A stretch of DNA of 64,000 nucleotides from Cyrtodaria siliqua (taxonomy: Eukaryota > Mollusca > Bivalvia > Adapedonta > Hiatellidae), in the NCBI GenBank assembly GCA_037043455.1, contig JAWPHD010001342.1:267673-331672 (forward strand), written 5' to 3'. The translations under genes were made by a program, and so were the position numbers. Under the pieces are notes generated by a model, which was given only the letters and a program-made list of their open reading frames with translations, searched no databases and had not been told where the DNA came from. This document shows positions 1 to 64,000 of the stretch, piece after piece. Each line of letters opens with the position of its first letter. Position 1 is the stretch's first letter.

Positions 1-76
1 CATCATATTAATGAGATACGAAAATGTGTGTTCTGAGTAGTGTCACAATCTGTTCATTTATCCCTGCCAAATATAT

Positions 77-440
77 AGAGATTATTTAACTGCTGGGATC
101 GATTATAGGGAAATCCTTCACAAGATGGTAGACATGTGGTTCTTTTCACTAACGAGCGTAAGCGAGTGAACATGCCTACCATCGAATGAAGGATTTCCAT
201 ATAATCGATGACAACAGTTAAATCTTTTTATTACAATTTTAATCAGATTATGTATGATTTTAACCAGAATTATTCGCTTTATTTAGCGTTATCGGCAGAT
301 AACCAAGACGTTATTGACATCATAACTCAATGCCGCAGTTAGTTATTTTTGTGTTCAGAGTTAGTTATAAATATTTAGCGATTATGAATATACTTTCACT
401 GAGAAATTCCGATCTTTCACCCGTAGAAATGTAATAAATA
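77..440. mobile_element. Foldback/MITE-like element, copy 1
   Basis: The first ~150 bases fold back on themselves: the segment near 81-125 (gattatttaactgctggg, tagggaaatccttca) is matched in inverted order near 184-225. The remaining ~210 bases are unpaired. The whole unit recurs at 25754-26129 in the same orientation, so it is a dispersed element and not a local hairpin. No coding capacity is visible, so it is non-autonomous. Exact termini and target duplication were not resolved. Confidence 0.75.
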
Positions 441-575
441 ACATTCTTGAACACAAGAGCTACAGCTGTTTCTGTCAAGCCCTTATTTTGATCACTAAGG
501 GTGGGTGCCCCTTTGTCAAGTTAGGTGTGAAAGTAACACATTAAAGCATCATAACCAATACTATTCAAAACCTAC

Positions 576-672
576 CTCTTTCAGTATAAGAATTTCCTCA
601 GCTTCTTTTAGAAACTGCAGCTGATGTGTGACTAGTATTCTAGGTTTTTTCTTTAAGACACCTTGTACCACA
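576..672 (-). CDS. ABCC4: ABCC4-like NBD1 exon: H-loop (switch histidine)
   Basis: A 97-nt exon of 1 + 96 nt, encoding 32 codons after a split codon. It contains GVLKKKPRILVTHQLQFLKE, where the His of ILVTHQL is the NBD1 H-loop that contacts the ATP gamma-phosphate, followed by a beta strand EEILILKE typical of ABCC4. The acceptor is tttcag before base 672 and the donor is gtaggt after 576. It takes phase 2 from the preceding exon at 1642-1823 and ends in phase 0. The preceding intron side is filled by a minisatellite built from this exon's own 5' end. The next exon downstream is not in the window. Confidence 0.9.
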
Positions 673-1065
673 CTGAAATGTAGGCAAATCATACAATATG
701 TGACTAGTTTTTAGGTTAATCACACTGCAATATGGGCAAATTATACATCATTGGACTACTATTTTAGGTTTTTTCTTTAACGCAATCTGTACAACACTGA
801 AATGTAGGCAAATAATACATCATGGGACTAGTTTCTAGGTTTACCACACTGAAATGTTGGCGACTTATACATCATTGGACTAGTATTCTAGGTTTTTTCT
901 TTAACACACCCAATACCACACTGAAAGGTAGGCAAATCATACATTATGTGACCAGCTTCTAGTCGTGTTAACACATGATATACCACAATGAAATGTAGGC
1001 AAATTACACATGTAACTAGTTTTCTAGGTTTGTTCTTTAACACAACCATGAACAGTATATACATG
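630..1065 (-). repeat. Minisatellite derived from the H-loop exon 5' end and its acceptor
   Basis: Roughly six degenerate 50-70-base units follow the true exon boundary at 672. Each resembles the exon's first ~40 bases plus ~25 bases of upstream intron (motifs ctaggttttttctttaa, accacactgaaatgtaggc). Read on the minus strand, several units keep a pyrimidine-rich stretch plus tttcag acceptor, for example at about 795-800 and 848-853. The unit near 880-925 still translates in register as GVLKKKPRILV before a stop. It is therefore a series of decoy 3' splice sites just upstream of the real one. Confidence 0.8.
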
Positions 1066-1175
1066 AGACAACGTAAGTTAAGTGGCTTGTGCAAGATAAC
1101 AAAGGCTGTGTTCCTTGACTGTGCAGACTGTAGCATTCAGACTTAAGAGAAACTTTCCCATCAATGGCATCTTGA

Positions 1176-1382
1176 TTGCCATTCTCACCAGGACTAGAGG
1201 ATCAAATAGACTCTACCCAAACGATACCTGCCAGATCAGATGGCTATAATTTCTCCCTCTGTTCACGAACCACCAGGGAATGGAACCTACTGCCCACCAG
1301 ACTGATTGATAGATTGGTACTAGAGGAGTTCAGGGCCGGAATTTCCAACCTTCTCGAACCCTCTTCCTGCACTCATTAGATC
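1176..1382 (+). pseudogene. Fragment of a LINE reverse-transcriptase ORF, C-terminal end
   Basis: A forward open stretch ending in TAG encodes DGYNFSLCSRTTREWNLLP followed by a short helix and an FRAGI-type end. The pattern (FxxRTxxxWNxLP, then 15-20 residues, then a terminal FxxxI) is the usual C-terminus of ORF2 in many invertebrate non-LTR retrotransposons. No RT core or endonuclease is adjacent, so this is a 5'-truncated insertion or decayed remnant in an intron, antisense to the ABC gene. Family assignment within LINEs is not possible from this piece. Confidence 0.7.
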
Positions 1383-1550
1383 CCAAGAGCTTGTATATAG
1401 TTTTATCTATACATAGTGTCAAGCGGTTAGCTGTATTCTTCTGTTTATCAGTTTTTATACAGGGTACTTGACATTCTGTCAAGGATTTCTACCTTTACTT
1501 TGGAAGAAGAACAATAATGTGCCGAAACTCACTACATAGTGGATATTTTA

Positions 1551-1964
<414 letters not shown>

Positions 1965-2166
1965 TTAACTTTTGGTTCATTCTGATATTTTTGTTTCTAT
2001 CCACCATAATGTAAACAGTTGGAATAAAAATAGTGTTAAAAACACATTTTTGATCACAAACAGCACCACTGAGGGATTTGTAGTCGAAACTGCCAAAAAA
2101 TATGCACTTTTCAATTCTGTATCTATTTGATATTCAAAAGTTAAAACTAGAAGACCTATACACTAC

Positions 2167-2358
2167 CTTATTAAGTGCACATGCTTTCAAAATTCTGTCA
2201 TATTTTGCCTTCTCGTATTTATTTCCGAATGTGATATTCTGTCTAACACTTGCGGAGAACACCCACGGCTGCTGGGCAACGTAAGCTATACGACCTTTGA
2301 CCTCGATACGACCTTCAGACACAGGAAGTTCCTTTAATACTGACATCAGAAGTGAAGA
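2167..2358 (-). CDS. ABCC4: ABCC4-like NBD1 exon: end of Walker A, Q-loop
   Basis: A 192-nt exon of exactly 64 codons. It starts [12 protein letters not shown], completing the Walker A motif (GPVGAGK from the preceding exon + SS), and continues [20 protein letters not shown], where the Q of AQQPW is the Q-loop glutamine that senses Mg-ATP and couples to the membrane domain. It ends with [21 protein letters not shown], the ABCC4-type helical-subdomain segment. Acceptor cttcag, donor gtagtg, both junctions phase 0. Length and motif order match vertebrate MRP4. Confidence 0.95.
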
Positions 2359-2560
2359 CTGAAGACAGAAAGCACATGATTCACAGACACAAAGAAGTTA
2401 AAGCTACCGGTACTTATACTGCCTCAGCAATGAATATTTTCATGACTTTGGCTATGAAATGGGTAGACGGAAAACAATACTGCTAAATAAAAAATTTAAA
2501 TTTCAAAATGTAGATGCTTTATACTTGTAAACGATTTTAATATCATAAAACTATTCCCCT

Positions 2561-3040
2561 AAAGGACTAGGTATGATAAAGGGCAAAATTGGCCCCCAAT
2601 ATTAAAAGTTTTAATGCACAAGTTTTGAATATCTAGTTTAGCTACAAATGAACTGAATCATTATTAAAACTCATCACAAGTACGTTTGAAGGCTCTAAAT
2701 GAGTTTAAGAGCCTCACAAACAATGCCTTTTCTTCCAAAAATGACATTTTTGTTCATTTTCAGCAGTTTTCAATCAGTTTTTGGTCTTCACCCTCGAGCA
2801 CAGCTGATTTTTTGTTGAAACAGGTACTTGATAGGGATGCATCATCAGCCAAAAAACTGTGTGTGCTCGGAGGTGCGCTCTATAGGAACAAAATCTTGCC
2901 CAGAAAGGTCCAAAATCTACAAAATCTAACAAAATTAACAAAAATGCCATTTTTTTCAATTTACTTCAATATGCACAACAGCTTATATGTAAATAAAAAT
3001 TTTTTGGGTCAAAATACCCCCGTATCATACCTTGTCCCTT
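2561..3040. mobile_element. TIR element, family of 8272-8829, copy 1
   Basis: The ends are inverted relative to each other: aaggactaggtatgata at the left and tatcataccttgtccctt at the right, each next to a (g)gcccccaatatt-like block. The internal sequence is the reverse complement of the copy at 8272-8829, including the gtgctcggaggtgcgct and gagcctcacaaacaa blocks. No intact transposase is seen. The open frames here are by-products of the element, not genes. Confidence 0.7.
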
Positions 3041-3472
3041 GGATTAAACAGTATAAATATATAGTTGTCTATATGAAAAAAACAATAATTTAAAAACAAA
3101 CAAAAAAGTGTACTTACTGTACCATAATTGTATAGTTTCGGCAATTAGATTGTTTTGATATCGGATGACAAGAGTAATATTTTGAAAAATGTTACTTTCG
3201 GATATGAATACTGTTGTAAAGGTGCCATGTTGCATCATTAGATGTCTTGTTATTCTATGAAAAACAAAATTTTGTTAGTTAAACACTTTATGGCGGCAAG
3301 TGCTTTAAAACACATAAAGGCAGGTAAACAAACCAGGACACAATTAACCCAAAACACCCAAAACTGAATCTCAATTAAAAATATATTTATTTAGGCAGAC
3401 TGTATCTTTATATTGAGAGCTCAATGTGAAACAATTGTATTCTGTCCTTTACTTATATATACCGTATTTACC

Positions 3473-4430
3473 TTAATAACAGCACCTCCTCTAAGGCCTA
3501 AAAAAAAGGTTTGTTTCCTGTTACCTGACCGACCGTGATTTTTACCCCCGACCATATTTTTTTGGTAACGGCGAATTTTTTTATAGCGGTAAAAAATATC
3601 GCGACGATGACAACGCAAATTAATAATTATACCAGTCCTGTTGCTTAACAATGATCGTTTCCATTTTCGATTTTCAATGCATACAAAGTCAAAAACATAC
3701 ACAAATCTCAAGATAAATATTTTAATTTACTTGCTGCGAAAAAATCGATTGAATATTGTGTTACGCCTGCATTTTACGTGCGACACCATTCGAGGATTCC
3801 ACAAAATGTCCGCCATTTGCATTTAATATTATCATGTTTTTTTCCCCCACAGCATATTTCTCCTAGCCATAAGCTTGATTCTTACAAATATTGTCTGTTT
3901 GAAATTTCTAAGGCTAAATATTATTTTTAAAACTAAGATAGATGATGGATGTTCTACTATTTGGAAGATTACAATAGATGAAAATAGACTAATTTTGGAA
4001 GGGGTTTCTCCGGGAATACATATCACGTGATATCTCTATTTTTAAACTTTCAATCAAAATTGATCGCACTAGCGAGAAGCAGATCGACCTATTGCGAATA
4101 TCGCGTGTTGTTTACATAAGCAACTGTACACCACAATGCACTCGACAGCTGATGATTTGGGGTAGGAATTTGGGAGTTTTCCTGGAATCCTTAATATTTT
4201 ATGACGACAGAGTACCTGTATCTGAGGGTGTACCAAAGAAACACAACACAAACAATAGACTTGTTTTATGGAACTTTAATTCTAAAAGTGCTGTTATACA
4301 TAATTTGAAACCCAAGTTGGTATTGAGGTCTTACAAAAAGAAAAATTCGACCTACCGACCCCCGTTTTTTTGGGCATGTAACAGGAAACATCACTATATT
4401 TTTTTAGGCCTAATAGTAGCGCACCCCTCC
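3473..4430. mobile_element. Foldback element with long inverted ends (~0.95 kb)
   Basis: The left end carries gcacctcctctaaggcctaa and tttcctgttacctgaccgac. The right end carries the same blocks in inverse order (gggggtcggtaggtcg read on the minus strand, tgttacaggaaaca, taggcctaatagtagcgcac). A related end, aaggccaaacaaaaaa followed by cccgaccgaccct, is seen alone at about 46838-46915. No coding region is recognised. Confidence 0.55.
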
Positions 4431-4495
4431 CTCAATCTGTTGTATCCAAACAAAAACACTGCCCCACAAAAAATACAAAATTCAAAACAACAAAC

Positions 4496-4873
4496 AACAA
4501 GAGGTCAATGACCTGGAAGCTTTTCTGAAAGGATTTGATAGCTAGAAAAGCATTCCTGTGAAATTTCATGAAAATCTGTCAAGTAGTTTCAGAGGAGTAG
4601 TCGCTACAAGTTTTTACAATATAACTCTATGTCATACAGATCATTTTTAGAAAAATCTATTTTTAGTTTTGGTGGCCACCTTGGATTTCGCATCAATGTG
4701 ATCAACTAGACATCATGGATCAACTAGACATCATGGGCAACATTCCTGTAAAGTTTCATGAAAACCCATCCAGTAGTTTCAAAGGAGTAGTCGCTACGAA
4801 GTTTACAGACGTCCGGACAACGGACGCCGCAACAGAGCATAAGTTCTGCTGATCTTTGATCAGTAGAGCTAAA
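4496..4873 (+). mobile_element. Short copy of the tandem-cored dispersed element (pearl/HINE-like)
   Basis: It begins acaagaggtcaatgacct and ends with the family's terminal hairpin (gttctgctgatctttgatcagtagagc) and ctaaaa. Only part of one internal repeat (gtagtcgctacaagttt, ggccaccttggatttc) is present, so this copy lacks most of the tandem core. Described fully under 37111-38704. Confidence 0.7.
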
Positions 4874-5005
4874 AAGCATTTTATAAGAGCACCCCTTGGC
4901 ATTTGCATAGCGCCTGGGGGCTACTGTTAGTTACAACGGTAGTTACAATACTTTCGTGTTTGCCCCTCGATATATGGCCCAGATTATTGCCAACGCTAGC
5001 CATAC

Positions 5006-5095
5006 CTTGCCTGCCCCTACAGGACCTATCACTGCCAGCAACTTCCCCGACTTGATGCTCGCCGACACATTGTGTAGTGTCTGCTGTTCTATATT
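5006..5095 (-). CDS. ABCC4: ABCC4-like NBD1 exon: Walker A (P-loop)
   Basis: A 90-nt exon of exactly 30 codons. It starts NIEQQTLHNVSASIKSGKLL (first beta strands and the A-loop-proximal segment of NBD1) and ends AVIGPVGAGK. The P-loop is split by the intron right after its Lys and continues SS in the exon at 2167-2358. Acceptor ttttcag, donor gtatgg, both phase 0. GPVGAGK is the MRP4-type version of the motif and is the main reason for choosing ABCC4 over ABCC1/2/3 or CFTR. Confidence 0.93.
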
Positions 5096-7204
5096 CTGAA
5101 AATGATACAAAACATATCTTATGATTCAACATGCCGATTTAGAAACGATCATCTTACAAAATAGGCCGGGCGCATGATGTAGGTTCAAACAACTGTACAG
5201 TTACAATGTCAGCACATGCAACTTGGACAAAGACAATATGAGTTTCGCAACATTTGTTTTTCAATAGGAAAGTTGACTTATCATGTTTGTACCTACACTG
5301 ACAACCCATTCAGAACAATTCCAGATATTATCTGTTATTATACCTCATGTTTACACTCCTGTATAAATTACCCATACCCTTAGCGTGAAGCCATTTTTAC
5401 TGTTCATCGGTAAACAATATTTACTATCACACGATTGTGACATCATCAGGAAGTTTACAAATAAGTTTGTTTTTTTCAATTACGACATGCTTTGCACAAT
5501 TGGAAATCTGTGGACGCTTATTAAAATATAGTTATGTCAATCGTAAGATGCTTGGTTTACCAAATGACAAGCGGATCTGAACACCCTGGAACTGGCCAAA
5601 GACTCTGCGAGTACATAAAAAATAGTCAATAAAAGTGTAGCTTTGTTCCGTCAGTTTCTAGGGAACTAAAATGGTGACTTTGAAAGCTTGTCTAATCCTG
5701 AACTTAATAGACAGTTGCGTTTTTTTTTTTAGATCTGTTCGAAAGCAGTCAGGAATTCCATTGGAACTAGTATAAAAATATAAATTAAAAAAAACAAACC
5801 TTTTTTTATTTTTTTATTGGGATATTTTTTCCCCTCATATATTTAAATTTTAATCAAAACATTTTTTGTTTGGTATAATAAAATTAATATTTCTTTCCAG
5901 TGTGAGTGACAGTGGATATTGTCAACCTTCGGAAAAATAATGTCAACCTCGGTATTTTCCTCAGGTTGACAATATCCACTGTCACCCTCACTGGGATACA
6001 ATATTTATATATACCGGTAGTTGAACAAGTAAAAGATTACTGAAACAGTCGCACAACTAAGAGAAGCATGATAAATTATACTTCCAATATTTCACTTGAT
6101 CCATTTCTTACAGACTTCTTAGTTATAATACACAGTGTCAGTCTAGTGCGGTCTGTAGTCAGTGCACATGCTTCTTATCGAAGACAGCCTGGTTTGATTC
6201 ACAAGCTGGGCATTGTAACTCAGCCCTTAGAGCTATTTAGACATGGAGTTTTTCCCAAATTGCTCTATTTTAAAATCAACACTAGACTCATATTGTAATC
6301 CGCTACATAGACAGTTTTAACAAGAACTATCGCTGAAAGTGATGAATACCCCGCTTAAATTACAAGTCAAACTAAGTTTCATAATTCTACAATAAATTAG
6401 GCAATCAACAATGTGTGATGTAGAGGGACATAACATCATCAGTTGTTATGTGTATATGAAGTTTGGGAACAACCAATCTAAAACTGTTTGAGGAATGCAA
6501 AGTAATAAAATAGAGTTTAATAACCAGTGTTTTTGAGATAGTGGAAATATCTTCCGAGGTAGAGAAATGGCCCTGATATAAGAATGAGTGCGGAGTACGA
6601 GTTCTTATATCGGGGCCATTTCTCTATCGAGGGAGTTATTTAAAACACTGGTTATTAAACTATATATTACATAATTTAAAATATTTTATTAATATTTCTG
6701 ATGATTCACGCCTTTTTACACCAGTTTGCACGAGAACGCCAAGACGACGTTACGTCATACAAGCAAAACAAGTGGAATCGGAACTCTTCGTTAATTTTTA
6801 ATTTTTAATCGTTATTCCCGTCAGTGGCGGAATCTGACGACGACGTCCGTAAAACAATTGGAACATCATTTGGCATTCCCGCCACTGATGGAAAAGGCCG
6901 AGCAATGTTCTGTACTGGGAAATATCTCCCACTGGGAGATATTTTCCAGTAGAGCAAACGAGTAGATATAGCTTTTCTATTCCCAGTATTTCCTATACAA
7001 ATCACAGACAAATATGTTATATAATGTGTTACGTGACGGGACAAAAATGTGTCATTCGACGCGATGGGACATTACATTATGTGAAAGTGGGGTATAAAAA
7101 TGTTGTGTAGCTAAGCTTGGTGTATTCAGCAAATCATTTTGTCAGCATTACCATGCATTGAATTATTCACATATTTATATAGACATTCACTTTGCACAAC
7201 TTAC
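5096..7204 (-). other. Intron between linker and Walker A exons
   Basis: No further exon recognised. It contains a ~100-base hairpin at 5896-5996 (gtgacagtggatattgtcaacc matched in inverse near the other end, around a short loop) and the palindromic MITE at 6511-7022. Confidence 0.6.
6511..7022. mobile_element. Palindromic MITE, copy 1
   Basis: The first ~160 bases form a near-perfect foldback. The left arm is gagtttaataaccagtg ... gaggtagagaaatggcc and the right arm is ggccatttctctatcgaggg ... cactggttattaaac. A non-palindromic tail follows with a second small hairpin, gggaaatatctcccactggg. The same structure recurs at 49425-49907, where it interrupts a satellite. No transposase is encoded. 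Confidence 0.75.
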
Positions 7205-7315
7205 TTTGTCCCATTTAGCTGTCACATTATCTATTTCTACGAGACAATCTTGCAGGGGTATATGCTCATCTTCCTTTGATTCATCAACTGGTAACTCATC
7301 TAGCAGAAGAAATGT
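7205..7315 (-). CDS. ABCC4: ABCC4-like linker exon between TMD1 and NBD1
   Basis: A 111-nt exon of exactly 37 codons that has to be read from splice sites because it is too short to stand out as an ORF. It starts TFLLLDELPVDESKED and ends EIDNVTAKWDK. TFLLLDE is the conserved segment that follows the RIQ end of TM6 in MRP4, and the VTAxWDK strand is the start of NBD1 with the aromatic residue that stacks on the ATP adenine. Acceptor ttttcag, donor gtaagt (a near-ideal 5' splice site), both phase 0. Any of the ten variable exons (ending RIQ, RLE, RLK, RFQ, RVV or RVI in phase 0) joins to it in frame. It is the common acceptor partner of the array. Confidence 0.93.
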
Positions 7316-8271
7316 CTGAAAACATTGTAAGAAATGGTCACCATCCTGAAGTTATCACAGTTACAACAAGACATGACGGCCGCATACCGCAATTTGTAAA
7401 CTTTAATGATCAACTAGAAGGGTGTTCTACCGAACACTTGTGTCGTCTGCCATATTACCAAATTATGAGCTCGGATAGGTTACTTGTTAAAGTTTCATGA
7501 AAATGGGCATTACTCTGCCGAAATGAAAGTCAAGAGTTATTGGACATTAATTTTGTAACATGGCTTGAAGTAAAATGAAAATGTGTGTGAAGTTTCGTGA
7601 ACATAGTACAAATACTTTTCAAGTTATGGCCAAGGTAAGGTTGTAGGTGCAAGTGTGAAAGATGGACGACAGACAAACTGATCCCTACATGTCATGTGAC
7701 ATGCTACTAGGCAACACAATAAAATCAACAGTTCATACATTTTCTTCTTGAATTTCAGACAATGTCCGTACAGTAAATATTAAAGTTGAAAGAAATTGTA
7801 CTATCCGGACAAAATTTGAATAAAAGTTTAATAACCATTTTAAAACAGCGGCAAGCTATGTCCTATTTCATAGAATAGTATTGATTTCTGTCTTTATGAT
7901 CGAAAAATAATTTTGACCAGAAATCTGAGGACACTTACAGTCCATAATAAGGTTAGTATTGAGAATAGCCCTTTTAAATTTTAATATACCGAGTCAAAAA
8001 AGAAAGTGTGCACATCTATTGGAAATATTCAAAGGGCTGTAATGACAAATTTAGCAAAACAAGTTTTAAAATATACAAAATGTATACATTAATAAAACAG
8101 CGATACCTTTTCACTAACAGAGTCTGAGCTACTCAAACTCAAACAAGAGCAAAACAAAAAATGCAAAATGCATCAAGTCGAATATTTCTTCTTCTCAAAC
8201 ATAATGTTTGGATGTTTGAAACATTTATGGCGAAAAAGTTTACAGCAACGTAATATTCGTAATCAGAGTGT

Positions 8272-8829
8272 AAAGGACAAGGTATGATAAGGGGATATTT
8301 TGGCCCCCAATATTTTCAAATGCAAAAAAATATTTACATATAATCTGTTGTGCATGTTGAAGGAAATTGATCATATTCTATCTACAAAATAAATTTGTAT
8401 TTATTTTATTTATCTAGAAGAACTAACAGGGTCTCAAAAAATGGCATTTTTGGTAATTTTGTTATATTTTGTAGATTTTGTACCTTTCTGGGTAAGATTT
8501 TGATCCTAAAAATATAGAGCGCACCTCCGAGCACACAGTTTTTTGGCTGATGATGCATCCCTATCAAGTACCGGTTTCAACAAAAATTCAGCTGTGCTCG
8601 AGGGTGCGCTCTGTATTTTCAAGAACAAAAACTGCTGAAAATGAACAAAAACATCATTTTTTGAAAGAAAAGGCCTTGTTTGTGAGGCTCTTAAACTAAT
8701 TTAGAGCCTTCAAACGTACTTGTAATGAGTTTTAATATTGATTCAGTTTATTTGTAGCTAAACTAGATATTCAAAACTTGTGCATTAAAACTTTCAATAT
8801 TGGGGGCCATATTTTGTCCTTATCATACT
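8272..8829. mobile_element. TIR element, copy 2 (same family as 2561-3040)
   Basis: It starts aaggacaaggtatgataagg and ends cttatcatacttagtc, with the inverted gcccccaatatt block inside each end. It runs in opposite orientation to the copy at 2561-3040. It is non-coding and immediately followed by the 3' end piece of the pearl/HINE-like family. Confidence 0.7.
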
Positions 8830-8920
8830 TAGTCGGACACACGGACGGACGGACAAACGGACGACAGACACCACACCACGGCATAAGCTCTGCTGATCTT
8901 TGATCAATAGAGCTGAAAAT
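8830..8920 (+). mobile_element. 3' end fragment of the tandem-cored dispersed element
   Basis: It shows ggacggacggacaaacgg, then caccacggcataagctctgc and the hairpin ending gatcaatagagctgaaaa. This is the same terminus as the larger copies at 37-61 kb, without their body. Confidence 0.6.
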
Positions 8921-8967
8921 GTAGGCGGAGTTGAGCGGAAATGAGCGGAAATGAGTTACATTTGAAG

Positions 8968-8995
8968 TTAGGGTTAGGGTTAGTTAGGGTTAGGG
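8968..8995 (+). repeat. Short interstitial telomere-like repeat
   Basis: Four to five TTAGGG units, one shortened to TTAG, in an intron. TTAGGG is the telomeric repeat of most molluscs. At this length it may be chance or a repair footprint. Confidence 0.6.
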
Positions 8996-8996
8996 A

Positions 8997-10000
8997 AAAA
9001 CTTCAAAGTCCCATAACTTCGCCAAAAATCATTCAAATAAATTGTCCTGACAATATGCGCTACTAGACATCTTAGTGATACTTCCTATAAAGTATCTCAT
9101 GAAAATCAGATGAATTGAATTGGATTTTATAGTCGCACCAACAGCTAAGGTCATATGGCGACTTTCCAGCTTCCATTGGTGGAGGAAGACCCCAGGACTG
9201 GTGCCCCTCCGGGCAATTTTCGTGCATGGGCGGGCACCTGGGTAGAACCTACGACGTTCCGCAAGCCAGCTGGATAGCTTCCTCACATAAAGATTTCTAG
9301 GCCCCTGAGGGATCGAACCTACAGCGGTGAGGGGCAAGTGATTTCAAGTCAGAGACGTTAACCACTCGGCCACGGACGCCCCGAAAATCAGATGAAATTT
9401 GTAGGAGTTGAGTGGACAAGATTTTGATTTGAGAAACTTCAAAGTCACATGACTCCACCAAAAAATCATTCAACCGAAACTTCCTGACAATACTGGAAAT
9501 CATACTGATACCTTCTAAAAAGTTTCATGGATATCGCATGAAAAACAGGAGTTCAGCCAGAACGTCCTGACAATATGCGCTACTACTACTACTAGACATC
9601 ATACTAATACTTCCTGTAAAGTTTCATAAAAAATCGCAAAAAAACGTAGGCGGAGTTCAGCGGACACACTTTAGATTCGAAAAACGTCAAAGTCTCAAAA
9701 CTGTGCCAAAAATCATTCAGCCAGAACTTCCTGATAATATGCCCTACTAGACATCATGCTGATACTTCCTGTGAAGTTTCGTGAACATCGGATGAAAACC
9801 TAAGAGTTGAGAGGACAAGCTTTTGATTCGAAAAAAACTCAAAGTCCCATAACTCCGCCAAAAATCATTGAACTGGAATGTCGTGATAATATGCGCTACT
9901 AGACATCATGCTGATACTTCCTGTGAAATTTTGCAAAAATCGGATGAAAAACATAGGAGTTGAGCAGACAAAAAAACGGGACAGACGAACATACGGACGG
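8997..10000 (+). repeat. Degenerate ~130-bp tandem repeat, split by a SINE
   Basis: About five diverged units share aacttcaaagtcccataact, ccaaaaatcattca, caatatgcgctactagacat and acttcctgtgaagtttc. The array ends in gacggacggacatgacggc, like the ends of related dispersed elements. A SINE at 9115-9382 sits inside the first unit. There is no gene here. Confidence 0.7.
9115..9382 (-). mobile_element. tRNA-derived SINE with 14-bp target-site duplication
   Basis: On the minus strand the element starts with a type-II tRNA-like head: ggggcgtccgtggccgagtg (A-box region), gttaacgtctctgacttg, then ggttcgatccc (B box). A ~180-base body and an AT-rich tail follow. It is bounded by the exact direct repeat gaaaatcagatgaa at 9101-9114 and 9383-9396, showing target-primed insertion. 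The head resembles Ser/Leu tRNAs with a long variable arm. A 5'-truncated relative lies at 63301-63491. Confidence 0.85.
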
Positions 10001-10274
10001 ACGGACATGACGGCAACTATATGCTCCCCCAAAAGGCAGTGTGTCAAGCATGGCTGGTTTTCAAACTTGTCCAAACTTTTCTTGATACATAACATTCTGA
10101 TGTTTGGTAAAGATTTATTGAAAAATGCTATATTTTGCCTTGTTAACATTCTGCTTCATAAGATGTACTAGTATTCACTGGAATTCATGTTGAAGATGTG
10201 TGCACAGCTTCATTGTTGTACACCTAGTACTGTAGAAGTTATCAGCCACAACCACTTGTAGAAGGCAAGGTTAA

Positions 10275-10715
10275 ACCCCAGCGTTAGGTCGAGTATACCG
10301 TCATTATGTATACACTATAGTCAGTTAGTATTTCATCTGCTTCAAGATAAAGGTTTCAGCACTCTGACCAATCACTGATCTTATTTTTACAGGTACAGCT
10401 ATTAATAGATGCACCAAATTCAAAATTTGACGGTTAGGAATAAAAGTTTCATGAAAATCAAATTTATTTAATAATAATCAATAATTTATTCTTTGTTCTA
10501 GAAAGTATGGAAAATAAATAAATAATATAATTATTTTGATATATCTGTATAGAGTAATGTTTAATGTATTTACATGCCAAATTTGATGGTTTAAAAATGC
10601 TTTATTATTTAGAAATTTGTGTTTAAACCTCTCTGAGCAGCATAATGCATAAAATGATCAGAAAAGTTTCTCTGGGGCCATTTTGGGTTTTTTATACTCA
10701 ACCCTGGCCTTTAAG
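10275..10715 (+). mobile_element. Internal piece of the 2-kb TIR element family (empty-site relative)
   Basis: This segment (gttaaaccccagcgtt, tcattatgtatacact, gcttcaagataaaggttt, accaatcactgatcttattt, to ttatactcaaccctggcctt) matches 33061-33098 plus 34229-34597. The copy here is not interrupted at cattatgtatac, the point where the right-hand copy carries the ~1.1-kb insertion. Confidence 0.7.
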
Positions 10716-12219
10716 TTAGAGGTTTAACCTTTTTTCAAAGGGGAATAATTAACAACAACAAATATGAAGCAGAGAGTTATGGGCCTTTATCAGATGTATT
10801 CATTGGATCATGCTGAAGATATTTACAAAGTTTCATTGTTGTAGACTATATGCTTTGAAAGTTATTAGCCACAATCTGTTATGTCAGGCAAAAGTTAATG
10901 GACAGATGGACAGACATATAAGCAACGCCACAATGTATATAACAATGAAGGCCCTTTCATCTGAACAAGGAAAAATATACCATATTTAACTAAATCAATG
11001 GTCGTAACTCTGGTGGTACTATTCTGATCTAGCTGTTAATTTATGCAGGCTTTAAATGATATCAATAATCTGGCCAAAGATCATGAAAGATTAAGTCCCT
11101 ATCATCTTAACGAGGTAAAATATAGCATAATAATTTACCTATATCAAGAACCATGACTCAGTTGTTATTGGTCCGATCTGATTATTTTTTGAGCTGTCAT
11201 AGATACCAACAATCTGACCCAGTTTAGTAAAGTGCAGATGAAAAATGAAGGTCTTATTGTGTTAGTTAACAAGGCAAAAGTTAACAGACGGACAGACAAC
11301 CGACAACACATCATCCACTTAGCTCACCTAGACTTCAGTCAGTAGAGCTAAAAATATGTCGCGATGTTTTTTTGAGAAAAATGCAATTATAACCTGACTT
11401 TGCTGAAAACTGACGGGTTTTTGAGCAACATCGCGTAGACTTTTAACTTTTAACATCTACATACCCCCTTTTTTACTTAATGGATTCTACACGTGTAAAC
11501 ATAGTACACTTCAACTCTGTAATGTTTCATGTTTAAAGTTAATTTTAACATTTAAGTGAGATTGTAATGCGACAAGTATGAAAGCTAAAGCTGCTTAACA
11601 CAATATATCTTTACCTGGTCCTTAAAGTAGCTATCCCGCTAACAACAGCCTAATTTTACAATATAATTATGTACACCATTTTTTAACCTGCTGACAACGA
11701 GGTATATATATATAATTTATCTATTTTGAGAATCCAAACCGCTTTAACCAGCCAGGACAAACCCAGAAACTCACTACCAACTCATAATTCATTTTACACA
11801 CACTGTACTTTTAATCGGCACATAATTATACATTAACCTCTCTAGAGTTTATATAAACGTTTTTTTAATGCACTTTTTCCATTATTTTGGGGGGTTAGTT
11901 TCTTCAACAAATAATGAACTATACTTGATTTCAGTGAATCCACAATTGGATTCATAATTATGACAGTGAAAAATACATAACGTCTTGAAAAAGGATGTTA
12001 TTTGTGTACATAGACAGTTATGTGCGAAAAAGATGCATGTAAACAACTGTAGCAAATATCCTTAAAACAAAGATGGCTGCTGTCAAACCCTCAAAGAGCT
12101 GATTTTTTCTGTTTTTTGTCTATTTATAGATGGATTCTGCAGGAAGTTGGATTTCAATTAGCATCACCTGCCATGTCATGAACAGTTTAGGTGTGGTCAC
12201 GTGAATCTTCAAAAGTTAC
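10716..12219 (-). other. Intron between variable exon A and the linker exon, left part
   Basis: Contains old dispersed repeat matter up to about 11355 (ending gacttcagtcagtagagcta, like the pearl/HINE-like family end). After that it is unremarkable AT-rich sequence. No additional exon was recognised. Confidence 0.5.
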
Positions 12220-12472
12220 CTTTAGCCTTGCCACTGTAACCCGCAACTCAGAAACATAAATCCCCTGATATAAAACTGTCCTCCACATAAATGTCTCAAC
12301 CAGCACGCCAATCAAAGCCAAAGAGGTCCAAATTCTGTCTACCCGAAACTCCATGGAGGTGAAGGACACCGTTATAAAGATAACCAGAGTCATTAGTTTT
12401 GTATAGACATCATAGCATATACAGGTCTGGGCTTGCAGCATTGCTTTCTTTATGACCCATCGATACTCATGC
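12220..12472 (-). CDS. ABCC4: Variable TM5-TM6 exon, copy A (ABCC4-like)
   Basis: A 253-nt exon (1 + 84 codons) that starts in phase 2 and ends in phase 0. It begins HEYRWVIKKAMLQAQTC (cytoplasmic end of TM5), has a hydrophobic helix LMTLVIFITVSF, a short outer loop, a second helix WTSLALIGVLVETFMW, and ends ELRVTVARLK. The pattern fits TM5, the third extracellular loop and TM6 of ABCC4. Acceptor gttacag, donor gtaact. It is the copy nearest the constant linker exon and belongs to no close subfamily in the array. Confidence 0.87.
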
Positions 12473-12785
12473 CTGTAACATTGCAACCAAGACTACCAAT
12501 AAGCAATGAAAATGTTGTTTTCTGTAAAGGGAGATAATTAACGACTCACTCCACATGTATTAAAGGGAGATAAATGAGACTCGCTTCACAATCATGTACT
12601 CACTATTTACGTGTACTCACCCAGTAATCCTCTATTACTAAAAACATCGCGTCAAACTGACTTCATTCCATCAAGGGAAATAATCATAAAAAGCTATCAA
12701 GGGAGATAACAATATCTAAATCATCTCCATACAAGGGAGATGATAAAATATAGTTTAACCTCTATCAATCTGCTTTAAGTTAGTA

Positions 12786-13278
12786 TACAGTCGTATCCGA
12801 TTGAGCATGGAATTACATCGACTGCGTCAATGGATGTTTGACATGTCAGACATATAAACAACCGATGACGCCGCCCAATAAAATGGAAGTACTCAGTGAA
12901 CTGAAACTAGTTGACACCTCCCACTCGCCTACAAGTCTCACGTGACAAAAATCGATATCATAACGTAACACTGCGCACAATTCACCTTTGTGCTATTATA
13001 TAGATGTTGTGGCTTGCGAAAATAACCGGGCTTCCCCAGCAGTGATGGAACTTACTAATTTCCAAATAGCATATTCAAGGTATATCTATGGAGCAATTCT
13101 ACTGTAATGCAGGCTGGTTTATATGCCTAAAGCAAAGCACATCTCTGTAGGATTCAAATCGAGATTTATTTTCACACTTGTGTTTCCACTCAGCCAGCGA
13201 GGAAAGGGGCGGAGTTGAGCATGCGATGACATTGCGTCAGTATGAACGTAATTCCATGCTCAATCGTGAATGGCTGTA
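12786..13278. mobile_element. TIR element (~0.49 kb)
   Basis: The left end is tacagtcgtatccgattgag and the right end, read on the minus strand, is tacagccattcacgattgag. Both continue into a perfect inverted match over cgattgagcatggaattac (19 bp). The body is non-coding. The TA-flanked tacag termini suggest a cut-and-paste MITE; the superfamily is undetermined. Confidence 0.75.
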
Positions 13279-14069
13279 TCTGTTTACCACTTGACAATAA
13301 CGTCATTGTTTTTCATTTACAAATAGTCCTGCAGTGCAACATGGGAAAGTGGAGGAGAGAGTAAATAAAAACAATTATTACTGAGGAACAGGAAAAGCAA
13401 ACATCAAGCAAGGTCATCTTTGAAGCGGGAAGACAGCAACCCTATTGGTTTCGACTACAATACAACATCACTGCAGCTGCAATAAGCTCAAGAGGTTATA
13501 CAAGTTCTTTTTATTTTAAGCAATTGCAAACAAGCTTGAAAATGGATTTATCTTAATTTTATTGAAGTATACACATGTACATAGCTACGCCGAGTCTCAG
13601 TAGAATTTTCAGAAAGTACCAAAAATTAAAGTAGGCATTTTAATGGAATTTCAAATAAAATATCACTAAAATCAACTTGAATTGATAAACTGACTCAAAA
13701 GGTCATGCGTAGACTGAAAAAGGGAATGCAAGAAAAGCAGGAAACTGTGATGCCATGTAGAAATCAAAATATTTTGTTTGGACACGGGGCATGCCCCTGG
13801 ACCCCTTAGTAATGGATTTGCCTATTGTCATTTTGGAACTCAGTAAAAACAGGCTCTCTGGAAGTCGTCTTAAATGTATGGACACATGTAAATTGTTACA
13901 AACAAATCATAATGCCATATGCTGGAGCTCCATATAGCCCCATTTGGTAATATGATTTGCTTCCCTTTAACGGTAAATGCAGAGTTGTTATTTCCAATTT
14001 ACTGGGAGCAAATTATGGTCTTCTTATCTCAAAAGCTGAAGAGTTTTTAAGGAGATGTACTGTTTGGTA

Positions 14070-14134
14070 AGTCGGAGGCTATCATCATACTGAAGGACGA
14101 ATACCTGGTCATTAGTATGCACTCATACTCCTTC
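14070..14134 (-). pseudogene. Relic of a variable exon (5' end only)
   Basis: The first ~65 bases of a B/C/D-type exon, with its acceptor (ttcag before base 14134) and the upstream intron to ~14320, match the D copy at 16320-16560. Homology then stops abruptly at gtcggaggct. The helix-coding remainder and the donor are absent, so it cannot act as a complete exon. Confidence 0.8.
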
Positions 14135-14422
14135 CTGAAATAGGGAGCAACAACACAATAGCCAATTATAAAATGTGGCATAAAATTTTCAAAGATGTCC
14201 CATTTCTCAATGACATCCTGTTACACAGAAATGTCCATGGTTGATTGATAACCATCCTCGAAGCACAAAGCACAAAGTTCAAAATAAATATGGCATCATA
14301 ATTATACGTAACAATAAGCAAAGGGAATGAATACAGAAGCATGTGTTGTATTGCAAAAGCCAGAATCCACGAATACTCGCCACCCTTTGCGAATGTGACT
14401 TTAATAAATGTATCATAATATT

Positions 14423-14758
14423 GTCATTTGGAATGTCTGCTGATGCACGTGCCATATTGCCAAATGGAATACCTACTCATGCATGTGCAATCTTGCCAAA
14501 TGGAATGTGCCATATTGCCATTTGGAATGTGGTATATTGCCAAATGGAATGCCTACTTATGCATGTGCAATCTCGCCAAATGGAATGTGCCATATTGCCA
14601 TTTGGAATGTGGTATATTGCCAAATGGAATGTCTACTCCTGCATGTATAATCTTGCCAAATGGAATGTGGCATATTGCCATTTGGAATGTATCATATTGC
14701 CAAATGGAATGTCTACTCATGCACATACAATCTTCCCAGATGGCATGAGCCAGGAATA
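14423..14758. repeat. Self-complementary minisatellite, block 1
   Basis: Units of ~40 bp alternate gccaaatggaatg with gccatttggaatg. Because ccaaatgg and ccatttgg are reverse complements, neighbouring units can pair. Related blocks stand between exon copies at 15168-15390 and 15795-15998. The block opens several forward frames with CQMECL-type periodic peptides, which are not genes. Confidence 0.85.
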
Positions 14759-14896
14759 ATTTCTAGTCATGCAGGGCAGCTGATTGGATATGTATTAACT
14801 TATTTTAAGGACTAAATTCCCTTTTCCATCTACAATGAACATGCGAGGGTATACGTTTTTCTGAATACACATTTTTTCTGCAACCATCATTCATAC

Positions 14897-15146
14897 CTCT
14901 AGTCGACCCAATGTCACCCTCATATCTGTTATAGGGAACACTTGATACAGAATACCATAATGTATCACGGCCACAAATCGATAAACCAACACGATGCAAG
15001 TAAACAAAAAATTTGATCGGAGCGGAGTGCTGAGAAGGACTGGTGGTAGAATCATGAAGAAAGTCAGCACGCGTGGGTACACGTCAAGGGCTACCATCAT
15101 ACTGAAGGACGAAAACCTGGCCTTTAATATGCACTCATACTCCTTC
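14897..15146 (-). CDS. ABCC4: Variable TM5-TM6 exon, copy B (ABCC4-like)
   Basis: A 250-nt exon (1 + 83 codons, phase 2 to 0). It begins KEYECILKARFSSFSMMV, has hydrophobic stretches VLTFFMILPPVLL and FLFTCIVLVYRFVAVI, and ends DMRVTLGRLE. Acceptor ctatttcag, donor gtatga. It is nearly identical to copies C and D but one codon shorter (RFVAVI where C has RFVMNVI). Its upstream intron carries the minisatellite at 15168-15390 within ~20 bases of the acceptor. Confidence 0.88.
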
Positions 15147-15167
15147 CTGAAATAGGGAGGAACAAAT

Positions 15168-15390
15168 GGAGCCAAATGGAATGCCTACTCATGCATGAGC
15201 AATCTTGCCAAATGGAATGTGGCTTATTGCCATTTGGAATGTATCATATTGCCAAATGGAATGTCTACTCATGCATGTACAATATTGCCAAATGGAATGT
15301 GGCATATTGCCATTTGGAATGTATCATATTGCCAAATGGAATGTCTACTCATGCATATACAATCTTCCCAGATGGCATGAGCCAGGAATA
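15168..15390. repeat. Self-complementary minisatellite, block 2
   Basis: Same ~40-bp unit family as 14423-14758. It lies between the donor of copy C (15529) and the acceptor of copy B (15146), so it forms part of the tandemly duplicated intron. Confidence 0.85.
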
Positions 15391-15528
15391 ATTTCTAGTC
15401 ATCCAAAGCAGCTGATTTGATATGCATTAACTTATTTTAAGGACTAAATTCTAATTTCCATCTACAATGAACTTGCGAGGGTATACATTTTTCTGAATAT
15501 ACATTTTTTCTGCAACCATCTTTCGTAC

Positions 15529-15781
15529 CTCTAGCCGACCCAATGACACCCTCATATCTGTTATACGGAACACTTGATACAGAATGCCATAATGTATCAC
15601 GTTCATCACAAATCGATAAACCAACACGATGCAAGTAAACAAAAAATTTGGTCGGAGCGGAGTGCCGAGAAGGACTGGTGGTAGAATCACGAAGAAAGTC
15701 AGCATGCGCGGGTACACGTCGAAGGCTATCATCATACTTAAGGACGAATACCTGGCCTTTAGTATGCACTCATACTCCTTC
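15529..15781 (-). CDS. ABCC4: Variable TM5-TM6 exon, copy C (ABCC4-like)
   Basis: A 253-nt exon (1 + 84 codons, phase 2 to 0), beginning KEYECILKARYSSLSMMI and ending DMRVSLGRLE. Acceptor ctatttcag, donor gtacga. It differs from copies B and D by scattered substitutions, some of them in the helices (for example VILPPVLLGTPLRPNF against MILPPVLLSTPLRSNF in B). The frame is open in all three copies despite recent duplication. Confidence 0.88.
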
Positions 15782-15794
15782 CTGAAATAGGGAG

Positions 15795-15998
15795 AAACAA
15801 ATGGAGCCAAATGGAATGCCTACTCATGCATGTACGATCTTGCCATTTGGAATGTATCATCATATGGAATGTCTACTCATGCATGTACAATATTGCCAAA
15901 TGGAATGTGGCATATTGCCATTTGGAATGTATCATATTGCCAAATGGAATGTCTACTCATGCATATACAATCTTCCCAGATGGCATGAGCCAGGAATA
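15795..15998. repeat. Self-complementary minisatellite, block 3
   Basis: Same unit family as block 1, between the donor of copy D (16130) and the acceptor of copy C (15781). Confidence 0.85.
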
Positions 15999-16129
15999 AT
16001 TTCTAGTCATGCAGGGCAGCTGACTTGATATGCATTAACTTATTTTAAGGACTATATTCTAATTACAATGAACTTGCGAGGGTATACATTTTTCTGAATA
16101 TACATTTTTTCTGCAACCATCATTCATAC

Positions 16130-16382
16130 CTCTAGCCGACCCAATGACACCCTCATATCTGTTATACGGAACACTTGATACAGAATGCCATAATGTATCA
16201 CGGTCAACACAAATCGATAAACCAACACGATGCAAGTAAACAAAAAATCTGGTCGGAGCGGAGTGCCGAGAAGGACCGGTGGTAGAATCATGAAGAAAGT
16301 CAGAACGCGTGGGTACACATCGGTGGCTATCATCATACTGAAGGACGAATACCTGGCCTTTAGTATGCACCCATATTCCTTC
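16130..16382 (-). CDS. ABCC4: Variable TM5-TM6 exon, copy D (ABCC4-like)
   Basis: A 253-nt exon (1 + 84 codons, phase 2 to 0), beginning KEYGCILKARYSSFSMMI and ending DMRVSLGRLE. Acceptor ctatttcag, donor gtatga. It is the upstream-most of the D-C-B tandem set. Its acceptors are spaced 601 bp (D to C) and 635 bp (C to B), which gives the duplication unit size. Unlike B and C it has no minisatellite immediately upstream. Confidence 0.88.
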
Positions 16383-16639
16383 CTGAAATAGGGAGCAACT
16401 ACACAATAGCCAATTTTAAAATGTGGCATACAATTTTCGAAAATGTCCCATTTCTCAATGACATCCTGTTACACAGAAATGTCCAAGGCTGATTGATAAC
16501 CATCACCGGAACACAAAGCACAAGGTTCAAAATAAATGTGGCATCATAATTATACATAACAATAGACAAAGGGAATGAATACAAAAGCATGTGTTGCATT
16601 GCAAAAGCCAGAATATACGAAAACTCGCCATGCACCCTT

Positions 16640-17425
16640 CAATATCACTACTAATTTTCAGGAAGTAGTCACTACTTTCAGAGGAGTAGCCGCTTCAAGT
16701 TTTCATTATATAACTCTTATTTTCAACAAGGATCAACATCATGTCATGCTGATCATTTTAAAAAAAGTCCCATATTAATATCACTACTAATTTTCAGGAA
16801 AAAATCACTACTTTCAGCGGAGTAGTCTCTACAAGTTTTCATTATATAACTCTAATTTTCAACAAGGATAAACATCATGTCATGCTGATCATTTTAGAAA
16901 ATGTCCCATATCAATATCACTTACAGTTTTCAAGAAGTAGTCTCTACAAACTTATTTTTTAAAAATCTGTTTTTAGCCGTGGCTGCCATCTTGTATTTCT
17001 GGCCGAACTTAAATGTGTTAGAATCAATTAGACATCAAGAGCAACATTCCTGCGAAGTTTCATGAAAATCTGTCAAGTACTTTCAAAGAAGTAGTCGCTA
17101 CAAGTTTTTACTATATAACTCTATGTAAACAAAGATGGCCACTGGCAGTCATGTTTAACGTCAAATCAAAACGATTTTCGACAAGGACCAACATCATGTC
17201 ATGCTGATCATTTTAGAAAAAGTCCCATATCAATATCACTTATAGTTTTCAAGAAGTAGTCGCTACAAACTTATTTTTAGCTTTTGTGGCCATTTTGGAT
17301 TTCACATCAACATGAATATTTGCTAGGATCAACTAGACTTCATGGGCAACATTTCTGTTTAGTTTCATGAAAATCCATCTAGTAGGACTGACGGATGGTT
17401 GGACAGACTTGGCATAAGCTCTGCC
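16640..17425 (+). mobile_element. Tandem-cored dispersed element, end-degraded copy
   Basis: At least two internal repeat units (gtagtcgctacaagtttt, atcatgtcatgctgatcatt, gaaaaagtcccatatcaata) followed by a mutated 3' end (ggcataagctctgccaatac). The canonical 5' start is missing. Confidence 0.7.
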
Positions 17426-17572
17426 AATACGAGCTTAAGTGACGTCATTGACGTTAAGTGATGTCAATCACGCTCGCTTACCAACTTAAAAATGAAACTA
17501 ATTAACGCTACTATAAATAAACACAAATCATGTCAAAATAATGTTATTAAAATAAAATTCTACTGTAGTGGA

Positions 17573-17690
17573 AGTTAATTAATAAAATTGTCATTAAGTG
17601 CTGTCATATTGGCCCGCGGCCTTTGGCCAGTATAACAGTCCTTGGACCAATAACCGGGCCAATATGAAAACACTTAATTAATAACATCAT
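17573..17690. mobile_element. Short foldback (MITE-like)
   Basis: The arms ttaattaataaaattgtcat/gtcatattggccc and gggccaatatgaaaac/acttaattaataac are inverted to each other around a GC-rich centre with nested small stems. Non-coding. Confidence 0.65.
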
Positions 17691-18145
17691 ATTAAAAAAT
17701 TGTAAAATCACATATTGGGGGAATGGCGGTTTTTATTCCACCTTTTAATTAAATTTAATATTTCCAAAATTATTTGTTACAACAAAATAAAGAGATGAAA
17801 GCATCCACTTGATGGTATTCCTTTACAACTAGTAACTATAAAATCAGAAAATGTCTTTGAAATGTATGTGTTGTAATATTAGGCTAACCTTAAACCACAC
17901 ATTGTAATACTACATTCTATGTACATAATTATAATTATACAACATTTTTAAACGTTTCATGTGTGTGGGCTGGTGGTCTTATTATGAAAATAAATTGAAT
18001 TACTGAACTGAACAACATTATATGCCCATCAAAATGTTTCAATTATTGGTAAATGTTACAAAAATTTCCCAGGTTAAAACTGTCTGATTATGTATATATG
18101 CCAAAATGATGACAATGCGATATAAATATGCAAGTAAATAGTCCA

Positions 18146-18600
18146 CTTTTACATCACATAATGTCTACAACCGCAAATAATACTTGTCTTCTGCCAATGC
18201 CATGCCAAAGGGAATGCAATATCACTTATATATCACATAATGTATACAACCACAAATAATACATGGCTTCAGCCAATGCCATGCCAAAGGGACTGCTTGT
18301 TTACTGGGTATATTTAATATCACTTATATATCACATAATGTATATAACCACAAATAATACATGTCTTCTGATATTGTCATGCCAAAGGGATTGCTTGTTT
18401 ACTGGGTATATTCAATATCACTTATACATCACGTCTTCAGCCAATGCCATGCCAAAGGGACTGCTTGTTTACTCGGTATATTCAATATCACTTATACATA
18501 ACATAATGTATACAACCACAAATAATACACGTCTTCTGCCAATGCCATGCCAAAGGGATTGCTTGTTTCTGGGTATATACAATTATACATGCAACACTTA
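18146..18600. repeat. Minisatellite, ~70-100-bp unit, about five copies
   Basis: Repeated blocks are catgccaaagggactgcttg, tttactgggtatattcaat, acataatgtatacaaccaca and aataatacatgtcttctgcc. A forward ORF over it is periodic and not a gene. Confidence 0.8.
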
Positions 18601-19689
18601 CCATATTGTTTCTAATTGTTGCTCCCCCATCTAACTGACACCCTATATCCAACATACATACATTCCACAATCCCCCATTCCCCCACCTCCCAACCTCAGG
18701 TTTTTTAAACAAGAAACCAAGGATGGTCCTACCTGAAACTCGCTGATTTTGTTCCCCTGGCAGACTCAAATAATTTCATAATCAAAGAAACATTTTGTAT
18801 CCACCTGAAAAACCTGGTTTATGGTATCAATGAACCCTCACATTATCAAATTTTTGTTTTGATTTTTTTACATCAAAGATATTTTTCCAACTTCTCTACA
18901 ATTATGACAAACTTCATCAGGTTCTAAACAATAATTCTGCTTGCTGCACCCTGCTCCATTAAGCAACCTTGAAGTCGATATCCTGCCATCAACAGCCACA
19001 TTTTACAAGATGTACACCTTTCCTAAACCTACTTACACCTTATCTAAACTTATTGAGGATGAGGTATATATAGCCAGTAGAGCTAATAAAAATTTGATAA
19101 CGATTGGATTAAAGATTGGATGACTTATGATAACATCAGTTTGCTGAAGAAGTCTTATTAGCACTAGGACAAAGCTTCAGGTTAGCTTTCTAATTTATTG
19201 TGTATGTGTTTGAAAAGTTAAAAATCTCATCAAATAATAATACTACACAGTTAAACTTTCACCAATAATACCCTTAGGATCTCTTGTCTGTTTTTTAATT
19301 TAGTCTTTTGACTGTTACTTGTGACACGCAGGTTTTCTAACTGCTGCTCAAAGCTTAATTCCATTGTGTTTATTTCGCTCATTGTTTTCTTGTTTAGGGC
19401 AAAGCATTTTGTTAGAAACTGGGAACATTATGAAAATACCACACTGAAGGTTCCTTGTTCACAATCATATGCATACCATCTTCGGGATGGCTCAAAATTT
19501 TGTACGAATGACATTTTAAATATTGAGTTCTGTTCAACGTGGGGTTAGAGGGCGCGAATGGTAGCTAGCGTTTTTCACTACCGTCTCAATCAAACCGAGA
19601 CTGCAATATTATATTTATTGTGTTTGGCGATTTCCAAATTTCTCCTTTCATACTCTTTTTTATTGCCTTTTAATGCTGCCTTGTGAGGT

Positions 19690-20935
19690 TTGGTGCACCC
19701 TATAACCGGGTTTAAACCCCCTAGCATTTTTTTGCCACTGACCATTCCAAGGTGGTAGCCCTATTGTCAACCTGTTATGTTTGTGATGTCACATGCCCTG
19801 CTTCTTATTAACATTGTAATTGTTGTTTAACGCGCGTTTTTATTTGACTGTGTTCTGTGCGAATTTTATACCTGCTTTTAGTATTGGTTAGATGGAATTT
19901 TTCGCTATACTTCATGCATCTTAGTAACTCTGAAATACCATGAAACATTTTTTAACCGCAGACAAAGCATGCTCTTTATTGCTTTCAACTTTGAAGCACT
20001 CGGTAAAAAAGTCAGTTTCATAAGCAACTCAGTCAGTCGTGAAAAGAATATCCAACTAGAAAAGTGCCCATAGGACACAGATCCTATGGACACAGCTCTC
20101 CTGCTATTGCTTCACATATTAATAACTCTGGAATTCGAGGCAATGGGGCTGATTATCGAAAATGGTCGAGACATTATGCCCGTATACAATTTGACCAAGT
20201 TTCCATAAGACTGATTTACAAATACCCAAGTTCAAGTCCTGACAACATAAATGTCATAAATGTTTACTGTCCATGATTTTTAAGAAATATAATAAGTAAA
20301 ATGGTGCATTCTGAAGAGTTCGGGGAGACATTTTTGGGAATCTGGGGAAAAGTTGTAGGCCATTGTCTACAGTGACTAAAAGCAGCTAAACCACTGGCAT
20401 TTATAATTACAGAAGTTAGATTCCTGACAACACTAACGTCGTAAATTTTTACTATTCCAAGGGGCAATTTGACCAAGTTTGGAGAAGACTGGATAACAAT
20501 TACCCATGTTAGCGTCCAGACAACATTAATTTCGTGAATTTTTACTATTCCAAGGGGCATGAATCTGGAATTACTAAGGCAATGAGGCTGATTATCAAAC
20601 AAGGCCGAGACATTTTACCTCTATACAATTTGACCAAGTTTGGAGAAGACTGGATAAAAATTACCAAAGTTAGAGTCTGGGCAACACTAATTTTGTAATT
20701 TTTACTACATGTATTCCAATGGGTACAAAGAAATATGAAAAGGAGGTCAGTCAACCACAAAAACACAGAAACAAACATGCAAACAGACAAACAAGAAGGC
20801 AAAAGTAATAATAAATACAAACGACATCACAAACGCAAAAGGGTTGACAATAGGGCTACCTCCTTGGAGCAGTCAGTGGCAAAGTAGGCCATTGGGGGTA
20901 TAAACCGGTTCTTGGGTGCACCAAACCTCACACTT
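19690..20935. repeat. Inverted repeat pair (~95-bp arms) around degenerate tandem repeats
   Basis: The block at ~19690-19790 (gaggtttggtgcaccc, aaaccccctagc, ccactgaccattccaaggtg, agccctattgtcaacc) recurs inverted at ~20840-20935. Between the arms, ~20120-20740 holds diverged ~115-bp units (gaggctgattatcaaa, gagacattttacc, caatttgaccaagtttggag). A further unit lies at 21625-21750. It is probably decayed transposon ends; no ORF is recognised. Confidence 0.6.
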
Positions 20936-21478
20936 ACCCTACTGTCATCCCATTAAAACAGGACAGTGTAAATAAAGAAATCCCCGCCATGATCTAATCT
21001 CTAACCAACAAGGCAGCATCAATAAGCAATATAAGTAAAACACAAATATGCTCGTGTAAATATAATATAAAAAACAATAGCCTAGAAAGCCACAATGAAG
21101 GTACTCAATGACTTGGCAGAAGCCAGAGCAGCAAGAGAATAAACCATTAAGGGCACGACAAGAAAGATCATAGACAAACATCAAACGCCACCGTCCCAAT
21201 GGGCTTTAGGTAGGCGTCATCATAGGGTCCACAGCCTGTCCGGTCATCGTTCAATTAAAGAGGAAAGCATAGTGGCGAACTGTAAAAGGGTCCACCACCA
21301 AGCATGCAGTACGTTGCAAAATGATAGGGTCATAACCTCTTTTGATAAACTTTTTAACAAGTTTAACAAAGATAGTATGAAAGTGATCATGACCAAGAAT
21401 CTTTATAAATCACATCACCATAGAAGTCAGGTTGTGATATTCCTTGTCGCAGAAGAGTCCTTAAATTACTTTTAATAT

Positions 21479-21622
21479 GGCGATCGAAGCAACGGCAGAC
21501 TCGTGTACAGATTCTTTGGCCGCAGTCCACCACCGGCAAAGACCACCGCAGATACATCAATCGTGGGCCAAGAACCCAATTACAGGCAGCAAAAGCTGAA
21601 AGAACTTTCGATCGCCATATAA
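21479..21622 (-). pseudogene. Relic of a variable exon (F-like, frameshifted and truncated)
   Basis: It encodes WRSKVLSAFAACNWVLGPRL as copy F does, then loses 13 nt (the gtt-rich stretch of the first helix) and shifts frame. It ends before TM6, with no donor and no phase-correct acceptor. The relic is bounded by atatggcgatcg on the left and its inverse cgatcgccatat on the right. It lies 412 bp from intact copy F and is a dead tandem duplicate of it. Confidence 0.88.
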
Positions 21623-22033
21623 ACACTGGAATTACTGTGGCGACAGGGCTAATTAACGAACATGACCCGAGACATTGTGTCCATATACAATTAAAACAAC
21701 TTTGGAGAAGACTGAATTACAAATTACCCAAGTGAAACTTTGGACAACATTTTGGCAAGGATTGACACATGAACAGACAGGGGTATATTCAATATATGCC
21801 CTTCCACCATTCTTCAAATAGCGGGGTCATAAAAAGCATTATGTTTTCTCTCAAGTTATGTTTGTTAATATACGAATAATGACAAAATCTTTTTCCAGGT
21901 TCAAATTTTTGTAACCATAAAAATTGTACATCAATCATTCAGTTTGTTTACATAAAAGTTACATAGACAACAAATACAAAAGAACTGTGCCAACTCAAAC
22001 GGTGAACTCATTCATTTCTCATGTAATACTCAC

Positions 22034-22283
22034 TACTACTCTAGACACCGCCGCTAACGCTTCACTCATGAACTGAACATTCATCGTCATTACTCCAATC
22101 ATGGTCAGCGCTATCAAATGAAGCAACGGCAGACTCGTGTACAGATTCTGTGGCCGCAGTCCATCACCGGCAAAGACCACCGCAACAACAACAACTAGAT
22201 ACATCAATCGTGGGCCAAGAACCCAATTACAGGCAGCAAGAGCTGAAAGAACTTTCGATCGCCATATAAACTGTTTCTCTCTC
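22034..22283 (-). CDS. ABCC4: Variable TM5-TM6 exon, copy F (ABCC4-like)
   Basis: A 250-nt exon (1 + 83 codons, phase 2 to 0). It begins REKQFIWRSKVLSALAACNW, has helices LMYLVVVVAVVFAG and YTSLPLLHLIALTMIGVM, and ends ALAAVSRVV. Acceptor attttcag, donor gtgagt. It forms a subfamily with copy H (39002-39254), sharing the IWRSKVLSALAAC start, the VLGPRLMYL motif and the gtgagt donor. Its last residues are RVV rather than the RIQ/RLE of most copies. Confidence 0.88.
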
Positions 22284-23459
22284 CTGAAAATACACGTCGA
22301 CATGGGCCATGCAGTTTATGTTTAGTCCAAGATGTCACATTGTCTTAGAGAATAATGATGCTGAATGAACAAGCATGGTGACAAGTTGGTCTCAAACAAA
22401 TTCTCGAGATTTCCCGCCGATAGCAACTGAAACAGATACGAGTCATACATCGGGTAATAAAACAAGCCAAAGAGCAGACAGAAAAAGCAGTGCATTACAA
22501 AGATTACCACCAGATGCATGCATTTACTACCACATACGTTATAAGCAAAAGCTGTGATACCATTATTATTTCCAAAAGATGTTACGAAAAGTAGATCAAA
22601 GCAATACAGGAACAAAACAAGTCAATAAAATGCAAATGAAACTAAATATCTAAGTCAAACACCAGAATGTTATTACATAATGCATAAATGCAAACACAAC
22701 ACAATATCAAAAAGGAAAACACCCCAAAAAGTTTTATCACCATATCAAACTATGAACTCATTTTTCTAAAATTACAAATCTAATTACATATATAATAGTA
22801 AAAGAAGTTGTATCTAGACCCAGAAAATTTCACTCAGATGAATCGATATTATTAATAGTCCATGATATTTCACATGTCGAGTAACATCACAATGTAGCAG
22901 TTCTTCAATGAATTGATTTCATTCAATTTTTATATATGGCATGTCTTGCTTAAAAATGTTTAGAACTGAAAGTGCAATACCGATTCAACAAATATCAGCA
23001 GTACCTTCATAACTCCCATACTTCCGTCAAGACCTAGATTTTCATTTCATAATTTGAAATTGGGAATCCAAGAATTTTTGCTAATAAAGCAGCTAATTAT
23101 GTAATTATTTTAGTTTGATGCCTACATAGTATCAATGTGTTGTTTATATTACACCTTATCATCCCCTATTTTTTAATAGTTTTATCGTTATATATTTACA
23201 CTAATTTTTAAATAATACTTCATTTCCTCATTTTTCATCAATTTTTGCGCACAATATGACCTATTTATGTGTCGACGTGCCGTAAAACACCATTCATTCA
23301 TTCTTGAACTTGGGAGCGCTAATATGTATACTCCAGTTCAATTTACTGATGATGACATTGTTTTCCAGACACATTTTTAGTATCCCAATATGTACGAACT
23401 GTGCAACTGTTGTCGCAGATTTGTTTTTATAGTGCTATAAAAGAGTTTAATGTTGTCTT

Positions 23460-23645
23460 GCACCAGATAAACGGGCAGATGTCATCAACGCCTTTAATAA
23501 CACCTCTCAGTACCTGGATAATAAATTGAACATTGACAACCTTTTCTATCCTGATATGGTTAATAATAATAATCCTAAAGAACTTCAACACAACAAAGCT
23601 AATATTTCTGATACTGTTGCTTTTTTCTCGATTTCCAACTCTTGA
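23460..23645 (+). pseudogene. Reverse-transcriptase fragment of a retroelement
   Basis: The forward frame from GCA at 23460 to TGA at 23645 gives QYLDNKLNIDNLFY, ELQHNKANISDT and FFSISNS. This matches the palm region of invertebrate RTs with a YLDD box followed by an ELxLNKAN-SDT block. The catalytic DD has become DN and no flanking RT domains remain, so it is inactive debris. Confidence 0.6.
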
Positions 23646-23969
23646 TTGAAAATGGACAAACAATAGTAAGTGGCAGTTTATGTTTGTTGCGTTTTGTACT
23701 GTGCTTCTATTTATCCTCGTGTTCTTTGTTTTGAACCTGTGTTTACTGGTTTGACTGTGTTCTGTGAATGTTACATTTCCTGTTCGACTTTCTTACCTAC
23801 TTTTATCAAAGTGCAGGCTTCAAGAGTATACAAAATAGATCAACAAATATCAATAGTTAGTAACCTTGGTTATCAAAGTGTCACTTTATTTCTCAACTTT
23901 CAAGATTAACCACTTAAAAATATGCCTCACTGTCAATCGAGGTTAAATTTGTTTTACGTCATTTTGATC

Positions 23970-24128
23970 ACATTTTGGCTATATGATGATGGTCAAATGT
24001 TCAGTGGTGGAGCTTTTTTCCAGGGTAGAAAAGTACTGTATACCAACCATACCAACCATAAGAATCAACACTTTCTCACAAGTCGATCTCCCAGTGGGAT
24101 CCAAACCCGCCATGGTCAAAGGCCGTAA
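23970..24128 (-). mobile_element. SINE fragment (family of 41128-41395)
   Basis: It shares tccagggtagaaaagtact, gaatcaacactttctcacaa and cagtgggatccaaacccg with the fuller copies. The last block is the inverse of a tRNA B box. Degenerate. Confidence 0.55.
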
Positions 24129-24225
24129 TATCAATAAAGGCATCAAATAAATGCTAAAATTATGAAAAACATGGAATGGGGTATCATAACTTCCCTCTCA
24201 GACCCTCCTCCAGTGAATGTATGCT

Positions 24226-24429
24226 TTAACCCTTAACCCGCTATATATATATAATGGACTGTTTCTTCTTTGAATTAACACCCTTCTGTTATGTGACAAA
24301 GGGGTGTTTTGGGGGAAATGACTGACCAGCCGGACATTGTAAACCCTGATACTCGCAGACTGATCTGGGTTTGCAATGGGCGCAAAAGCTATTATAGGTG
24401 TTCTTAGTATTATAGTTGTTAAGGGTTAC
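24226..24429. mobile_element. Small MITE with TTAACCCTTAACCC ends, copy 1
   Basis: The left end is ttaacccttaacccgctata and the right end is the inverse (gttaagggttacc), with internal tgacaaaggggtgttttggg and gatctgggtttgcaatgg. Other copies are at 53640-53840 and 57640-57812, plus a decayed one at about 52503-52650. Non-coding. Confidence 0.8.
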
Positions 24430-25031
24430 CACAGTCAGGTGAATATTTAAAATATTCTCCAAAGTCAACTTATTCACATGTATTTAAAAGCAAGCAGGGG
24501 CGTAGCTGGCCGATCCCAAGCAATTGAACACCGCATGTCCAATGTTAATTGGGGGTCTGTGAGAATGTTCTCCACGATTTTTTAAAGATATAATAAAATG
24601 GTGCATTCTGAAGAGTTTGGGGAGACATTTTTTGGGAATGAACAGAACATTCTGGGGAAAAGTTGTTGGCCTGGGCCTACAGTGACTAAAAGGCAGCTAC
24701 ACCACTGACAAGGTTACATATATCATGTGGGGCTGTGGGTTGGGGCTGTGGGGTAATGATTAGCACTTTAGTGATCCAGAGATCATGTGTTCTATCAAAG
24801 TCTGGACCAAATTTTAATTCGTTCTCAAAACACTTTAAAAAGTAGTTTCATAGCTATCCACTCTTTCGGATGAGACTTTAAACCGAGGTCTGCTTGCTAA
24901 AATTTCAAGTGCTATACAGCGAGAATAAATAAACGCTAATAGGAACGTACAAATATCCAAAATGCCTGCGTTTCTGTTCAGCTCTCAGTTGACCTAAATA
25001 ACTACAGTGGAACCAATCAGCATGTATTTAC

Positions 25032-25281
25032 CTCAATTCTGTTCATGCTGACTTCCATCGCTATGATGTTCCGAACTCCCATTTGCATGAAGCGTAGGAT
25101 GCACAATCGCACTGTGTTAAAAGCGGCCATCATAATATACATGGAGGCGGACCTAAAGTGTGGCTGCGTCACGACCAAAACGAGTATGACTGAGTACAGA
25201 CACAGATGTCTGCCATTGGTGGTCACCGTCTCCCAAACAGCCAGCAGGTGGTTAACTTTACGTATCTGTCGCAGTTCATTC
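25032..25281 (-). CDS. ABCC4: Variable TM5-TM6 exon, copy G (ABCC4-like)
   Basis: A 250-nt exon (1 + 83 codons, phase 2 to 0). It begins NELRQIRKVNHLLAVWETV, has helix LCLYSVILVLVVTQ and a second segment MYIMMAAFNTVRLCILRFM, and ends AMEVSMNRIE. FNTVRL matches the conserved (Y/F)xxVRLT-like block of ABCC4 TM6. Acceptor gtatacag, donor gtaaat. It lies between the two members of the F/H subfamily but is not closely related to either. Confidence 0.87.
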
Positions 25282-25753
25282 CTGTATACGATTTTGCACT
25301 TTTTGAAAAACAACTTATTTCCTGATTTTGCATAGATATCGATGGCACTAAGCGAAAATATTGTATCTTGCTCTTTATTTATATATTCATAACTTTCACA
25401 TCCGGTCAACTTCCGGTAGGTTGAGTTATTCAACAGGTGAAAATAAAGGGGTTTACTCGGACTTTATCCTCAATCTCTATATGAAAAATGAAAATATTAG
25501 GCCATGATTTAAATCAAATGTATCCATATTGGTGTTTTAAAAACAGACAACTCCAAAAGAAGATACACAGATGTACACCAAAAATAAAGCTTTTAATATA
25601 ATTATCACTACAAACTACTTTTATAAAGGGCTAAAGTCAGTTGAGCACCAACAATAAACACCGAGTTTACCCCTACCAGAATGTGGAGGTCTTTTATTTT
25701 ATTGATCACTGATTGGTCAAATTATTTTGATGATGTCATGTGAAAGTTATGAA

Positions 25754-26129
25754 TAGAGATTATTTAACTGCTGGGATCGATTATAGGGAAATCCTTCATG
25801 AGATAGTAGATGTGGTTCGTTTCAGGAACGAGCATATGCGAGTGAGTGAAAAAACAAAACATGTCAACCATCTCATGAAGGTTTTGACTATAATCGAACA
25901 CAGCAGTTAAATAATCTAATTATTACATTTTAAATCAGTTTATGCATGATTTTAACCGAAATTATTTGCGTTATTGAACGTTATCAGCGGATGACATCGA
26001 CGTCAGCACCACTGTATTGATGTCATAACTCAGCGTCAGTGTTCGGAGTTAGTAAATAATATTTAGCGATTATGAATATTCTTTCAGTGAGAAATCCCAA
26101 TCTTTCACCAATGAAAATGTAATAAATAT
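25754..26129. mobile_element. Foldback/MITE-like element, copy 2 (family of 77-440)
   Basis: Same order as copy 1: foldback arms (gattatttaactgctggg and the inverse acagcagttaaataatc) around a variable centre, then the conserved tail with tagcgattatgaatat and gtgagaaatccc, ending aatgtaataaata. Confidence 0.75.
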
Positions 26130-26248
26130 AGTTACAATAGTTTTGCATTAACCCCTTGATATGTGTATTGCATGGCCCATCACTAACTTGTAGTTTGAGC
26201 AGTTATGACGGGGATTTAATATGTGTTCTGGAAGTTGTCTCAGTTCGA

Positions 26249-26318
26249 GTGGATATGCCATATATGTGGGATCACAAGTGAAGTGTAAGCCTCGATCCTA
26301 CTATTATGGCATATCCAC
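26249..26318. repeat. Hairpin at the left edge of the 16-bp satellite
   Basis: gtggatatgccata (26249-26262) and its exact inverse tatggcatatccac (26305-26318) enclose a ~42-base loop, just before the satellite begins. Confidence 0.7.
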
Positions 26319-26340
26319 AAGAGGTGATGCAAACTTCTAT

Positions 26341-29300
26341 GCACCTGTATTATACTACGCACCATTATTACTGTATGCACCATTAATACTATGCACCCGT
26401 ATTACTATGCACCTGTATTACTATGTACCTTTATTAATATGCACCTGTAATACTATGTATGAGTATTACTATGCACCTGTATTACTAAGCATGCAAATTA
26501 CTATGCACCTGTCTTACTAAGCATGCAAATTACTATGCACCTGTATTACTATGTATGTGTATTACTATGTATGTGTATTACTATGTATGTGTATTACTAT
26601 GCACCTGTATTACTATGCACCTGTATTACTATGCACCTGTATTACTATGTGCCTGTATTACTATGCACCTGTATTACTATGTATGTGTATTATTATGCAC
26701 CTGTATTACTATGTATGTGTATTACTATGCACCTGTATTACTATGTATGTGTATTACTATGTATGTGTATTACTATGTATGTGTATTACTATGCACCTGT
26801 ATTACTATGTATGTGTATTATTATGCACCTGTATTACTATGCATGTGTATTACTATGCACCTGTATTACTATGTATGTGTATTACTATGCACCTGTATTA
26901 CTATGCACATGTATTACTATGCACATGTATTACTATGTGCCTGTATTACTAGGCACCTGTATTATTATGCACCTGTATTACTATGTATGTGTATTACTAT
27001 GCACCTGTATTACTACGCACCTGTATTACTATGCACCTGTATTACTATGCACCTGTATTACTAGGCACATGTATTCCTATGCACCTGTATTATTATGTAT
27101 GTGTATTACTATGCACCTGTATTACTATGTATGTGTATTACTATGCACCTGTATTACTATGCATGTGTATTACTATGCACCTGTATTACTAGGCACCTGT
27201 ATTACTATGCATGTGTATTACTATGCACCTGTATTACTATGTATGTGTATTACTATGCATCTGTATTACTATGTATGTGTATTACTATGCTTGTGTATTA
27301 CTATGCACCTGTATTACTATGTATGTGTATTACTATGCACCTGTATTACTATGTATGTGTATTACTATGCACCAGTATTACTATGTATGTGTATTTCTAT
27401 GCACCAGTATTACTATGTATGTGTATTTCTAAGCACCTGTATTACTATGTACGTGTATTACTATGCAACTGTATTACTATGTATGTGTATTTCTAAGCAC
27501 CTGTATTACTATGTATGTGTATTACTATGCACCTGTATTACTATGTATGTGTATTACTATGCACCTGTATTACTATGTATGTGTATTACTATGCACCTGT
27601 ATTACTATGCACCTGTATTACTATGTATGTGTATTACTATGCACCTGCATTACTATGCACCTGTATTACTATGTATGTGTATTACTATGCACCTGTATTA
27701 TTATGCACCTGTATTACTATGTATGTGTATTACTATGCACCTGTATTACTATGCACCTGTATTACTATGTATGTGTATTACTATGCACCTGTATTACTAT
27801 GTATGTGTATTTCTATGTACCTGTATTACTATGTATGTGTATTACTATGCACCTGTATTACTATGTATGTGTATTACTATGCACCTGTATTACTATGTAT
27901 GTGTATTACTATGCACCTGTACCTGTATTACTATGTATGTGTATTACTATGCACCTGTATTACTATGCACCTGTATTACTATGTATGTGTATTACTATGT
28001 ATGTGTATAACTATGCACCTGTATTACTATGTATGTGTATTACTATGTATGTGTATTACTATGATCCTGTATTACTATGTATGTGTATTACTATGTATGT
28101 GTATTACTATGCACCTGTATTACTATGTATGTGTATTACTATGCACCTGTATTACTATGTATGTGTATTACTATGCACCTATATTACTATGCACCTGTAT
28201 TACTATGTATGTGTATTACTATGCACCTGTATTACTATGTATGTGTATTACTATGTATGTGTATTACTTAGCACCTGTATTACTATGTATGTGTATTACT
28301 ATGTATGTGTATTACTATGTATGTGTATTACTATGCACCTGTATTACTATGCACCTGTATTACTATGTATGTGTATTACTATGCACCTGTATTACTATGT
28401 ATGTGTATTACTATGTATGTGTATTACTATGCACCTGTATTACTATGTATGTGTATTACTATGTACCTGTATTACTATGTATGTGTATTACTATGCACCT
28501 GTATTACTATGTATGTGTATTACTCTGCACCTGTTTTACTATGCACCTGTATTACTATGCACCTGTATTACTATGTATGTGTATTACTATGCACCTGTAT
28601 TACTATGTATGTGTATTACTATGTATGTGTATTACTATGTATGTGTATTACTATGAACCTGTATTACTATGTATGTGTATTACTATGCACCTGTATTACT
28701 ATGTATTTGTATTACTATGCACCTGTATTACTATGCACCTGTATTACTATGTATGTGTATTACTATGCACCTGTATTACTATGCACCTGTATTACTAGGC
28801 ACATGTATTACTATGCACCTGTATTACTATGTATGTGTATTACTATGCACCTGTATTACTATGTATGTGTATTACTATGCACCTGTTTTACTATGCACCT
28901 GTATTACTATGTATGTGTATTAATATGCACCTGTATTACTACGTATGTGTATTACTATGCCCCTGTATTACTATGTATTTGTATTACTATATATGTGTAT
29001 TACTATGCACCTGTATTACTATGTATGTGTATTACTATGTATGTGTATCACTATGCACCTGTATTACTATGTATGTGTATTACTATGCACCTGTATTACT
29101 ATGTATGTGTATTACTATGTATGTGTATTACTTAGCACCTGTATTACTATGTATGTGTATTACTATGTATGTGTATTACTATGCACCTGTATTACTATGC
29201 CCCTGTATTACTATGTATTTGTATTACTATGTATGTGTATTACTATGCACCTGTATTACTATGTATGTGTATTACTATGTATGTGTATTACTATGCACCT

Positions 29301-31165
29301 GTATTACTATGTATGTGTATTACTATGCACCTGTATTACTATGTATGTGTATTACTATGCACCTGTATTACTATGTATGTGTATTACTCTGCACCTGTTT
29401 TACTATGCACCTGTATTACTATGTATGTGTATTACTATGTATGTGTATTACTATGCACCTGTATTACTATGTATGTGTATTACTATGCACCTGTATTACT
29501 ATATATTTGTATTACTATGCACCTGTATTACTATGCACCTGTATTACTATGTATGTGTATTACTATGCACCTGTATTACTATGCACCTGTATTACTATGC
29601 ACCTGTATTACTAGGCACATGTATTACTATGTATGTGTATTACTATGCACCTGTATTACTATGTATGTGTATTACTATGCACCTGTATTACTATGCACCT
29701 GTATTACTATGCATGTGTATTACTATGCACCTGTATTGCTATGCACCTGTATTACTAGGCACCTGTATTACTATGCATGTGTATTACTATGCACCTGTAT
29801 TACTATGCATGTGTATTACTATGCACCTGTATTACTATGCACCTGTATTACTATGCATGTGTATTACTATGCACCTGTATTACTATGCACCTGTATTAAT
29901 ATGCATGTGTATTACTATGCACCTGTATTACTATGCACCTGTATTACTATGCACCTGTATTACTATGTATGTGTATTACTATGCACCTGTATTACTATGC
30001 ACCTATATTACTATGTATGTGTATTACTATGTACCTGTATTACTATGTATGTGTATTACTATGCACCTGTATTACTATGTATGTGTATTACTATGCACCT
30101 GTATTACTATGTATGTGTATTTCTATGCACCAGTATTACTATGTATGTGTATTTCTATGCACCTGTATTACTATTTATGTGTATTACTATGCACCTGTAT
30201 TACTATGTATGTGTATTACTATGCACCTGTATTACTATGTATGTGTATTACTATGCTCATGTATTACTATGTATGTGTATTACTATGCACCTGTATTACT
30301 ATGCACCTGTATTACTATGTATGTGTATTACTATGCACCTGTATTACTATGCACCTGTATTACTATGTATGTGTATTACTATGCACATGTATTACTATGT
30401 ATGTGTACTACTATGCACCTGTATTACTATGCACCTGTATTACTATGTATGTGTATTACTATGCACCTGTATTACTATGCACCTGTATTACTATGCACCT
30501 GTATTACTATGTATGTGTATTACTATGCACCTGTATTACTATGCACCTGTATTACTATGTATGTGTATTAATATGCACCGGTATTACTATGTATGTGTAT
30601 TTCTATGTACCTGTATTACTATGTATGTGTATTACTATGCACCTGTATTACTATGTATGTGTATTACTATGCACCTGTATTACTATGCACCTGTATTACT
30701 ATGTATGTGTATTACTATGCACCTGTATTACTATGTATGTGTATTACTATGCACCTGTATTACTATGTATGTGTATTACTATGCACCTGTATTACTATGC
30801 ACCTGTATTACTATGTATATGTATTACTATGCACCTGTATTACTATGCACCTGTATTACTATGTATGTGTATTAATATGCACCGGTATTACTATGTATGT
30901 GTATTTCTATGTACCTGTATTACTATGTATGTGTATTACTATGCACCTGTATTACTATGTATGTGTATTACTATGCACCTGTATTACTATGCACCTGTAT
31001 TACTATGTATGTGTATTACTATGCACCTGTATTACTATGTATGTGTATTACTATGTATGTGTATTACTATGCACCTGTATAACTATGCACCTATATTACT
31101 AAGCATGCAAATTACTATGCACCTGTATTACTTTGTACCTTTATTAATATGCACCTGAATTACTA
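26341..31165 (+). repeat. 4.8-kb minisatellite of a 16-bp unit with two alternating states
   Basis: Close to 300 head-to-tail units of two main types, attactatgcacctgt and attactatgtatgtgt, with rarer intermediates (gcatgtgt, gtacctgt, gcacatgt, gcaccagt). Register is kept almost throughout. Both edges carry a diverged variant (ctaagcatgcaaattacta). Since 16 = 1 mod 3, three successive units return to the same frame, and neither type contains a stop in any forward frame. This creates overlapping open frames up to 737 codons of periodic YYYAPVLLCMCITMH-type peptide. They have no start context, no complexity and no homology, and I do not call them genes. Confidence 0.97.
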
Positions 31166-31387
31166 CCATAACCAAGATAAAAGCAACAACACAAAATCCT
31201 TAAACTATGGGCGACAACGTTTAAGGTATATAGACTATAATCTCTAACAATTAAATCTTGGATATATATATGAGTTTCAATTATAGACAGTGTGAGTCTT
31301 TCAACTGCGAAATAAACAGTAAGCAAAAGAACGAAGTTAGCCTAAGTGAGCTATATGTACATATATATAAAGATATTTTACTACTTT

Positions 31388-31930
31388 TCAATGTAAATCA
31401 CAACCACACGTATACGTAACACTGAACAAAGATAAAACATCACCACACCTGTAACACTGAATGAGGATAAAACATCACCACACCTGTTACACTGAACGAG
31501 GATAAAACATCACCATACCTGTTACACTGAATGAGGATAAAACACCACCACACCTGTTACACTGAACGAGGATAAAACATAACCATACCTATTACACTGA
31601 ACGAGGATAAAACACCACCACACCTGTTACACTGAACGAGGATAAAACACCACCACACCTGTTACAATGAATGAGGATAAAACACCACCACACCTGTTAC
31701 ACTGAACGAGGATAAAACACCACCACACCTGTTACAATGAATAAGGATAAAACACCACCACACCGGTTACAATGAATGAGGATAAAACATCACCACACCT
31801 GATACACTGAACGAGGATAAAACACCACCACACCTGTTACAATGAATGAGGATAAAACATCACCACACCTGATACACTGAATGAGGATAAAACATCACCG
31901 AGGATATAACATCACCACACCTGTTACATA
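31388..31930 (+). repeat. Minisatellite, ~36-bp unit, about 14 copies
   Basis: Unit: gaggataaaacatcacca followed by cacctgttacactgaac. Units alternate acat/acac and acactgaa/acaatgaa variants. A single related piece (acacctgtaacattgaatga) is seen at 35447-35466. Confidence 0.9.
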
Positions 31931-32395
31931 ACTGTCTTAAAAGGCTAAATGTATAAATATGTTTAAGTTAATTACAAGTTATGGGTGTCATTTTATGAAT
32001 ACAGCACATGTTTATTACTACATGTATCATTTAAGAAGGGGGGTTCTAGTCACATGATGGTTATGACAGTTATTAATTGGTTATTCAAACAACGTGAGGA
32101 TGGATGCTCATGCACACAACAAGTATTAATATGAGTATCCTAGTATAAACTTGATGAATTTGTGCAGTAAGAGGTTAGATATATTGTGACTATTATTAAT
32201 ATGTTTACATTGTACTGATGGTATAATGTATTTATAATGTAATTTTGCTGTTATAGATGTTTCAAAGATGAATAGTAATAAGGCAAGTTCATTTTAAAAT
32301 AGAATAGGTTGATCAGGTTGTAACGGATGAAATCTGCGTAGTGTGATGATATCATATAGATTAAATTTCAACAAGAAGACGCATATGTTTATGTA

Positions 32396-32462
32396 CAATG
32401 CAGTGGTGTAGAGGTAAGACGCAAGACTACTAAGCCAGCGATGAAAGTTTGAACCTCCTGTT
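32396..32462 (+). mobile_element. tRNA-like SINE head fragment
   Basis: gcagtggtgtagaggtaaga resembles an A-box region, and agtttgaacctcctg 40 bases on resembles a B box. No clean cloverleaf; taken as SINE-derived. Confidence 0.35.
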
Positions 32463-32917
32463 TTACATAAGTTTTATTTTATAACTTTTACTCCATTCAA
32501 GACTATCAGTTGTTTTTTTAAATTTAATATTATTTATTTATACATTTTCACTTCACTTTCCCGCTTTTTTATTAATTCTTTTTTTTTTCTTTCATATATG
32601 CTTCATATTTTATTTTTGTCTATATTTTTGAATAATAAGAATTATATTGATTACTAATATCCACTTTCGCTAGAAGTATCAGTCTGCTCATCACATGACA
32701 AGCTGGTCTACATCTCTTTCAAAAGCGATGTTTGTAGCCCAGTAGCCCTTTTCCGTCTCAATGACCTGGTTACAGCAAGACCGCCATTCTCCCGCAGTAA
32801 TTGTTTCCATGCCAAAAATATGTAATTTCTTTTCTCAATAAACAATGACTTTAAAAAACATTTGAAATCATATAAACTGTATTCCTTTGTTTTGTTTAAA
32901 AACAAAATTGAAAAAAT

Positions 32918-33000
32918 AAACTCGTACGACTCGAACCCGTGAAAACAGCAAAAACATCACTTGGAAGACTGTTATCATATCCACTGAGCCAAACCAACTA
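32918..33000 (-). mobile_element. tRNA-like sequence (SINE head or tRNA pseudogene)
   Basis: On the minus strand, ggtttggctcagtggatatg (A-box region), cttccaag in the anticodon position, then cacgggttcgagtcgtacg (B box, good match). Spacing is longer than in a normal type-I tRNA and the acceptor stem does not close well. Confidence 0.45.
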
Positions 33001-33098
33001 TATACTATTGTTCGGGGCGTTTGTTTCAGCCAAAGGTTTTTCTGCAGTAGCTTGAGCAATTTAAACCCCAGCGTTCGGTAGCATCTACACACATTATG

Positions 33099-34228
33099 CA
33101 GGGTTCAATCTAGGCCTGGATTTTAGGGAGAAGTCACTTCTCCCTCCAAAGAAAATAGAGAGAAGTGACCAAAAAATAGGGAGAAGTGAGGGAGACACGA
33201 TCTTTTAAATTAAGCGCGCAATCGGTTATTGTTAATTATTAACTGATATACATGTATACACCCTATTGGTTATAACCTTTTGATTATTTAAGAGCATGCT
33301 AGCTGTTTCAAATTAAATGTGTTTATTAATTTTATTCACACTCACAGGCACTCTTTACTGATATATACTGTAACTATAGAAGAAAGGATTGAGAGAAGAA
33401 TTAATATAAATATATTGCGGTATCTTTATTTATTCATCTTTCTATCAATTTGTATGGAGTTCTATGTAAATATGATTCTCAAACTTCTTCATTAAAGGCT
33501 TATTCCTCATTAAGACCTATAAGACCAATTTATGTGTTTTGTTTCCCAATTTGTATTAGCTAAAAACAATATTTATTAAAAAAAAAAAGTTTTTCCTCAA
33601 TCCGAACTTGTGTACCTATCCGAACTACTATGACACCGCATTTTTTTACTTCCAAAAATTCAGTAGAAATGTCATCTATTATTAACTCTTTTTCATTCAT
33701 TAATTTGTTTGGAATGCCAAAAGGTCCGTTTTATCAAACAATTAAGAAAACACAACTCTAATCATTATTCGGTGGTATCACCTCATGTAAATTAACTTCA
33801 AACTTGTTTCGATCACGTTTTCAACCCGCACTTGTCTAACTGTAACGGAACCTTTGATTGGTCAATTGTTCAGCTATATGCAATCTCATTGGATAAGGCG
33901 TGTGTATTCCCTGTAGAGTCTAATTTGTAAACAAAAAATGGCGAGGTGCGAAAATTGCCTCGGGGGATATCATAGTTGTAGGAAAGTATGCTCCCCTGCT
34001 GTGATCGAACAAAGCAATTAGCATAATCCCTTCCCAGAGATGTCTACGCCTGTTCTGAGACATAAACAACAGGTCAGTTAAAGGACTGGTTACACTTCGC
34101 GTGAGGGCGGAAAAAAAGAGAAGTGGTCAATCTGAAGGCGACTTTAACTTCGCCGTCGGCTAAAAAAAGCGAAGTCACGGAGGAAAAAGCGACAAAGTCG
34201 CTCGTGTCGCCCTCCAGAATGAACACTG
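33099..34228. mobile_element. hAT-like non-autonomous element, nested
   Basis: It starts cagggttcaatctagg and ends ccagaatgaacactg, which read inverted is cagtgttcattctgg, a typical hAT-type terminus. The direct flank is attatg on both sides; the uninterrupted relative at ~10300 shows cattatgtatacac, confirming the junction. The body contains agggagaagtgac-type short repeats and a 27-codon Cys-rich open frame from ATG at 33939, too short to name. Confidence 0.65.
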
Positions 34229-34597
34229 ATTATGTATACACTGTAGCCAGTTAATATTTCGTCTGCTTCAAGATAAAGGTTTTAGCACTCTGACCAATCA
34301 CTGATCTTATTTTTACAGGTAAAGCTATTAATAGATGCACCAAATTCAAAATTTGACAGTTAGGAATAAACGTTTTGTTCTAGAAAGTATGGAAATTAAA
34401 TACATTATATAATTATTTTGATACATCTGTATAGAGTAATGTTTAGTGTATTTACATGCCAAATTTTATGGTTTAAAGATGCTTTATTATTTAGAAATTT
34501 GTGATTAAACCTCTCTGAGCAAAATAATGCATAAAATGATCAGAAAAGTTTCTATGGGGCCATTTTGGGTTTTTTATACTCAACCCTGGCCTTTAAA
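34229..34597 (+). repeat. Right part of the segment shared with 10275-10715
   Basis: Continuation of the host TIR element after the hAT-like insertion, from attatgtatacactgtagcc to actcaaccctggcctt. Confidence 0.7.
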
Positions 34598-35852
34598 TAA
34601 TATGTACATCAATTATATATCATTATAACTGCTATTTTTAGTGGTAAATAAAAAAACCTTAGTTTTAAAAATCGGTTGAAAAATAAACATTTTACAGCTG
34701 AAATGAGTTTTTGATGGGGCTTTTCCCATGCAAATTCCTTGTTGGCGGGACAGCAGAAAATTAAGAAATTGCAAATAACTTCAGTTAGCCTTCATATTTT
34801 GCTATAAAACTTTCAGGGTGTCTAAATTTACGTATATCCAACAATTAAAAACCTTTTTTAGATTCTAAAAAAAATATTTTTTGCAGCAGAATTGCCCCAT
34901 CAAAAACAGATTTCGCGCATGTTTTTATTTTTATTTCTCAACCGATTTTGAAAAGTAAAAGTATTTTTATTTACCACTAAAAATGTTTGTTTCACTGATA
35001 TACAACTTATTTAGGTACTAGATGAACTGTCTAAAAAGTCCAAAAAACCTTTGGCTAAAACAAACGCCCAAACAATAATCCATGTTTAGATTAACATAAC
35101 ATAAACACGTAAAGCTGCCCTACCTAAATTACAATGGAATTATCAAAGTTTGTTTACAGCGGTTCTCACTTATCTTTGAATCACCTTATACTGACAAGGT
35201 TAATTACCGATAGGTTTTGTACATTCATACATCCAGTTCCGTTCTCTATAAAAAGAGATGTCACTTTCCATGTTTAATCAGTTGTGAACAAGCTATGTAA
35301 GAGTTAAATTGTAACAAGCCATGGAAGAGGGAGTTTAGGACAAGCCATATACAATGGATTATTCTATCTTATGCTTTTATGAAACTGTGGATGTCACAGA
35401 ATAAACTATACGATAACATCTAGTCGTTTGTGTGTTATTTCGCTACACACCTGTAACATTGAATGAGGATGTCATAGATATAGTATGGTCTCTTTGAGGT
35501 GTTTAAACCAACCAACGAGATGAGACCATACTCTATTTGTTTTGTAGCATGACCATTTCAGCTGCCTGCAATACTCTAAATTCCTATAACTGGTAGTTAG
35601 AGTGCACCATTTATTCTGACAGGTGTTATTTTCAATTAAACGATTTACGCCTGTGCCAATACAAAATTAATTTCAGTGACCTTGCTACAAAACAGACATA
35701 AGAATGACATGTACAACAGACATATATATCACTAGCTCCAGATATATCAGGGAAGAATACAGCCACATCACCTGTTATACTGAACTAGAGAATAAATTCC
35801 AATTCCTACCACACTTGTCCAAGCACACCCAGGAATGACAATATGACAGAAT

Positions 35853-36172
35853 TGAATTGAATGTTGTTTAACGGCTCATCAACACAGTATAGGTTATTTA
35901 GAGCCGCCCCAGAGAGAGGGGAAGGATACATAGGAATCCGGGAACCTGCACTACTCTTATTATCGAATAGATTCCTATGGTTCTTTAACGTGCTCGGAGG
36001 ATAGACCGATACACGGGACCGCCCGGTTTACGTCCCCATCCGACGGACAAGGTTAAGGGAAAGTGTCTTGCCCAAGAACACACCGACGGAACTCAGTGGC
36101 ACCACGGAGGATTGAACCCGGGGCCTCCGGTTACAAATCCGCCGCGCTACCGACTGCGCCACGCCAGCCCCT
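35853..36172 (-). mobile_element. tRNA-derived SINE
   Basis: On the minus strand: ggggctggcgtggcgcagtc, ggtagcgcggcgg (A box), gtaaccggaggccccg, ggttcaatcc (B box with one base missing). The body has cttgtccgtcggatgggga and ccatagg, and the 3' end lies in a tgttgtttaacggc region. A degraded relative of the body is split by a hAT element at 54375-55015. Confidence 0.8.
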
Positions 36173-37110
36173 ATCCCGGTAAACAAGAATGAGCACTATT
36201 GCAAAGCAATATAACCCTACCGACATGTGTTTTGGAAGCAATAAGTTTGATATTGGCAGTAGCAAAGCTACTGACACCGCTATTTTTATGCAAATTAGCA
36301 TTTTGTTATAATAAAGGGCCATAACCCTGCCATTTTGCTTTTCAAAACCAACCATATTGAAACTAAACCAATATTTACATGTCAGTTATGTTACATGAAA
36401 ATGAAATAACTAAAGTGATCAAAAATTCTTTATCTTATGTCATACGTCTTGACATCTTATGGCATACAGTATAGTGAAAGTAAAAAGGGCCATAACCCTG
36501 TCATTATTTTTTTTTAATCAACCAGAATCAAACACAACACATAGTTTGATACCAAACAGCTTCACAACAAATACAGATTGAATACCTAATCGGTTTTCAG
36601 TACAAAGTTTAAAAGGCCCATAACCAGTTCACCAGTAGTGGACTAGTAATTCTGAGAATCATCAAATAATTTATTTAATAGTGAATAGTCAAATGTCGAT
36701 TTATCTCAATTTCTAAGCCAATAATTGAACCTTTTTTTTTTTAAATCAAAAATAAACTGGTGATGAGGATACATGTTTTATTTTCCACTATCAGTTGCAC
36801 TATGCAAAATGTTAAGAAGGTGCCATTTTAAAATATATTTACAAAAGATTGAAAAATTATTGAATTTTGATTACTGAATTATTATTTTTTGATCTATCGA
36901 AAATGTATTGAATTTATAAAAAGAAAATATTTATTAGGGAAAATGCAGTAACCACTATATAATTGTTATACTTGCATGCATTGAAGTACCTTAATTATTA
37001 TCTTATTTTATTTCACAATTTGTATATTTCTAATCAATCTTTAATCAATCAATAATTTTTTCTACCACATGATAATCCAGTTTTTCCACTATTGTACAGA
37101 AAACATTGTA

Positions 37111-38704
37111 AAACAAGAGGTCAATGACCTTGAAGCTCTACTGATTGATTTTGATTTCAGGAAGTAGTCGCTACAAACTGGTTTTTTGAAAATCTATTTT
37201 TAGCTGTGGCGGCCATCTTGAATTTCCAGCCGACCTGAAATTTTGCCAGGATCAATTAGACATCAAGAGCAACATTCCTGTGAAGTTTCATGAAAATCCG
37301 TCAAGTAGTTTCAGAGGAGTAGTCGCTACAAGTTTTCATTATATAACTCTATGTAAACAAAGATGGCCACTGACAGCCATGTTTAACATTGAATCAAAAT
37401 AATGTTCGACTCGGATAACCATCATGTCATGCTGATCATTTTAGAAAAAGTCCCATATCAATATCTCTTATAGTTTTCAAGAAGTAGTCGCTACAAACTT
37501 ATTTTTTAAAAATCAATTTTTAGCCATGGCGGCCATCTTCAATTTCCGGCCGACTTGAAATTTTGCTAAGATCAATTAGACATCAAGAGCAACATTCGTG
37601 TGAAGTTTCATGAAAATCCGTCAAGTAGTTTCAAAGAGTAGTCGCTACAAGTTATCATTATATAACTCTATGTAAACAAACATGGCCACTGGCAGCCATG
37701 TTTAACGTCGAATCAAAATAATGTTCGACTTGAATAACCATTATGTCATGCTGATCATTTTAGAAAAAGTCCCATATCAATATCACTTATAGTTTTCAAG
37801 AAGTAGTCGCTACAAACTTGTCTTTTGAAAATCTATTTTTAGCCATGGCGGCCATCTTGAATTTCCGGCCGACCTGAAATTTTGCAAGGATCAATAAGAC
37901 ATCAAGAGCAACATTCGTGTGAAGTTTCATGAAAATCCGTCAAGTATTTTCAGAGGAGTAGTCGCTACAAGTTTTCATTATATAACTCTATGTAAACAAA
38001 GATGGCTACTGGCAGCCATGTTTAACGTCGAATAAAAATAATGTTCGACTCGGATAACCATCATGTCATGCTGATAAATTTAGAAAAAGTCCCATATCAA
38101 TATCTCTTATAGTTTTCAAGAAGTAGTCGCTACAAACTTATTTTTTAAAAATCTATTTTTAGCCGTGGCGGCCATCTTGAATTTCCGGCCGACCTGAAAT
38201 TTTGCTAGGATCAATTAGACATCAAGAGCAACATTCCTGTGAAGTTTCATGAAAATCCGTCAAGTAGTTTCAGAGGAGTAGTCGCTACAAGTTTTCATTA
38301 TATAACTCTATGTAAACAAAGATGGCCGCTGGCAGCCATGTTTAACGTCGAATCAAAACGATTTTCGACAAGGACCAACATCATGTCATGCTGATCATTT
38401 TAGAAAAAGTCCCATAGCAATATCCCTTAGAGTTTTCAAGAAGTAGTCGCTACAAACTTGTTTTTTAAAAACCTATTTTTAGATTTGGCGGCCATCTTGG
38501 ATTTCACATCTACATGAATTTTTGCTAGGATCAACTAGATCTACTTCATGGGCAACATTTCTGTAAAGTTTCATGAAAATCCATTCAGTAGTTTCAGAGG
38601 AGTAGTCGCTACAAAAAAAAGTTAACGGACGGACAGACGGACGGACGACGGACACCGCACCACGGCATAAGCTCTGCTGATCTCTGATCAGTAGAGCTAA
38701 AAAT
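37111..38704 (+). mobile_element. Tandem-cored dispersed element (pearl/HINE-like), four to five internal repeats
   Basis: 5' end aaacaagaggtcaatgacct. Internal units of ~335-345 bp share caagaagtagtcgctacaaa, ggcggccatcttgaatttc, acatcaagagcaacattc, aaagatggccactg and atcatgtcatgctgatcat. After the core come ggacggacagacgg, accacggcataagctctgct and a strong terminal hairpin (gctctgctgatc / gatcagtagagc) directly followed by ctaaaa. Hairpin + CTAA and an internal tandem core are features of non-autonomous Helitron/Helentron-type (HINE, pearl) elements known from bivalves; assignment to that class is inference. Other large copies: 43845-45109, 48101-49268, 51528-53240, 59029-60932. Confidence 0.8.
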
Positions 38705-39001
38705 CTGAATTTAAAATATGTAATTTTAGACAAAAAAGCTCTTTTTCTTTTTTAAACATATTTCAAAATACAGATTTTTTTTCATTCTGAAAATAAACAG
38801 ATGAACTAAAATGTTTTTTTTACAGCAGAGTAAAAATTTAAAATATTGAATTCAACTTCATACCCATAAGCCGTTCTACGCACATCAATTTCCTGGAAAT
38901 ATATTTATTACAAATATGTATCGGCATTTAAGTTCTACCTTTTTTACAAGCATTTATTTGAGCATTTTAGTAACGTGAACTTATTCATTCGGAATACTCA
39001 C

Positions 39002-39254
39002 TATTACTCTAGTAACTGCTGCGAACGCTTCACTTGCGTACTGCACCATCAAAGTTATAACGCCCATCACAGTCTGTGCTATCAAAAACAACAACGGGAG
39101 ACTCGTGTACAGATTCTTCACGCGTAGCCCCTCGCCGGCGAAGGCAGTCACAACAACAACAACAACTAGATACATCAATCGAGGGCCTAGGACCCAAGTA
39201 CATGCAGCAAGAGCTGAAAGAACTTTTGATCGCCATATAAAGTGTTTCTCACAC
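39002..39254 (-). CDS. ABCC4: Variable TM5-TM6 exon, copy H (ABCC4-like)
   Basis: A 253-nt exon (1 + 84 codons, phase 2 to 0). It begins CEKHFIWRSKVLSALAACTW, has helix LMYLVVVVVVTAFAG and second helix YTSLPLLFLIAQTVMGVI, and ends AFAAVTRVI. Acceptor tttttcag, donor gtgagt. It is the sister of copy F despite 17 kb and copy G lying between them, so duplication was not strictly neighbour by neighbour, or later insertions separated them. Confidence 0.88.
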
Positions 39255-39339
39255 CTGAAAAATTGAAGTTGTCACATTGTCTTAGAGATTAATATTCTAA
39301 CAAACAAGTGTAAGGGCATAGCACTCTCGCTTTCTATCT

Positions 39340-40780
39340 GCTTATATATTTGAGTTATGCATGCTATTTGCTTGCATGGTGTGGGCATTGCTACATCATT
39401 CTTGCTTTCCACCTGCTTGCAAGGTGTGAGCATGAAAGTCTAGCACTCTTGTTGTTTAACTGCTTATCTTAGTCCTGTTTGCTATTTGCATGCATGGTGT
39501 GGGCCTGGAAGTCAAGCGTTCTTGCTTTCCAACTGATTATTTGCGGCATACATGCTATTTACTTGCACAGTGTTGGCATGTACTTCTAGCATTGTTGCTT
39601 CCTAACTGCTTGAGTAAACATCCTAATTATTTGCTAGTTGCTTGCATGGTGAGTGAGGGCTTGAAAGTCAAGCATTTTTGATTTCAAACTGTTTGAATTA
39701 TGCATGCTATTTGCTATTTGCTTGCATGGTGTGGACTTGGCAGTCATTGAGCATTCTTGCTTTCCACCTTCTTGCAAGGTGTGGGCATGAACGTCTAGCA
39801 CTCTTGTTGTTTAACTGCTTATCTTAGTCCTGCATGCTATTTGCATGCATGGTGTGGGCATGGAAGTCAAGCGTTCTTGCTTTCCAACTGATTATTTGAG
39901 GCATACATGCAATTTGCTTGCACAGTGCTGGCATGTACTTCTAGCATTCTTGCTTCCCAACTGCTTTGAGTAAACATCCTAATTATTTGCTAGTTGCTTG
40001 CATGGTGTGGGCATGAAAGTCAAGCATTCTTGATTTCAAACTGATTTAGTTATGCATGCTATTTGCTATTTGCTTGCTTGGTGTGGACTTGGCAGTCAGA
40101 GCATTCTTGCTTTCCAGCTGATTAATTCAGGCATGCAAGTTGTGGGAATGTACTTCTAGCATTATTGCTTCCCAACAGTTACTGCTTATTTGAGTCAAAC
40201 ATTAAATCAAACTGCTTTAGTCCTGTATGCTATTTAGATGCATGATGTGGGCATGGAAGTCAAGCATTCTAGCTTTCCATCTGATTGAGTTATGCATGCT
40301 ACTTGCTTGCGTGGTGTGGACATGGAAGTCAATAATTATTGATTTCCAACTGATTATTTGAGGCATGCATGCTATTTGCTTGCATGGTGTGGGCATGTAC
40401 TTCTAGCATTCTTGCTTCTCAACTGCTTATATGTCAAATATACTATTTGCTTGCATGGTGTGGGCATGGAAGTCTAAAATTCTAGCTTTCCAACTGCTTG
40501 AGCCAAACATGCTATTTGTTGCATAGTGTGAGCGTGAGTCAAGCATTCTAGCTTTCCAACTGATTATTTGAGTTATGCATGCTATTTGCTATTTGACTGC
40601 ATGGTGTCCAGCATTCTTGCTTTCAACTGCTTTTTTGATGCATGCATGCACTTTGGTTGCATGGTGTGGTCATGGTGTAGGCATGGAAGTCTAGCACTAC
40701 TATTTGCTATTTGCTTGCACGGGGCAGACATGGAAGTCTAGGATGCCTGCTTTCCGACTGCTTATTTGAGTCTTGCATGG
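39340..40780 (+). repeat. Minisatellite, ~75-bp unit
   Basis: About 18-20 diverged units with gcatgctatttgcttgcat, ggtgtgggcatggaagtca, agcattcttgctttccaact and gcttatttgagt. Unit length is irregular. No gene. Confidence 0.85.
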
Positions 40781-40824
40781 TCAACCCTTCAAAAAATGCC
40801 ATCATTTATTTGAGGATTGAATTC

Positions 40825-40975
40825 GAAATTTCGATCTTTTTAAGGGCTATGAAAAACAATAGGCTAGTTTGAAGTGTGTGAAGCCCAAAGGGTTTCTCTC
40901 TAACTTTAAACTAGCTAATGTTTTTCATGCCCAGAGAAACATCAAAATATCAAATTCAATCCTTATATTTACATT
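40825..40975. mobile_element. Short foldback (MITE-like)
   Basis: ggattgaattcgaaatttcg/agggctatgaaaaacaat and attagctagtttaaa/attgaatttgatat-type arms are inverted around cccaaagggtttctctc. Non-coding. Confidence 0.5.
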
Positions 40976-41127
40976 ATGTTTGTTCTATCTGTCTTTCAGA
41001 CTTTAATAATGTAATAATGCATTGTATTAAATTTTGTGCTAAAAATAGTGTTTTTAAGCTGTAATGTTGGAACAGCAACCTTGCCAAAATTGCCAGACGT
41101 CAAATAGCACGAGAACATCAAGATGAT

Positions 41128-41395
41128 TTGTTTGTTTTGTTTATTTGTTTATATGGTCTTTTACGTCATTTTCAACACACGCAAGGTTATATATGATGGT
41201 CGATTTTTTATTTATTTTTTGGTGGAGGCAGACCACCCACTTTTCCTGGGTAGAACCAGTACTGAACACCTCCCGCCATCCGTAAGAATTGACACTTTCT
41301 CACTCTTACAAGTCGTGCTCACAGTGGGATTCGAACCCACAGCGGTGGAAGACAAAGATTTACAACGCAAACATCAAGATGACGTAACGTCTTAC
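41128..41395 (-). mobile_element. tRNA-derived SINE
   Basis: On the minus strand a B box, gtgggttcgaatcccactg, near 41330, preceded by a degenerate head. The body has gtactggttctacccagg and tgcctccaccaaaa and ends in the tgaaaatgacgtaaaa tail. Relatives at 23970-24128 and 54150-54370. Confidence 0.7.
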
Positions 41396-41974
41396 GAATA
41401 AAACAAGTTCATCCGACAAATAAAATACACCGTGTTTGTTTTAGCTCCACCTCAAAAGAAAATGTTTTTCTCTGGTAATTAAAATGCAACAGGGTAATGT
41501 GTTTCATTTAAAGGCAATACAATAGAAATGTAAATATTATTAACACATTTATGTCTTTAAGCTTCAGACAGCAAACAAGAGCCAGATTGAAAGTAGACAG
41601 AAAAGCAGTGCAGAATTACTGCATACATGTTCTATCAAACGTACTGCAAGAGAAAGCTGTAATACTGACCTTGACTATACCCAGTTGTCACTCAATGTCA
41701 GAGCTTTTTTACCTTATGTAATGGAGGCCTGTAAAAGGCCTCTTCCTTACTGAAAACTTGGCTGTTTTTCCCAATTGTGGCAGAAATATTTCCCAATCAG
41801 AAAGCAGCAGTCTCTCAGAATTTATGAAAAAGCATTAATTTTGTAACTTGTATTTTTCTGTTGCGTCGGTTCTGACTGAGAAGTCAGTAATTATAAGTAA
41901 TTATAAAAACACAATCTCATTAAAATCATATCCTAATTGCGAGGATACTCTCTGCTGTATGAGTGTCACTTTTG

Positions 41975-42200
41975 GTCGAGTGTCGAGATGCCGATTTTTT
42001 TCTTGTAACTCGCAACCCACTATTTTTCTTGTAACTAGCAACTCGCTTTTTTTTTCTTGTAACTCACAACTCGTTTTTTTCTTGTAACTCGCAACTCACT
42101 TTTCGCATTTACTAAGTTGTTTTCAGCTTGTAACTCGCAGTTTTTTGGCTTGTAACTCGCAACTCGCTCTTTGTAACTCGCAACTCAACACTCGACAAAA
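41975..42200 (+). repeat. Minisatellite, ~24-bp unit (cttgtaactcgcaactcg)
   Basis: About eight units of cttgtaactcgcaactcg with variable T-runs, flanked by ggtcgagtgtcgag on the left and the inverse cactcgac on the right. Confidence 0.85.
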
Positions 42201-42394
42201 AGAAACCCTCCTGCTGTATAGGATCTGACAACACTGCCTTGGAGGTCATGTCAGAGCAACCTTTCATCTAATCAATATGCATGAGAAGATGAACTAAATT
42301 CAACCAAAGAAATCGCGCGTTTCTTATGCACTTTTGATGATGTTAGACCTCAACAAATGAAAATCCACATAAAACACATAGATCTATATCCGAA

Positions 42395-43103
42395 ACAAGA
42401 GGTCAATGACCTTGAAGCTCTACTGATAGGTTTTGATAGCTAGATCAGCATTCCTATGAAGCATCATGAAAATCTGTAAAATAGTTTCAGAGGAGTAGTT
42501 GCTCCAGTTTATACTTTATAACTCTATGTAAACAAAGATGGCCACTGACGACCACATTTAATGTCAAATCAAAATAATTTTTAACAGACAACAACATCAA
42601 GTCATGCTGATTATTTTAGAAAAAGTCCCATTCAATATCACTTATAGTTGTCAAGAAGTAGACGCAACAAATTTGTTTTTTTTTTAAATCTATTTTTAGC
42701 TGTGGTGGCCATCTTGAATTTCCGACCTCAAATTTTGCTAGGATCAACTAGACATCAAGCTCAACATTCCTGTGAAGCTGCATGAAAATCCATCAAGTAG
42801 TTTCAGAGGAGTAGTCGCAACAAGTTTTTACTATATAACGCTATGTAATCAAAGATGGCCGCTGGCAGCCATGTTTAACGTCGATTCAAAACGATTTTCG
42901 AAAAGGACCAACATCATGTCATGCTGATCATTTGAGAAAAAGTCCCATATCAATATCACTTATAGTTTTCATAAAGTAGTCGCTACAAACTTGTCTTTTA
43001 AAAATCTATTTTTAGCTTTGGTGGCCATCTTGGATTTCACATCAATATGAATTTTTGCTAGGATCAACTAGACTTCATGGGCAACATTTCTGTAAAGTTT
43101 CAA
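42395..43103 (+). mobile_element. Tandem-cored dispersed element, 3'-replaced copy
   Basis: Normal 5' start (acaagaggtcaatgacctt) and two internal units. At about 43104 the sequence switches to a different repeat element instead of the family 3' end. Confidence 0.75.
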
Positions 43104-43755
43104 GACTAGATGGGTGTTCCGCAGAACACGTGTGGCGCCTGTCAGCGCTATGTCAGTTTAACAAGGTTTTTTGGACCCAGATAATTTGACCTTGACAAAC
43201 TGGCCTAAGTTTTCGTGAAGAAAAAAATGAGTATTTAACCCATACAATGACCTTCAGTGTGACCTTGTCGCTGTTGTCATGACAAGTATATATTGAAAGA
43301 CTGATGAAGAAATAAAAAGAATTGAACAAGTTATGGCCGTTAACTTTTCGTAAAGAAAAGTGTATTTAACCCATATAATGACCTTCAGTGTGACCTTGAC
43401 CTTTCTATTTTAGTACGGTCATGTCAGTGTTGTCATGATGAGTATATATTGCAAGTTTGATGAAGAAATATCAAGAAATGAAAAAATTATAGCCAACGTT
43501 AAGTTTTCGTGAATAAAAAAACTAGTATTTCACCCATATAATGACCTTCAGTGCGACCTTGACCTTTATATTTTTGTATGGTCATGTCGGTGTTGTCATG
43601 ATGAGTATATATTGAAAGTTTGATGAAGAAATATCAAGAAATGAGGAAGTTATAGCCAACGTTAAGTTTTCGTGACGGACTGACTGATTGACAGATGGAT
43701 GACAAAGTGATCCCTATGTATCGCAGTTTTCTTCAGTAGAGATAAAAAGATAAAG
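43104..43755 (+). repeat. ~135-bp tandem repeat element
   Basis: Three units with gtatttaacccatataatga, ccttcagtgtgaccttgac and tatattgaaagtttgatgaa, ending gacggactgactgattgaca and cagtagagataaaa. It belongs to the same broad style of dispersed element as its neighbours. Confidence 0.7.
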
Positions 43756-43844
43756 TCTTCGTGTGTTATTGCTGTGGATTGCATGATAATTTTTAAAAAA
43801 ATGCTCTTCGTGTGTTATTGCTGTGGATTGCACCATAGATTTTA

Positions 43845-45109
43845 AAACAAGAGGTCAATGACCTTGAAGCTCTACTGATTGATTTTGATTTCAGGAAGTA
43901 GTCGCTACAGACTTATTTTTTGAAAATCTATTTCTAACCGTGGCGGCCATCTTGAATTTCCGGCCGACCTGAAATTATGCTAGGATCAATTAGACATTAA
44001 GAGCAACATTCCTGTGAAGTTTCATGAAAATCCGTCAAGTAGTTTCAGAGGAGTAGTCGCTAGAAGTTTTCATTATATAACTCTATATAAACAAAGATGG
44101 CCGCTGGCAGCCATGTTTAACGTCAAATCAAAACGATTTTCAACAAGGACAAACATCATGTCATACTGATCATTTTAGAAAAAGTCCCATATCAATATCT
44201 CTTATAGTTTTGAAGAAGTAGTCGCTACAAACTTATTTATTTTAAATCTATTTTTAGCTGTGGCGGCCATCTTGAATTTCCGGCCAACCTGAAGTTTTTC
44301 TAGGATCAACTAGACATCAAGAGCAAAATTCCTGTGAAGTTTCATGAACATCCGTCAAGTAGTTTCAGGAGTAGTCGCTACAGGTTTTTACTATATAACT
44401 CTATGTAACCAAAGATGGCCACTGGCAGCCATGTTTAACGTCGAATCAAAATAATTTTCCACAAGGATCAACATCATGTCATGCTGATCATTTTAGAAAA
44501 AGTCCCATATCAATATCACTTATAGTTTTCAAGAAGTAGTCGCAACAAACTTATTTTTTAAAAATCTATTTTTAGCTGTGTCGGCCATCTTGAATTTCTG
44601 GCAGATCTGAAATTTTGCTAGGATCAATTAGACATCAAGAGCAACATTCCTTTTAAGTTTCATGACAATCCGCCAAGTAGTTTCAGAGAAGTAGTCGCTA
44701 CAAGTTTTTACTATATAACTCTATGTAAACAAAGATGGCCGCTGGCAGCCATGTTTAACGTTGAATCAAAACGATTTTTGCCAAGGATCAACATCATTTC
44801 ATGCTGATCATTTTCGAAAAAGTCCCATATCAATATCACTTATAGTTTTCAAGAAGTAGTCGCTACAAACTTGTATTTTAAAACTTTATTTTTAGCTTTG
44901 GCGGCCATCTTGGATTTCACATCAACATGAATTTTTGCTAGGATCAACTAGACTTTATGGGCAACATTTCTGTAAAGTTTCATGAATATCCATCCAGTAG
45001 TTTCAGAGGAGTTGTCGCTACAAATAAAAGTTTACGGACAGACAGACGGACGACGGATGCCGCACCACGGCATAAGCTCTGCTGATCTCTGATCAGTCGA
45101 GCTAAAAAT
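43845..45109 (+). mobile_element. Tandem-cored dispersed element, three to four internal repeats
   Basis: Start aaacaagaggtcaatgacct, end gatcagtcgagctaaaaa. Same unit blocks as 37111-38704. Confidence 0.8.
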
Positions 45110-45255
45110 GCACTAAATGACATGTTTTACAACCAAGAATACGAAAAAAAATCATGAGCGCGCGCCGAGGTCATGTTTTTTTGAAAACATTCAAAACAGT
45201 AATCGTGATTATTCAGAGATAAGGTTTTCTAAATAGTATGTCTTAGTATGTCTGG

Positions 45256-45354
45256 CCCGCTTAGCTCAGCTGATGGCGATGTCGGCTATTGCGATGTGGT
45301 ATTATTATTACCTGCGAGTGTAACTTTAGCGTGGGTTCAATCCCACGAAGCGGT
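45256..45354 (+). other. tRNA-like sequence (pseudogene or SINE head)
   Basis: cccgcttagctcagctgatg gives an acceptor/A-box start and aagcggt closes six of seven acceptor pairs. gtgggttcaatcccac gives a 5-bp T stem, but the loop has six bases instead of seven. About 45 bases sit where an anticodon arm plus variable arm or intron would be, without a clear 7-nt anticodon loop. Probably not an active tRNA gene. Confidence 0.4.
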
Positions 45355-48100
45355 ACAATTTTGTTTTTATTGAATTCCGTCAATCTTGTTTTTTTTCCCC
45401 GGTAAATATTTAATTGGTTGGTGTTATGTTTGTCAACGCAATTATTTTGTGTTTTATAAGCTAAAAGTTACGGAAATTGTCTCTTTCAATACTGAGCGTT
45501 GACTGCTCCACAGCGTTTGACTGAAACGTGAAGCAGTCTATACCGAGCAATTTTGTAGGCTGAAATCTGATTGGCTAATTGTAAGGTCAATCTGATGTGA
45601 CCTCCAATGCAGTGTTGCCAGATCCTTAGTAGCGTAGAGTATCGTAGCGTGATAACAGGTCTGATTTTAATGAGATTTTTTTAATACTGGATAACGATAT
45701 AAATAAAGCATTATAGTTTTGTCATATTTACTTAAAACAGACTATTAAATCATTTTAGAATTATTTGATTTTTAGAATTTTGTGATTCTTGGTTTCAAGA
45801 AACTCAATACTCAATGAGTGATACAAACAGTCTTAATCTGTTTCTCACAGCAATTAAAAGGATCAGTCAGTTCTGAGAACACACTGAGGGACATCATAAT
45901 AGCATGACGTGACATCATAATACCAGGTTGTGATAACATAATGTCCTGATAGAAGCAACCAAATGAAAATATGAATGAAGCATTCTGATTGGTTCAGTGA
46001 TAAAAATTGGACCAATGAAACCAGTTAATTTAAAACTCATTCTCAGAACACATTGAGGTTTTACTTGACATTGAGTAATGAGGTTCCTGAAATGCAGAAA
46101 TACAAAATTCTAATAATTAAATAATTCTGAAATTATTTAATAGACTGTTTTAATTGATGAAATCTTACATCTTTCCCAAAATGAGAAATAAGCCTCTTCC
46201 GAATTTTCCGGAAAAAAGCCCTGGCAGTCCATGACTTTGTCAATCAATCAATCTAATACATGTACCTCCGACAAACATTAGCATGTGCAACTTGATTTAT
46301 ATAATACAACCCATTGTCAATATACTCTGACATCAACAAAAGGGGCAGAGATATTTAAGGACTGGCGTAAGACTATTCTTGCAAAAAGAGTTCTTACTGG
46401 TCCGTACAATAAATGTCCATGGTGTGCTAACCAATGCTGGGAAGCAGTTGACAATTCATGATCGATTGACAATTCATGATCGATCATCAGAACTTGTAAC
46501 CAATCAATGAGCGATCATTAATCAATTAATATGGCTTCTGCATTAGACACTTTACACCAGTGTAAGCACTTTTCCGACTAAAGTGAAGAAAAGAAACACA
46601 TACTACAAGCATATTCTGGTCATTAAAAGCAAATTAATAAAGCTGACCAAGCAATTAGTTTAAGCTATTATAAGTTGTGTTATCTATATACTGAAACGCA
46701 AAAGAAGCGCAATTGTATATTGTATATACTGCACACTTAATTGCACATAATATTGCAAAGAAATCCAAAGATATTTTGTAAAAAAAAAGTTGCAGTTAAT
46801 TAGAGAAAGGATGTTGTAGACGTTTTAATCACACTACACCTTGTAAGGCCAAACAAAAAAATGTGTGTAGTTCAGGTAACCCGACCGACCCTATTTTAAG
46901 GGGCCGACCCTAAAACTTTTTATGCAAAAATAAAAAAGTGCCGATAGAAGGTTGACTGTTTTACCCATATTTGTCAGTTTTATCCAGGACTACATACATC
47001 CTAAGAAGAATTTGTCCTTGTTTTCAGTATAAGATCAATACCATACATGTGATATCTCACACTGTGAGACCAAAACTCACAAAATTTTGTATCTTCAGAA
47101 GTGGAAAATCTGTTAGATTTGAACATCTCACTGAAAAAAGAGTGAAATGAAAATAAATTTAAAGGCTCTTTAATGACAGTTTCCTATTATATTCCATCAT
47201 CAAATGCTTTAAAAAGCTTAAACGTATGAAAATATTTGATGATTTCACATATACATTATTTTTATAGAATCTCACAGATTTTGGACAAATCTCCCTTAAA
47301 AAATTCTTAATCTTCCAGACTGTAATTTCTAAACACAATGGTGGGTGGAGGTTACTGATATTTACTATTTCATGTACATGTATTACATGTTAAACAATGG
47401 AGAATCAAAATATCCCAAAATCATAGAACAGCAAAAGACAAAATCCCACAGATATGTTTGCGATCAAGGTAAATAACAATAACTGCAAAAGCAATAAACT
47501 TTCTTGAACGAAAAGGCAGGGCACAATTAGCCATTTCAGATATGTTTTATTAAACTGCAATCAGACAAGGGTGGAAGCTTGTTTGGCCTAGGCCTTTAAC
47601 AAACAGATACGGCCAATAGAGACACCTAAATTTCAAACTGACAGCAACCAAGAAGATTCCAGTGGGAAATGCTGGCAAATCTGGATTCTATCTGCTATCC
47701 AATTGAGTCATGCACAAATCACAAAGTGCCATCACACCGACAAAAAAAGTTACGGCTTCTAATTAATTTCATGTAAAAGTTATTTCAAAGACAATTGAGA
47801 ATAATATTATATGAGATTTGCTTTAATGCAATTTACGATAATTGTATGGGTTTCACCATCCTTGCCATCAACATCACCATCATCATCATAAATTGCATTC
47901 ATAATCCGCAATTGGCATCCATTTGCCATTCAATTTGTCATTCAATCTCTTTCTAGTTAAAACAAACAGGATATGTTAACTTCAATCTTTAAACCTGTTG
48001 TTTAGGTGCAGCGAAGAAGAAGTATTAGAACAACTGATGCAAAAGGAGGTTACTTGCTTCAGAACATCTGTGTTAGTCATGTAGATATGCTAATATGAAT
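45355..48100 (-). other. Intronic stretch without recognised exons
   Basis: Contains a degraded relative of the hAT element of 54541 at about 46430-46700 (atcgatcatcagaac, gatcattaatcaattaatat) and one end of the 3473-4430 foldback family at 46838-46915. I see nothing else that can be named. Confidence 0.5.
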
Positions 48101-49268
48101 TAACAAGAGGTCAATGACCTTGAAGCTTACTGATAGATTTTTGATAGCTAGGTCAACATTCCTGTGAAGTTTCATGAAAATCCATCAGGTAGTTTCATAG
48201 GAGTAGTCGCTACAAGTTTTCATTATATAACTCTATGTAAATAAAGATGGCCGCTGGCGGCCATGTTTAATGTCAAATAATTTTTGACAAGGATCAACAT
48301 CATGTCATACTGATCATTTTAGAAAAAGTCCCATATCAATATCACTTATGGTTTTCAAGTAGTAGTCGCTAAAAATTTATTTATTTTAAATCTATTTTTA
48401 GCCGTGGTAGACATTTTGAAATTTTCGGTCAGCCTGAAATTTTTCTAGGATCAACTAGACATCAAAAGCAACATTCCTGTGAAGTTTCATGAACATCCGT
48501 CGAGTAGTTTCAGAGGAGTAGTTGCTACAAGTTTTTACTATATAACTCTATGTAAACAAAGATGGCCACTGGCAGCCATGTTTAACGTTGAATCAAAATA
48601 GTGTTCGACTAGGATCAACATCATGTCATGCTGATCATTTTAGAAAAAGTCCCATATCAATATCACTTATAGTTTTCAAGAAGTAGTCGCTACAAACTTA
48701 TTTTTTAAAAATCTATTTTTAGCTGTGGCGGCCATCTTAAATTTCTGGCCGACTGAATTTTTGCTAGGATCAATTAGACATCAAGAGCAACATTCCTGTA
48801 AAGTTTCATGAAAATCCGCCAAGTAGTTTCAGAGGAGTAGTCGCTACAAGTTTTTACTATATAATTCTATGTAAACAAAGATGGCCACTGGCAGCCATGT
48901 TTAACGTCGAATCAAAACGATTTTCGACAAGGACCAACATCATGTCATGCTGATCATTTTAGAAAAAGTCCCATATCAATATCACTTATAGTTTTCAAGA
49001 AGTAGTCGCTACAAACTTGTATTTTAAAAATCTATTTTTAGCTTTGGCGACCATCTTGGATTTCACATCAACATGAATTTTTGCTAGGATCAACTAGACT
49101 TCATGGGCAACATTTCTGTTAAGTTTCATAAATATCCATCCTGTAGTTTCAGAGGAGTAGTCGCTACAAATAAAAGTTTACGGACAGACAGACAGACGGA
49201 CGGACAGACGGACGCCGGACGCCGCACCACGGCATAAGCTCTGCTGATCTCTGATCAGTCGAGCTAAC
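48101..49268 (+). mobile_element. Tandem-cored dispersed element, three internal repeats
   Basis: Start taacaagaggtcaatgacct, end gatcagtcgagctaacaa. Internal units match the family. Confidence 0.8.
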
Positions 49269-49364
49269 AATGTTACACTGCATGTAATATACTGGTCACC
49301 TATCCCATATCACAAGTTTTTAACTACACTTTTGATTTTTTAAATTTCAACTCTTAAAACCCGA

Positions 49365-50295
49365 AAAATATATACCCGTAATCAACCCAATGTCACGTAA
49401 TTTACATGGACGTTAGCTAATATATAGAGTTTAATGACCAGTGTTTTTGAAATACGGGAAATATCTCCCGAGGTAGAGAAATAACCCGATATAAGAACGA
49501 GTGCTCCCGTTCTTATATCTGGGCCATAGAAATGACCCGATATAAGTTCTTATATCGGGGCCATTTCTCTACCGAGGGAGATATTTTCAGTATCTCAAAA
49601 ACACTGGTTATTAAACTATATATTACATAATTTTAAATGATATTTTATTAATAATTCTAATGATTCACGCCTTTTTACACCAGTTTGCACGAGAACGCCA
49701 AGACGACATTACGTCATACAAACAAAACAAATGGAACCGGAACAGTTTATTTCCTTAATCATTGTTCCCTAGTGGCGGAATCTGACGGCCGAGCAATGTT
49801 CCGTACTGGGAAATATCTCCCACTGGGAGATATTTCCCAGTAGAGCAAACGAGTAGATATAGCTTTTCTATTCCTAGTATTTCCTATACAAATCACAGAC
49901 AAATATGTAATATATACCTGTAATCAACCCAGCGTCACGTAATATACATGTACGTTAGCTAATATATCCCTGTAATCAACCCAGTGTCAGGTAATATACA
50001 CGTACGTTATTTAATGAATACATGTAATCAACCCAATGTCAGTAATATACACGTACGTTATTTAATAAATACATGTAATCAACCCAATGTCACGTACGCT
50101 ATTTAATAAATACATGTAATCAACCCAATGTCACGTAATATAATAAATGTGTGTTATTTAATAAATACATGTAATCAACCCAATGTCACGTAATATACAT
50201 GCACGTTATATAATAAATACATGTAATCAACCCAATGTCACGTAATATACATGTACGTTAGCTAATATATACCTTTAATCAACACAGTGTCGCGT
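49365..50295 (+). repeat. Minisatellite, ~50-bp unit, interrupted by a MITE
   Basis: Units of gtaatcaacccaatgtcacg, taatatacatgtacgtt, atttaataaatacat. About eight follow the MITE at 49425-49907 and one precedes it; the repeat resumes in register. Confidence 0.85.
49425..49907. mobile_element. Palindromic MITE, copy 2 (family of 6511-7022)
   Basis: Foldback arms tagagtttaatgaccagtg ... and cactggttattaaac, with an extra partial duplication of the inner stem (tcttatatc twice). The same tail as copy 1 ends acagacaaatatg. It lies between halves of the 50-bp satellite, with tata at both junctions. Confidence 0.8.
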
Positions 50296-50790
50296 AATGC
50301 AGGGAGGGGGCAGAGGTGGCGAAGGGCTTTTTATGGCAAGTGTAAACATATTTGTCCTGGTTTTAGTCGGGGAGCGCGCGCGCCTGCTCCGCTCCGCCCC
50401 GCCCCTTAGATCCGCCCATGGATAGAGGATAATATATACATGTATAATATCGAGACATTGTTAAACGTGTGTAACATGATATCGATAGTTTTCTTAAATT
50501 GTCTAAGATTTGAATATATTTGAATGAATGCAATTATGCTAGATTGAAAAACAATGGTTCATTATAACCTTGGACTAAAGTAACGAGACTACACGGTTAC
50601 ATTACTCAAAGGGTTAATTAAGAATTACTTTCTTTATAAGTACGAATAAGGCCAGTGTGTAGCTAAATGTGCGCAGCAAAAATAAGAAAATTCAGAAGTC
50701 ATCAAAGCAGGCATTAACTATATGCACCACAGAGTATCTATGTCTACAATATCTAAAACCTCACCTCCCACTACCACCCCACTACCACCA

Positions 50791-50854
50791 CCCCCCCCCC
50801 CCCCCCCCCCCCCCCCGCCAACCCCCACCCTCTCTCTCTCACACACACACACAC
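50791..50854 (+). repeat. Poly-C tract (26 C) and CT/CA microsatellite
   Basis: An uninterrupted run of 26 C, then a C-rich spacer, (tc)n and (ac)n. Open frames over it (poly-Pro) are low complexity. Confidence 0.95.
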
Positions 50855-51246
50855 ATAATAAGTTTCTTGTTGTTTTTTTAAACCGATCTAGCTACGCTCC
50901 AGGGCGCTATATAATCTCACCATGACAACAGGACATAACGAGCAATCAGTGTGTTTACGCTATGTCAATATCATTTTTAAAGAGTTTTTAAAGAAAGTTT
51001 GGATGCACCGTACAGAAATTTGATCAATATACCCGTACAGATGCTCACAACTAATATAGCAACATTGTGGTGAAGATATTCACCGTTGTATAATGTCTCT
51101 CGGACACAATGAGACAGACCACACAGTCCGATTCTTTCCGACAAAACTCAAGCTCATGAAGATGGACCTTACATAGACACCCGTTCGTTCGTACAAGTTT
51201 TATAATTTCATGGCTACAAAAAAAAGTGTGAGAACTTCCAGTTTAC

Positions 51247-51496
51247 CTGAATTCTATCGAAAGTGACGCTCATTTCTGCTCGATTCATGACCAATGCCTC
51301 CAAAGCATACATAAACAATCTGTTCACCGAAACAAACCACATGAGTGTAGTGAAGAGATCCGCTGATACCATATGAATGCTTGAAAGATTGAGACTGATC
51401 AGGGTAACACATAAGGCAAGATGCGTTCCGACCCAACCAAAACCAATACGAACTGACAAGACGTAGGCTCTTCTGCGTACAAATCGTATCTGTATT
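51247..51496 (-). CDS. ABCC4: Variable TM5-TM6 exon, copy I (ABCC4-like)
   Basis: A 250-nt exon (1 + 83 codons, phase 2 to 0). It begins IQIRFVRRRAYVLSVRIGFG, has helix HLALCVTLISLNLS and TM6-like LFTTLMWFVSVNRLFMYAL, and ends MSVTFDRIQ. DRIQ is the canonical MRP4-type end of TM6. Acceptor ttttgtag (the split codon is completed by A, still Arg), donor gtaaac. It pairs with copy J. A dispersed element (51528-53240) begins only ~31 bases upstream of its acceptor. Confidence 0.88.
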
Positions 51497-51527
51497 CTAC
51501 AAAAGAGCATGTGGTGACAAAGCTAAA

Positions 51528-53240
51528 ATAACAAGAGGTCAATGACCTTGAAGCTCTACTGATAGATTTTGATAGCCAGATCAGCTATGGGAACCTGTGA
51601 AGTTTTATGGAAATAAGACCAACACTTTCAGAGAAGTAGTCGCCACAAGTTTTTCCTATATCACTCTATGTAAACAAAGATGGCCGCTGGTGTCATAGAA
51701 TCAAAATGAATTTTAGTTAGGACCAACTACATGTCATGTTAGTCATTTTAATAAAGGTTCCAAATCAATAACACTTATGGATTTTGAGAAGTAGTTGCCA
51801 CAAACTTGTATTTAAGCTGTGGCAGTCATCTTGAATTTTCGGGCAACCTGATTTTTCTTGGGACTAACTGGACATCAAGACCAATATTCCTGTAAAGTTT
51901 TATGAAAGTCATTTTGGTCAAGGTACCAAACAGATACCACTTATGGTTTTAGCGAAGTAGTCGCCACATAATTGTATTTAAAATCTATTTTTAGCCATGC
52001 CATCTTGAATTTTAGGCCAACCTAATTTTTACTTAGGACCAACTAGACATCAAGAGCAACATTCCTATATTCCTAAATAGTATCATTCATTATGCAACAT
52101 TACCTATGCAACATTCTAATCTCATTCAATTTTATCCTAGTCTAAAGAATATATCTTTTTATAAATATGTCATAATGCTACCACAAATTTTTATTATAAA
52201 GCTATATATCAATTCAATTTACAACACCAACCTTAGTATATCCTATATGCTGCTGATCAACAGTAATTTCTCCAAATCACTCTTTTGTGACATAAATGGA
52301 AAGATTCCTATTCATAAATATAGCAGGTGTATGACCAGGTCACAGGTCATGTTATGCAATTTCTCCTGAGAATTAGGTTACTATCTCACCAGTACAAGTA
52401 GACTTGCTCTTGTCTCAGTGGTTTTATTTGGAAATCAGAATCAAAATAAAATCTTGAAATCATACAATTTGTGTTTCAGTCTTTTTCTGAGAGCCAAAAA
52501 TACAAAGGAGACTTAATCCTTATCCAACTATGAATGTATAATGGACCGTCCTTTCTTTGAATTTGGACCAGACCATTTATAGTACAAAATGGTGTTTCGG
52601 TCAAATGACCGATGAGCCATCTGTGTAAACCCTGATCAGCTTGCAAGATGTAGTGCCAGTCATTTTGGTAAAGGTTCAATATCACTCATGGTTTTGAGAA
52701 GTAGTTGCCACAAAATCGCATTTTTATAATGTATTTTCAGCCGTGGTGGCCATCTTGAATTTCCGGCAGACCTGAATTTTTGCTAGGATCAACTAGACAT
52801 CAAGAGCAACATTCTTGTGAAGTTTCATGAAAATCCGTCAAGTAATTTCAGAGGAGTAGTCGCCACAAGTTTTTCCTATATAACTCTATGTAAATAAAGA
52901 TGGCCACTGGCGGCCATGTTTGACATCGAAACGAAATGAATCTTGGTTAAGACCAAGTACATGTCGCACCAGTCATTTTTGTAAAGGTTCCAATTCAATA
53001 TCACTTAGTTTTTGAAAAGTAGTCGCCACAACATCGCATTTTTAAAATCTATTTTTAGCAGTGGCGGCCATTTTGAATTTCCTACCAACCTGAATTTTTG
53101 CTAAGATCAACTAGAAGTTTCATGAAAATCCGTTAAGTAGTTTCAGAGAAGTAGTCGCCACAAAAAAAAGTTTACGGACGACAGACGCCGGCCGCACCAC
53201 GGCATTAACTCTGCTGATCTTTGATCAGTTAAGCTAAAAA
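51528..53240 (+). mobile_element. Tandem-cored dispersed element, diverged copy with nested MITE
   Basis: Start aacaagaggtcaatgacctt, end cagttaagctaaaaa. Internal units are more diverged than in the other copies (gtagtcgccacaa for gtagtcgctacaa). The core is broken by foreign AT-rich sequence (about 52080-52500) and a decayed TTAACCC-type MITE (about 52503-52650). Confidence 0.75.
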
Positions 53241-53639
53241 TCATTAAACATTTATTCTAAGGTGTTCATAAGTAACAAAATAGTTAGATTAAATTGACAC
53301 AATACTGCATACAAATGTTAATCATCTAAAAACAACAACAAAAACAAACAAACATAAAGGGTTGAAAAAATGCAATCTTCTAAACAATGCAATCATTTTT
53401 CACACTGACCTACCTATTCTGTCCTCTATATAAATCTAGAACTATCACCGAATATCACAGATCGAAATTGAAGTCACAAAATACAACTGTAAATTTCAGG
53501 AAAAGATTGAGCACAGTCAAATTCAATAGATTCCTGCTCTGTTTTCATCAATATTTGTACAGACGAAATATATTTTTAACAATTTCTAAGCAATGTCAAC
53601 CTGTGCTATTCTCATAAAAGTGAAGCTGAATCATATGGA

Positions 53640-53840
53640 TTAACCCTTAACCCACTACACATACATAATAGACTGTTCTTTCTTTGAATTAAGACCATTC
53701 CATTTATGTGACAAAGGGGTATTTTGGGGAAATTGACTAATCATCAGCCGGACATTGTAAACCCTGAGTACTCACAGGCTGATCTGGGTTTACAATGGAC
53801 GCAAAGGCTATTATAGTCATGCTTAGCGGGTTAAGGGTTA
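53640..53840. mobile_element. Small MITE with TTAACCCTTAACCC ends, copy 2
   Basis: Left ttaacccttaacccactaca, right tagcgggttaagggtta. Internal blocks as in 24226-24429. Confidence 0.85.
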
Positions 53841-54149
53841 GAAAATGTTTTAAGTATTCAGTCCTCACAAATCATACACCAACGTGTAAGAAGAACATAC
53901 ATCAACTTGAAGAAATCCATTAAGCAAGTCCCCGAAAAGCTTTATCAGGACCAAGCTTCTGCAAAACGTGACGGCTGAAAGTGTGCTAGGATTTACGTGG
54001 GAGGAGTATGTACTTACACAAGGCAAGGTTCAGGTGCAAAAATACTTTTTACCTTTGAATGTAATCAAAATGCTTGGGGATTGCTTTATTTATTTTGGTG
54101 CTTACTCTCCTAATAATATGGTTAATAAGGTTCATTTAGCATAATTGCA

Positions 54150-54370
54150 AAACAGTTTGTTTGGTGTTTTACGTCGTTTTCAACACATGTAAGGTTTTAT
54201 ATAACGGTCGATTTTTTGTGGTGGAGGCAGACCACCAACTTTTCCTGGGTAGAACCAGTACTGCACACCTCCAACCATCTGTAAGAATCGAAACTTCCTC
54301 ACTTACAAGTCGAGCTCCCAGTGGGATTCGAACCCGCAGCGGTGAGAGGCGAAGGTTTACAATACAACAA
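54150..54370 (-). mobile_element. tRNA-derived SINE (family of 41128-41395)
   Basis: Shares ggtgttttacgtcgttttca, gtggaggcagaccacca, ctgggtagaaccagtact and the inverse B box gggattcgaacccgcagcgg. Confidence 0.7.
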
Positions 54371-54374
54371 GTAT

Positions 54375-55015
54375 ATATAGAAATCTGGGAAACTACTCGA
54401 AGAGACTCCTATGGTTCTTTAATCTGCTCAGAGAATAGACTCCGATACATGGGACCACCCAGTTTGTGACTAATAGAAAGTGTCTTGCACAAGAACACAT
54501 TGACAAAACACAGCGTGGGTCAGTCGGATTTAAAGTCTACTAGTGTTGGGAATCGGCTGAAAATCCATGATCGATCATCAGAATAGTTAACCAACCGATG
54601 ATCGATCATTAATCGATTAAATATGGCTGCTAAATATGACACAAGTGTAATCCCTTTTCAGACTATAATAAAGAAACTAATCACATTTCAAGTATGTTCT
54701 GGTAATAAAACAGCTGAATGAAACTGCTGACCAGTGTTTATTTGAAGTATAAGTTGTGATACCCCCTAGAGATATCATACCTGATTACTGGTTCTTGTTG
54801 CAAAATTGTAACATTTTAGTACAAGAGAATGATTAATAATAATAATTTAAGTCAACATTTAATTATATTTTTTAGATATCAACAACCAAGTAAATTCAAT
54901 CATGAAAAATTGTAATCGATTAATCAAACTAAAGGCTTATATAACTGGTCGATGATCGATCAAATTGATTAATCAGAACAACACTAAAGTCTACCATCAC
55001 TGGGCTGTTCCAGCA
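54375..55015 (-). mobile_element. SINE body split by a hAT element
   Basis: 54375-54540 matches the body of the SINE at 35853-36172 (cctatggttctttaa, gaaagtgtcttgcacaagaa). After the insertion at 54541-54986 the SINE resumes at aagtctaccatcactgggct. Confidence 0.65.
54541..54986. mobile_element. hAT-type MITE with exact 8-bp target duplication
   Basis: It starts tagtgttgggaatcgg and ends gaacaacacta, which are inverted termini. The direct repeat aagtctac stands at 54533-54540 and 54987-54994. Eight-bp duplications and (C/T)AGTGTT ends are the hAT hallmark. Subterminal gatcgatcat motifs recur at both ends. It is 446 bp and encodes no transposase. A degraded relative is at ~46430. Confidence 0.9.
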
Positions 55016-55024
55016 TAACCATCT

Positions 55025-56215
55025 AAAATGAAATAATAGATCAAGTTATTTTCATAATCAAATGAAGTAATACATCTTTTCAACATCCAATAAAATTATA
55101 GTTCATTTCACTATCCAATTAAAGTTAATATGACAATTCAATAAACTTATAGTTCATACCACCATCCAATAAAATTATAGTTCATTCCAACATTCAATAA
55201 AATTATAGTTCATTCCAACATCCAATAAAATTATAGTTCATTCCACCATCGAATAAAATTATAGTTCATTCCAACATCCAATAAAATTATAGTTCATTCC
55301 ACCATCAAATAAAATATCAGTCAACCATCCAATAAAACAATAGTTAATCATCCAATAAAATTATAGTTCATTCCAACATCCAATAAATTATAGTTCATTC
55401 CACCATCCAATAAAATATCAGTTCAATTAACCATCCAATAAAACAAAAGTTAATCATCCAATAAAACAATAGTTAATCATCCAATAAAATAATAGTTCAT
55501 TTCACCGTCCAGTAAAACAATTTTTTTTGTCACTGTCCAATAAAATAATAGTTGAACATGTCACCATGCAACAAAATAATTGTTAATTTCACCATCAAAT
55601 AAAACAAAAGTTAATTCTGTCACCCAATAAAATATTAGTTATGTCTACATCCAGTAAAACAATACATTTGGTCCCCGTCTATATATTATCTATAATAGAT
55701 AATAATTTCACCATATTTCACCATTCAATCAAATAATAGATAATAATTTCACCATCCATTTTATTGATAATAATTTCACCATCCAATAAAATAATAGATA
55801 ATAATTTTACTGTCCAATAAAATAATAGTTAATTTCACAATCCAATAAAATAAGAGATAATAATTTCACCATCCAATAAAATAATAGATAATAATTTAAC
55901 CATTCAATAAAATAATAGTTAATTTCACCATCCAATAAAATAACAGATAATAATTTCACCGCCAATAAAATAATACATAATAATTTCACCATCAAATTAA
56001 ACAATAGATAATAATTTCACCATCCAATAAAATAATAGTTAATTTCACCGTCCAATAAAATAACAGATAATAATTTCACCATCGATAATAATTTCACCGT
56101 CCAATAAAATAATTGTTAATTTCACCATCCAGTAAAATAATAGTTAACTTCATCATCCAAAACATTAATAGATCATTTCAACATGCAACAAAATAATGGT
56201 TTATTTCACCATACA
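55025..56215 (+). repeat. AT-rich minisatellite, ~27-bp unit
   Basis: About 40 units built from ccaataaaataatagttaat or ttcaccatccaataaaa, in patches with different second halves (attatagttcattcca in the left third, ataatagataataatttcac in the right). No gene. Confidence 0.9.
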
Positions 56216-57009
56216 GTAACAATGCATCTCACAGACCCTGGGCAACCTGCAGTTGTCTGGAAAATTATCCCTATTAAATGTATGTATGGAGCTTCTGTGC
56301 ATTTCAAGGTGCCTCTACGTCAAATATGAATCAGTTTTTTTTTTATTACTTGCTATATGTTTTCATACCTGATATGGTTCCTGGATCTGTTTACAATCTT
56401 CCCACATCCATCCGTATTAACCCCCTTGTTTATAGTGTAAAATTTAAAACAACATGGCGGCATTATTTTTAGTAATTGTCGTCTGCGCAAGTCTGTTTCT
56501 AAGGTTTCGGATGTACCAAATAAAATGTAGGTTATGCAGCGTGGCGTGTTGTTAAATGTTCAGCACCTCCAGCTTACCTTTTATTTTGGAATGAAAACAT
56601 TATGTAAATAGTATACTGCGTTTATTATTAACACCACTATTGGTCAACTGATTTTTTAAGTCATCCTACCCTAGAAAAATGCAATGTTCTGCTGTCCCCG
56701 TTTTGGTTTCGGCTGTCAATAAAATTACATGTAAACAGAGGGGGTCAAAATGAACTTTTGGCTTAGCGAAGCTTAGAGGATGGCTATGTGAAGATTGCAA
56801 ATAGATTCAGGAGCGCCTGCTTTCATTCTATTCAATCATATCAGGTATAAAAACATATAGAAACTAAAAAAAAAATCTCGATTCATATTCCACATCTATG
56901 CATTCTGAAATGCACAGTAAACGTCGCTTTTAACAATGTTTCAGTCATATCATGACAATGTCGACATGTAGCAGGCAGCTCAATGTTCAAGTGCAGCCAC
57001 ACTGGAATA

Positions 57010-57230
57010 CCAAGCCGTAGACAAATGACATGATACCTCACCCAGTCACATTATACCGACACCGGGCTGGCGAGTTCAAGAACTACCATTTATATGCTGA
57101 AAGTTAAGCAACGGGGCTACTAAGTACCCTTTTATAGGAATTCTTTGGCGCAACCCAGTCGGGAATTAAACCCATGGCCTCCAACATGCAAAGCGGAAGC
57201 TCCACCACCAGGCCACGTCTGTGAGTAACC
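57010..57230 (-). mobile_element. tRNA-like SINE remnant
   Basis: On the minus strand cgtggcctggtggtggagct (A-box-like) and catgggtttaattcccgact (B-box-like), in a decayed body. It lies just downstream of the donor of copy J. Confidence 0.4.
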
Positions 57231-57300
57231 AGCCAACTTCAAAATCTGTCGGACCATGTGCATGCGCAATAATTGATAAATCCTTAAATTTGTTTAATAC

Positions 57301-57550
57301 CTGAATTCTTTTGGCTGTCACGTCTACTTCCCCTCGAGTTCTAACCAATGCCGGCAATGCCCACAGCAAAACTCTGTTTGCCAGAACAAACAAGGTCAGA
57401 CCCGTGAAGACGTTTGCAGTTGTCAAATGGCTGTTTGAAACATGGAGACTGATCATGGTGACACAGAAGCTTAAGTGTTTGCCACAAAAACTCAAACTCA
57501 TCCACACCGACCTTAGATAGGAGGACCTGAGTACAAACTTGACCTGCAGT
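57301..57550 (-). CDS. ABCC4: Variable TM5-TM6 exon, copy J (ABCC4-like)
   Basis: A 250-nt exon (1 + 83 codons, phase 2 to 0). It begins LQVKFVLRSSYLRSVWMSLS, has helix HLSFCVTMISLHVS and TM6-like VFTGLTLFVLANRVLLWAL, and ends VDVTAKRIQ. Acceptor attttgtag, donor gtatta. It shares with copy I the tag-type acceptor, the gtcacca tract upstream of it, the FxxxxxxLxxCVTxISL pattern and the RIQ end, so I and J are paralogues of one earlier duplication. Confidence 0.88.
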
Positions 57551-57639
57551 CTACAAAATAACATGTGCATGGTGACAAATCTCTTATTCAGTGTTGTTGT
57601 TATTATCCAATATTAGTCTGCACTTTATCTGCATTTTCT

Positions 57640-57812
57640 TAGCCCTTAACCCGCTATATATATAATGGACTGTTCTTTCTTTGAATTAAGACCGTTCTAT
57701 TTATGTGACAAAGGGGTGTTTTGGCAAAAATTACTGATCAGCAGCCAGACAGATCTGGGTTTACAATGGACGCAAAGGCTATTATAGTCGTGCTTAGCGG
57801 GTTAAGGGTTAA
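57640..57812. mobile_element. Small MITE with TTAACCCTTAACCC ends, copy 3
   Basis: Left ttagcccttaacccgctata, right gcttagcgggttaagggttaa. It is slightly shortened in the middle relative to copies 1 and 2. Confidence 0.85.
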
Positions 57813-59028
57813 CTAGTACTGGTTCAAAGCAAGTTACGTTACATATTACTAAGTATTGATATTTTGCACCAATAATATCTTTAACAAGAAACCTGGTGGA
57901 AAGCAGCATTAATACATTGAATGATCTAGACTGAATCAGCAAAAGATACAAATTCTCATTTTCAAATAATTCCGTAAGTATGCGGAGATTCATTAGGACA
58001 AATCCGTCAAATGCAGGTCCAAAACAACGTCACAACTGTCAGATGACGCGAGGAGGACACACCTGGTTCTTATTGTTTTTACGCCTCCTTTCCCTCGGCG
58101 TTCACATCATTATACCTCGGTCTTATTCGTGTACACCGTGCTTCGTTCTGTTTGTTTTTAAGACAATGCATTACTGGACGCTTAACTTGCCGTAAAACAT
58201 CAAGCGCTTCAGAGACCCAGAAATATCAAAAACAGAAAGCTTTAAAGGGCGCATGTGCTAGGTGCAAGCGTCCTCACCTTCAGCAAGGCAGAAGTTTCTA
58301 AAAATTTGTTAAAATAACGAAAACAATTAAATGTCAAATTTTATTTAATTATATGCATGCAGTTTTAAAGTCAAAATGATACAGGAATAATAAAACAAGG
58401 TGCTAATTTTAATTCTTGATATACAACTCAAGATTGCTGTGTGTCCTTTTAATATATATATTTATTTTTTTTGAAACCTAATCATGCTAGTAAAGCTAAT
58501 TTGGAAGAAACAAGAAGACGCAGTCAGCAACAGTTTCTGTCAAAATTGTTCCTTCTTCCATTGGATGACCTCTTAACATCATTCTGGACTGGATATATTC
58601 TACAGTAAAAGGTGTGCAATGTTCTAGGTGGGTGGGGTAAATGTTTGTATTATTAAATGGTCATTATAGGTATTGGTACTGGGGTGAATGTGCCAAATCT
58701 GGGAAAATTGCTTTAAATATGCTGAAATTGTTTAACGCTATTGCAAAACAGGATACGTTAAAAAAAAATTTTATTTCTATCTAACAGTTTCCAGACTGTC
58801 GAATTCTGAATGAAAGATCACATCAGTGTTCAAAGAGATGCAGAAAAAGCTTTCAATGTTAATTTGATCTGATTTACATAAAGCAAAAAATAATTTTTAA
58901 ACTGGTATCCAACCAGTTTTCGGCGCCTAACAGTTTTCGTGATATTCATTTTAAACACATGTTTTTAGCGATAATTTTAATTCCGGGTGTACGATTTCGT
59001 TGGACATGTTCACCTGAATGATAAATCT
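57813..59028 (-). other. Intronic stretch, nothing recognised
   Basis: Ordinary AT-rich intronic sequence between variable exons K and J. I see no exon-like open segment with flanking splice sites and no clear element. Confidence 0.5.
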
Positions 59029-60932
59029 AAACAAGAGGTCAATGACCTTGAAGCTCTACTGATTGATTTTGATTTCAGGAAGTAGTCGCTACAAACTGTT
59101 TTTTTGAAAATCTATTTTTAGCCGTGGTGGCCATCTTGAATTTCCGGCCGACCTGAAATTTTGCTAGGATCAATTAGACATCAAGAGCAACATTCCTGTG
59201 AAGTTTCATGAAAATCCGTCTAGTAGTTTCAGAGGAGTAGTCGCTACAAGTTTTCATTATATAACTCTATGTAAACAAAGATGGCCACTGACAGCCATGT
59301 TTAACATTGAATCAAAATAATGTTCGACTCGGATAACCATCATGTCATGCTGATCATTTTAGAAAAAGTCCCATATCAATATTGCTTATAGTTTTCAAGA
59401 AGTAGTCGCTACAAACTTATTTTTTAAAAATCTATTTTTAGCCATGGCGGCCATCTTGAATTTCCGGCCGACCTGAAATTTTGCTAAGATCAATTAGACA
59501 TCAAGAGCAACATTCGTGTTAAGTTTCATGAAAATCCGTCTAGTAGTTTCAGAGGAGTAGTCGCTACAAGTTTTCATTATATAACTCTATGTAAACAAAG
59601 ATGGCCACTGACAGCCATGTTTAACATTGAATCAAAATAATGTTCGACTCGGATAACCATCATGTCATGCTGATCATTTTAGAAAAAGTCCCATATCAAT
59701 ATTGCTTATAGTTTTCAAGAAGTAGTCGCTACAAACTTATTTTTTAAAAATCTATTTTAAGCCATGGCGGCCATCTTGAATTTCCGGCTGACCTGAAATT
59801 TTGCTAAGATCAATTAGACATCAAGAGCAACATTCGTGTTAAGTTTCATGAAAATCCGTCGAGTAGTTTCAGAGGAGTAGTCGCTACAAGTTATCATTAT
59901 ATAACTCTATGTAAACAAACATGGCCACTGGCAGCCATGTTTAACGTCGAATCAAAATAATGTTCAACTTGAATAACCTTCATGTCATGCTGATCATTTT
60001 AGAAAAAGTCCCATATCAATATCACTTATAGTTTTCAAGAAGTAGTCGCTACAAACTTGTTTTTTGAAAATCTATTTTTAGCCATGGCGGCCATCTTGAA
60101 TTTCCGGCCGACCTGAAATTTTGCAAGGATCAATTAGACATCAAGAGCAACATTCGTGTGAAGTTTCATGAAAATCCGTCAAGTAGTTTCAGAGGAGTAG
60201 TCGCTACAAGTTTTCATTATATAACTCTATGTAAACAAAGATGGCCGCTGGCAGCCATGTTTAACGTCGAATCAAAACGATTTTCGACAAGGACCAACAT
60301 CATGTCATGCTGATCATTTTAGAACAAGTCCATTATCAATATCTCTTATAGTTTTCAAGAAGTAGTCGCTACAAACCTATTTTTTAAAAATCTATTTTTA
60401 GCCGTGGCGGCCATCTGAATTTCCGGCCGACCTGAAATTTTGCTAGGATCAATTAGACATCAAGAGCAACATTCCTGTGAAGTTTCATGAAAATCCGTCA
60501 AGTAGTTTCAGAGGAGTAGTCGCTACAAGTTTTCATTATATAACTCTATGTAAACAAAGATGGCCGCTGGCAGCCATGTTTAACGTCGAATCAAAACGAT
60601 TTTCGACAAGGACCAACATCATGTCATGCTGATTATTTTAGAAAAAGTCCCATAGCAATATCCCTTAGAGTTTTCAAGAAGTAGTCGCTACAAACTTGTT
60701 TTTTAAAAACCTATTTTTAGATTTGGCGGCCATCTTGGATTTCACATCTACATGAATTTTTGCTAGGATCAACTAGACTTCATGGGCAACATTTCTGAGA
60801 AGTTTCATGAAAATCCATTCAGTAGTTTCAGAGGAGTAGTCGCTACAAAAAAAAGTTTAGGGACAGACGGACGGCGGCAGACGCCGCACCACGGCATAAG
60901 CTCTGCTGATCTCTGATCAGTAGAGCTAAAAA
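59029..60932 (+). mobile_element. Tandem-cored dispersed element, five internal repeats
   Basis: Start aaacaagaggtcaatgacct, end gatcagtagagctaaaaa. The order of internal variants closely follows the copy at 37111-38704 (for example ttcgactcggataaccatca, then tcgacaaggaccaacatca), with one extra unit, suggesting recent common ancestry. Confidence 0.85.
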
Positions 60933-61329
60933 CAAACAACAGGAAGTATATAACATGTGTTTAAACGAATAAAAGAACAGCAGCGACATGTGCTGATCCC
61001 TGATGTCGTGGGTGATGCGTTTCTATGCGCATGCGCAGATAAATCCTTTGTTCTCTTTTATATATTTAATGTAAACGTACAGCAGACGATAATTGAAAAC
61101 ATTTTTAAAATAGTAATTTTATGGTCGACCTAATCAGACCATGTAATTCACAGAGCTCCAGATAAGAAATTTTTGGGGTTATTTTAGCACTCAAATTTAG
61201 GAAATCAGCATTGAAATAATAAATTGGGCGTACAATCAGCATTGATAATTTACAATTATATTCATATTCTCCAAATACCCATGACAGATTCTTTTTCTTG
61301 CACATCATAGACATGTTTCAAGCTGACGC

Positions 61330-61800
61330 CGCCAGCTACTAACGATTTTCATGTTTTCTTGCATACCGGATGTTGGCGCGTGAATTTTACCTCGATGCTA
61401 GGGTGAGATGGAAATATCTAGCCCCGTTAAATGTATTCTAAGGTATGCAAGAAAACTCATATACATGAAACGTCATGACATCATGTTGGTGGCGTCGCCT
61501 TATTTTAGCATAAAATCTATCCACATAAGATAGGGAAATCTCACCCTCGGGATCAGAACTGCAACCACGACCTCGGTAGATGGAGCCTCATCCCTGGTTA
61601 CAGTTCTGACCCTCGGGTGGGATTTCCCTATCTAACATGGATACTCATGATGGATTCTTATATTCTTGCAAATGTTTTTTGAATGCAGCAACCAATAGCA
61701 AAGATATAGCCTGCACAAGATTTGGTATTTAACTCAGCACAGCTCGTCCCTGGTTACAATTCTGACCCACGGGTGAGATTCCCCTACCTCACAAGGATAC
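61330..61800. mobile_element. Two small foldbacks
   Basis: gttttcttgcatacc (near 61355) and ggtatgcaagaaaac (near 61442) form one inverted pair. gatagggaaatctcaccctc (61530) and gagggt...gggatttccctatc (61610-61640) form another, with a partial direct copy near 61740-61800 (ctggttacaattctgaccca). Confidence 0.55.
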
Positions 61801-62079
61801 TCATGATGGACTCATATATTCTTATATTTAGCAGAATTGTACCAATACAGCTTTATTTAAACAAACAGAACTTTGAAGGAAAGCAATGCTTACAACAAAC
61901 TGCTGTTCCTCAAGATTAAAAGTGATGTCTGGCAATGTGCCTGATAACTCATGGTCGAAGTTTATTGAATATTTTGTGAGTACAGCAATTTCCTTTTACA
62001 CTCAGGTCATGAAATCAAATGTGTTTTTTTTCTTCATATCTATTTCAATTCCATGCAATTACTGCAGATACGATTTGGA

Positions 62080-62870
62080 TGTGATTATATGTGAAAGCTT
62101 TTCACCAATAACTTGTAATGTAAAGACTAAAGAAACTGTGGTATATGCTGCATCCACCACGAGTTACTGCTTGGCGATTTGGATGTGATTCTTTTCACCA
62201 ATAACTTGTAAAGACTAAAGACACTGTGGTATATGCTGCATCCACTAGGAGTTACTGCTTGGAAATTTGGATGTGATTCTTTTCACCTATAACTTGTAAT
62301 GTAAAGACTAAAGAAACTGTGGTATATGCTGCATCCACCACGAGTTACTGCTTGGCGATTTGGATGTGATTCTTTTCACCAATAACTTGTAAAGAATAAA
62401 GACACTGTGGTATATGCTGCATCCACTAGGAGTTATTGCCTGGTGATTTGGATGTGATTCTATGTGAAAGTTTAATCTTTTCATCAATAACTTGTAGTGT
62501 AAAGACTAAAGACACTGTGGTATATGCTGCATCCACCAAGAGTTACTGCTTGGTGATTTGGATGTGATTCTACATGAAAGCTTAATCTTTTCACCAATAA
62601 CTTGTAGTGTAAAGAATAAAGACCAGTGGTATATGCTGCATCCACCACGAGTTACTGCTTGGCGATTTGGATGTGATTCTATTTGAAAGTTTAATCTTTT
62701 CACCAATAACTGACTAAAGAAACTGTGGTATATGCTGCATTCACTAGGAGTTACTGCTTGGCAATTTGGGTGTGACTCTATGTGAAAGTTTAATCTTTTC
62801 ACCAATAACTTCTAGTGTAAAGACTAACGCTGCATCCACTAGGAGTTACTGCTTGGTAAATTTTGTATTT
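62080..62870 (+). repeat. Minisatellite, ~100-130-bp unit, about eight copies
   Basis: Repeated blocks are gtggtatatgctgcatccac, gagttactgcttggcgattt, ggatgtgattct, cttttcaccaataacttg and taaagactaaagaaact. Two unit lengths occur depending on an optional atgtgaaagtttaat segment. It opens reverse frames that are not genes. Confidence 0.9.
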
Positions 62871-63300
62871 TTATGAATTGATTAAATAAGAAATTATTTA
62901 CCTATATTATCTAACATCTCAAACAGTAAAACATCATAAACACCAGGATAACGTGTCATTATCGACAGAAAGCGCATCTGCGTCAAGAAGGTGAGCAAAC
63001 TTGGGCTTTAAACTTTGCAATCTCTTAACACTAAACACAATACTGAAATGGCTTGATTTTTTCAAGCTAAACTTCAATATTTACGAATTTCATGTAACAA
63101 AGTTATTAATACTTTGATTAAAAGGTCTACTAGATGACAGAGTTGTCCTTTCTGTAATTAGTTGTAGCCCCTTTTTGTACAAAACACATTGAGATATATC
63201 TGGAATATTACGTGGCATTACGTGTGTATAATAGTGTACTATAGGCAATTTTTTGATTATGCGTTTCTTTTTTCTTTCAGGATATAATTTAATTAATATG

Positions 63301-63491
63301 AATTGAATTGGATTTTATAGTCGCACCAACAGCTAAGGTCATATGGCGACTTTTCAGCTTCCACTGGTGGAGGAAGACCCCAGGTGCCACTCCCGGCAAT
63401 TTTTAAGCACGGGCGAGCACCTGGATAGAACCACCGATGTTCCGCAAGCCAGCTGGATAGCTTTCTCACATAAAGATTCCTAGGCCCCTGA
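63301..63491 (-). mobile_element. 5'-truncated SINE with 15-bp target duplication
   Basis: Same body as 9115-9382 (ttatagtcgcaccaacagct, gtggaggaagaccccagg, gcaagccagctggatagct) but without the tRNA-like head. Flanked by the direct repeat aatttaattaatatg at 63286-63300 and 63492-63506. Loss of the 5' head with intact target duplication fits incomplete reverse transcription. Confidence 0.88.
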
Positions 63492-63658
63492 AATTTAATT
63501 AATATGTACTTTGATCACAAAACAAATACTTCTCAAAACAATATAGCTCCCTACGATTATAATAAAAACTCGCCGACTCATCGAGTTTTAAAAAACAAAA
63601 ATTACACTCAGCATGAGTCCCTGAATTTCGTGCACTTGGACCTTTCACATGAACTAAC

Positions 63659-63908
63659 CTGAAATCTGTTTAGGGTGACGTTAGTGTCGGCCGAAAATTG
63701 AATGGCAAAAGGCATGTGTAGCACAGTAGTCAAATTCACAGCCTGTAGTAGAAGGATCGTCATAAACACCACCTCTGGCTGAAGTCTCCCGCCCGAGTAC
63801 ACAAAACAAACGAACATTAAAAACGAGATCAGCTTGACCGCTACAAAGAATGGCCCCACATTTAGGGCCCTAATGTATCCAAGCACTTTAACTTTTTTGG
63901 CTTCAGCC
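63659..63908 (-). CDS. ABCC4: Variable TM5-TM6 exon, copy K (ABCC4-like, most canonical)
   Basis: A 250-nt exon (1 + 83 codons, phase 2 to 0). It begins AEAKKVKVLGYIRALNVGPF, has helix KLISFLMFVCFVYSG, a short loop GRLQPEVVFMTILL and TM6 LQAVNLTTVLHMPFAIQF, and ends NVTLNRFQ. The PFAIQF block is the best match in the array to vertebrate MRP4 TM6, so this may be the ancestral or default version. Acceptor ttgtacag, donor gttagt. It is the first of the array in transcription order and lies near the window edge. Confidence 0.9.
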
Positions 63909-64000
63909 CTGTACAATTTGAAGAAGAAAACCAACACAAATGACATTTTTTTCTGATTGAAATCTGGACAACATTTTATCAAATGTATTCAGTTTTTAAC

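Follow-up and report, generated by a model that had tools for sequence, protein, structure and literature searches.

An exon array in an ABCC4-type transporter gene

The window, a contiguous stretch of 64,000 nucleotides of contig C1342 from what is probably a bivalve genome, contains ten intact minus-strand exons that encode, in different sequence, the same protein segment, which corresponds to TM5-TM6 in human MRP4 (about residues 305-387). All ten exons listed in the preliminary description were confirmed at their exact coordinates, each with an AG acceptor, a GT donor and one open frame, and all share the phase 2-0 and a length of 250 or 253 nt. They fall into several types, with only 12-27% identity between copies of different types. 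The leftmost, of type S (12220-12472), is followed by a recent triplet of type T (14897-15146, 15529-15781 and 16130-16382). Two copies belong to type U (22034-22283 and 39002-39254, the latter 37-46% identical to Mya_b, scallop and oyster proteins), and one, at 25032-25281, to type W (48% identical to Mercenaria X3, 43% to Mya_c). The two type V copies (51247-51496 and 57301-57550) are 46% identical to each other, and the rightmost copy, of type Z (63659-63908; 60% to the Dreissena X4 segment), is the most MRP4-like, matching residues 302-387 of the human protein at 33%. An eleventh, decayed copy of type U at 21484-21623, also on the minus strand, is split over two frames (E 1.8e-06 and 1.9e-05) and is 75% identical to 39002 at the DNA level.

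When the tested copy and its close relatives were removed and a profile was built from the remaining copies, all ten were recovered (E 2.6e-12 to 6.7e-06; 23-44 bits). Among the matches listed, the best-scoring open reading frame other than the copies themselves was, in eight of these ten runs, the decayed copy (25.7-28.2 bits); in the two with type U held out it was 14050-14220 (14.3 bits), perhaps a relic. The hairpin is predicted to form helices at residues 2-17, 19-38 and 44-81 (mean pLDDT 80), and bovine MRP4 ranks at the top of the comparison of this fold with the PDB, although at E 0.46, so that this rank is not evidence by itself. A homology search with a 120-residue query of exon plus linker gave 41 candidates, none of which reached E 0.01. 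When six copies were concatenated into one query, nothing was found at E 0.001 among 7994 candidates scored; this second search missed true relatives, because those of types W and U are known, and is accordingly weak evidence of absence.

Downstream of the array on the same strand lies a set of constant exons: a linker exon of phase 0 (7205-7315, corresponding to about residues 388-423 of MRP4) and four NBD1 exons, at 5006-5095 (with Walker A), 2167-2358, 1642-1823 (with the LSGGQ signature and Walker B) and 576-672. These five exons chain in frame, with a single match each in the window, and the matches to the end of NBD1, TMD2 and NBD2 continue to the left of the window, at C1342:248189-266385. 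The linker, NBD1, TMD2 and NBD2 exons occur once each on C1342; the NBD motifs, NBD1, TMD2 and NBD2 are all found there, and TM1-TM4 only on a second contig, C5121. Comparison of the window with human MRP4 revealed no convincing TM1-TM4 match or second NBD between the copies, and a tRNA scan of the sequence was empty. In a PDB search with copy 22034 plus the linker, MRP4 accounted for eight of the ten matched sequences and ABCC9/SUR2 for the remaining two, and most of the top-ranking named homologues from molluscs bear the name ABCC4-like or MRP4-like. Judged by sequence, the gene that carries the array is of the ABCC4 type and does not share the ABCC1-type affiliation of the fly and worm arrays. 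The proposal of one ABCC4-type gene with a single NBD/TMD2 exon set and many alternative TM5-TM6 exons is supported, and the contrary possibility, copies with NBD exons of their own, finds no instance within the window.

The second contig

C1342 stops exactly at the right edge of the window, 92 bases beyond the last copy, and therefore any further copies to the right are unreadable on this contig. Further copies are present on C5121, of which 130,000 of 170,305 bases were examined: here, TM1-TM4 exons, once each in the bases examined, are followed by four more copies, all of type Z. A counterpart of the type S copy is present as well (147106-147358), and type T copies were not found to the right of 147358 up to 170000. 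Constant 3' exons on C5121 are located upstream of another TM1-TM4 set, so that ABCC4 must be present as at least two genes or haplotypes. At one end, the two contigs are 75-95% alike across 18 kb; at the other, they are 79-93% alike across parts of the last 10 kb of the window. C5121 may correspond to a second gene lying in tandem or to a haplotype, or it may be chimeric.

Reading frame and the probable choice of one exon

The codon formed at the junction with the TM4 exon of C5121 encodes Arg for each of the ten copies, and inclusion of any single copy between this exon and the linker leaves the frame open (10/10). Skipping all copies leads to a premature stop, and so does inclusion of two copies in genomic order: in 45 of 45 combinations a stop codon is reached within or ahead of the linker. 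Of the features that mark a mutually exclusive cluster, tandem homologous exons of near-equal length with compatible splice sites and phase are present in all ten. Among 120 homologous proteins, 117 contain one TM5-TM6 match; two (P0032 and P0023) contain two full-length matches and one (P0028) a partial and a nearly full match, in each case hundreds of residues apart. A scan of 18-nt windows of the 3' intron (7316-12219) against the 160-nt flanks of eight copies, on both sides, did not find docking/selector RNA pairing, no window having beaten six shuffles. Such pairing is common in clusters of mutually exclusive exons but is not required.

The likeliest mechanism behind these sequence features is that a pocket hairpin is exchanged through mutually exclusive splicing. 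Under this scenario, each copy would be spliced in some cell or condition; joining of one copy between the TM4 exon and the linker would keep the frame open, and the reading frame together with nonsense-mediated decay would reinforce exclusivity. The term 'combinatorial', which had been applied to this system, is not supported because a single variable site was found, so that isoforms add rather than multiply.

Selection, conservation and the binding pocket

Purifying selection is apparent in the type U pair 22034/39002 (dN/dS 0.29, 95% interval 0.15-0.54), the type V pair 51247/57301 (0.48, 0.26-0.83) and the type Z pair 63659/C5121:16455 (0.27, 0.08-0.79). A value of 1 is not excluded for the type T pairs 14897/15529 and 15529/16130 (for 14897/16130, the bootstrap interval extends to 1.09), for the type S pair 12220/C5121:147106, or, within type Z, for 63659 compared with the remaining three copies (0.61-0.86) and for these three compared with one another (0.71-1.75).

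The same block is exchanged in the protein models of other molluscs. In four mollusc ABCC4-like pairs, identity is 15-21% inside the TM5-TM6 block compared to 84-92% outside, and in the four pairs scanned whole the longest low-identity stretch is at 301-385, which is not the sole such stretch. In ten of 15 mollusc pairs, block identity is 16-25% and that of the flanks 76-95%; the other five, apparently of one type, show 52-72% and 79-95%, respectively. The mouse/salmon pair lacks the trough (block 76%, flanks 67-70%). Pecten provides the only within-species pair, isoforms X1 and X2, which differ in 21 residues, all within 300-383; the rest are cross-species, and the two models of such a pair could come from paralogues. 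Type Z is shared with Dreissena and Mya (support 0.99), type W with Mercenaria and Mya_c (0.97) and type U with Mya_b (0.96). For types T, S and V, no clear counterpart emerged among 36 homologues classified, the best matches being Ruditapes for type V (31%) and Biomphalaria for type T (29%).

Could the variants differ in what they transport? The human MRP4 residues F324, L363, L367 and F368 fall inside the TM5-TM6 span (PMC10202912). Pocket positions vary in charge and size across the window copies, the column of L363 being occupied by E, A, L, Q or R. Enrichment of variation at the four known pocket residues gives P of 0.003-0.09 for the window set and 0.055-0.087 for 28 mollusc segments, the enrichment depending on the alignment near a gap, and the variability along TM5 and TM6 shows no significant helical periodicity; an enrichment at pocket residues is, on these alignments, only suggestive. 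With the enrichment no more than suggestive, the role in xenobiotic defence put forward in the preliminary description is not supported in that form. We infer that the variants would differ in export because TM5 and TM6 carry the human MRP4 binding-pocket residues.

Evolutionary and functional scenarios

The reading that we favour, with a probability of roughly 0.86, is that these ten exons are alternative TM5-TM6 exons of one ABCC4-type gene, likely mutually exclusive, so that one ATPase engine would be combined with exchangeable pocket helices to give a family of exporters that differ in what they carry out. This can be extended to a modular mollusc exporter, with ten swappable hairpins here and fifteen on two contigs, some types predating the split of clams from scallops and oysters, in which cells would select cargo via exon choice rather than gene number; we consider this extension tentative, somewhat short of an even chance. 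The most serious competitor of the favoured reading, although itself unlikely, accepts a genuine array that is in use but has the variants adjust folding, trafficking or coupling, or serve as near-equivalents in different tissues, with substrates unchanged. The pocket enrichment, being only suggestive, is compatible with such tuning, as are the tissue-specific roles of tandem duplicated exons in other genes, described in PMC9741552, but the divergence between types seems, in our judgement, to go beyond the needs of fine-tuning, and the changes of charge and size at pocket positions, the L363 column in particular, point in the same direction.

Other explanations of the array itself have to be considered. 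It is improbable that only the MRP4-like copy 63659 is functional and the others are exon duplicates heading to decay: one decayed copy is indeed present, and for the newest copies the dN/dS estimates are compatible with 1, but this pseudo-array reading was rejected given the purifying selection in the type U and type V pairs, the Mercenaria, Mya, scallop and oyster models in which type W or U sits within a protein that matches elsewhere, and the open frames, splice sites and Arg junction codon of all ten copies. An assembly artefact, with haplotypes or paralogous arrays stacked in one contig, could be envisaged, as the genome assembly totals 2.88 Gb, is split into 26,948 contigs and has many satellites, and as C5121 and C1342 are similar; we deem it very improbable, as the same exchange occurs in the protein models of other molluscs and as copies of types with 12-27% identity cannot be alleles. 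That distinct transporter genes are interleaved here, with the copies divided among them, is the least probable of all. C5121 does imply at least a second ABCC4 gene or haplotype, but no other constant exon was matched by tblastn among the ten copies, over 51 kb, and all ten have one phase and fit one linker; the separate-gene reading was rejected on these grounds.

If the favoured reading is correct, the gene would provide a natural panel of exporters, identical but for the hairpin with the four known human MRP4 pocket residues, and the coding of substrate choice in ABC exporters would become testable with one construct and many natural inserts. Filter-feeders could widen their efflux repertoire through splicing, and reliance on one reference isoform of mollusc ABCC4 may conceal much of the variety.

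Relation to known exon arrays

The Drosophila MRP (dMRP, CG6214), an MRP1/ABCC1-type transporter, is said to have been described by Grailles in 2003 and Yue in 2017 as having variable internal exons. PMC6071210 bears out this element of the preliminary description, giving an internal tandem cluster from which one exon is chosen, with 8 exons in D. melanogaster. Both dMRP and the present gene are thus ABCC exporters with an internal tandem exon cluster, but dMRP is of the ABCC1 type and the present gene of the ABCC4 type. Likewise, C. elegans mrp-1 is an ABCC gene with mutually exclusive exons of equal length, but it is MRP1-type and described as of independent origin (PMC7434440). A figure legend in PMC9741552 indicates that the fly and worm MRP exon events coincide in one structural region. 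Insect Dscam1 also has many alternative exons per pre-mRNA, one used each time (PMC6071210 and PMC9013439), but it combines four multiplying clusters with docking/selector pairing, compared to one cluster here and no pairing found in the 3' intron scan.

The preliminary description named no precedent for an ABCC4-type gene on this scale, but precedent is closer than this suggests: MRP1-type exon arrays have evolved more than once, with independent origins in several phyla, among them molluscs (PMC6071210 and PMC7434440). The present array is an ABCC4-type variant of these published MRP1-type exon arrays. A literature search yielded, among the matches listed, no papers on an exon array in mollusc ABCC4-like isoforms. 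Public databases already contain mollusc 'ABCC4-like isoform Xn' models (Pecten, Mercenaria, Mya, Dreissena, Haliotis and oysters), which differ from the present case in being database models only but belong to the same family and exchange the same 83-residue block.

Alternative exons and the constant part of the gene

The preliminary description placed ten alternative TM5-TM6 exons on the minus strand of an ABCC4-type (MRP4) exporter gene, and a check of the sequence found all ten at the coordinates claimed. Each of these copies, named here by window start coordinate, lies between an AG and a GT, spans 250 or 253 nt and, after one base that finishes the preceding codon, codes for 83 or 84 residues in a single frame (phase 2 in, 0 out); a profile built with the tested copy and its close kin left out recovered 10 of 10. 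By similarity we assign them to types Z (63659, single in the window), V (57301 and 51247, 46% identity), U (39002 and 22034, 76%), W (25032, single), T (16130, 15529 and 14897, 87-90%) and S (12220, single in the window), with identity across types of 12-27% among the ten. A decayed type U copy (21484-21623) shows 75% DNA likeness to 39002; possible relics are two weak stretches, 14068-14133 at E 0.014 and 51057-51122 at E 0.085. Within 1500 bases on each side, the DNA likeness between 22034 and 39002 comprises the exon, about 30 bases past it, a 45-base upstream piece and the decayed copy.

A tblastn search of the window with human MRP4 matches several copies, the linker exon (7205-7315) and four NBD1 exons (5006-5095, 2167-2358, 1642-1823 and 576-672), with no convincing match to TM1-TM4 or a second NBD at 12.5-64 kb; the linker continues in an in-frame chain into the NBD1 exons. 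Among solved structures, a query of exon plus linker found MRP4 best, with eight of ten matched sequences, the remaining two being ABCC9/SUR2. The window corresponds to contig C1342:267673-331672 of a genome of 2.88 Gb, and C1342 stops at the right edge of the window. On the left, the contig continues with the remainder of an ABCC4 gene, with one match each to the end of NBD1, TMD2, NBD2 and the C-terminus, reaching about C1342:248189. Judged by sequence, the proposal that a single constant set, or one engine, is served by many TM5-TM6 exons is correct.

A second contig with the 5' part

A genome query with seven copies returned 17 rows, 12 on C1342 (the ten copies, with the decayed one accounting for two more) and 5 on a second contig, C5121. 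Here, TM1-TM4 exons covering MRP4 21-304 extend from C5121:62580 down to 54801 on the strand of the C5121 copies, and past them lie type Z copies at 30624-30873, 27674-27923, 16455-16704 and 7418-7670, all AG/GT and phase 2-0. The right part of C5121 contains a type S copy, a linker and NBD1 exons; this stretch is collinear (75-95%) with window -1636 to 13524. The right end of the window aligns piecewise (81-93%) to C5121:14117-16798, which makes 63659 and C5121:16455 possible counterparts. Taken together, these findings imply two or more ABCC4 genes or haplotypes; between the two contigs, the linker and NBD1 exons differ with dS 0.020 and dN 0.006 over 219 codons. Jointly, the contigs show both flanks of an array. 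On one strand of C5121, the 3' exons of one ABCC4 gene are upstream of the TM1-TM4 exons of another, an arrangement that reflects either two genes in tandem or a join made by the assembly.

Probable mutually exclusive use, and exchanged blocks in other molluscs

The TM4 exon of C5121 ends in the AG of a split codon, which the first base of a window copy completes to Arg in all ten cases. Joined to a single copy and the linker, it gives an open frame (10/10); joined to the linker with no copy, it runs into a stop inside the linker, and with two copies in genomic order a stop appears by the linker end in 45 of 45 combinations. The frame by itself would thus back up single use.

A joined-transporter query scored 7978 proteins, of which 4138 reached E 1e-50 or better; the best 120 of these were used. 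Among them, the top matches are bivalve and gastropod ABCC4-like proteins, those of Dreissena, Mercenaria, Mya and Ruditapes being closest, which suggests that the genome is that of a bivalve; 117 of the 120 contain one TM5-TM6 match. Mercenaria isoform X3 is 86% identical to the model over TM1-TM4, 81% over linker plus NBD1 and 20% in the TM5-TM6 block, and this block is 48% identical to copy 25032 (type W). In the comparison of types across 36 of the 120, the block of Mya_c is 43% identical to 25032; type U is matched at 37-44% by Mya_b, Ylistrum, Argopecten, Saccostrea, Ostrea and M. gigas, and type Z at 51-64% by Dreissena X4, Mya X3, Pecten X1 and X2 and C. virginica X1; nine of the 36, including Ruditapes, Haliotis rufescens and Physella, match no copy above 31%. 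In the segment tree, support reaches 0.99 for a group of Z with Dreissena and Mya, 0.97 for W with Mercenaria and Mya_c, 0.96 for U with Mya_b, and likewise 0.96 for T, S and U jointly with segments from oyster, scallop and two gastropods; for broader U groups it is 0.66 and 0.78.

In all 15 mollusc pairs compared, the block falls below both flanks (76-95%), with identity of 16-25% in ten pairs and 52-72% in five; between mouse and salmon, the block is at 76% and the flanks at 67-70%. When four of the 15 pairs were scanned over their full length, the longest low-identity stretch lay within 301-385 (15-21% inside, 84-92% outside), with further low windows near the C-terminus in three of the four; the mouse/salmon scan shows no low window in 301-385 and short ones elsewhere. 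The two models of a cross-species pair could be paralogues. In Pecten, the sole same-species pair, X1 and X2 are each recorded on a contig of identical length and differ at 21 positions, every one in 300-383. Two more ABCC4-like proteins of Mya arenaria, P0013 and P0015, recorded on contigs that differ in length from that of Mya X3, have TM5-TM6 segments nearest to types U and W, and may be paralogues with one type fixed. Mutually exclusive use of the copies, as predicted from the frame and from the exchanged blocks in other molluscs, appears well supported.

Selection and the binding pocket

Bootstrap intervals place dN/dS at 0.29 (0.15-0.54) for 22034/39002 (type U), 0.48 (0.26-0.83) for 51247/57301 (type V), 0.43 (0.16-1.09) for 14897/16130 (type T), 0.27 (0.08-0.79) for 63659/C5121:16455 (type Z) and 0.58 (0.14-2.45) for 12220/C5121:147106 (type S). 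The other type T pairs, 14897/15529 and 15529/16130, both give 0.66, each compatible with 1; comparisons of 63659 with the remaining three Z copies (0.61-0.86), and of those three with one another (0.71-1.75), give values not distinct from 1.

According to a passage in PMC10202912, the PGE1 pocket of human MRP4 is shaped by residues including F324 (TM5), L363 and L367 (TM6) and F368, and F324, L363 and L367 are named there for the sulindac pocket too. All four positions fall within the exon span. Across eight window copies (the type T triplet counted as one), the residues are E, A, L, L, Q, R, R, L in the L363 column and R, Y, G, R, G, Y, W, L in the L367 column. A gap is near in this alignment, and a second alignment places one or two of these residues otherwise. 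Chemical classes vary more at the four positions than elsewhere in TM5/TM6 (P 0.003 with eight copies, 0.013 with seven); the excess is weaker for residue entropy (P 0.04 and 0.08) and absent for hydropathy spread (P 0.08 and 0.09). Over 28 mollusc segments the pocket-position test yields P 0.055-0.087, and Arg385 is invariant in all 28. These results are suggestive of pocket diversification across copies, short of proof, and we infer that the purpose of the array is most likely a change of substrate.

Precedents

Text in PMC6071210 describes the tandem arrays of exons in MRP genes of metazoans as having arisen independently in several phyla, with eight exons in the fly array; a passage in PMC7434440 mentions mrp-1 arrays for helminths, annelids and mollusks, another in PMC4234516 cites Grailles 2003 for fly CG6214, and one in PMC9741552 places the fly and worm events in one common region of the structure. 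The kind of array is therefore already known from fly MRP (CG6214) and worm, whereas the gene here is of the ABCC4 type. Among the publications listed in our literature searches, we found none on such an ABCC4 exon array, and within that reach the ABCC4 version appears to be new to print.

Tandem units and repeats within the array

The type T trio belongs to a tandem repeat (window 14417-16400) whose units, introns as well as exons, measure about 600 bases and are about 91% alike, a recent expansion. The array also encloses a minisatellite in which a 32-base unit is repeated about 150 times (26374-31165) and satellite blocks with a unit of roughly 320 bases (37155-38614, 43889-45023, 48154-49169 and 59073-60848) that are present on C5121 too. 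An Rfam SECIS_1 match on the minus strand (21171-21231; 38 bits, the gathering score being 35) is intronic and follows the decayed copy about 250 nt downstream; it is likely due to chance, though odd.
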